DNA of 35,112 nt from an uncultured Clostridia bacterium. Lineage in GTDB: Bacteria > Bacillota > Clostridia > Oscillospirales > Oscillospiraceae. Within the stretch, counting starts at the first letter, position 1. Each line of letters opens with the position of its first letter. This document shows positions 1 to 35,112 of the stretch, piece by piece. Under the pieces are notes generated by a model. The model did not search any database, was not told the origin of the DNA, and saw nothing but the letters and a program-made list of their open reading frames with translations. Made by a program: the position numbers and the translations under genes. Location of the stretch: positions 1 to 35,112 of the forward strand of contig CALYTB010000007.1 in NCBI GenBank assembly GCA_945486035.1. Direction: 5' to 3'.

Positions 1-427
1 ATTCATCCATGAGAATCTGCTCTTTTCCGACTGGTGGCATACCGACCAGCTCATCTCCTACGTGGCGGATCTGGATTTTGATTCTGCGCTGGGGTATGCA
101 CAGGATTACATCCACGCGGACGACCCCTTCATCCGCCGCTGGGGGTATGTGCTGTTTATCTCCCGGTTGGGCAGGGGACATGCAGCGCGGCTCCTGCCGC
201 TGATGCATGATGATGAAGCCTACTATGTCCAGATGGCCGAGGGCTGGCTCATTGCGGAGCTGGCGATCTTTGAGCCGGAAGCGGTGTATGAATGGTTCCG
301 GGAAAACAATTTGAAGTATAACATCAACGGCAAAGCCATCCAGAAAATCTGCGATTCCTTCCGAATTACGGAGGATTGGAAACAAAAATATAAAGAGCTT
401 CGCCCGGAGCTGAAGATACGGAAATGA
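1..427 (+). CDS. DNA alkylation repair protein (AlkD-like), 3' part
   Basis: The reading frame is open from base 2, so the gene begins upstream of the window and only its C-terminal part (about 141 residues) is visible. The run of short amphipathic helices, and phrases such as RRWGYVLFISR, AEGWLIAELAIFEPE and KAIQKICDSFRI, are typical of the C-terminal HEAT-like repeats of AlkD-type DNA glycosylases in Firmicutes. That family excises alkylated bases without base flipping; whether this member is active cannot be judged from a fragment. The GTG at 62 lies inside the continuing frame and is not a likely start. It reads as a housekeeping gene at the left border of the accessory locus. Confidence 0.8.
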   Translation, partial: FIHENLLFSDWWHTDQLISYVADLDFDSALGYAQDYIHADDPFIRRWGYVLFISRLGRGHAARLLPLMHDDEAYYVQMAEGWLIAELAIFEPEAVYEWFRENNLKYNINGKAIQKICDSFRITEDWKQKYKELRPELKIRK

Positions 428-504
428 CGGTTGAGGTATGGGAAACGAAGCGGATGCGGCTTTTTTCGATTCTGTCTCATTTTTACAAAAATGAGGAACA
501 TTGC

Positions 505-532
505 TTGAAAAAATAAATGCAAATGTTACAAT
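505..532 (+). promoter_or_regulatory. Putative sigma-A promoter of the first FAD oxidoreductase gene
   Basis: TTGAAA at 505-510 and TACAAT at 527-532 are separated by 16 bp, and a TG dinucleotide (524-525) makes an extended -10. The element lies 35 bp before the ATG at 567. Reading frames that start at 501 would begin inside this promoter, which supports the downstream start. Confidence 0.55.
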
Positions 533-566
533 GAATGCAGCCTACAACAAAGGAGCGCTGAGTAAC

Positions 567-1865
567 ATGGATAAAATCACCCAAACCCGTGAAGTCCCCG
601 TCATCGGCAGCTACGATGTGGTCGTCTGCGGCGGCGGCCCTGCCGGCTGGATTGCGGCTGTGGCATCGGCCCGAAACGGTGCAAGAACCGCCATGATTGA
701 GCAGTTCGGCTTTCCCGGCGGTATGGCAACAGCCGGATTGGTGCTGCCCATCAGTGTCTTTACCTATAACAATAAACTGGTCTGCGGCGGGATCCCCTGG
801 GAATTTGTGAACAGAATGGAGGCAATGGGCGGCGCGCAGGTGGAAAAGCCCCTGGGCAATGTGGCCCATGACCCGGAAGTCTACAAGCTGACTGCCCAGC
901 GGATGCTGCTGGAAGCAGGTGTCCAGCTGCACTACCACGCCACCGTCACCGGCTGCAGCTATGAAAACGGTCACCTGACTCATGTGATCATGGACACCCG
1001 CAGCGGGCCAAAGGCGCTTGAGACAAGGTATGTCATTGATGCCACCGGCGACGGCGCCATCTGCGCCATGATGCATGTGCCCATGCAGGAGGCCGGAGAC
1101 CAGCCTCTGCAGCCCGCATCCCTGATCTTCTGCCTCGGCGGTGTGGATACGGACAATCTGCCGGTGGCGCACCACAATTTGCAGGGTGTCAATATGCACC
1201 ATGTTCCCCTCCAGAGAGCGCTGAGAGAGCTGGCAAAGACCGAGGAGGTTCCTCAATTCGGCGGCCCCTGGTTCTGCCACATTATGCATGACGGCTTTGT
1301 ATTGGTCAACGCGACCCGTACCTTCGCGGATATGACCAACCACCTGGATGCCACTGCCGCGGAGTGCAGGCTTCGGGAGGATGCCTATGTGCTGACGGAG
1401 TATTTCCGCCGCCTGGACCCCGTATTTCAGAATTGCTACCTGGCTTACACCGCACCCGTTTGCGGCACCCGCGAGACAAGGCATATCCGGGGCGCCCATA
1501 TCCTGACCGGCGAGGAATACCTCAACCGGGTTCATTTTGAGGATTCCATCGCCCGCAGCGCCCACCCCATCGACATCCACAGCGCCAATGACTCTCAGCA
1601 GCGCTGCACGTTTTTGGAGGATGCGGCGTACATTCCTTACCGCTGCCTGGTGGTTCCCGGTTTTGACAACCTGATCGTTCCAAGCCGCTGCCTGTCTGCC
1701 GACCAGATTGCTTCCGCATCCATCCGCGTTCAGGCACCTATCATGTGCCTGGGTCAGGCCGCTGGGCTGGCCGCCGCAATGTGCGCCCGAGACGGGATCA
1801 GTGTTCACGATGTGGACATTTCCGCAATGCGTGAGAAACTGATAAGCTGGGGCGTTGATATCTGA
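567..1865 (+). CDS. FAD-dependent oxidoreductase, paralog 1 (FAD_oxidored type)
   Basis: A predicted cytoplasmic flavoprotein of 432 residues. The ATG at 567 is chosen because AAAGGAG lies about 10 nt upstream; the frame is open further up, but that part overlaps the promoter. Visible elements are an N-terminal Rossmann motif GGGPAG (residues 22-27), the GFPGGMATAG loop, IDATGDGA in the middle, a GTRETRHIRG motif, a D-I-H motif, and the C-terminal segment YIPYRCL with GQAAGLAAA, which closes the FAD site in this family. It most resembles the paralog at 21742-23046 (shared TREVP/TREIP N-terminus). It is a single-gene unit followed by a strong terminator. The substrate is unknown. Family members are often misannotated as xanthan lyase, and nothing here supports a lyase. 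Confidence 0.85.
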   Translation: MDKITQTREVPVIGSYDVVVCGGGPAGWIAAVASARNGARTAMIEQFGFPGGMATAGLVLPISVFTYNNKLVCGGIPWEFVNRMEAMGGAQVEKPLGNVAHDPEVYKLTAQRMLLEAGVQLHYHATVTGCSYENGHLTHVIMDTRSGPKALETRYVIDATGDGAICAMMHVPMQEAGDQPLQPASLIFCLGGVDTDNLPVAHHNLQGVNMHHVPLQRALRELAKTEEVPQFGGPWFCHIMHDGFVLVNATRTFADMTNHLDATAAECRLREDAYVLTEYFRRLDPVFQNCYLAYTAPVCGTRETRHIRGAHILTGEEYLNRVHFEDSIARSAHPIDIHSANDSQQRCTFLEDAAYIPYRCLVVPGFDNLIVPSRCLSADQIASASIRVQAPIMCLGQAAGLAAAMCARDGISVHDVDISAMREKLISWGVDI

Positions 1866-1892
1866 GTGCCGCAAAATACAACCCGCAAAGCC

Positions 1893-1927
1893 AACGGAGG
1901 ATCCCGGTTTCGGGATCCTCCGTTTTT
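1893..1927 (+). terminator. Rho-independent terminator after FAD paralog 1
   Basis: A perfect 13-bp stem (1893-1905 with 1912-1924, arm AACGGAGGATCCC) closes a 6-nt loop and runs into a T tract at 1923-1927. It ends the transcript of the gene at 567-1865. Confidence 0.9.
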
Positions 1928-1940
1928 CGGTTGGAGTTTA

Positions 1941-2109
1941 TTAAGGCAACACCGCATAATGGGGCAAGGAGATTCGGCGAGAGATTTTGACCCAGGCGAA
2001 AGTATGGAAAATGCGGAAATACTGGATGTATTTCCCATTTTTCATACTGCACGATTGGGGCAAAAGATCCGCCGAAGCCCGCAGCACCCATTGTGCGGTG
2101 CTGCCTTAA
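1941..2109 (+). mobile_element. MITE-like palindromic element, copy 1
   Basis: A 169-bp segment bounded by TTAA on both sides, with imperfect terminal inverted repeats of about 22 bp starting TTAAGGCAACACCGCA. A second copy in the opposite orientation lies at 29391-29559. It has the same length and about 85% identity in an ungapped hand alignment. No transposase is encoded, so it would be moved in trans. The TTAA (or inner TA) ends look like a target duplication. This copy sits between the terminator of FAD paralog 1 and the converging 3' end of the epimerase gene, where it disrupts nothing obvious. Confidence 0.85.
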
Positions 2110-2110
2110 G

Positions 2111-2980
2111 TTATCCCATGACCTTACGCAGATAGGCAACGGAAGCGGCGGCATCCTGATCCAGCCGTTCTTCGGTGGCACCGTGGGACAGATCGCGCCA
2201 GATGGAAATGTCCTTGCCCACCTGACCGCCCATGGTGACAAAGGGCTCCATTACCACATAGCCGCCGTAATTGATCTGCTTCAGGGCTTGACCGATTTCG
2301 GCCCAGTCGAAACGGCCGCCGGGCCGCGGACAGCGGCGGTTTGCTTCCCCCACATGGAAATGTCCCAGCAGCGGCCCCGCCTGACGGATGGCATCCGTGA
2401 GAGAGTCCTCCTCGATATTCATGTGGAAGGTGTCCAGCATGACCTTGACATTGGGGCGGTCAACCGCCTTGACGTAATCGATGGCTTCGTAGGCTTCGTT
2501 GATCATGTAGCCTTCAAAGCGGTTCAGAGATTCCATGCAAAGCATGATGCCGTGGTCGGCAGCCATGTCGGCCAGACGCTGCATCCGGGCGATGGAGCGG
2601 GCGGTGTCGCCCGGTTTGTCCATGGGGGCGCTGAAATCCACGGGCCAGTAGGAGTACAGGGCGCCGCCGATGCGGTCGATGCCGGCAATCTCCATCTTGC
2701 GGAAAATATCGGCATAGAAATCAAAGGTCTTTTCCACAGCGGCTTCATCACGGCTCGCCAGATTGTGCTCGGGACGGGGACCGTATCCGCCGGTCAGAAT
2801 CATGCCGTTGGCATCGGCAGCAGCGCGCAGCTCGCGGAAGAAACGGTCATCCTCCAGATGGAACGCGCCGCAGGCAACCTCCAGCACATCAAAGCCCAGT
2901 CGTTTGCATTTTTCAACGTAGGGAACGAATTGACCGCCCCATTCCTTTTCCCAATAGGCGTAGTAGATACCGTATTTCAT
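2111..2980 (-). CDS. Ketose 3-epimerase (D-psicose / D-tagatose 3-epimerase family)
   Basis: A 289-residue TIM-barrel enzyme whose whole length matches the D-psicose (D-allulose) 3-epimerase family: MKYGIYYAYWEKEW at the N-terminus, GGALYSYWPVDFS near residue 105, LDTFHMNIEEDS near 182 and GHFHVGEANRR near 206. The four metal-binding and catalytic residues of the family are present as E150, D183, H209 and E245. It would epimerise C3 of a free ketohexose (fructose/psicose or tagatose/sorbose) with Mn2+ or Co2+ in the cytoplasm. It follows the zinc dehydrogenase gene on the same strand with a 13-bp gap, so the two are one operon, plausibly polyol to ketose to C3 epimer. The exact sugar cannot be told from sequence; related inosose or keto-glycoside enzymes share the fold. 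Confidence 0.88.
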   Translation of the reverse strand: MKYGIYYAYWEKEWGGQFVPYVEKCKRLGFDVLEVACGAFHLEDDRFFRELRAAADANGMILTGGYGPRPEHNLASRDEAAVEKTFDFYADIFRKMEIAGIDRIGGALYSYWPVDFSAPMDKPGDTARSIARMQRLADMAADHGIMLCMESLNRFEGYMINEAYEAIDYVKAVDRPNVKVMLDTFHMNIEEDSLTDAIRQAGPLLGHFHVGEANRRCPRPGGRFDWAEIGQALKQINYGGYVVMEPFVTMGGQVGKDISIWRDLSHGATEERLDQDAAASVAYLRKVMG

Positions 2981-2993
2981 TGCTTTCCTCCCG

Positions 2994-4013
2994 TTACACG
3001 TTCAGAATCACTTTCTGGACACTGTCACGGTTCTGCTCGATGTATTTATAGGCTTCGCTGACCTGCTCCAGCGGGAATTCTTTGGAGATCAGGGCCTGCA
3101 GATTGACCTTTTCTTCGGCCACCAGCCGGATGGCGGTCATGTAATCCTCGTGCCGATACATCAGTGTACCGTAGATTTCATATTCCCGGTCCTGAACCAG
3201 CCCCATCTCGATCTCGGGCTTGTGACCGTAGACGGCGACAATCACGAACTGCATCCCTTTGCGGCCGCAGCGCAGAATCTGATTCAGTGCGCCGCCGTTG
3301 GCGCTGCACTCAAAGCATACATCGATGCCGTCCTCTCCGAATTCACGGACCAGGACATCCTCCAACTTTTCGTTTTTCACATTGACGGTCACATCGGCAC
3401 CGCATTCCTTGGCCATGGACAGCTTGTAGTCGGAAACGTCGGAGATGATTACCTTGTTGGCGCCAAGGGCCTTGGCACTCTGCATGACCACATTGCCGAT
3501 GGTACCGGCACCGATCACCAGCACATTCTTGCCCTCCACACCGCCGGGGCGGCGGACGGCACCAACACCCACAGCCAGAGGCTCAATCACGGTGCCAACA
3601 TCATAGCCTACATTGTCCGGCAGCTTGTAGAGCAGATCCTCATCCGCCGCGTAGTAGTCGCAGCTGGCTCCGGGGGCCTGGCAGCCGTAGACATCCAGTG
3701 TTTTGCAGATGTTGTAGCGGCCCTCACGGCACATACGGCACTTGCCGCATACCTTCTGGGGACGCAGAAGTACACGGTCGCCGATCTTCAGATTCCGGAC
3801 CTCCGCGCCGACGGCGACCACTTCGCCGGTAGCCTCGTGGCCCTGAACCACAGGGAAGGAGATAAAGGGATGCTTGCCATAGTACGCGTGAATGTCCGAA
3901 CCGCAGATGCCGACGGATTTGACCTTCAGCAGTGCCTGCTTCGGGCCGTATTCCGCCATGGGGACTTCGCTGATTTCAAAGGTTTCGGCGGAGACCAAAG
4001 TTACCTGTTTCAT
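2994..4013 (-). CDS. Zinc-dependent medium-chain (sorbitol-type) dehydrogenase 1
   Basis: A 339-residue MDR-family enzyme. The catalytic zinc region is VGICGSDIH followed by GHEATGEV, the structural zinc loop is CGKCRMCREGRYNIC, and the nucleotide-binding motif is GAGTIG near residue 168. It is expected to oxidise a secondary alcohol of a polyol or sugar with NAD(P)+, or the reverse. The start has AAAGGA about 10 nt upstream. It is the first gene of a two-gene operon with the ketose 3-epimerase, so its product is probably a ketose. Threonine or galactitol-phosphate dehydrogenases are alternative subfamilies. Confidence 0.87.
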   Translation of the reverse strand: MKQVTLVSAETFEISEVPMAEYGPKQALLKVKSVGICGSDIHAYYGKHPFISFPVVQGHEATGEVVAVGAEVRNLKIGDRVLLRPQKVCGKCRMCREGRYNICKTLDVYGCQAPGASCDYYAADEDLLYKLPDNVGYDVGTVIEPLAVGVGAVRRPGGVEGKNVLVIGAGTIGNVVMQSAKALGANKVIISDVSDYKLSMAKECGADVTVNVKNEKLEDVLVREFGEDGIDVCFECSANGGALNQILRCGRKGMQFVIVAVYGHKPEIEMGLVQDREYEIYGTLMYRHEDYMTAIRLVAEEKVNLQALISKEFPLEQVSEAYKYIEQNRDSVQKVILNV

Positions 4014-4074
4014 AACAATATCATCCTTTCGAGATTGTTTTCATTGTGGAACGCTTTCCGGGTATTCTACGGGT

Positions 4075-4103
4075 AATGTACAAGGGTTTTCTTTGTTTGT
4101 CAA
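4075..4103 (-). promoter_or_regulatory. Sigma-A promoter of the dehydrogenase-epimerase operon
   Basis: On the minus strand TTGACA (4098-4103) and TACATT (4075-4080) are separated by exactly 17 bp. It lies about 60 bp upstream of the dehydrogenase ATG. The three-site direct-repeat operator seen elsewhere in this locus is not present here, so control may differ. Confidence 0.75.
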
Positions 4104-4217
4104 TGACTGATTTGTATGGCGTTACCAAAATCAATCGAATAAATGGACATGAATATAGCAAAATAAACAAAAATATACCCATCGGACAGGTGAAACTGCC
4201 CGATGGGGTATGGGGGG

Positions 4218-6029
4218 TCAGGGAGTATTCGGCGGAGCTTCGGAGATGCCCGCCGGAATGGAGATGGCGATGCAGGTACCAAAGCCTTCCCGGGAAAAGA
4301 TTTCAAACGCTCCGGCGCCTTTGCTGAAGATGGCAAGACGTTTGCGCACATTGCTGAGGCCATAGCCGATTGTTCCGTCCTTCAGAGCCCGGAGGGTATC
4401 CTCGTTCATACCGCTGCCGTTGTCCTCAATCTCGATGTGGACACTGCCGTCAGCGACCCATGCGCGCACAGACAGCTCTTTGTCCGGCTTTTCGCAATAG
4501 ACCAGACCGTGAAGCAGCGCGTTTTCCAGCAGCGGTTGCAGCGACAGCTTGGGGATCGGGTATTCCAGCACGGTATCCTCAATCTCATAATGGACGGTAA
4601 AGCGGTTTTTGAATCGGGTTTGCATAATGGAAACATAATTCCTGGACAGCTCCAGCTCGTCCTTCAGGGGGATGATGCCGGGGCCTTTGTTGATACTCTG
4701 GCGCAGATATTTGGACAGGGTATTGACCATCTGGGCGGCTTCGTCGTTTTTCTGATCCAGAATCATCCATTTGATGATGTCCAGGGTGTTGTAAAGAAAA
4801 TGCGGCTTGATCTGAGCCTGCAGGGACTTCATCTGGGATTCCGCGATGGTGATCTGATCCCGGTATTTGCTTTCCATCAGGTCCTTTACGGTCAGGACGA
4901 TTTGGTCGGCGTTCCGCTCCAGCTGGTGCAGCGGGTTCGGTAACTGCGGTATCTCCTCCGGGATGCCGTTATCGCCGGTGTTCAGCACATCCAGCGTTGA
5001 ATTGATGCGGGACACAGTGGCACTGATTGTATAGTTATAAGCCAGAATGAATACCAGTGTCAGGGAAATAATCAGCATAACGGTGATCAGAACATACATG
5101 GCGTTTCCCTGTGTGCTGTTGGAAACGGAGAGGATATCTGCCGGGTAGTTCATAACCACAAACCAGTCATTGTAGTCCAGTTTCCGGAAAACATATATCC
5201 GTCCGGCATCGGACAGACTGCCGGATGTATCCTCCCGCATCCGCTCCATCAGTTCCGGTTCGATTACGGTTTGCCGGATCAGACTGTGATCCGGGGAGGC
5301 AAGGCAGATGCCCCCCGCATTGACCAGATACCCTGTACAGTCCATGGCATCGTCCGCCGCGATGATTTCGTCAAATTTGGTGGCTTCTATGTCCAGCATC
5401 AGCACACAGGCCAGAGCATCGTAGTCACTGCGGTGGCGTATGGTGTGGGTGATGGTCAGAACCTCGGCATATTCCGGGTTGCCGCGGGGACTCTTGCTCA
5501 GAGCGGCCAAATGGGTTTCCAGCCATTGAATACCAATCTGCCGGAAGTAGGCAGGGTTCTTCACACCCGGCACATCCTTGAGCGCGCTCAGCGGATAATA
5601 GGTGTCGGCCTGGTGGCTGTAGATCTTAACGTCAGGCAGATACAGCCGCACATTGGCGATATCCTCATGGGCGGTGTATGTGGACAAAATCGCGTTCAGC
5701 TCCGTGTATTCCGTAAACTGTTCGGAAAGACCGGCATCCGAATGGGTGTAGGGATAGATCATGCTGATCAGGTTTTCGTCCAGCTGCTGCATACTGCGCA
5801 GACGGAAGTCGATATTGATTTGCCGCTGCTCCACACCGTGCTGCAGACTGCGGTTGATATCCTCTTCCAAATACTTGGTGGACAGTCTCAGGAGCACGAG
5901 AATACAAACCAGCGATAGGGTCACCAGCATCACCATGATGGATAAGTTTCGGGTCCAAACGCCTTTGACACCTGTCCGTTTCAGTATTTTATCCCGGATG
6001 GAAGGCGTGAGTGACCATTTGAAGGGCAT
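4218..6029 (-). CDS. Sensor histidine kinase, YesM type
   Basis: A 603-residue membrane kinase. One transmembrane segment (about residues 28-48), a large extracytoplasmic sensing region (about 50-310, cache-like by length and position), a second membrane segment (VLITVMLIISLTLVFILAY), a HAMP-like linker, then a His_kinase domain with QIKPHFLYNTLD (the phospho-accepting His) and an ATPase domain with LLENALLHG, DNGSGM and GYGLSNVRKRL. The second ATG (6029) is preferred over 6038 because AAAGG sits directly against the first ATG but 9 nt from the second. The gene follows its response regulator with a gap of about 40 bp. YesM-type kinases usually sense carbohydrates outside the cell; the ligand here is unknown. 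Confidence 0.93.
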   Translation of the reverse strand: MPFKWSLTPSIRDKILKRTGVKGVWTRNLSIMVMLVTLSLVCILVLLRLSTKYLEEDINRSLQHGVEQRQINIDFRLRSMQQLDENLISMIYPYTHSDAGLSEQFTEYTELNAILSTYTAHEDIANVRLYLPDVKIYSHQADTYYPLSALKDVPGVKNPAYFRQIGIQWLETHLAALSKSPRGNPEYAEVLTITHTIRHRSDYDALACVLMLDIEATKFDEIIAADDAMDCTGYLVNAGGICLASPDHSLIRQTVIEPELMERMREDTSGSLSDAGRIYVFRKLDYNDWFVVMNYPADILSVSNSTQGNAMYVLITVMLIISLTLVFILAYNYTISATVSRINSTLDVLNTGDNGIPEEIPQLPNPLHQLERNADQIVLTVKDLMESKYRDQITIAESQMKSLQAQIKPHFLYNTLDIIKWMILDQKNDEAAQMVNTLSKYLRQSINKGPGIIPLKDELELSRNYVSIMQTRFKNRFTVHYEIEDTVLEYPIPKLSLQPLLENALLHGLVYCEKPDKELSVRAWVADGSVHIEIEDNGSGMNEDTLRALKDGTIGYGLSNVRKRLAIFSKGAGAFEIFSREGFGTCIAISIPAGISEAPPNTP

Positions 6030-6073
6030 AGGCGTCATCCTTTCGTGGGCAGGGGTTGTCCGTGGCCGGTCAG

Positions 6074-7684
6074 CTAGTCGGAGCTTCCTTTGTAGTTTTC
6101 ATTCTGAACCAGGAAGCGGTACTCTCCGGGGGGCATACCGGTCTGCTTCTTGAACAGCTTGGAGAAATAGCTGGGGGAGAGGTAGCCTACCTGATAGCAG
6201 ATATCGTACAGGCGGACGGAGGGATCCCGCAGCAGCTGCTTGGCGTGCCGGATTCGCTCGTTGGTCAGATATTCGTTGATGGTTTTTCCGGTAGCCTGCT
6301 TGAACAGAACGCAAAGATAGGTGGGGGTCAGATGCACCTGCGCCGCAAGGCTGGATACGGAAATCTGCTCCATATACTGCTCATCGATGATGGATTTGAT
6401 CTGACGGATGATGGTGCTGGTGCCCGGTTCCCCGGTATCCAGCAGGATTTCCGTGGATTCGGTCATGATCTGAAGGAGGAATTGCTCCTGCTCCACATGG
6501 GAAGGGCAGTTCAGCCAATGCTCCACCAGCTTGCGCTGGTTCCGGTAGGGGCTGCCGGGCTGTGCCTTCAGCCCGGACACGGCACGGGCAGGAAGCAGCA
6601 GCAAAAACAGCATGAAATTGTCCTGGTCCTCCTCCGAAAGGGAGCGAATGTAGGAAAACGCACGGTTCAGTACATCACGGACCTGAGAAACCTGGCCGCT
6701 GAGAATCGCCTCCGGCAGCTGCTTTTCCGCCAGGTCCCGGGCTGCTTTCTGATCCTGCACCTCCGCATATTTGGTAACGGCGATGGAAGAATCCTCCGCC
6801 AGATAGTAGCGCTGCTCCAGGGCCTCGCAGGCTTCGGCGAAGGCGCTGGGAAAAGCGGATGGCAGCGCGGGCTCGCTGATGCCGATGGCTGTCTCTACAT
6901 CCAGCTGGTCCAGCAACCCCTTTTGAATCCGTCCCGAAACCTCCAGCACATCCTGCTCATAATCCGGGGCTTCGCACCGCAGAATGATGACATACTCCGA
7001 GGTTCGGTTTTTGAACAGGAAGCTTCCGGGAACGGCCTCAAGAGCCTCCCCGGCGATCCGCTCAATTTCCATACCCAGAGCCAAGCGCTCCGGGCCGGTC
7101 ATGTTCTTTACGACAACCCATTTTCGCACCAGGCGAAGGACCATGCACACATAGCGGGCGGACAAATCCAGATTCAGTCCCAGATAGGACATGCTGACCA
7201 GATCCGCGTCATCGGTCAGAAGGGTCTGCAATACCTGCTCCCGGTATATGGGCATCAGCTCGTGCAGCCGGGTTTCCATGGAGCTGACCCGTTTGCTTTC
7301 CGCGTTTCGGGCATCCAGCAGCTTTACCACCCGGGAGATGGTGGCGGACAGCTCGTTTAAGTCAACGGATTTGAGAATGTAGTCGATGGCATCGGTTTTG
7401 AGCGCTTCGCGCAGCAGCTGCACATCGGCGTGGCCGCTGATAAATACGATTTGGATGGCGGGGAACTCCGCACGCAGCTTTTTGGCCAGGGTGATGCCAT
7501 CCATGTAGGGTGTGATGACATCTGTGACCACCAGATCTACGGAGTTGACCTGAATGAAATCGTATGCCTTCGCGCAGTCCGGAAACTCCGCGATGATCTG
7601 AACGCCGTGCATGATCCAGTCGAAATGCTCCAGCAGACCGGAACGCACGGTTTCCTCGTCATCGATAATGATTGCTTTGTACAT
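6074..7684 (-). CDS. Response regulator, YesN type (receiver + AraC DNA-binding domain)
   Basis: A 536-residue regulator. The N-terminal receiver has the acidic pair D8-D9, phospho-acceptor D55 (VVTDVITPYMDG) and K105. A long middle domain (about 120-430) precedes the C-terminal AraC-type double helix-turn-helix (SSLAAQVHLTPTYLCVLFK and DICYQVGYLSPSYFSKLFKK). GGGAGG lies just upstream of the ATG. It is transcribed before the kinase gene and divergently from FAD paralog 2. As the only AraC-type regulator in the window, it is the best candidate for binding the repeated operators at 7789-7817, 11719-11747 and their minus-strand equivalent near 26661-26689. Confidence 0.93.
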   Translation of the reverse strand: MYKAIIIDDEETVRSGLLEHFDWIMHGVQIIAEFPDCAKAYDFIQVNSVDLVVTDVITPYMDGITLAKKLRAEFPAIQIVFISGHADVQLLREALKTDAIDYILKSVDLNELSATISRVVKLLDARNAESKRVSSMETRLHELMPIYREQVLQTLLTDDADLVSMSYLGLNLDLSARYVCMVLRLVRKWVVVKNMTGPERLALGMEIERIAGEALEAVPGSFLFKNRTSEYVIILRCEAPDYEQDVLEVSGRIQKGLLDQLDVETAIGISEPALPSAFPSAFAEACEALEQRYYLAEDSSIAVTKYAEVQDQKAARDLAEKQLPEAILSGQVSQVRDVLNRAFSYIRSLSEEDQDNFMLFLLLLPARAVSGLKAQPGSPYRNQRKLVEHWLNCPSHVEQEQFLLQIMTESTEILLDTGEPGTSTIIRQIKSIIDEQYMEQISVSSLAAQVHLTPTYLCVLFKQATGKTINEYLTNERIRHAKQLLRDPSVRLYDICYQVGYLSPSYFSKLFKKQTGMPPGEYRFLVQNENYKGSSD

Positions 7685-7740
7685 GGTATCCCTCCCATAC
7701 TTGCAACGCCCGCGTAAGGAGCAGGAAATTGTCCTGATTT

Positions 7741-7770
7741 AATATAATCATTGGCTCCCACAATTGTCAA
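7741..7770 (-). promoter_or_regulatory. Promoter of the two-component system
   Basis: Minus-strand TTGACA (7765-7770) and TATATT (7741-7746) with an 18-bp spacer lie about 57 bp upstream of the response-regulator start. The divergent operator and promoter for FAD paralog 2 begin about 20 bp away, so both directions share one short control region. Confidence 0.7.
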
Positions 7771-7788
7771 TACCGCGCCCTTCAAATA

Positions 7789-7851
7789 ATACATTTGAGC
7801 ATCAAATCGAAAATTAGGAATATTGACGAAAAGAATTCTAAGAGCTAACAT
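7789..7851 (+). promoter_or_regulatory. Shared operator-promoter, copy 1 (drives FAD paralogs 2 and 3)
   Basis: The core CATCAAATCGAAA (7800-7812) ends exactly 10 nt before TTGACG (-35, 7823-7828), which is followed by a 17-bp spacer and TAACAT (-10, 7846-7851). The same layout occurs at 11719-11781 and on the minus strand at 26627-26689. The upstream half-repeat is weak here (only ATTTG is kept), while the downstream half (GAAAATTAG, 7809-7817) is clear. The leader to the ATG at 7927 is about 70 nt. Confidence 0.75.
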
Positions 7852-7926
7852 GAATATGTAAAATGTCTACAAATACCTATCGGATAAATCATCGAATATA
7901 AATTGACAGAAAACAGGAGGTTGCAT

Positions 7927-9327
7927 ATGAAACTGGAAACCCTTCGGTATGATGTAGTCGTGATTGGCGGAGGTCCCGGCGGTATTCCCGCCGCAATCGC
8001 CGCAGCCCGTCATGGCGCAAAGGTGCTGCTGGTTGAAAAGAACGGCTATCTCGGCGGAAACCTGACCATCGGTCTGCCGCTGCTGGGCTATCTGGACAGG
8101 TACGGAAATCAGGTGATCCGCGGCATCGCCCAGGAGCTGGTGGACGCGCTGGTGGAAAGGGATGCCTGCAGCCCCCACCATTGGTGCCCCATGCATGACT
8201 CCGTAACGATCTATAATGACGAAGTGTTCAAGGTCGTGGCTTTTGAAAAGTGCATGGAAGCCGGTGTGGAAATCCTGCTTTACACGCAGGTGATTGATAC
8301 CAATGTGGAAAACGGCCGCCTCCTGTCCGTGACCCTGTTCGGCAAGGGCCGCAAAATGGAAGTGGAGGCAAAGGTCTTTATTGATGCCACCGGTGACGGC
8401 GATGTGGGCTATATGGCCGGAGCGACCTTCGAAATGGGACAGAAGGGCAGTGGTAAGCTGCAGCCGCCCACGCTGATGTGCACCATCGAGGGCGTGGACG
8501 AGGCCAGGGTCATCCAGTGTCTGGAGGAGGACCCGGAACAGACTGTTCTCGCATCTACCATTGAGGTGGGACCCGGTTATGACGCGGCCTACTACCGCTC
8601 CAATCCCGACCACCATGTCATTGTGGCCTTCCGCAAGCTGTTTACCGAGCTGAAGGAAAAGGGCATCCTGCCCGTAGACCGGGATACGCTGATTTCCATT
8701 CAGACCCTGACGCCCGGGCGCATCAATCTCAACTGCACCCGGCATATGGGCATCAACGGCAGCGATGTCCGGGATCTGACCAAGGCCACCATCGACGGGC
8801 ACATCCAGAATCTGAAGCTGATTGAAGTGCTGCGCCAGTATCTGCCAGGCTTTGAAAATGCCCGGCTGGTTCGCTTCTATCCCTTCCTGGGTGTTCGGGA
8901 ATCCCGCCGGTTCCACGGCATCGATACACTGACGGAAGAGGATCTGCTGAACGGTGTCATTGACGAGACCACCATCGGCATCGGTTCCTATATCATCGAC
9001 ATCCACGACGGCGACGGTGCCAGCACCATCGTCAAGAAGGTGATGCCCTACGGCATTCCCTACGGCTCCACCGTCTCCAGCGATATTGCGAATCTTATGT
9101 TCGCCGGCCGCTGCGGCTCCATGGATGCGGTGGCAATGTCCTCTCTGCGGGTGATGCCGCCGCTGATGGCCATGGGGCAGGCTGCCGGTGTCGGTGCGGC
9201 GCTGGCTGTGGAGAAGGGTGTTGACCCCGGACAGGTTAACGTTGCGGAGGTTCGCAGTATTCTGCGTTCCGACGGTGTTATGCTGGAAACCAGCCCCGAT
9301 GCTGCCGATAAGTACCCCAACGAATAA
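7927..9327 (+). CDS. FAD-dependent oxidoreductase, paralog 2
   Basis: A 466-residue cytoplasmic flavoprotein. The ATG at 7927 has AGGAGG 6 nt upstream. Motifs in order are GGGPGG (residues 14-19), GYLGGNLT, IDATGDGDV, GVRESRRFHG, a D-I-H motif followed by DGDGAST, and YGIPYG with GQAAGVGAA at the C-terminus. It has a GGN rather than GGM loop after the first Rossmann strand, unlike its closest-length relatives at 25044 and 27087. It is first in a two-gene unit with FAD paralog 3 (36-bp gap) under shared operator copy 1. The substrate is unknown; conserved FAD contacts suggest an active enzyme. Confidence 0.87.
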   Translation: MKLETLRYDVVVIGGGPGGIPAAIAAARHGAKVLLVEKNGYLGGNLTIGLPLLGYLDRYGNQVIRGIAQELVDALVERDACSPHHWCPMHDSVTIYNDEVFKVVAFEKCMEAGVEILLYTQVIDTNVENGRLLSVTLFGKGRKMEVEAKVFIDATGDGDVGYMAGATFEMGQKGSGKLQPPTLMCTIEGVDEARVIQCLEEDPEQTVLASTIEVGPGYDAAYYRSNPDHHVIVAFRKLFTELKEKGILPVDRDTLISIQTLTPGRINLNCTRHMGINGSDVRDLTKATIDGHIQNLKLIEVLRQYLPGFENARLVRFYPFLGVRESRRFHGIDTLTEEDLLNGVIDETTIGIGSYIIDIHDGDGASTIVKKVMPYGIPYGSTVSSDIANLMFAGRCGSMDAVAMSSLRVMPPLMAMGQAAGVGAALAVEKGVDPGQVNVAEVRSILRSDGVMLETSPDAADKYPNE

Positions 9328-9363
9328 TGCAAACCATTCTGACACGGAAGAAAGGAACGGAGT

Positions 9364-11304
9364 ATGGAACGATTCATTCATGAAATCCCCGCACCGTCTC
9401 AGAACCCCGGCATTCGGCAGCACTTTGATGTGGTTATCATCGGCGGCGGTATGAGCGGCCTGTGCGCGGCAATTGCTTCCGCCCGTCAGGGTGTCAGGAC
9501 CGTGCTGGTGCAGGACCGGCCTGTTTTCGGCGGCAATGCCAGCTCAGAAATGAGAATGCATATCTCCGGCGCATCCTGCCACTGGGGCAAGAAAAATGCC
9601 TCGGAGACCGGCATTCTGATGGAGCTGCTGCTGGAAAACAAATATCTGAACGACAGCTATAACTACTCCGTGTGGGATGCTGTGCTATGGGGCGCTGCCA
9701 AAAAAGAAAAAAATCTGACCGTATATCTGAATACCACCATGGAAACCGTCCATTCCGACGGCAAGAAGATCCAGTGGGTGGACTGCTATCAGATGACCAC
9801 CGAAAAGCGCTTTCAGCTTGAGGGTGAGATCTATATGGACTGCACCGGCAACGGCACGCTGGGCTATTTCGCCGGAGCGGAATACGCCATCGGCCGTGAG
9901 AGCAGGAAGGTTTACAATGAGAAGGCCGCGCCGGAGGAATGCGACGGGGAGACCATGGGCAACACGCTGTACTACGTTGCCGAGGACAAGGGTCATCCCG
10001 TGAAGTTTATCAAGCCGGACTGGGCCATGACCCTGGATGAGAGTGATTTTGTGGGCCGCACCCACTTCAACGCGGTTACATACCACGATGACGAGAAGGT
10101 GATCTACCTGCCCTACGATGTGGATTACCACGACTATCCCGACAAGCTGCTGGAAAAATACGATGTCAAGTCCGGCTTCTGGTGGATTGAGCTGGGCGGA
10201 AACTGGAATGATGTCATTGCCCAGGCAGAGGACATCCGTTGGGAGCTGTACCGCCTGATCTACGGCGTGTGGGACCATATCAAGAATCAGCCTCACCGCT
10301 ACATCAACGAAAAGGGCGAGGAAGCGGAAATGTCCCACGGCGCCGAAAACTACGACCTTGTATGGGTGGGCAATATGCCCGGTACCCGGGAAAGCCGCCG
10401 CCTGATGGGCAACTACATCCTGACCGCGGAGGATATTCTGGCAAACAGCCGCCATGCCGATGCGGTTGCCTATGGCGGATGGCCTATGGATGAGCATGTT
10501 GCGGGCGGTTTTGATGCCAAGGGGATCAATCCCTCCATTGTCCGCAATGTGGACGGTCTGTACACCATTCCCTACGGCTGCTACTGCTCCAGCACCATTT
10601 CCAACCTGATGATGGCGGGCCGCAATATCTCCGCCTCCAAGCTGGCCATGGGCTCCACCCGTGTCATGGCCACCTGCGCCGTCGGCGGAGAAGCCGCCGG
10701 CACCGCGGCAGCCATGGCGGTCAAGCTGGGGCTGTCGCCCAAGGCCTTCGGCGAGCGCCATATCCGGGAGCTTCAGCAGGAGCTGCTGAAGAACGACTGC
10801 TATATCCCGGGCCAGCGAAACACCGACCCTGCCGACCATGCGCGCAGGGCCGCGGTTACCGCAACCTCCGAAAGGAAAGGGTATGAGGCGGTGAAAGTCA
10901 TCAGCGGCATTGCCCGAACAGAAGAGGACGGCGATACCAACCTGTGGGTTTCGGAGGGCATCGGTCAGGGCCAGACCCTGACCCTGCGCTGGGACGAGCC
11001 CATTGAGCTCAGGCAGGTACGGCTGACACTGGACCCCGACCTGTCCGACGAGCGCTGCATCTCCGTTTCCTCCGCCTTCATTGAAAAGGAGGCTGTCGGT
11101 GTGGCGGCACGGCTTCTGAAGGATTACACGGTTACCGCCTGCTGCGGTGAGGATCTCGTTTGGAGCCGCAAGGTCGAAGGAAACCACCAGCGCCTGAATG
11201 TTCTGGACCTGCCCCGCACCGTCAGAGCGGATCGGGTAAACATCACGGTTCACGCCACCAACGGCGATCCGGATGCCCGTATTTTTGAGGTGCGTGTGTA
11301 CTGA
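9364..11304 (+). CDS. FAD-dependent oxidoreductase with C-terminal beta-sandwich-like domain, paralog 3
   Basis: A 646-residue protein. The first 480 or so residues form the FAD_oxidored module: GGGMSG (27-32), VFGGNASSEMRMH, MDCTGNGTLG, GTRESRRLMG, MDEH, and YTIPYG with GEAAGTAAA. A linker follows, then a C-terminal region of about 120 residues rich in beta-strand patterns (LTLRWDEPIELRQVRLTLD, ending in RIFEVRVY). That region resembles galactose-binding or discoidin-like modules and suggests a carbohydrate or glycoside partner. The paralog at 19175-21025 has the same architecture. There is no signal peptide, so it is predicted cytoplasmic. It lies in an operon with paralog 2. Confidence 0.85.
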   Translation: MERFIHEIPAPSQNPGIRQHFDVVIIGGGMSGLCAAIASARQGVRTVLVQDRPVFGGNASSEMRMHISGASCHWGKKNASETGILMELLLENKYLNDSYNYSVWDAVLWGAAKKEKNLTVYLNTTMETVHSDGKKIQWVDCYQMTTEKRFQLEGEIYMDCTGNGTLGYFAGAEYAIGRESRKVYNEKAAPEECDGETMGNTLYYVAEDKGHPVKFIKPDWAMTLDESDFVGRTHFNAVTYHDDEKVIYLPYDVDYHDYPDKLLEKYDVKSGFWWIELGGNWNDVIAQAEDIRWELYRLIYGVWDHIKNQPHRYINEKGEEAEMSHGAENYDLVWVGNMPGTRESRRLMGNYILTAEDILANSRHADAVAYGGWPMDEHVAGGFDAKGINPSIVRNVDGLYTIPYGCYCSSTISNLMMAGRNISASKLAMGSTRVMATCAVGGEAAGTAAAMAVKLGLSPKAFGERHIRELQQELLKNDCYIPGQRNTDPADHARRAAVTATSERKGYEAVKVISGIARTEEDGDTNLWVSEGIGQGQTLTLRWDEPIELRQVRLTLDPDLSDERCISVSSAFIEKEAVGVAARLLKDYTVTACCGEDLVWSRKVEGNHQRLNVLDLPRTVRADRVNITVHATNGDPDARIFEVRVY

Positions 11305-11333
11305 TCTGCGTTTGTCAGCTTAAATGGTATTAT

Positions 11334-11527
11334 GGCAAATTGTTGTTTGCAGATCAGTTTTGGAAATGTCGGAATAACACTGTAGGGGAGCCATTCATGG
11401 CTCCCGGCGGTGAAATGATCCGATATCCTCCGCATTTCGGCGAAAACGTACTGCATCACGGGAGCCATGAATGGCTCCCCTACAGTAAGGACGAAGTGCG
11501 TTTGAAATCTTCAAACAACAATTTACC
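11334..11527. repeat. Composite palindromic repeat, copy A (variant core)
   Basis: The outer ends are inverted: GGCAAATTGTTGTTTG (11334-11349) and CAAACAACAATTTACC (11512-11527). Inside is a perfect 27-bp inverted repeat (11380-11406 with 11459-11485) built on GGAGCCATTCATGGCTCC, itself nearly palindromic. The outer ends match copies B, C, D and E, but the core module differs, so the family looks nested or recombined. Transcribed, it would form a very stable cruciform-like hairpin between two operons. Confidence 0.8.
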
Positions 11528-11718
11528 GGGCGGTGTGGAAAGGCGCTATATCCGGTAGTGTTCATTTGTTCCGCAGTATGCAATCTGGTGCCATATTACC
11601 GTTCCGGACGGGTGGGGGAATGGGCACTTGAATGAAAATTATGGATAAAAACTGTGCAAAATAAACAAAAATAGAAATATCAATTCATGATAAGCAATTC
11701 AAAACATACAAAAATTTT

Positions 11719-11781
11719 GAAAGTTTGGACATCAAATCGAAAGTTTGAAATATTTACTATATGTTCACAAGGCGTTAAAAT
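11719..11781 (+). promoter_or_regulatory. Shared operator-promoter, copy 2 (drives the ABC importer operon)
   Basis: GAAAGTTTG occurs twice as a direct repeat (11719-11727 and 11739-11747), 20 bp start to start, a typical phase for an AraC-type activator. The 13-nt core CATCAAATCGAAA (11730-11742) ends 10 nt before TTTACT (-35, 11753-11758). TAAAAT (-10, 11776-11781) follows after 17 bp. The weak -35 fits a promoter that needs an activator. Confidence 0.8.
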
Positions 11782-11831
11782 GTAATCATGAAAGATTTCT
11801 GAAATCTGAAGCAAGCAAAGGAGTGAAAGAA

Positions 11832-12824
11832 ATGTCCACACCTCCTCAGAACTCTCTGGTAAACCGAGTGGACCCTACCCAGGGCTCTGCGTTTTCCAGA
11901 AAGATGCGCAGCTTGGGCAGTTACCTGCGGCAGCACTGGGTGCTCTATCTGATGCTGGTTCCTGGTCTGTTTTTCCTGTTTATCTACAAGCTGCTCCCGT
12001 TGTGGGGCCTGCAGATCGCCTTTAAGAACTACAAAATCTTTGCGGCGGAGACACCCTGGAAGGCAATTACCGCCAGCCAATGGGTGGGACTGAGGCACTT
12101 CAAAAAGCTGTTCGCAAGCTCCCAGTTTGCAAAGGTTCTGCGCAATACGCTTGCAATCAACTTCCTGAAGATTCTGTGGCTGTTTCCGATCCCCATCTTA
12201 TGCGCCATTTTGCTCAACGAGATTCGCAACGCCTTCTATCGGAAGCTGTGCCAGACCATGATCTATGTGCCCTACTTCTTCTCCTGGGTTTTGATCTTCG
12301 GTATTTTCTACTCCCTGCTTGGCTCCTACGGCATCATTAACTTGCTGATTACTTCTCTGGGCGGTGAACGGATTAATTTCTTCGGAGATCAAGGTATTTT
12401 CCGAAGTGTCCTCATCTTTACGGAGGGTTGGAAGGAAGTTGGCTACAACACCGTGATCTACCTGGCTGCCATAACCGGCATTGATGTTACGCTGTACGAA
12501 GCGGCCAAGGTGGACGGCGCCAACAAGTTCCATCAGATCTGGAGCATCACCCTGCCCGGCCTTCTTCCCACTATCGTGCTGATGCTGATTCTGAAAGTCG
12601 GTTACATTCTCACCACCGGCTTCGAGCAGGTTCTGGTTTTCTACAGCCCCCCGGTTTACGATGTTGCAGATATCATTGAGACTTACGTCTACCGCATCGG
12701 CCTGGGTCAGGCAGACTTCTCCCTGGCAACTGCGCTGGGCTTGTTCAACGCAGTTGTGGCCTTCATCCTGATTGTGGGTGCCAACACCGTCAGCAAGAAG
12801 ACCCTCGGCCGCAGTATTTGGTAA
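11832..12824 (+). CDS. Carbohydrate ABC transporter permease 1 (LplB/YtcP-partner type)
   Basis: A 330-residue inner-membrane permease. The ATG at 11832 has AAAGGAG 8 nt upstream; longer readings would start inside the promoter. A first membrane segment (WVLYLMLVPGLFFLFIY) is followed by about five more. The EAA loop that contacts the ATPase is EAAKVDGANKFHQIWSITLP. With permease 2 it forms the heterodimeric channel of a sugar importer of the LplABC group. The next gene starts 16 bp downstream. No ATPase gene is present nearby. Confidence 0.92.
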   Translation: MSTPPQNSLVNRVDPTQGSAFSRKMRSLGSYLRQHWVLYLMLVPGLFFLFIYKLLPLWGLQIAFKNYKIFAAETPWKAITASQWVGLRHFKKLFASSQFAKVLRNTLAINFLKILWLFPIPILCAILLNEIRNAFYRKLCQTMIYVPYFFSWVLIFGIFYSLLGSYGIINLLITSLGGERINFFGDQGIFRSVLIFTEGWKEVGYNTVIYLAAITGIDVTLYEAAKVDGANKFHQIWSITLPGLLPTIVLMLILKVGYILTTGFEQVLVFYSPPVYDVADIIETYVYRIGLGQADFSLATALGLFNAVVAFILIVGANTVSKKTLGRSIW

Positions 12825-12839
12825 GGAGGGTGACAAATT

Positions 12840-13766
12840 ATGGCTAAGAAGGTTAAAAGCAAGGGCATCGCAATGGATGCCTCCGAGAAGTTTGTCACCG
12901 GCTTCGCTTATGTCCTGATGACCATCTTCGCGCTGATCGCAATTCTGCCCTGTCTGCATGTGGCCAGCAAATCCATCAGCGGCGGTACCTACGTGGCTTC
13001 CGGCTCCGTCTGGTTCTGGCCCCGGGGTTTCCAGCTGGAGACCATGGAGTACATCCTGTTTGAAACACAGTTCTTCCAGGCGCTGAAGAATTCTTTGATT
13101 GTCACCTCGGTGGGTACGCTGATTTCCGTAATCGTCAGTATCACCACCGCGTATCCGCTTTCCAAGCCGAGCTTCAAGGGCCGCAAGGTCGTTACACTGC
13201 TGTACGTTTTCTCCATGGTGTTCTTCGGCGGCATCGTTCCGGCGTACATGGTCGTTCAGATGCTGGGCATTCTGGATACCTACGCCGCGATGATCCTGCC
13301 CTTTGCCATTGTGCAGTTCAACATGTTCATCATCAAGAACTATTTTGAGGGCCTGCCGGAGACTGTCGAGGAATCCGCGCGCATTGACGGTGCGGGTGAC
13401 TTCACGGTTCTGACCAGAATTGTCATTCCCATGTCCACCCCGGTTATCGCAACCGTCACGTTGCTGTACGCCATCAATTACTGGAACAACTATTTCCACG
13501 CCATGATGTACGTTCAGTCCACCAGCATGAAGACCCTGCAGGTTTATCTGTATGACCTGATTAACAGCGGCTCCTCCTTCCTGGAGAATCTGGCCAGCGG
13601 CGGCTATACCGGTGAGGGTGTACACACCGGCCTGTCCGTCAACATCACAGCCGAAGGCATTACCGCCTCTGCGGTTACGCTTTCCATCATTCCCATTGTC
13701 CTGCTGTACCCCCTCGTACAGCGCTTCCTGATCAAGGGCATTACCATTGGCTCTGTGAAGGGATAA
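12840..13766 (+). CDS. Carbohydrate ABC transporter permease 2 (LplC/YtcP type)
   Basis: A 308-residue permease with six predicted membrane segments and the EAA loop ESARIDGAGDFTVLTRIVIP, in which Ser replaces the second Ala. AAGGAGG at 12823-12829 overlaps the stop codon of permease 1 and sets the ATG at 12840. The extracytoplasmic stretch near residues 220-260 fits this MalG-like subfamily. It works with the lipoprotein encoded next. The strong shared promoter upstream and the tight spacing make the order permease-permease-binding protein one transcript. Confidence 0.92.
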   Translation: MAKKVKSKGIAMDASEKFVTGFAYVLMTIFALIAILPCLHVASKSISGGTYVASGSVWFWPRGFQLETMEYILFETQFFQALKNSLIVTSVGTLISVIVSITTAYPLSKPSFKGRKVVTLLYVFSMVFFGGIVPAYMVVQMLGILDTYAAMILPFAIVQFNMFIIKNYFEGLPETVEESARIDGAGDFTVLTRIVIPMSTPVIATVTLLYAINYWNNYFHAMMYVQSTSMKTLQVYLYDLINSGSSFLENLASGGYTGEGVHTGLSVNITAEGITASAVTLSIIPIVLLYPLVQRFLIKGITIGSVKG

Positions 13767-13843
13767 CCCGTATTTTACTGCACGGTGCAGTATAAATAAT
13801 AACCGGACGAAAGTCCAAATCCATCAGTAAAGGAGATCTCGAA

Positions 13844-15439
13844 ATGAAAAAGGCACTCGCATTGTTCCTCTGTCTGGTCATGATTCTGAGCATGGCAGCA
13901 TGCGGCAGTAAGACCACCACGGAAACCAAACCCGAAAGTAAGCCCGAAGCGACTCAGGCTCCTGCTTCCGGCGACAAGGCAGACGAGAAGCCTGCCGCGA
14001 ATGTTCCCGAGCTGAAGGGCCCCGGCAATGTGACCCTGAAGCGTCTGGGCTACAACACCGCATTCGACCCCAACGACAACATCGGCGCTGACATCATTGA
14101 GCAGTCCACCGGATATAAGGTTGAGTACTATATGCTGCCTTCCGAGAACGCCAATGAGAAGCTGATCATGGACATTTCCGGCGGCGCTGACTACGATGCC
14201 ATCAACATCAGCATGAACCAGTTCCGTCAGCTGGTTTCCCAGGGTGCGCTGACTCCGCTGGACGATCTGCTGGATGTTTACGGCCAGGACATTCTGAACT
14301 CCGGTCATTCCCCTGAGGTGTGGGACGCTCTGCGCGGCGATGACGGCCACATCTACGCTGTTCCCTATATGTACCCCGCTTCCCACGAAATCGCCAACTT
14401 CTTCACGGTCCGTACCGACCTGACCAAGGCCGCCGGCATTGAGAAGATGCCCACCACCATCGACGAGTTCTACGATATGCTGGTCACCCTGAAGAACTAC
14501 TACGGCGATCAGTACATCATCTGCGCCGGCCCCTTCTATCAGGCTTCCGAGGCCAACGAGGCCTGGGCCGTGCCCAAGACCATCACCTCCGCGTTTGGTA
14601 TTTACGCCGACTGGATGGTCGTGGACGGCAAGGTTATTCACATGAGCGAGCATGAGAACTTCCCCGCTCTGCTGGACTTCATGGCGAAGCTGCAGTCCGA
14701 AGGCCTCATCGACCCCGACTGGGCTGTCAACAATGAGACGACCCTGAAGGAAAAGTTCTCCGCCGGTAAGGTGATCGTCTGCGCCGCCAACCGTGCTCTG
14801 GGCGACTACGCGGTTCCCGCTCTGATGGAGAACCACGGTGTCACCTGGGACGACCTGGACTACATCACCGCTCTTCAGGGCTCCGACGGTACCTGTAAGT
14901 ACATGGAGACCACCGCGTTCAACTTTGTTACCGCAATTCCCAAATCCTCCCAGAACGCTGCTGACGTTGTGAACTGGTGGAATCAGAGAATCCGTGACGA
15001 GCTGTTCATCACCATCGGTGAAGAGGGTGTCCACTTCAACTATGATGACCAGGGCGGCATTGATCCCATCAACCCCATCTTTGCGGATGAGCGCGGCAGC
15101 TCCTACTGGTATCTGGATGTGACATCCGCTGCTTACGGCTCCGATCTGTGGCCCTCCCGTGTTCGTAAATCTGCCGGTCAGTGGCATGCGTTCTCTGCCG
15201 TTACCATGAACCCCGCTCCTTACATCGAGTTCACCACCAATGAGTTCAAGTTCAAGCCCGCTACCGAGAACTTCTCCACCTACAACACCACTCTGTTCAA
15301 CGATACGATGGACTTCCTGAAGCAGGTTATGGCCGGTACCCGTACCTCTGCTGACATCGAGCGGCTGCACAGCGATCTGGTTGTTGCCGGTCTTGACGAT
15401 GTTCGTGCCGAGCTGCAGGCTTACTACGACGCGAAATAA
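13844..15439 (+). CDS. Extracellular solute-binding lipoprotein of the sugar ABC importer
   Basis: A 531-residue LplA/family-1-like binding protein. The N-terminal signal MKKALALFLCLVMILSM leads to a lipobox ending in AAC, with the lipid-modified Cys at residue 21. A Lys/Glu/Pro/Thr-rich tether of about 30 residues precedes the two-lobe domain. AAAGGAG sits 8-10 nt before the ATG. The protein would capture the substrate outside the membrane and deliver it to the two permeases encoded upstream. Codon use is that of a highly expressed gene (GGC, CTG, AAG, CCC preferred). The length suits oligosaccharide or glycoside binding as well as monosaccharides, so it does not settle the ligand. Confidence 0.93.
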   Translation: MKKALALFLCLVMILSMAACGSKTTTETKPESKPEATQAPASGDKADEKPAANVPELKGPGNVTLKRLGYNTAFDPNDNIGADIIEQSTGYKVEYYMLPSENANEKLIMDISGGADYDAINISMNQFRQLVSQGALTPLDDLLDVYGQDILNSGHSPEVWDALRGDDGHIYAVPYMYPASHEIANFFTVRTDLTKAAGIEKMPTTIDEFYDMLVTLKNYYGDQYIICAGPFYQASEANEAWAVPKTITSAFGIYADWMVVDGKVIHMSEHENFPALLDFMAKLQSEGLIDPDWAVNNETTLKEKFSAGKVIVCAANRALGDYAVPALMENHGVTWDDLDYITALQGSDGTCKYMETTAFNFVTAIPKSSQNAADVVNWWNQRIRDELFITIGEEGVHFNYDDQGGIDPINPIFADERGSSYWYLDVTSAAYGSDLWPSRVRKSAGQWHAFSAVTMNPAPYIEFTTNEFKFKPATENFSTYNTTLFNDTMDFLKQVMAGTRTSADIERLHSDLVVAGLDDVRAELQAYYDAK

Positions 15440-15466
15440 TCCTGTTCCGGCAGGAAAAACTTTACA

Positions 15467-15490
15467 GGCGGGAATCCTCGGATTCCCGCC
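15467..15490 (+). terminator. Intra-operon hairpin after the binding-protein gene
   Basis: A perfect 10-bp stem (GGCGGGAATC, 15467-15476, with 15481-15490) closes a CTCG tetraloop. Only a short TTCTC follows, so it should act as a leaky terminator or as a 3'-end stabiliser, letting the binding protein be made in excess over the FAD gene that starts at 15517. Confidence 0.7.
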
Positions 15491-15516
15491 TTCTCAAAGA
15501 TTCTGGAGGTACCCAT

Positions 15517-16895
15517 ATGTCGCTTTCTTATCAGAAGGAGCTGCCGGTTTTCCGAAAGGTGGATGTGGTGGTGGCAGGCGCCGGGCCTGCGGGTATCGGA
15601 GCCGCCGTCGCAGCAGCGCGCAACGGCGCAAAACCCTTGTTTTTGAGGCCCATGGATGCATCGGCGGCATGGGCACTTCCGGTATGGTCAGCCCTTTCAT
15701 GACCAGCTATGACACCGGCTGCGAGAGAATGATTATCCGCGGCGTGTTTGAAGAGCTTGTAGACCGTATGGTTAAGATCGGCGGCGCCGTCGATCCCCGG
15801 GATGTTCGCAACGAGCAGCCCTATGCCAGTTATTTCCACATTGGACACAACAATGTAACCCCCTTTGATCCCTACGCGTTCAAGCTGATTGGAATGCGAA
15901 TGCTCCGGGAATCCGGTGCGGAGCTTCTGCTGCAGACCCAGTTTATCGACGTTATCAAAAACGGCGATCGGATCACCGGTGTGGTGATCGCCAATAAGGA
16001 CGGTTTATCCGTTATTGAAGCGAAAATAGTCATCGACTGCACCGGAGATGCCGATGTCGCGGCCCGGGCAGGTGTTGAATATATTATGGGCAATGAGGAG
16101 GACGGAAACCTCCAGCCCGCATCCATGTTCATGCGCATCGGCGGTGCCGATATGGATGTGGTCAATGCCCACATGCGGGAGCATTCCCATGAAATACGTC
16201 CCTTCTTTGGCCCATACAGCTGGCTGATCAAGGAATACGCGGAGGATTGGGGAGATTTCCCCCGGGGAGAGATTTGCGTTTTCGCGGATGTTACCCCCGG
16301 AGAGTTTTCCATTAACTGCAGCCGCATTCTGAATATCGATGCGACCAAGGCTGAGGATCTGACCCGTGCCACAATGATCGGGCAGGAACAGTGTCAGCAT
16401 ATCTTCAACTTCCTGAAGAAGCATGCGCCCGGTTTTGAGAACGCAAGGCTGATTTCCACAGCGGATGCAATCGGTATCCGTGAGACCCGCCATATTGCAG
16501 GGGAGTATAAGCTGACCGGCGAGGAAGTCGCTGCCTGTAAAGTGCACGCGGATGCCATTGCCTGTATGGCGACCAACATGGATACCCACAACAAGAAAGA
16601 CCCCGGCGGCTCCTTTTTCATTCCCAAAAACGGTCCCTATTTTACCGTGCCCTACCGCTGCCTTGTGCCGAAGGGAATCAGCAATCTGCTTGTTGCCGGT
16701 CGGGCCATCTCGGCCGATGCCATTGCCGGCTCTGCCATTCGCATGATGCCGTCCTGTATGGCCTTTGGGCAGGCTGCGGGCACCGCGGCAGCCATGGCGG
16801 CGGCACAGAGCATTGCACCCAAGGAGCTGGATGTGCAGCTCCTGCGCCACACGCTGGTTCAGCAGGGACAGTTTGTGGGGGAAGAAGCGGATTAA
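15517..16895 (+). pseudogene. FAD-dependent oxidoreductase, paralog 4, with a one-base frameshift
   Basis: The ATG at 15517 has GGAGG upstream and the product begins with a normal Rossmann segment (GAGPAG). After AAARNGAK the frame breaks at the A run 15630-15633. Adding one A restores [24 protein letters not shown] and then an uninterrupted frame to 16895. The rest is intact: [32 protein letters not shown] and GQAAGTAAA. The restored product would be about 459 residues. Its closest relatives are the paralogs at 25044 and 27087. The lesion is a single base in a homopolymer with no other decay, so it is either a very recent mutation, phase variation or an assembly error. It is last in the ABC importer operon. 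Confidence 0.85.
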
Positions 16896-17284
16896 CAGAC
16901 GATCAGAGTAACGGCTTACCTAAGCTGATCGTGAAATTGGTGTTTGTACGTCTTTGCTCGAAGTTTCCTGTCATTGCCAGACCAGTGCGCACACTGGTCG
17001 TGGCAATCCCCCTGTTGAATGGAATCTGATAACGACTACCGCCAAAAACGCGATTTTTCTGCTCTGTAGGGCAATTATCGATACATTTCCCTTCTAACCG
17101 GGGGATTGCCACTGAAGCCGGCGCGCTGGTTCGCAATGACAGCGTTTTTCATGGCAATGACAGGTAATCGGGGCACAGCCCGACAAGCAACAATTTGCCT
17201 GACAGATGCGTAGAGCCGACAGAAGAAACAGAAAATTTTCCCGTCATCCCGGTCCTGGCGGCGGGCTTAGGAGGAACATTTGCC
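16896..17284. other. 389-bp non-coding interval
   Basis: It holds a weak hairpin just after the FAD gene (CGATCAG ... CTGATCG, about 16902-16932), composite repeat copy B and a short leader with AGGAGG (17269-17274) for the next gene. No clear sigma-A promoter was seen for the downstream operon, which may read through from upstream or start inside the repeat. Confidence 0.5.
16934..17198. repeat. Composite palindromic repeat, copy B
   Basis: The outer ends are AAATTGGTGTTTGTAC and CAAGCAACAATTTGCC. Inside are CTGTCATTGCCAGACCAG, CACTGGTCGTGGCAATCCCC, a central part with a GCTCTGTAGGGCAATTATCG stretch, then GGGGGATTGCCACTGAAG and GGTTCGCAATGACAGC. These pair as nested inverted repeats. It matches copy D along most of its length and copies C and E in part. 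Confidence 0.8.
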
Positions 17285-18103
17285 ATGGGTGAGCTTCCCA
17301 GATTTTTGGATTTTACAAGACCCGGAAACGATGATATAGATGACAACTGCTACCCTCCGTTTCTCCGCTTTTGGCGGCGATATGGGCGCCATTTCATGCA
17401 GCTGATGGGAGTCAATGCGCTGTACGCGTTGATTACATTGCCGGTATTTGTATGGCTGATTTCCCTGATCAACGTTGCGGCTATGGACATGGGCATCGGG
17501 ACAATCTCGGTGATGGGTACGGTTCTGCTGTCCATTGTAATCAAGTGGCCGCCCGTGCTTCTGACAGCGTTTTTGTTGGCATCCATCATCCTGACGGGTC
17601 CCGCGACAGCCGCGCTGACCTATGCGGCGCTGGGCTGTGCGTGGGATCGACCCGGAATGTTCTGGGCGGGCTTCTGGAGCGCCTGGAAGGAGAACTGGAA
17701 GCAAGCCCTTCCCTTCGGGATTGTGGATGCGTTGGCTTGCTTTGTAACGCTCTATTATCTGGTGGACGCAACCGCCGTATTTGGTGGGCTGGGTTCCGTC
17801 CTGAAGGTGATCTGGTGCGTGCTGATGCTGATCTATGGCCTGATTCGGGTGTATCTGTACCCGATTATGGTGACTGTGGAGCTGCCCTTGGGCGCGTTGA
17901 TTCGCAATAGCCTGATTCTGTCCATCCTGAAGCTCTGGCGGCCGCTGGCGGTGATTGCGATTGGCGCGGTGCTGTGTTTTATGTGTGTGGTTGCGGATCT
18001 TGTGATTGTGCCGTGCTTTCTTTACAGCTTTGTAGCGTTTTCCGCGGCATTCCTTACCCAGCCTGTAATCGAACAATACCTGATTCATCCGAATAAGGAA
18101 TAA
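17285..18103 (+). CDS. DUF624 (YesL-like) membrane protein
   Basis: A 272-residue integral membrane protein with about five hydrophobic segments. The phrase LTGPATAALTYAALGCAWD is the recognisable core of the DUF624/YesL family. The ATG at 17285 has AGGAGG 10 nt upstream. YesL-like genes recur beside YesM/YesN regulators and LplABC-type importers in Firmicutes carbohydrate loci, and their molecular role is not established. Here it starts a likely five-gene unit (membrane protein, dehydrogenase, FAD enzyme, phosphatase, FAD enzyme). Confidence 0.82.
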   Translation: MGELPRFLDFTRPGNDDIDDNCYPPFLRFWRRYGRHFMQLMGVNALYALITLPVFVWLISLINVAAMDMGIGTISVMGTVLLSIVIKWPPVLLTAFLLASIILTGPATAALTYAALGCAWDRPGMFWAGFWSAWKENWKQALPFGIVDALACFVTLYYLVDATAVFGGLGSVLKVIWCVLMLIYGLIRVYLYPIMVTVELPLGALIRNSLILSILKLWRPLAVIAIGAVLCFMCVVADLVIVPCFLYSFVAFSAAFLTQPVIEQYLIHPNKE

Positions 18104-18141
18104 AAAAATACTTGACTGATTGGCAATGGAGGTTGTTGACA

Positions 18142-19170
18142 ATGATTGGTGCGTATTTCCTGGGCAACAAAACAATTGAAACCCGTCCGCTGAACCTGCC
18201 GGAACCGGGGGAGGGACAGGTTCTGCTGCGGGTCTGCGCCTGCGGTGTCTGCGGTACGGATGTCCATATTTATGAAGGCGGCAAGGGAAGCGCGGATGTG
18301 ACCCCGCCCGTCATTCTGGGCCACGAATTTTCGGGCTACGTTGAGAAAATCGGACCCGGGGTGGAAGGCTTGCAGGTTGGACAGTTGGTTACCGTGGACC
18401 CCAATATCTATTGCGGGAAGTGCCGTCCGTGCCGTCAGGGTCAGAAGCAGATGTGCCATCACATGGAAGCTGTGGGTGTCACCATGGACGGCGGCTTTGC
18501 CGATTACTGCCTTGCACCTTACGCCCAGTGTGTGGCGGTCCCTGAAAACACCGACCCCGAGCTTGCCGCCATGGCGGAGCCCATTGCCTGCTGCCTCCAT
18601 GGGATTGACCGGGTCGGCATCCGTCCCGGTGAGAATGTGCTGGTGGTGGGCGGCGGCACCATCGGTCAGATCATGCTTCAGCTGGCTCGCAATGCGGGCG
18701 CGGCAAAGGTCGTTCTCAGCGAGCCTGTGGAAAAACGCCGGCAGCTGGCAGTAGCGCTTGGGGCGGATGCGGCGATTGACCCGATCAACGAAAACATAAA
18801 TGAACGGCTACAAGACATTTTGGGCTGTGAAGGTGCCGATGTGGTCATCGAGTGTGTCGGTAACCCCAGGACCTCCGCGCAGGCCATCGATGCTGCTGCC
18901 AGATGCGGCCGTATCATGCTCTTCGGAGTTCCCCATCCCGAAGCCGTTCTTCAGACGAAAATGCACCCCATTTTCCAGAAGGAACTGACCATCATGGGCT
19001 CCTTTGTTAACCCGGACACCCAAAGCCGTGCCGTGGCACTGATTGCATCCGGCCGCCTGAAGCTGAAGCCGCTGATTACCCATCGATTCCCTGTGTCCCA
19101 GCTTGAGGAAGCGATCAGGATGCAGATGGGTCCCGATTCCATCAAAGTACTTGTTGTGACGGAGGGGTGA
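18142..19170 (+). CDS. Zinc-dependent medium-chain dehydrogenase 2
   Basis: A 342-residue MDR enzyme. The ATG at 18142 has GGAGG about 10 nt upstream. It carries CGVCGTDVH and GHEFSGYV around the catalytic zinc, CGKCRPCRQGQKQMC for the structural zinc, AEPIACCLHG and the nucleotide motif GGGTIG. It belongs with sorbitol- or threonine-dehydrogenase-like enzymes and should oxidise or reduce a hydroxyl or keto group with NAD(P). Its stop codon lies only a few bases from the start of FAD paralog 5, which suggests coupled translation and consecutive steps on one substrate. Confidence 0.87.
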   Translation: MIGAYFLGNKTIETRPLNLPEPGEGQVLLRVCACGVCGTDVHIYEGGKGSADVTPPVILGHEFSGYVEKIGPGVEGLQVGQLVTVDPNIYCGKCRPCRQGQKQMCHHMEAVGVTMDGGFADYCLAPYAQCVAVPENTDPELAAMAEPIACCLHGIDRVGIRPGENVLVVGGGTIGQIMLQLARNAGAAKVVLSEPVEKRRQLAVALGADAAIDPINENINERLQDILGCEGADVVIECVGNPRTSAQAIDAAARCGRIMLFGVPHPEAVLQTKMHPIFQKELTIMGSFVNPDTQSRAVALIASGRLKLKPLITHRFPVSQLEEAIRMQMGPDSIKVLVVTEG

Positions 19171-19174
19171 GAAA

Positions 19175-21025
19175 ATGTCTATCAATTCTATTGAAAGAAC
19201 TTACGATGTCGTTGTGGTCGGAGGCGGCCTGAGCGGCATGTGCGCGGCAATCGCGGCAGCCCGCCACGGAGTGAAAACTGCCATCATCCAGAACCGTTCC
19301 GTTTTTGGCGGCAATGCCAGTTCCGAGGTGCGTATGCACATCGTGGGTGCCAGTTCCCACGCGGCCAAACGGGATTTGGCAGAAACCGGCATTCTGATGG
19401 AGATGCTGCTGGAAAATAAACGGCGCAATCCTTACGCTTCGTTCCCCGTGTTCGATTCCATTCTGTGGGAAACCGTGACCTTCCAGGAGAATCTGGATTC
19501 CTACCTGAACACCAATATGGATGACGCGGTGGTGGAAAACGGCAGAATCCTTGCGGTCATCTGTCACCAGAACACCACCGAAACCGAACTGAAGATATTC
19601 GGAAAGATCTTCATTGATGCTACCGGCCACGGTACGCTGGGAACCATGGCAGGCTGCGACAGCCGCATGGGCAGCGAGGGCAAGGATGCTTTTGGAGAGC
19701 CCAATGCTCCGGATATGGCAAATACCGACACCCAGGGCAATACCCTTATGTTCAGCGCCATCGACCGCGGTGAGAAGGTCACCTTCCTCAAGCCAAAGTG
19801 GGCATATACCTTTACAGAGGAGGATCTTAAGTATCGGGAGCATGCCAATTCCGTAGGCTCTCACGCGGACGGCGGTGCGTTGGTGGAATTTGAAGAGGGC
19901 TCCGGCCGTCTGCCCCATTTTTCCAACGTGGACAACGGCTACTGGTGGATTGAGCTGGGCGGCAACTGGGACGACATCATCCGGCAGGGGGAAGAAATCC
20001 GCGACGAGCTTGTCAAGTGCGTTTACGGCGTGTGGGATCACCTGAAAAATCAGGGCGACCATGGCGTTGATAACTACGACCTGGATTGGGTCGGTATGGT
20101 TCCGGGCTACCGTGAGAGCCGGCGCCTGATGGGGGACTATCTGCTGAACGAAATGGATGTCCGGGCAAACCGCGTCTTTGAGGATGCCGTTGCCTACGGC
20201 GGCTGGCAGATGGATCAGCATACACCCGGCGGTATTTTCGATTTTGACAAGCATCCCAGCCGTATTCTGAACTACGACGGCTGCTATACGATTCCGTACC
20301 GCTGCTTCTACTCCAGACAGGTGTCCAACCTGATGATGGCAGGCCGCGATATTTCCACCACCAAGATGGCCTTCGGCTCCACCCGTGTCATGGGAACCTG
20401 CGCCGTGGGCGGTCAGGCTGCGGGCACGGCTGCGGCCATTGCCATTTCCAAAGGCTGCACTCCGGCGCAGGTGGGCGGTTATATCGACGAGCTTCAGCAG
20501 ACACTGCTGAAGGATGACTGCTACATCCCCGGCTTTGCCAACCATGACCCGGCGGATCTGTGCCGTGGGGCGAAGGTCACTGCCTCCTCTTTCCGGGAAG
20601 GCTGCGAGCCTGAGAACGTCATCAACGGTGTAGCCCGCCGCGTGGGCAGCAGCGAGAACGCATGGGAATCCAGGGATTTGGAAAGCGCGGTCCTGACATT
20701 GACCTTGGCGCAGGCAGCTAAGGTCGGGCAGATCCGCATTACCTTCGATCCCAACTTGACCCGGGAGATTATGCCCTCTATGACCCGTAATGTTCGGGAG
20801 CGTCAGGTGAAGGGGATGCCTCACGAGCTGGTCAGGGACTACACAGTTGAAGCGCTGCTGGATGGCGGTGTGGTCTGGAGCAAAGAAGTAGCTGATAACT
20901 ATCAGCGTCTGAATATCCACGAGCTTCCGCAGGCGCTTACGTGTGACAGCATCCGGATTACCGTGCACGCCACCCATGGCCTGAACACCGCCCGTATCTA
21001 CGAGGTCCGCGCATACGAGAAATGA
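19175..21025 (+). CDS. FAD-dependent oxidoreductase with C-terminal beta-sandwich-like domain, paralog 5
   Basis: A 616-residue protein with the same two-part build as the gene at 9364-11304. The FAD module has GGGLSG near residue 15, VFGGNASSEVRMH, IDATGHGTLG, GYRESRRLMG, MDQH, and YTIPYRCF with GQAAGTAAA. The C-terminal region of about 120 residues is beta-rich and ends in RIYEVRAYEK. The ribosome binding site GGAGGGG overlaps the end of dehydrogenase 2. TGH replaces TGD in the central motif, unlike most other paralogs. The two large paralogs probably act on related or sequential substrates. Confidence 0.86.
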   Translation: MSINSIERTYDVVVVGGGLSGMCAAIAAARHGVKTAIIQNRSVFGGNASSEVRMHIVGASSHAAKRDLAETGILMEMLLENKRRNPYASFPVFDSILWETVTFQENLDSYLNTNMDDAVVENGRILAVICHQNTTETELKIFGKIFIDATGHGTLGTMAGCDSRMGSEGKDAFGEPNAPDMANTDTQGNTLMFSAIDRGEKVTFLKPKWAYTFTEEDLKYREHANSVGSHADGGALVEFEEGSGRLPHFSNVDNGYWWIELGGNWDDIIRQGEEIRDELVKCVYGVWDHLKNQGDHGVDNYDLDWVGMVPGYRESRRLMGDYLLNEMDVRANRVFEDAVAYGGWQMDQHTPGGIFDFDKHPSRILNYDGCYTIPYRCFYSRQVSNLMMAGRDISTTKMAFGSTRVMGTCAVGGQAAGTAAAIAISKGCTPAQVGGYIDELQQTLLKDDCYIPGFANHDPADLCRGAKVTASSFREGCEPENVINGVARRVGSSENAWESRDLESAVLTLTLAQAAKVGQIRITFDPNLTREIMPSMTRNVRERQVKGMPHELVRDYTVEALLDGGVVWSKEVADNYQRLNIHELPQALTCDSIRITVHATHGLNTARIYEVRAYEK

Positions 21026-21078
21026 ACCGGCCGGGCCGCGGGAATTCCGGCGGCCCGGTAGTTTTATGGGGATAGAAC

Positions 21079-21678
21079 ATGAGAATCTATGTGATCCGCC
21101 ATGGTCAGTCGGAAGCGAACCTGCTGGAAGCCCATGCGGGATGGGCGCAGGTTTCCTTAACGCCGGAGGGCATGGCACAGGCCGCCGCCGTAGGGCAGCG
21201 GCTGAAAGAAGTACGGTTTGATAAGGTGATTGTCAGCGACCTGCTGCGGGCGCAGCAGACAGCGGCGTTGGCACTGCCTGGTTATGAATACCAGACCGAT
21301 TGGCGCATCCGGGAGATTTCTGTCGGTTCTCTGATGGGCCGGCGTGTTGCGGACTGCGCGGCACAGCTGGGGGAGCCCTATCTGCGGCACCGTTCCGCCC
21401 GGGATTTTACGGCCTACGGCGGGGAAAACCCGGAACAGATGCAGCGCAGGGTTTCGGAGTTTCTGGAGGACCTGACAAAAGAACCGCCGGAAGCCAGAAT
21501 TGCGGTTGTATGTCATGAAGGCGCCATGTACAGTATGCTGTGCCATGTTCTGAAGTGCAAGCTGCCCTATCTGGCTGCCTATGCGGATAACGGCGGCATC
21601 TGCGTTTTTTCTTACCGGTCCGGTCGCTGGGTACTGAACAAATGGAACGAGACCGGACGGTTGGAGCCCGAAGCCTGA
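21079..21678 (+). CDS. Histidine phosphatase family protein
   Basis: A 199-residue phosphoglycerate-mutase-like phosphatase. RHGQSEAN places the phosphohistidine at H8, and the second catalytic His is in VVCHEG (H146). R7, an Arg near residue 57 (LLRAQQT) and Glu80 in WRIREISVG complete the usual site. It would remove phosphate from a small metabolite, perhaps a sugar phosphate formed in this pathway, though the substrate is unknown. A GC-rich imperfect hairpin lies between it and the preceding FAD gene (about 21027-21058), which may dampen its expression. FAD paralog 6 follows after about 60 bp. Confidence 0.86.
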   Translation: MRIYVIRHGQSEANLLEAHAGWAQVSLTPEGMAQAAAVGQRLKEVRFDKVIVSDLLRAQQTAALALPGYEYQTDWRIREISVGSLMGRRVADCAAQLGEPYLRHRSARDFTAYGGENPEQMQRRVSEFLEDLTKEPPEARIAVVCHEGAMYSMLCHVLKCKLPYLAAYADNGGICVFSYRSGRWVLNKWNETGRLEPEA

Positions 21679-21741
21679 CAGTCTGAAAGAAGCTGCCGCT
21701 GCCTTCCCAAGGAACGAAGAATATGTCAAGGAGGGATATCG

Positions 21742-23046
21742 TTGAATACAATTGCCTATACCAGAGAGATCCCTGTTCGAAAGAGCTACGATGTGATTGT
21801 CTGCGGTGCCGGGCCTGCGGGGATCTGCGCCGCGGTCGCGGCTGCGCGGCAGGGAGCAAAGACAGCCCTGCTGGAGCGTTACGGTATTCCCGGCGGCAAT
21901 CTGACATCCGGCCATGTCGGCCCCATTTTGGGCAGCGTGAGCAAAGGCACGATGCGTGACGAGGTGTGCACACTGCTGGGGGTCCGGGACAATGATATGG
22001 ACGGGAAAACCGGGGTTGCCCACGATATGGAGAAAGCCCGCATCGCACTGGTAGAATGGATTGATCACGAGAATATCGATGTGTATTTGCAGACCATGGT
22101 TTCGGATGCCGTGATGGAGGGAAATACCGTCAAGGGAGTCATCCTTTCCACCAAGGAGGGTCTTCAGGCGCTGACAGCTTCTGTTGTGATCGATGCCACC
22201 GGCGACGGCGATGTGGCCTGCTTTGCCGGCTGCGAGTTTGAGAAGGGGCGCGATGACGGACTGATGCAGCCTGTGACACTGGAGTTTACGCTGGATAACG
22301 TGGATGAGGAGCGGGCAATTCTCTGCATCGGGGATATTGACGATGTGCAGTTTCATGGTCAGCGATTTCTGGATTGGTGCAAGCAGCAGGCGGAGGCTGG
22401 CGCGCTTCCGAAAAACGCCGCCGCAGTGCGCCTGCATCCAACGGTCTACAAAGGCTCCCGCCAGGTCAATACCACACAGGTCAACGGCTGCGACAGCACC
22501 AAGCTGGAGACGGTCTACGAAGCGGAGCTGGAGCTTCGCCGTCAGATCAGATTACTGCAGAACTTCTTCCGGGAAAACCTGCCCGGATATGAAAACTGCA
22601 AGCTTGTCGGCTCCGCCAGTACCACGGGCATCCGGGAATCCCGGCGCATTTTGGGCGAGTACGTGATTACAGCGGAGGAGCTGGCGGTAGGAAAGCGCTT
22701 TGAGGATGTGATCGTCCACAAGGCCGATTTCCTGGTGGACATCCACAATCCCACCGGCTCCGGACAGGCCGAAAAAAAGATACAGTACTGTATCCCTTAC
22801 GATTTGCCGTACCGCTGCTTTGTGCCCAGAAGGATTGACGGCCTGTACACCGCCGGGCGCTGTATTTCCGGCACACACCGGGCGCACGCATCGTACCGTG
22901 TGATGTCCATCTGCATGGCCATGGGGGAGGCGGTTGGTGTAGCTGCTGCCATGTGCGCCGAAAACGGCTGCACGCCCAGGAGTCTGAATGTCAAGGCACT
23001 TCAGGAAAAACTGACCGGGATGGGGATTGACCTGTTCAGCGAGTAA
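21742..23046 (+). CDS. FAD-dependent oxidoreductase, paralog 6 (TTG start)
   Basis: A 434-residue flavoprotein. The start is TTG at 21742, fixed by AAGGAGGG 6 nt upstream (21728-21735); no in-frame ATG fits as well. Motifs are GAGPAG near residue 22, GIPGGNLTSGH, IDATGDGDVA, GIRESRRILG, a D-I-H motif followed by NPTGSG, and a C-terminal part with PYRCFVP and GEAVGVAAA. It is most like paralog 1 (shared TREIPV N-terminus). It is the last gene of the unit that begins with the DUF624 protein and is followed by a strong hairpin. Confidence 0.87.
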   Translation: MNTIAYTREIPVRKSYDVIVCGAGPAGICAAVAAARQGAKTALLERYGIPGGNLTSGHVGPILGSVSKGTMRDEVCTLLGVRDNDMDGKTGVAHDMEKARIALVEWIDHENIDVYLQTMVSDAVMEGNTVKGVILSTKEGLQALTASVVIDATGDGDVACFAGCEFEKGRDDGLMQPVTLEFTLDNVDEERAILCIGDIDDVQFHGQRFLDWCKQQAEAGALPKNAAAVRLHPTVYKGSRQVNTTQVNGCDSTKLETVYEAELELRRQIRLLQNFFRENLPGYENCKLVGSASTTGIRESRRILGEYVITAEELAVGKRFEDVIVHKADFLVDIHNPTGSGQAEKKIQYCIPYDLPYRCFVPRRIDGLYTAGRCISGTHRAHASYRVMSICMAMGEAVGVAAAMCAENGCTPRSLNVKALQEKLTGMGIDLFSE

Positions 23047-23056
23047 CCGAAACGGA

Positions 23057-23095
23057 AAAGGATCACCGGCAACAAAGCGTTGCCGGTGATCCTTT
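23057..23095. terminator. Bidirectional terminator between converging operons
   Basis: A perfect 17-bp stem (23057-23073 with 23079-23095) closes a 5-nt loop. Short T runs lie on both sides when read from either strand. It separates FAD paralog 6 (plus) from the SDR gene (minus). Confidence 0.85.
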
Positions 23096-23130
23096 GTGCA
23101 GTCCGAAACCACCCGTTACCGGGGGTACGG

Positions 23131-23907
23131 TCAGAAGCAGGTAAACGCGCCATCGATGACGAAATCGGAGCCGGTGGTAAAGGAGCTTGCATCCCCGGCA
23201 AGATAGACGGCGATGGCCTGCAGCTCCTCCGGCTTGCCCAGACGGTGCAGGGGCGCCAGCTCATTCCACTTCTCAATCAGCGGGATCAGAGTGGGGCTGT
23301 TCAGAGTCAGATCGGTACCGATGTAGCCGGGGCTGATGCTGTTGACCCGGACACCCCGGGTGGCCCACTCGATGGCCAGCGATTTTGTCAGCTGAATGAC
23401 ACCGGCCTTGGAAGCGTTGTAGTGGCACTGGGGCTGGGGCACATTGACAATGTGGGCGGACATGGAGGCGGTGTTGATGATGGAACCATAACCCTGCTTC
23501 AGCATCTGCCTGCCCGCAGCCTGATTGGTCAGGAACATGCCGTTGAGATTGACATCGATAACCTTCTTCCAGCACGCGTAGCTCATTTCCTCGGCGGGAA
23601 CGTTGGTGCAGATTCCGGCATTGCAGAATGCGGCATCCAGCTTGCCGAAGGCGGCGAGAAATGTATCCATCATGGCATGGACGGATTCTTCGTCGGTAAC
23701 GTCACACCGGATGGCAAGGAACCGCCTGCCGGTTTCGGCAGCCAGAGTCGCGGCGGTCCGCTCCGCGGTCTCCAGATCCATGTCCACGATGGCAACATCC
23801 GCTCCGGCTTCCGCTACGGCCTTGGCATAGTTCATGCCGATGCCCCGGGCTCCGCCGGTGACAAAAATGGACTTTCCGTCCAGACGCATTTTTTCCAGAA
23901 TACCCAT
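23131..23907 (-). CDS. Short-chain dehydrogenase/reductase
   Basis: A 258-residue classical SDR. TGGARGIG (17-24) is the cofactor motif, CNAG lies near residue 96, N120, S148 and Y163-x-x-x-K167 are the catalytic residues, and SPGYIGTDL follows. Asp41 after the second strand (VDMD) suggests NAD rather than NADP. The family includes polyol and sugar-alcohol dehydrogenases such as xylitol, sorbitol and gluconate 5-dehydrogenase types. It is third in the minus-strand operon that begins with the FAD gene at 26411 and runs through the erythritol-dehydrogenase-like gene. Confidence 0.9.
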   Translation of the reverse strand: MGILEKMRLDGKSIFVTGGARGIGMNYAKAVAEAGADVAIVDMDLETAERTAATLAAETGRRFLAIRCDVTDEESVHAMMDTFLAAFGKLDAAFCNAGICTNVPAEEMSYACWKKVIDVNLNGMFLTNQAAGRQMLKQGYGSIINTASMSAHIVNVPQPQCHYNASKAGVIQLTKSLAIEWATRGVRVNSISPGYIGTDLTLNSPTLIPLIEKWNELAPLHRLGKPEELQAIAVYLAGDASSFTTGSDFVIDGAFTCF

Positions 23908-23940
23908 TGGTTTTTCCCCCTAAAACGATGTCCCGGCTGC

Positions 23941-25014
23941 TCAGAAGGTGAACGCGACCTTAAAATCGCCGTATTTGCCCGTTGCGCAGTCAAAGGCCTC
24001 TTGCCAGTCTTCCAGCCGGAAGGTCTTGGAAACCACGCCGTTGGTTTTCAGATTGCCCTTGAGGATGTTCTCAATGACAAAGGGATAGGCGTAGGGACTC
24101 AGGTGGGCACCCAACACATCCAGTTCCTTGCGGTCGCCGATAATGGACCAGTCCACGGTGGTCTCTTTGCCGAATACGGAGAATTCCACAAAGGTGCCCA
24201 GCTTGCGGATGATGCTCAGGCCCTGAACCACGCTGGCGGGATTGCCGGTGGCTTCGATGTAAATATCACAGCCATAGTTCTCGGTCAAAGCCATAATCTG
24301 GGCGTTCAGGTCGCACTTTCCGGGGTTGAATGCCAGATCGGCGCCGAATTCCTTTGCCTTTTCCAGACGGTTGTCCTGCATATCCAGAGCAATCAGCAGC
24401 TTGGGATTCTTCATTCTGGCGTAGGTGACCATGCCCAGTCCCAGCGTGCCGCAGCCGGAGATGACGACCACATCCTCATTGGTGATTCCGGCCCGGTCAA
24501 CGCAGTGCTTGGAGCAGCCGTAGGGCTCAATGAGCAGCGCGTCCGCAATGGACATCTCCTCGGGCACCCGGGACAGAACCGCGTTCTTTGGGTAGCGGAC
24601 ATACTCAGCCATGCCGCCGTTATTGGTGTGCTGGAAGCCAAAGATGTTGTGGGGCTGGCACATCCAGTAGCGGCCGGTCTTGCAGAAACGGCACTCGCCG
24701 CAGGGAACGATCTGGTCGGCGGTCAGCCGGTCACCCAGCTTATACTCGGTGACATTTTCGCCAACCTCCACAACACGGCCAAAGAATTCGTGGCCCGGAA
24801 TGAAGGGGGGCTTGACCCAGGAGGGCTGCACATCGTCACCCCAGAACATGGCGGCACCGTGGCTGCACTTCAGATCACCGGCGCAGATGCCGCAGGCTTC
24901 GGTTTTGATGATGATGTCATCAGGCCCGCATACGGGGGTGGGGTAGTTAAGCTCCAGTTTGTATTCGTCTTTGCCGTAGGCAACCAGCGCCTTCATTGTT
25001 TTGGGAATGCTCAT
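23941..25014 (-). CDS. Zinc-dependent dehydrogenase 3, erythritol/L-threitol dehydrogenase-like
   Basis: A 357-residue MDR enzyme. The start at 25014 (MSIPKTMK) is chosen because GGAGG lies 8 nt upstream. The earlier ATG at 25047 would overlap the preceding stop. CGICAGDLK, MFWGDDVQPSWVK, PGHEFFGRV, CGECRFCKTGRYWMC and the cofactor motif SGCGTLG recall the group annotated as erythritol/L-threitol dehydrogenases. It would interconvert a short polyol and a ketose with NAD(P). It lies between FAD paralog 7 and the SDR, so all three probably act on one compound. The assignment to erythritol itself is only by family resemblance. Confidence 0.85.
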   Translation of the reverse strand: MSIPKTMKALVAYGKDEYKLELNYPTPVCGPDDIIIKTEACGICAGDLKCSHGAAMFWGDDVQPSWVKPPFIPGHEFFGRVVEVGENVTEYKLGDRLTADQIVPCGECRFCKTGRYWMCQPHNIFGFQHTNNGGMAEYVRYPKNAVLSRVPEEMSIADALLIEPYGCSKHCVDRAGITNEDVVVISGCGTLGLGMVTYARMKNPKLLIALDMQDNRLEKAKEFGADLAFNPGKCDLNAQIMALTENYGCDIYIEATGNPASVVQGLSIIRKLGTFVEFSVFGKETTVDWSIIGDRKELDVLGAHLSPYAYPFVIENILKGNLKTNGVVSKTFRLEDWQEAFDCATGKYGDFKVAFTF

Positions 25015-25043
25015 TGTCTTTTCCTCCATTCTAACTGCGTTTA

Positions 25044-26411
25044 TCAATGTTCCTTTATGACTGCGCCCTGCTCCACAAGGGTTTTGCGGAGCAGATCCAC
25101 AGAAATCTCCTCGGGCTTCACATTTTGCTTTACGGCAATGGCTGCGGCAGTACCGGCGGCCTGTCCGGTGGCCATGCAGGCGGGCATGACCCGGTAGCTG
25201 GCGGCGGCCTCAGAGCTGCCGCAGATGCAGCGGCCGGCAACCAGCAGATTACTGCAGTTTTCCGGCAGCAGGCTCCGGTAGGGGATGGTATAATACCGAT
25301 CCACCAGGGTCCATGTGACACCGCCACCCTGAGAATCGTGCCTGTCCAGGGCGTAGCCAAAGGTGCAGATGGCATCTTCGAAGATTTTGCGATGCAGAAC
25401 ATCGTCGGTGGTCAGTTCATATTTGCCCACAATATGACGGCTCTCCCGGACACCCAGAGAGGGTGCCACCTGAATCAGCTGAACGTTTTCACAACCGGGG
25501 ATGTACTTGCGCATAAAACAGAGCACTTCCTGCACCTGCCGGCGGCCCTCCATCATGGCACGGCTGACCTGCTCGGTGTTGGTGGCATCTACATAGGACA
25601 TCCGGGTGGTGTTGACCTTCCAGCGGCCGGGAATGTTCTGCTCATACATTCCCAGTTCGTTCTTATCCAGATCCCAGTCCCCGTTGGCCTTCGCCTCCCG
25701 AACCTTCCAGGAGTAGCAGTTGCCCATGTGGTTGTCCAGCTGATCCTTCCGCTGCTCCAGTTCCGCGCAATAGGCCTCCCGGTCCACGTTCCCAACCTCG
25801 AAGAACAGGGAAGCGGGCTGGCTCACGCCGGTCTTTCGGTCGCCGGTCCAGGTGGGGACACCGGAGCGCACTGCCAGATCGGCATCTCCTGTGCAGTCGA
25901 TAAAGCATTTGGCACGGATGGCTGCCAGCCCCTCCTTCATCAGCACGATGGCGTGGGTGATGCGCTCTCCATCCATCCGAACATCCGCCAACCGGGTGCC
26001 GAACAGTACCTGAACCCCGGCCTCGGTGACCATTTCGTCCATTACTGTGGCAAGGATTTCCGACTGATAGGGGGTCACGCCCTCGTGACTGCCCAGAAAA
26101 TAGGAGTTGTAACCGCACATACCCCGGATCTTGGAGGGATGAATGGCACCGCCCCGGGCTTCGGTGCGCAGGCACAGCTCGTCAAAGATCCCTTTGACCA
26201 CCTGCTCCGTCACGTCGTTGTCGTAGCAGGTCATAAACGGCCCTACCAGACCGGAGGTAGCCATGCCGCCAAGGACACTGTTCTGTTCGATCAGCAGGGT
26301 CTTTGCCCCGTTTCGCGCGGCGGCTACCGCGGCGCTGAAGCCTGCCGGACCGCCGCCCACCACCAGTACATCCACCTGATAGCGTTCAGAAATTTCACAA
26401 GTATACCGCAT
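25044..26411 (-). CDS. FAD-dependent oxidoreductase, paralog 7
   Basis: A 455-residue flavoprotein. The start at 26411 ([12 protein letters not shown]) is chosen because GGAGG lies a few nt upstream, while the ATG at 26585 has no ribosome binding site. Motifs are [15 protein letters not shown], the loop [35 protein letters not shown], and YTIPYRSL with GQAAGTAAA. It is clearly the sister of paralog 8 (27087-28460), sharing [26 protein letters not shown] and the C-terminus, so the pair arose by duplication. It is first in an operon with dehydrogenase 3 and the SDR under shared operator copy 3. Confidence 0.88.
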
Positions 26412-26626
26412 ACAAGCCCTCCATTCGGATACGGAACCGGAAGTTTCGGAGTATCCGTAATCGTGTTTCGCAGAACCGCATATCCTGTACCCAGATCGTC
26501 CGCAACGTAAGAATCCGTTGCCAGTTCGAAGGGGAGCGACTGTGTTCACCGCAGAGCGCTGAGAAGGTGCGGATATGTTATTCATCGTATTTTTGGATAC
26601 AGATTTTATCGGTGCTGTATGCGTTC

Positions 26627-26689
26627 ATTTTACAACTTTGTGAATCCACAGTAAACATTTCATATTTTCGATTTGTTGTCCAAACTTTC
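26627..26689 (-). promoter_or_regulatory. Shared operator-promoter, copy 3 (drives FAD paralog 7, dehydrogenase 3 and SDR)
   Basis: Read on the minus strand it carries GAAAGTTTG and, 20 bp on, GAAAATATG. The 13-nt core CAACAAATCGAAA (26666-26678) ends 10 nt before TTTACT (-35, 26650-26655), and TAAAAT (-10, 26627-26632) follows after 17 bp. It matches copy 2 almost base for base from the first half-repeat to the -35, and the same -35 and -10 hexamers are used. The transcript would have a leader of about 210 nt. Confidence 0.8.
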
Positions 26690-26872
26690 AAAAATTTGTA
26701 AAATATGAATTGTACATCACAGTAATCAGTTGAGGAATTTATATATTTCGCACAAATCAGCTGAGATTGCACCTGATATCCCAGCCTCTCTGCCATCCGA
26801 AAAATTCAGCGGCAGATAGCCTGCCGCTGAATCAATCATTCTATGCGCATACCGGCTTAGGCCAGCAGATTG

Positions 26873-26977
26873 ACAAATTGGTGTTTGTCGGGCTGTCTCC
26901 AGGTTTCCTGTTATTGCGAGAGAGTAGCGCACACTGGCTCGCAATGACAGCGAATATTTGACAAACAACAATTTGCC
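26873..26977. repeat. Composite palindromic repeat, copy C (short form)
   Basis: A 105-bp short form: ACAAATTGGTGTTTGTCG at one end and CAAACAACAATTTGCC at the other, with CTGTTATTGCGAGAGAGTAG and CACTGGCTCGCAATGACAGC between. The central part found in copies B and D is missing, so this is the minimal unit of the family. Confidence 0.82.
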
Positions 26978-27086
26978 GGGCAGCTGGGTAAAACCGATAA
27001 ACACTTATTTTTATGTGATACATTTTGAACCGGCAGTCTCAATGGCCTCCATGATAATCAGAGCGGAAGTTTTCTGGCAAACTGTC

Positions 27087-28460
27087 TTAGTCCTTTATGA
27101 CAGCGCCTTGCGAGGTCAACGTCCGGCGCAGCAATTCTACATCCACATCCGCAGCTTCAACACCGCACTTGAGCGCAAGAGCAGCCGCTGTACCGGCTGC
27201 CTGACCCAGGGCAATGCAGCAGGGCATTACACGATAACTGGCGGCGGCTTCCGAGGACCCGCTGATGCTTCGACCCGCAACCAACAGGTTTTCACAATCC
27301 ACCGGTACCATACAGCGGAAGGGGATGGTGTAGTAATGGTTGACCTCCTGGAACACGCCTCCATTGCCCTGAGGGTCATGAATGTCTACCGCGTAGCCAA
27401 ATGTGCAGATTGCATCGTCAAAATGCTTTTGTGCCATGATATCTTCAACGGTCAATGTGTACTTACCGACAATGTGTCGGGTTTCCCGGACACCCAGCGC
27501 CGAAGCAACCTGAATCAGCTCCGCGTTCTGACAGCCGGGAACATATTTGCGCAGAAAGGCCATGACCTGCTGAACCTGGTTTCTGCCTTCGATCAAGCCT
27601 CTGGTGATATCCTCAGTTTTGGTGGCATCAATTCCGGCAATCCGGGTAGTGTTCATCTTCCAGCGGTTCGCCACAGGCTGCTCGTAATTGCCGATTTCGT
27701 CCCGCTCCAGTGCCCAGTCGCCGTTATCACGGGCCTGCGCAATAGACCAGCTCCAGCAGTTGTGACTTGGAATCCCCAACTGACCGGCTTCCTTTCTCGC
27801 TTCCAGTTCCCCAACAAACTGTCCGCGCTCTACATTGCCGATTTCAAAAAACAGGGAAGCAGGCTGCATCTGCCCGCTGCGCTCGTCACCCATCCAGGTG
27901 GGGACACCGGCAAAGTAGGCTACATCAGCATCACCGGTGCAGTCGATAAAGGTTTTGGCGCGGAACAGTGCCAGACCTTCCTTCATCACCGCCACTACGC
28001 CGGTGATCCGTTCCTCTTCTTTCACAACGTCACAAACCTGCACGTTGAAAAGCAGCCGAACACCGGCTTCCAGCGCCATCTCATCCATCACAACCGCAAG
28101 CGTTTCGGACTGGAAGGGTGTCACATGGCGGTGGGAACGGATATAGTAGGAGCTGTAGGTGGTCATGCCCTCCACCTTGGAGGGGTGAATGGCTCCGCCA
28201 CGGGCTTCGGTACGCAGGCACAGTTCGTCAAAGATTCCCTTAACGATCTGCTCCTGACCATCGTCATCATAGCAGGTCATAAATGGACCCACGAGACCGG
28301 CAGTGGCCATACCGCCAAGCATTGCGTTTCGCTCGATGAGCATTGTTGACGCGCCGTTTCTGGCCGCAGCCACTGCCGCGCCGAACCCCGCGGGGCCGCC
28401 GCCGATGACGAGAACATCCGCGGTGAATTCCCGCGCTACTGTTTTGGAATAGGTAAACAT
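27087..28460 (-). CDS. FAD-dependent oxidoreductase, paralog 8
   Basis: A 457-residue flavoprotein. ATG at 28460 (MFTYSKTVAREF) is preferred over 28466 because AAAGGAG is too close to the latter. Motifs are [46 protein letters not shown], a D-I-H motif followed by DPQGNGG, and YTIPFRCM with GQAAGTAAA. It is the close sister of paralog 7. It lies downstream of the broken XdhC and interrupted MOSC genes on the same strand. The shared operator is absent here, so it may be transcribed by read-through or from an unseen promoter. Confidence 0.87.
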   Translation of the reverse strand: MFTYSKTVAREFTADVLVIGGGPAGFGAAVAAARNGASTMLIERNAMLGGMATAGLVGPFMTCYDDDGQEQIVKGIFDELCLRTEARGGAIHPSKVEGMTTYSSYYIRSHRHVTPFQSETLAVVMDEMALEAGVRLLFNVQVCDVVKEEERITGVVAVMKEGLALFRAKTFIDCTGDADVAYFAGVPTWMGDERSGQMQPASLFFEIGNVERGQFVGELEARKEAGQLGIPSHNCWSWSIAQARDNGDWALERDEIGNYEQPVANRWKMNTTRIAGIDATKTEDITRGLIEGRNQVQQVMAFLRKYVPGCQNAELIQVASALGVRETRHIVGKYTLTVEDIMAQKHFDDAICTFGYAVDIHDPQGNGGVFQEVNHYYTIPFRCMVPVDCENLLVAGRSISGSSEAAASYRVMPCCIALGQAAGTAAALALKCGVEAADVDVELLRRTLTSQGAVIKD

Positions 28461-28482
28461 TGTCATCTCTCCTTTTTCGGCC

Positions 28483-29042
28483 TTAAGATGTTGCTTCCGG
28501 TTGCGATTCCCGTTTTGACAATGCAACGGAATGAACTGTCTGACGGGAACAGATTACGTCTTCCAGCAGAACATGCATGGTTCCGCCGCAGACCATTCCT
28601 TCGCTTTCGGCTACCTCATTGGTCATATCGATCTGGACAACGCAGGAGGTACCTGTTCCCATGATTTTTCTGGCCCTGACCATAATTGCGGCTTCGCTGC
28701 AGCCGCCGATGGTGCCGTAGCCATTCCCAAGGGCGTCAATTCCCATCATTGCGCCGGACTTGACCGGCGTAGATCCGGTGGAGGAAAGCACCAATGCGCA
28801 GGCCTTTGGTTGGGCGCCTTGTGCCAGAAACCGGAGCATGGAATAGTCGGTATTGGTCTGATCCAGGCAGATGCGGGAATCCTTTCGGACATATTGCCGC
28901 CTGTGGGCGCCCCCAGCGGAATAAGCCTGTTTTTCGGTAGAAAGACTCTGGTATAGGTCTGACCATCCACGGTTTTCGTGAATTCCGCCGTCAAACCCTG
29001 TTCCAGCTTGCCCAGTATTTCCTGTAATTCCAAGTTTATCAT
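28483..29042 (-). pseudogene. XdhC-family molybdenum-hydroxylase accessory gene, decayed
   Basis: Two pieces in different frames. The start (from 29042) encodes about 45 residues like the N-terminus of the long XdhC-type proteins (MINLELQEILGKLEQG ... TYTRVFLPKNRL). The rest, in another frame down to 28483, has LRFLAQGAQPKA, LVLSSTGSTPVKSGAMM, GTIGGCSEAAIMVRAR and EGMVCGGTM, which is the XdhC/CoxI domain. The Rossmann domain that normally lies between (about 150 residues) is missing, so there is a deletion plus a frame change near 28900-28920. Intact relatives insert sulfurated molybdenum cofactor into xanthine-dehydrogenase-like enzymes. No such hydroxylase is in the window. Confidence 0.75.
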
Positions 29043-29052
29043 AGCAGGTCCC

Positions 29053-29631
29053 TCAAGTCAACACGGTGATGATATCGCCGGCGCGGATGGTTCCCTCTTC
29101 CAGTATGATGGCGAAGATTCCCTCCCGGGGCATGACGCAGTCGCCTACCTGCTGGCGGATGGCGCAGTGGGCATGGCATTCCTTTCCGATCTGGGTCACC
29201 TCCAGCAGGACTTCTCCAACCCGGAGCCGGGTGCCCACCGGGAGGGTGTAAAGGATCAGCCTTCCGTTAAACTCCCACGGAATATCCGCGAAAACCGCTT
29301 TCATTTTCTCTACGCTCTCCTGTGCCAGTAGGCTGACCTGACGATGCCAGCTGCCCGCGTGGGCGTCGCCCACAATGCCATGGTCGATCCTTAAGGCAAC
29401 ACCGCACAATGGAGACTGCGGCTTTCGCCGAATCTTTTGCCCCAATTGTGCAGTGTGAAAAAAGGGAAATACATCCAGTATTCCCGCTTTTTCCACACTT
29501 TCCCTTGGGACAAAATCTTTCGGCGAAAGCACTTGCTCCATTATGCGGTATTGCCTTAACTGAATTTCCGGGACTTCATGTTTTTGTGCCCCTTTTCGCT
29601 CGCTGATACAAACCGCAACAACGCTAGCCAT
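29053..29631 (-). CDS. MOSC domain protein carrying an in-frame MITE-like insertion
   Basis: A 192-codon frame with AGGAGG 6 nt before the ATG at 29631. It begins like MOSC proteins linked to molybdenum-cofactor enzymes (MASVVAVCISERKGAQKHEV), is then interrupted by about 55 foreign residues encoded by the element at 29391-29559, and resumes with DHGIVGDAHAGSWHRQVSLL and a normal C-terminus (IGKECHAHCAIR, PREGIFAIILEEG). Removing 165 bp restores EIQLRIDHGIVGD exactly. The GDAHAG loop and the Cys pair (CHAHC) are intact. Whether the enlarged protein folds is unknown; the neighbouring XdhC gene is clearly broken, which favours loss of function. Confidence 0.82.
   Translation of the reverse strand: MASVVAVCISERKGAQKHEVPEIQLRQYRIMEQVLSPKDFVPRESVEKAGILDVFPFFHTAQLGQKIRRKPQSPLCGVALRIDHGIVGDAHAGSWHRQVSLLAQESVEKMKAVFADIPWEFNGRLILYTLPVGTRLRVGEVLLEVTQIGKECHAHCAIRQQVGDCVMPREGIFAIILEEGTIRAGDIITVLT
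29391..29559 (-). mobile_element. MITE-like palindromic element, copy 2, inside the MOSC gene
   Basis: 169 bp from TTAA to TTAA, with ends TTAAGGCAACACCGCA and its imperfect inverse. It aligns without gaps to copy 1 (1941-2109) when read on the minus strand. The gene lost no sequence. One TTAA belongs to the old site (reading ...CAG TTA AGG ATC...), and the net gain is 165 bp, a multiple of three, with no stop codon in the frame used. No transposase is encoded. Confidence 0.87.
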
Positions 29632-29665
29632 GGAATTCCTCCTATTCTTTCAGAAAAACTTAAGT

Positions 29666-29692
29666 GGGGCTGCCGCACGACGCGGCAGCCCC
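29666..29692 (-). terminator. Terminator of cysK
   Basis: A perfect 11-bp stem (arm GGGGCTGCCGC, 29666-29676 with 29682-29692) with a 5-nt loop. On the minus strand it is followed by ACTTAAGTTTTT. It separates cysK from the MOSC gene. Confidence 0.88.
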
Positions 29693-29703
29693 TGAAATCC
29701 GGT

Positions 29704-30636
29704 TTAGTCCGCAAACAGCGGGGTGGAGAGGTAGCGGTCGCCGGTGTCCGGCAGCAGGGCCACAATGGTCTTGCCCTTGTTCTCCGGGCGCTTCGCCAGC
29801 TCAATGGCCGCATAGACTGCCGCGCCGGAGGAGATGCCCACCAGCACGCCCTCGGACTTGCCAATCTTCTTGCCGGTAGCAAAGGCAGCCTCGTTTTCCA
29901 CCGTGATGATTTCGTCATACACACCTGTGTTCAGCACATCGGGGACAAAGCCCGCACCGATGCCCTGAATCTTATGGGCGCCGGGGGTGCCCTTGCTCAG
30001 CACCGGGGAGGTAGCAGGCTCCACGGCAACCACCTTCACATCGGGGTTCTGGCTCTTGAGGTATTCGCCGGTGCCGGTAATGGTGCCGCCGGTGCCTACG
30101 CCTGCCACAAAGATATCCACCTTCCCGTCGGTGTCCTCCCAGATTTCGGGGCCGGTGGTGGCCCGGTGGACGGCGGGGTTGGCGGGATTCACAAACTGGC
30201 CGGGGATGAAGCTATTGGGGATTTCCTTCGCCAGCTCGTCAGCCTTGGCAATGGCACCCTTCATGCCCTTGGCCCCCTCGGTGAGTACCAGCTCCGCGCC
30301 GTAGGCCTTCATCAGCTGACGGCGCTCCACGCTCATGGTCTCGGGCATGACGATGATGATTCGGTAGCCCCGGGCGGCAGCCACGGAGGCCAGACCGATG
30401 CCGGTGTTGCCGGAGGTGGGCTCAATGATGACACTGCCGGGCTTCAGAAGGCCCTTCTGCTCCGCGTCGTCGATCATGGCCTTGGCAATGCGATCCTTCA
30501 CGGAACCGGCGGGGTTGAAGTATTCCAGCTTGGCAAGGATCTTCGCGCCCAGGCCCAGCTCCTTCTCAATATGTACCAGCTCCAGCAGCGGGGTCTTTCC
30601 AATCAGCTGATCGGCGGATGTATAAATCTTAGACAT
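29704..30636 (-). CDS. cysK: Cysteine synthase A
   Basis: A 310-residue PLP enzyme that makes L-cysteine from O-acetylserine and sulfide. NPAGSVKDR places the PLP lysine at K47; TSGNTG (74-79), [10 protein letters not shown] and the C-terminal [15 protein letters not shown] are all canonical. ATG 30636 has AGGAGG 8 nt upstream. It is a single gene with its own strong promoter and terminator, divergent from an Rrf2-type regulator. The length and motifs indicate a functional housekeeping enzyme unrelated to the flavoenzyme locus. Confidence 0.97.
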
Positions 30637-30747
30637 AATCAATTCCTCCTGATAATGGTTGTGTGGTTGGTATTAAGTGCGGTGCGCTGACACAGGCAAC
30701 ATCGGAAGAATACTTTGCTGTTCCTCACTTAAAACCCTACTTTCATA

Positions 30748-30837
30748 CTAGGAATAACTGAATTATACAACAGACGGATGAATTTGTCAATAGAAAAACT
30801 CACTTGAATTCCTATAAACATTGCTGTATAATAGGAA
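30748..30837. promoter_or_regulatory. Divergent cysK / rrf2 promoter region with Rrf2-type sites
   Basis: cysK (minus): TTGACA 30785-30790, 17-bp spacer, TATAAT 30762-30767. Regulator (plus): TTGAAT 30804-30809, 17-bp spacer, TATAAT 30827-30832. Candidate operator parts are ACTAGGAATAAC just downstream of the cysK -10 and the inverted pair TTCCTAT (30809-30815) / ATAGGAA (30831-30837) covering the regulator promoter. These AGGAAT-like words recall CymR boxes, so mutual control of cysK and the regulator is likely. Confidence 0.8.
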
Positions 30838-30857
30838 ATAGATAGGGAGGGAACAAT

Positions 30858-31289
30858 ATGTTGATTTCTACAAAAGGCCGCTATGCACTGCGGATCATGA
30901 TTGATCTGGCAGAACATCAGACGGATGAATTCATTTCCCTGCGGGAAATTGCCCAGCGCCAGGAGATTTCCGAAAAATACCTGGAAAGCATCATCCGCAT
31001 GCTGGTAAAGGCCAGAGTTGTGGACAGCCTCCGGGGCAAAGGCGGCGGCTACCGGCTGAACAAATCACCGGATCAATACACGGTGGGAAGCATCCTGCAA
31101 TTAACAGAAGAATCCCTTGCCCCCGTGGCTTGCCTTGAGAAGAACGCGGCTCCCTGCCCCCGGTCGGGGTGGTGCCGCACCTTTTCACTATGGCAGGGGC
31201 TGGACAAGGTTATTCACGATTACCTGCAGAGTGTTACCATTGCGGATCTGATGGAGCAGGGCGTTGCCGGGGATGATTATGTGATATAA
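30858..31289 (+). CDS. Rrf2-family transcriptional regulator (CymR/IscR-like)
   Basis: A 143-residue winged-helix repressor. MLISTKGRYALRIMIDLA is the family N-terminus, followed by the recognition region EKYLESIIRMLVKA and the wing SLRGKGGGYRL. Three cysteines (C92, C100, C106) sit where IscR-type members bind an iron-sulfur cluster, with spacing close to theirs. Its position divergent from cysK argues for a CymR-like role in cysteine supply, while the cysteines argue for cluster sensing. Both are possible. GGGAGGG lies just before the ATG. Confidence 0.93.
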   Translation: MLISTKGRYALRIMIDLAEHQTDEFISLREIAQRQEISEKYLESIIRMLVKARVVDSLRGKGGGYRLNKSPDQYTVGSILQLTEESLAPVACLEKNAAPCPRSGWCRTFSLWQGLDKVIHDYLQSVTIADLMEQGVAGDDYVI

Positions 31290-31297
31290 TAGGAAGC

Positions 31298-31330
31298 GGG
31301 GCGTCGGTGGACGTCCCGTTTCGCTTTTTA
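31298..31330 (+). terminator. Terminator of the Rrf2-family gene
   Basis: An 8-bp stem with one G-U pair (31298-31305 with 31310-31317) and a GGTG loop is followed by a T-rich stretch (GTTTCGCTTTTT). Confidence 0.7.
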
Positions 31331-31497
31331 CTTAAGCCAGGAAATTGGGAGGAGGAATCCTGACAGCGCTGCATTTGCGAAGGAAACCATCGGAAAGCGG
31401 TTGCCGGGGGTTTTCATTCCGGGAAAACTGTGCTATACTTCGGGGTAAACAGCTTCTGGGGCGGCGGTTGCGGCGTTCCGAGAGGAGGAAACCCGAT

Positions 31498-32052
31498 TTG
31501 GAGAAGAAATGGGAAAAGCTAACCTACCGTCTGGTACGAAGTGACCGGAAAACCGTTTCCCTGCAGATTATGCCGGAGGGAGAATTGGTGGTTCGGGCGC
31601 CGAAGGCCATGAAGCGGGGAGAGATTGACCGGTTTGTGGAGAGCAAGCGGGGCTGGGTTGAGAAGCACCTGCGGAATGTCGAGCCGGAGGTTCCCAGGAT
31701 GACTCAGGCGGAATTTGAGGAGCTGGTCCGTCAGGCGCTGGAGGTGATTCCTCGGGTGGCGGCCCGGTTCGCGCCGGTGGTGGGGGTGACCTATGGCCAC
31801 ATCACCATCCGCAATCAGCGGACCCAGTGGGGCAGCTGCAGTTCTCAAGGGAATCTGAACTTCAACTGCCTGCTTCTGCGCGCGCCCCAGGAGGTTCTGG
31901 AATATGTGGTGGTGCATGAGCTGTGCCACCGAAAGGAAATGAACCACAGCCCGAAGTTTTGGGCGGAGGTGGAACGGGTGCTGCCGAACTACCGGGAAAG
32001 CAAACGATGGCTGAAAGAAAACGGCCCCGGTCTGATCCGGAGCCTGCCGTGA
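31498..32052 (+). CDS. YgjP-like zinc metallopeptidase (DUF45), TTG start
   Basis: A 184-residue protein of the YgjP/SprT-like family. The zinc site is HELCH (140-144) with a third His at 150 (EMNHSPKFW). TQWGSCSSQGNLNFN just before it is the family signature. The TTG at 31498 is chosen for the GGAGG 9 nt upstream; the nearby ATG is out of frame. The physiological substrate of the family is not known. It may share a transcript with the small gene that follows. Confidence 0.88.
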   Translation: MEKKWEKLTYRLVRSDRKTVSLQIMPEGELVVRAPKAMKRGEIDRFVESKRGWVEKHLRNVEPEVPRMTQAEFEELVRQALEVIPRVAARFAPVVGVTYGHITIRNQRTQWGSCSSQGNLNFNCLLLRAPQEVLEYVVVHELCHRKEMNHSPKFWAEVERVLPNYRESKRWLKENGPGLIRSLP

Positions 32053-32066
32053 AAGAGAGGTATTGC

Positions 32067-32240
32067 GTGAAGATCGATTGCGTATGGGAGCACAACGGCG
32101 ATGATACGCTGCTCTATGCCGGAAATCTGCCCGGGGCGTATGCCCGTGGGGAGGACGTGGAAACCGCTGCACGGGCTATGTATCGGATGGCGGAGCGAAC
32201 CTTTGGGGAGAAAGCTGTGGAGAATATTTTCAGGTTCTGA
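32067..32240 (+). CDS. Small uncharacterised protein (57 aa)
   Basis: A probable GTG start at 32067 has AGAGAGG 7 nt upstream; the same frame is open further back inside the YgjP-like gene, but without a good start. The product is MKIDCVWEHNGDD followed by TLLYAGNLPGAYARGED and a helix ending in ENIFRF. It resembles small HicB-like or prevent-host-type folds only by size and opening strand, and I do not recognise a family. It follows the metallopeptidase gene with a 14-bp gap. Confidence 0.55.
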   Translation: MKIDCVWEHNGDDTLLYAGNLPGAYARGEDVETAARAMYRMAERTFGEKAVENIFRF

Positions 32241-32262
32241 TCAGGAGAAGTCAGCCAAACGG

Positions 32263-32488
32263 AAAATTGGTGTTTGTCGAATAATTGCTGTCATTGCGAG
32301 AGAGTAGCACACTGGTCGTGGCAATCCCCCGGTTAGAGGTAAAATGTTCGACGATTGCCCTACAGAGTAGGATAATGTGGCGATTTTGGTGGTAATCGTT
32401 ACCTGGTTCCATGGAGCCGGGGGATTGCCACGGAAGTCCTGCGCACTGGCTCGCAATGACAGCATATCTTTACAAACAATAATTTGTC
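32263..32488. repeat. Composite palindromic repeat, copy D
   Basis: The outer ends are AAAATTGGTGTTTGTCG and CAAACAATAATTTGTC. Inside are GTCATTGCGAGAGAGTAGC, CACTGGTCGTGGCAATCCCC, TACAGAGTAGG, GGTAATCGTTACCTGG, GGGGGATTGCCACGGAAG and GGCTCGCAATGACAGC. The order equals that of copy B, and the central part matches the visible end of copy E. It fills most of the 348-bp gap (32241-32588) before the metallophosphoesterase gene; nothing else is seen there. Confidence 0.85.
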
Positions 32489-32588
32489 TGCCGGTAGGTG
32501 GCGGCGAGGAAGGAAGCTGCTGTCTGGCGGGATTGTTCGTTTTTGTTCCCCGAAGGGACAGCCTGGGATATATGGGAATGATGAAATT

Positions 32589-33698
32589 ATGATTCTGATG
32601 TTGGTTGGTACGGCCCTGTGCCTTGCGGAGGGGCTTTATTGGATGGCCGGGAGATGGCTGGCCCTTTACGGGATCGATGGGAAGAAACTGAGCATCCGGG
32701 TTCTGCGGGGGCTGGCGGGGGTGCTTGCGGTGGGGGCGTGCTTCCGATGGAATACCGCGGCGCTGGTGGAGCTGCATCTGCTGGTGCTGTTTGCCATTAC
32801 GGAGCTGACGGCCCGGCTGCTGCGGCAGGCTGCCCGGAGGTATTCCGGCGGGAAGTGGTATAGAAAGCTCCGCCGGATTTATCACAGCGGATTGGTTCCT
32901 GTGGTGCTCCTGTGCATGATGATGGGATACGGATATTGGAACATGGGGAGCATCCGGGCCACAGAGTATACGATTTCTTCGGAAAAGCTTGCTTGCGATT
33001 ATGAGGTCGTTTTCCTCTCCGACATTCACTATGGCACCATTCAGCGGCCGGAGGCGTTATGCCGGGCGGTGGAGGAGATCAACGCTCGGCACCCGGATCT
33101 GGTGATTTTGGGCGGGGATATTGTGGAGGACGGCACCTCGAAAGAAGCCATGGAGGAGGCATTCCGGGTTCTGGGGAAGCTGAAGAGCACCTTCGGCACC
33201 TACTACATCTACGGCAACCATGACCGCCAGCGTTACAGAGCCGTATCCTCCCGGGCCTATACCGAGGAGGACTTAGAGCAGGCAATTCAGGGAAACGGAA
33301 TTGCGATTCTGTGGGACCGGACGGTCATCATTGGCGGTGACTTAGCCCTGACAGGACGGGAGGATGCCGGGGAAACCGGCGGGCGGCTTCCCACCGGGGA
33401 TTTGCTGCGGGGGGTTGACCGGGACAGGTTCCTCATCGTGGCGGATCACCGGCCTGTGGGTGTGGAGGAAAACGCTTCGGAAGGAGTGGACCTTCAGCTG
33501 TCCGGCCATACCCACGCAGGGCAGATTTTCCCGGGAGGGTATCTCATCGACCTGTTCGGGGGAATGCATTACGGTCTGTACCGGGAGGGGGAGTGCCGGG
33601 TGATCGTGTCCTCCGGCGTGGCGGGCTGGGGCTTTCCCATTCGCACCCAGGGAAAATGCGAGTATGTGGTGGTTCAGCTGCGCAAGGGAGCATCCTGA
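32589..33698 (+). CDS. Membrane-anchored metallophosphoesterase (YaeI/YkuE-like)
   Basis: About 369 residues. Two or three N-terminal membrane segments (to about residue 130) precede a calcineurin-like phosphoesterase domain with FLSDIHYG, LGGDIVEDG, YGNHD and SGHTHAGQ, the full set of dimetal ligands. Relatives act on phospholipid-linked or UDP-diacylglucosamine-like substrates at the membrane; the substrate here is not known. The ATG at 32589 lacks a strong ribosome binding site, so the start is uncertain by a few codons. It follows repeat copy D. Confidence 0.87.
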   Translation: MILMLVGTALCLAEGLYWMAGRWLALYGIDGKKLSIRVLRGLAGVLAVGACFRWNTAALVELHLLVLFAITELTARLLRQAARRYSGGKWYRKLRRIYHSGLVPVVLLCMMMGYGYWNMGSIRATEYTISSEKLACDYEVVFLSDIHYGTIQRPEALCRAVEEINARHPDLVILGGDIVEDGTSKEAMEEAFRVLGKLKSTFGTYYIYGNHDRQRYRAVSSRAYTEEDLEQAIQGNGIAILWDRTVIIGGDLALTGREDAGETGGRLPTGDLLRGVDRDRFLIVADHRPVGVEENASEGVDLQLSGHTHAGQIFPGGYLIDLFGGMHYGLYREGECRVIVSSGVAGWGFPIRTQGKCEYVVVQLRKGAS

Positions 33699-34111
33699 CA
33701 GGGCGCGAGCTGCTTTCCGTACAGAAGCTCCCGGGCCTCCTGCTCCGGGGGCAGAAAGGCGCCGATGAGCCGGTAGCCCAGCTTTTCATAGAAGTATTTT
33801 GCCGTTTCGTCCTCCTGGGTGGAGAGCATGACATAGGCATAGCCTGCTTTCGCCATGGCCGCTTCCCAATGGGCTAACATGTCCCGGCCATGTCCCTGCC
33901 CGCGGCAGCGTGAGTCCAGGTACAGCAGGTCCAGGAAGGGGATTGTCTGCCAGAAGAGGCTGTAGCGCAGAACGCCGATGATTTTTCCGGCATCTTTGAG
34001 GACATAGACCTGGCCGCTGCCGATGCAGTCTGCCAGACGGGGGGACGGGATATGGCTGTCGTAATGCCGAATTGCTTGGAAGTCGCCGGAGACGGCTAAC
34101 CGGATTTCCAT
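33674..34111 (-). CDS. GNAT-family N-acetyltransferase
   Basis: A 145-residue acetyltransferase. The acetyl-CoA loop is the CRGQGHGRDML region, preceded by the strand FLDLLYLD, and the C-terminal part has AKYFYEKLGYRLIGAF. ATG 34111 (MEIRLAVSGDF) is chosen as the family start; two further ATGs lie just upstream. Its 3' end overlaps that of the metallophosphoesterase gene by 25 bp, tail to tail. It follows the Crp/Fnr gene after about 60 bp and may be co-transcribed. The acceptor is unknown. Confidence 0.88.
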   Translation of the reverse strand: MEIRLAVSGDFQAIRHYDSHIPSPRLADCIGSGQVYVLKDAGKIIGVLRYSLFWQTIPFLDLLYLDSRCRGQGHGRDMLAHWEAAMAKAGYAYVMLSTQEDETAKYFYEKLGYRLIGAFLPPEQEARELLYGKQLAPCQDAPLRS

Positions 34112-34170
34112 GTTGATCATCTCCATATAGATAGCATAGGCTCCGGAATTGGCGGCAATTCCGGGGCATT

Positions 34171-34848
34171 TTATGGCTCCGCGATGGGGTTTAAAAGCCG
34201 GAACCGGGAGCCGGAGCATTCGATCAGACCGGCTTTCCGAAGCTTTCCCAGCTCGGCGGACATGGCGCTGCGTTCCACACCCAGATAGTCTGCCAGGGCC
34301 TGACGGTCGAAGGGGATTACAAATTCCGCGCCTGCGTGCTGCTTTGCCTGATCCATCAGGAAGGTCATCAGCTTCTCCCGGGTGGTTTTGGGGGACATGC
34401 ATCGGATTTTTCGGGTGAGCATCAGGTTTTTTTGAGCGATGCCCTGCAAAAGATTGCGGATCAGACGGATGTGGAAGCTGCAGGCCTGGGAGCAGCCGGT
34501 GAGCACCCGGCGGCAGTCCAGCAGCAGGACGGTACTGGGAACCGGGGCCACGACGCTGACCGGGAGGGTTTCCAGGCCCGCACAGGCAAAGGCTTCTCCA
34601 AATATCCCGCCGGGAGGCACTGCCGCCAGCACGCTGCGATTGCCATAGAAATCATCCCGGATAACCTGAACCGTGCCGGATAGCACCACCCCCACATATC
34701 GGGCAGGCTCCCCCTCCAGAAAAACCGGGCTGCCTTTTGCTGCCTCCAGGATGTTGCCGTCCAGACAGGCGAGCATCGTTCCCAACTCCTGCCGGGTGAT
34801 TCCGTCGAACAGGGGACAGTGCAGCAGGATGTCATAGTATTGTTCCAT
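34171..34848 (-). CDS. Crp/Fnr-family transcriptional regulator
   Basis: A 225-residue regulator. An N-terminal cyclic-nucleotide-binding-like barrel (about residues 12-125, with GSPVFLEGEPARYVGVVLSG near residue 38) and a long dimer helix lead to a C-terminal helix-turn-helix (DRQALADYLGVERSAMSAEL). No Fnr-type N-terminal cysteine cluster is seen. The barrel lacks a clear cAMP signature, so another effector is likely. AAAGGAG precedes the ATG. It probably controls itself through the palindrome in its leader. Confidence 0.92.
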   Translation of the reverse strand: MEQYYDILLHCPLFDGITRQELGTMLACLDGNILEAAKGSPVFLEGEPARYVGVVLSGTVQVIRDDFYGNRSVLAAVPPGGIFGEAFACAGLETLPVSVVAPVPSTVLLLDCRRVLTGCSQACSFHIRLIRNLLQGIAQKNLMLTRKIRCMSPKTTREKLMTFLMDQAKQHAGAEFVIPFDRQALADYLGVERSAMSAELGKLRKAGLIECSGSRFRLLNPIAEP

Positions 34849-34860
34849 AAATGCTCCTTT

Positions 34861-34918
34861 GTTGGAATTCCAACATACAGTAGGACGAAAGTATAGTATA
34901 CTGAGTGCGGAAAGTCAA
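34861..34918 (-). promoter_or_regulatory. Promoter and palindromic operator of the Crp/Fnr gene
   Basis: Minus-strand TTGACT (34913-34918), 17-bp spacer, TATACT (34890-34895). Downstream of the start point lies the perfect 14-bp palindrome GTTGGAATTCCAAC (34861-34874), directly before the ribosome binding site. This is a likely binding site for self-repression. Confidence 0.72.
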
Positions 34919-34948
34919 GCGGAAAGGATCGATGCTCCGCAGCGAAAG

Positions 34949-35112
34949 ACAAATTGGTGTTTGTCGGGCTGTCTCCAGGTTTCCTGTCATTGCCACGACC
35001 AGTGCGCACACTGGTCGTGGCAATCCCCCGGTTAGAGGGGAAAAGTATCGATATTTACCCAACAGAGCAGAAAATATGGCATTTTTAATGGTAATCGTTA
35101 CCTGGTACCATT
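34949..35112. repeat. Composite palindromic repeat, copy E, cut by the window edge
   Basis: Begins with ACAAATTGGTGTTTGTCG, then CCTGTCATTGCCACGACCAG, CACTGGTCGTGGCAATCCCC, CAACAGAGCAG and GGTAATCGTTACCTGG, in the same order as copy D. The right half lies beyond the window. Confidence 0.8.

Follow-up and report, generated by a model that had tools for sequence, protein, structure and literature searches.

Why would a bacterium keep eight homologous flavoenzyme genes side by side with an importer, a two-component system and a sugar epimerase? The question is raised by the window, i.e. the whole stretch of 35,112 nucleotides that we analyzed, from an uncultured Clostridia bacterium. The flavoenzymes belong to FAD_oxidored (PF12831), a large family with no assigned reaction in anything we found, its name and its accession each being mentioned in one paper, on a flavoproteome. 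No title on this locus is among the literature matches listed, in a search of open-access main texts.

Results

The array and its extent

The window has 75 ORFs of at least 100 aa on its two strands; 40 of them were scanned with Pfam, and eight proved to encode PF12831 proteins (F1-F8, E 3.9e-86 to 2.2e-131), all within 567-28463. Their whole-protein scores (290 to 439 bits) are all above the Pfam gathering score of 27 bits. This bears out an earlier note on this DNA, which had described eight FAD_oxidored paralogs, one of them frameshifted. The extent that it gave also stands, except that F8 starts near 28463 rather than at 28460. The same scans found the other partners that it had named (Table 1), i.e. 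three MDR dehydrogenases, an SDR, a ketose 3-epimerase, a phosphatase, YesM/YesN and a YesL-like protein.

Table 1. Genes of the flavoenzyme array and percentage identity of their counterparts in relatives
Feature	Position	Strand	Product	Family match	Identity in relatives
F1	567..1865	+	FAD_oxidored	PF12831, E 1e-102	81% SUG741, 82% SUG1096
epi	2111..2980	-	D-psicose 3-epimerase-type ketose 3-epimerase	NF051856	
mdr1	2994..4013	-	Sorbitol-dehydrogenase-like zinc MDR	ADH_N/ADH_zinc_N	90% SUG1096
YesM	4218..6038	-	YesM-type sensor histidine kinase	PF06580 + PF02518	
YesN	6074..7684	-	YesN-type AraC response regulator	PF00072 + PF12833	
F2	7927..9327	+	FAD_oxidored	PF12831, E 6.1e-112	
F3	9364..11304	+	FAD_oxidored with C-terminal DUF7402	PF12831, E 3.9e-86; PF24135	
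LplB	11832..12824	+	LplB-type importer permease	PF00528	70-71% Ruminiclostridium loci
LplC	12840..13766	+	LplC-type importer permease	PF00528	60-61% Ruminiclostridium loci
Binding protein	13844..15439	+	Solute-binding protein, lipoprotein-like N terminus	PF01547	
F4	15517..16895	+	FAD_oxidored, frame broken near N terminus	PF12831, E 1.1e-103	
YesL	17285..18103 (start uncertain)	+	YesL-like DUF624 membrane protein	PF04854	61% SUG741 and SUG1096
mdr2	18142..19170	+	Zinc MDR	Pfam	84% SUG741 and SUG1096
F5	19175..21025	+	Long FAD_oxidored	PF12831, E 6.2e-90	
Phosphatase	21079..21678	+	Histidine-superfamily phosphatase	PF00300	
F6	21742..23046	+	FAD_oxidored	PF12831, E 6.2e-113	
SDR	23131..23907	-	Polyol-dehydrogenase-like SDR	PF13561/PF00106	
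mdr3	23941..25047	-	Zinc MDR	Pfam	70-76% orthologous loci of other genera
F7	25044..26411	-	FAD_oxidored	PF12831, E 2.2e-131	
F8	27087..28463	-	FAD_oxidored	PF12831, E 4.7e-127	88% SUG741

The 2.46-Mb genome bin contains 10 full-length FAD_oxidored genes, eight of which are in the array. When 10 genes were placed at random 200,000 times, eight of them never fell inside 27.8 kb. An N-terminal G[AG]GxxG dinucleotide motif is present in all seven intact flavoenzymes; that of F4 sits in the other reading frame, where there is a second PF12831 match (15562-15633). The GxRE[ST]R and DxH motifs are kept in all eight, and a rough hydropathy scan revealed no export-like N terminus in F1-F8. F4 carries its frameshift in this assembly; its SUG741 counterpart is an intact 474-aa ORF. 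dN/dS is 0.05-0.20 across the eight genes, including F1 (0.13) and F4 (0.09 over the 416 aa downstream of the break), values that are rough because dS is near or above 1. All eight flavoenzymes thus look to be under purifying selection. Matches to solved structures, among the best 60 of 186 for F8 and the best 60 of 158 for F3, involve mainly the N-terminal FAD-binding region, and none covers the length of the protein. Neither the structure matches listed nor the literature found includes a PF12831 enzyme whose reaction is known.

Age and origin

Local identity is 23-48% for 27 of the 28 flavoenzyme pairs, the only closer pairs being F7/F8 (63%) and F3/F5 (48%). Two trees resolve five old clades common to other genera; that of F2, for example, has eight rows with support of 100/99. 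The low identities, together with old clades that other genera have too, rule out that the array arose by recent tandem duplication of a single flavoenzyme. It is unlikely that a foreign contig contaminated the bin: two same-genus genomes have a cysK 92-93% identical to that of this contig, and copies of the contig's dispersed repeats occur on many other contigs of the bin, so that it looks native. Mobile modules were rejected as well: none of 50,697 phage records matches F8 at 1e-20, and at 1e-40 F8 matches 22 of 72,556 plasmid records, at one distant (<60%) place each. Two of these 22 have GH130 or uronate genes in the neighborhood of the distant FAD gene. The window has no tRNA and no RNA family at gathering score. 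Just outside the array, xdhC is a fragment.

Importer, dehydrogenases and missing functions

The LplABC-like importer (LplB/LplC-type permeases plus binding protein) comes without an ATPase gene in the 40 scanned ORFs, in line with the earlier note. The same ORFs contain no sugar kinase, aldolase, glycoside hydrolase or polysaccharide lyase, and no electron-transfer, FMN-binding or cytochrome family. The absence of hydrolase, kinase and aldolase genes had also been noted before, but for kinases it is only local because orthologous loci carry them (see below). Compared with Gram-positive polysaccharide utilization loci, the window has the carbohydrate ABC importer and the regulator (LplB, LplC, binding protein and YesM/YesN), and no glycan-degrading enzyme in the 40 scanned ORFs. 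The PDB kin of the binding protein are distant (5g62/5g5y and AlgQ2, E 1.5e-13 and weaker). The best PDB match of mdr1 is a sorbitol dehydrogenase (2.3e-58), and those of the SDR include putative polyol, galactitol and mannitol dehydrogenases. In SUG741 and SUG1096 no phosphatase gene lies between F5 and F6; a 40% homolog adjoins flavoenzymes in RUG10934 and RGIG3310.

Conservation in relatives

Of 8000 candidates scored for F8, 7147 are relatives. Neighborhood comparison had been set beforehand by the earlier note as a test that could refute its reading, and the genes proved to be conserved together across genera. All eight flavoenzymes are present in SUG741, on two contigs, with 74-88% identity, so this genome is not alone in having the array; in SUG1096 there are seven. 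A simpler form of the core is shared by Ruminiclostridium cellulolyticum H10, R. papyrosolvens and R. hungatei, and consists of F7-F2-epimerase (the F2 ortholog adjoining epi), YesN/YesM and LplB-LplC-binding protein-F4-F6-F1-MDR. The gene set, and largely its order, is conserved in these three species, FC6, DTU059, SUG741 and SUG1096. RUG10934, another Clostridiales bin, has a different array of eight, and 41 of 80 relatives' loci show a single flavoenzyme within the stretch covered. Some neighbors (selected ORFs) owe their names to Pfam/NCBIfam and others to the best BLAST match among window or seed proteins, which makes the MDR assignments in relatives, in particular, approximate. Some loci end at contig or sequence-stretch edges, where genes scored as absent may be unseen.

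Orthologous loci contain PfkB (fructokinase-like) or FGGY (xylulokinase-like) kinases, and in SUG741 F8 shares one cluster with both. The SUG741 FGGY kinase has one match in the present bin, a 58% paralog encoded elsewhere than in the window. The locus in G456 includes a UlaE-type L-ribulose-5-phosphate 3-epimerase. In more distant F7-like loci, FGGY or PfkB kinases occur alongside LplBC-like importers and an enzyme of the mannitol dehydrogenase family. An F8-like enzyme (77%) in L022 is accompanied by hydantoinase, peptidase M19 and GDSL genes; a hydantoinase gene is also part of the F8/F7 cluster of SUG741. These neighbors are unexplained by a purely sugar-based reading.

The epimerase

The earlier assignment of a ketose 3-epimerase can be sharpened, since epi scores 435.6 bits against an NCBIfam NF051856 equivalog cut-off of 300, which makes it specifically D-psicose 3-epimerase-like. 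Residues E150, D183, H209, E244 and R215, which we take to be its metal, substrate and catalytic positions, are identical in the window, H10, SUG1096 and FC6 epimerases. The epimerase of the orthologous H10 locus is identical to the solved D-psicose (allulose) 3-epimerase (PDB 3vni, 7e9w), for which D-psicose/D-fructose activity is reported in the available text of PMC6260708. In the portions of the literature at hand, this protein is treated as an isolated production enzyme and its gene context is not described. Its tag, Ccel_0941, occurs in the accessible part of PMC8576529; the other five of the six Ccel_094x/0950 tags had no match in the literature searched. The link to flavoenzymes is not obligatory because most epimerase loci show none: a flavoenzyme lies within ∼1.5 kb on either side in nine of 31 D-psicose-epimerase loci (the window's own included; 22 have none), and in only two of 11 wider stretches covering the remaining epimerase loci and second copies. 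The idea that this epimerase always stands beside flavoenzymes was hence rejected.

Discussion

The gene set, its conservation, the apparent purifying selection, the epimerase family and the kinase linkage in relatives, all read from sequence, suggest that the locus is an enlarged version of a conserved catabolic system under two-component control, for a polyhydroxylated, probably plant-derived compound, a reading to which we give a probability of roughly 0.6. The earlier note had proposed such a compound, handled by several enzymes of differing specificity; the gene company agrees with this, and the specificities probably do differ. The binding protein and LplBC would import a di- or oligosaccharide, a glycoside or a polyol-sized compound, with energy from an ATPase whose gene lies elsewhere. 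Divergent FAD-dependent sugar/polyol oxidoreductases in the cytoplasm, each with its own carbon position or sugar, would act with the NAD-dependent MDR/SDR enzymes to oxidize and re-reduce this compound. The D-psicose 3-epimerase would then set C3 of the ketose, e.g. turning D-allulose into D-fructose, or act on a pentulose, and the PfkB or FGGY kinases would phosphorylate the resulting ordinary ketose. We infer the substrate, the individual reactions, the step order and the electron acceptor. Speaking against this reading are the lack of a PF12831 enzyme of known reaction in the matches listed and the literature found, the absence of a kinase from the 40 scanned window ORFs, the many epimerase loci that show no flavoenzyme and relatives' loci that show a single one, and the hydantoinase, GH130 and uronate genes near some F8-like or distant FAD genes. 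A bolder version, speculative and rather unlikely to hold in full, is that strict anaerobes here practice a hydrolase-free, redox-based catabolism of rare sugars or glycosides: position-specific FAD enzymes would oxidize and re-reduce one imported molecule at several carbons, electrons would return to keto-sugar intermediates with no external acceptor, and the industrial D-psicose 3-epimerase would be a native step delivering product to fructose metabolism.

The xyloglucan and cellodextrin (cua) loci of R. cellulolyticum, in related hosts, share the layout of two-component system and ABC permeases/binding protein, and the xyloglucan locus likewise has no ATPase gene nearby, according to the available portions of PMC4780118 and PMC5663094. 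As described there, they carry glycoside hydrolases or a phosphorylase, whereas the present kind of locus instead has a ketose 3-epimerase, NAD dehydrogenases and between five and eight flavoenzymes. The Thermotoga inositol pathway (IolM, IolO) also combines an MDR with an AP_endonuc_2 epimerase. Similarity to both models is weak: the three MDRs score 175-235 bits against the IolM cut-off of 450, epi scores 105 against the IolO cut-off of 300, and all seven window proteins scanned stay below these equivalog cut-offs. To our knowledge, that pathway has no flavoenzymes. Through synteny, PF12831 is tied in H10 to a well-studied epimerase as well as to a two-component system, an importer and sugar kinases. 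Gene inactivation works in this strain (available text of PMC4780118 and PMC8576529), which offers a direct way to the natural roles of the family and of the allulose-making epimerase. Because the array is a conserved system common to cellulose-degrading bacteria, in which it houses this industrial enzyme, what the two enzyme families do in nature can be tested.

Plain alditol catabolism has a modest chance of being right instead. Sugar alcohols would be imported, and each flavoenzyme, MDR and SDR would be an alditol-to-ketose dehydrogenase for its own stereochemistry, which fits the sorbitol-, galactitol- and mannitol-dehydrogenase-like MDR/SDR enzymes next to a ketose 3-epimerase, the fructokinase- and xylulokinase-like kinases in relatives and a mannitol-dehydrogenase-family neighbor in L042. 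It fits less well with an LplABC-like importer and its SBP_bac_1 binding protein, a combination that more often serves oligosaccharides, and eight flavoenzymes plus four NAD dehydrogenases exceed the needs of any alditol locus we know of.

We consider unlikely a redox-neutral, hydrolase-free glycoside breakdown, in which ring hydroxyls (such as C3) would be oxidized, the keto-sugar would destabilize the linkage and, once released, would re-oxidize FAD, as in a bound-cofactor transhydrogenase. It fits the 40 scanned ORFs, which include no glycoside hydrolase or electron-transfer family, and the binding protein matches PF01547, family-1 binders being described as oligosaccharide-binding in part of PMC5663094. 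In the dgpABC/dfg C-glycoside system of gut bacteria, a redox enzyme likewise oxidizes the sugar before a partner acts, 3-oxo-glycosides being intermediates of DgpA/DgpBC, and a cited title pairs these enzymes with 3-oxo-glucose (available text of PMC11170127). That system uses DgpBC. The 40 scanned ORFs contain no Gfo/Idh enzyme and no recognizable 3-keto-glycoside lyase, and by sequence the epimerase is a ketose 3-epimerase. The dgpABC oxidoreductase is a Gfo/Idh enzyme and 3-oxo-glucose is the acceptor in the DgpA system; that DgpA has a different fold also counts against this route.

A role outside sugar metabolism, in which the flavoenzymes would resemble known flavin reductases of the gut and reduce xenobiotics, steroids or other terminal acceptors, is improbable. 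Flavocytochrome c fumarate reductases are among the best N-terminal sequence matches (best 60 of 186 for F8) and F8-like genes have hydantoinase and peptidase neighbors, but sugar importers, kinases and epimerases recur as neighbors, and neither FMN-binding or cytochrome families (40 ORFs) nor export-like N termini (rough hydropathy scan) were found. Finally, an array of paralogs that are redundant or decaying and have no distinct functions, to which the F4 frameshift in this assembly and the xdhC fragment might point, is very improbable in view of the low, if rough, dN/dS and the motifs kept in all eight genes, their separate old clades and the intact F4 of SUG741.

A dense array of flavoenzyme genes

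Pfam scans, which covered 40 of the 75 window ORFs of at least 100 aa on both strands, identified eight FAD_oxidored (PF12831) flavoenzyme genes (F1 to F8), one D-psicose-type 3-epimerase (epi), three zinc MDRs (mdr1 to mdr3), one SDR, one histidine-superfamily phosphatase, the YesM/YesN sensor and regulator, one DUF624 protein (YesL-like), and an importer consisting of LplB/LplC permeases and a lipoprotein-like binding protein. This confirms the gene list of the earlier note. None of the 40 ORFs scanned encodes an ATPase for the importer, a sugar kinase, an aldolase or a glycoside hydrolase, and the lack of these, also noted there, holds within that set. The window spans an entire contig (35,112 bp) of an incomplete genome bin, which totals 2.46 Mb in 273 contigs, with 78% completeness and 4.9% contamination. 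This bin has ten full-length PF12831 genes (E ≤ 1e-50), eight of which sit in the window. A comparable cluster arose in none of 200,000 random placements of the genes.

The paralogs share 23-48% local BLAST identity in 27 of 28 pairs, some across short stretches, and F7/F8 share 63%. F1, F2, F4, F6 and F7/F8 represent five clades common to other genera in both a careful tree of 67 sequences, with a bootstrap of 100 for each, and a quick tree of 99 sequences. Together, these low identities and shared clades lead us to reject one recent expansion in favor of old lineages. F2, F4 and F7/F8 show the clearest one-to-one orthology, while the F1 and F6 clades contain inner splits and additional copies (RUG10934, Ruminiclostridium hungatei). 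The long forms F3/F5 make up a distant clade. The tree program also flagged long branches. All eight proteins keep the GxRE[ST]R and DxH motifs, and their dN/dS against the relative SUG741 is 0.05-0.20 (NG86), which are rough values because dS is near or above 1. For F4, which has a broken frame near its N terminus, dN/dS is 0.09 over the 416 residues past the break, and the ORF is intact in SUG741 (474 residues). An assembly error or a recent event is therefore the probable explanation of the break.

Conservation and distribution of the set

The earlier note had proposed comparing neighborhoods across Clostridia, to see whether these genes stay together; the set proved to be conserved, as exemplified by SUG741, which has all eight flavoenzymes (six on one contig, F8/F7 on another), and by a Ruminiclostridium core locus. 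In R. cellulolyticum H10, this single 15-kb locus holds five of six PF12831 genes (E ≤ 1e-40). The core is also present in R. papyrosolvens, R. hungatei, FC6 (with MDR genes placed differently) and a sister genome (G300), and it is split over two contigs in DTU059. SUG1096 has seven of the eight flavoenzymes over three contigs.

Gene order in H10 and SUG1096
Genome	Contig	Gene order
R. cellulolyticum H10		epi-F2-F7, divergent yesN-yesM-LplB-LplC-binding protein-F4-F6-F1-mdr3-mdr2-PfkB
SUG1096	1	yesN-yesM-mdr1-epi, F1, ROK protein, mdr3
SUG1096	2	F2-F3-LplB-LplC-binding protein
SUG1096	3	F4 (contig-end piece)-YesL-mdr2-F5-F6-F7-SDR

Two further arrays have mostly different importers: a different eight flavoenzymes within 30.5 kb in RUG10934 (we take RUG to denote rumen genomes), and six within 22 kb in RGIG3310, labeled as from goat reticulum. 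When reference genomes were searched once with an alignment of F7/F8, 211 confirmed relatives emerged. Among the best 80 of these, in stretches of up to ~21 kb, at least two flavoenzymes occur in 39, at least three in 18, at least four in seven, and a single one in 41. A simple core-synteny rule (F4 plus binding protein, or F2 plus epimerase) recovers eight of the 80. Array sizes from one survey, in which about four candidates per genome were scored, are lower bounds; every candidate was scored for the H10 gene count and for the SUG741, RUG10934 and RGIG3310 arrays. Neighboring genes in relatives were named in part by best hit alone. A PF12831 match at 1e-50 occurs in 18 of the 41 genomes sampled from the window's genus, and only two have more than three, the window's bin (10) and SUG1096 (9). 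At family level, 26 of the 101 genomes sampled have a match, with a maximum of six, the window's genome aside. The distribution of the locus is therefore patchy.

Epimerase, kinases and carbon exit

The H10 epimerase is identical to PDB 7e9w from its start Met, and 3vni entries score alike. This D-psicose 3-epimerase is named as Ccel_0941 in an extract of PMC8576529, and its expression for D-psicose production is described in an extract of PMC6260708. A word search of main-text extracts returned no description of its genomic context. Epimerase matches occur in 36 of 391 genomes in the class survey and in two of 398 in the phylum sample. A flavoenzyme lies within ~1.5 kb on either side in nine of 31 epimerase loci, including the window's, and in two of 11 wider stretches around other or second-copy epimerases. 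The link is not universal.

The absence of kinases stated in the earlier note is true of the 40 window ORFs scanned but does not extend to orthologous loci, which contain PfkB (H10, G300, R. hungatei, SUG741) and FGGY (R. hungatei, FC6, SUG741) kinases. The closest solved structures to the H10 PfkB are fructokinases (1.9e-47), and the R. hungatei FGGY is nearest to a xylulokinase model (347 bits, below the cut-off of 380). An L-ribulose-5-phosphate 3-epimerase, above its model cut-off, is found in the G456 locus. Distant loci with F7-like enzymes contain FGGY kinases, PfkB, a mannitol-dehydrogenase-family protein or other AP_endonuc_2 proteins. These kinases and epimerases in orthologous and distant loci suggest that carbon exits via ketohexose and ketopentose phosphates. 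In the window's bin, the SUG741 FGGY matches a single gene, a 58% paralog that lies on a different contig and has no recognized locus genes around it.

Proposed mechanism

At the level of sequence, our data establish transport, regulation, enzyme classes, conservation, selection, the epimerase family and, in relatives, kinase linkage. The flavoenzymes would be position-specific sugar or polyol oxidoreductases, and the epimerase would resolve C3 of the ketose product. In the boldest reading, FADH2 would be re-oxidized by a keto-sugar acceptor, making a partner protein unnecessary, by analogy with the DgpA system, in which 3-oxo-glucose is the electron acceptor. The substrate would be plant-derived and perhaps oligosaccharide-sized; the window's binding protein has 5g62/5g5y and AlgQ2 as distant kin (E 1.5e-13 and weaker) and an extract of PMC5663094 describes family-1 binding proteins as oligosaccharide binders.

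Divergent neighbors, repeats and flanks

Some neighbors fit poorly. An F8-like gene (77%) in locus L022 adjoins hydantoinase, GDSL and peptidase M19 genes, the SUG741 F8/F7 cluster has a hydantoinase gene alongside kinases, and other distant relatives adjoin sulfatase, GH130 or uronate genes. The flavoenzyme family overall therefore serves more than one pathway. GDSL genes are flavoenzyme neighbors in SUG741 too and, according to best hits, also in RUG10934 and RGIG3310. On a Paenibacillus cellulositrophicus plasmid (L185), a two-component system, importer and GH130 gene are directly followed by a distant FAD_oxidored gene, and then by a GDSL hydrolase. Persicobacter psychrovividus plasmid pPP2 (L186) is another sugar-catabolic setting, in which such a gene accompanies sugar isomerase, SDR, ROK, creatininase-family, Eda, AGE-epimerase and mannonate dehydratase genes.

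Coordinates of additional features
Feature	Sequence	Position
YesM sensor	window	4218-6038
Phosphatase, between F5 and F6	window	21079-21678
XdhC-like fragment	window	28483-28839
170-bp element	window	1941-2110
170-bp element, inverted copy	window	29390-29559
Second repeat family	window	16989-17112, 26872-26978, 32260-32432, 34948-35111
Hydantoinase-type genes upstream of F8-like gene	L022	7097-9424
Hydantoinase-type genes upstream of F8-like gene (second genome)	L023	4974-7202

YesM shows 51% identity in SUG1096 and SUG741, compared with 73-91% for the enzymes; sensing of the signal may thus change more rapidly than the chemistry does. The phosphatase, missing between F5 and F6 in SUG741 and SUG1096, has a 40% homolog in the arrays of RUG10934 and RGIG3310 (L175-L178), where it comes after a flavoenzyme gene. 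The XdhC-MOSC-cysK order is the same in the window and SUG1096, where XdhC is intact (315 aa), and no flavoenzyme was recognized on that SUG1096 contig. The two window copies of the 170-bp dispersed element are 85% alike; the inverted one lies within the MOSC ORF, and the SUG1096 MOSC ORF is free of it. This element occurs at 16 places (≥139 bp) on 14 contigs of the bin. The second, short dispersed-repeat family, found in at least 40 places of at least 127 bp in the bin (40 of 509 candidates scored), may be behind the fragmented assembly.
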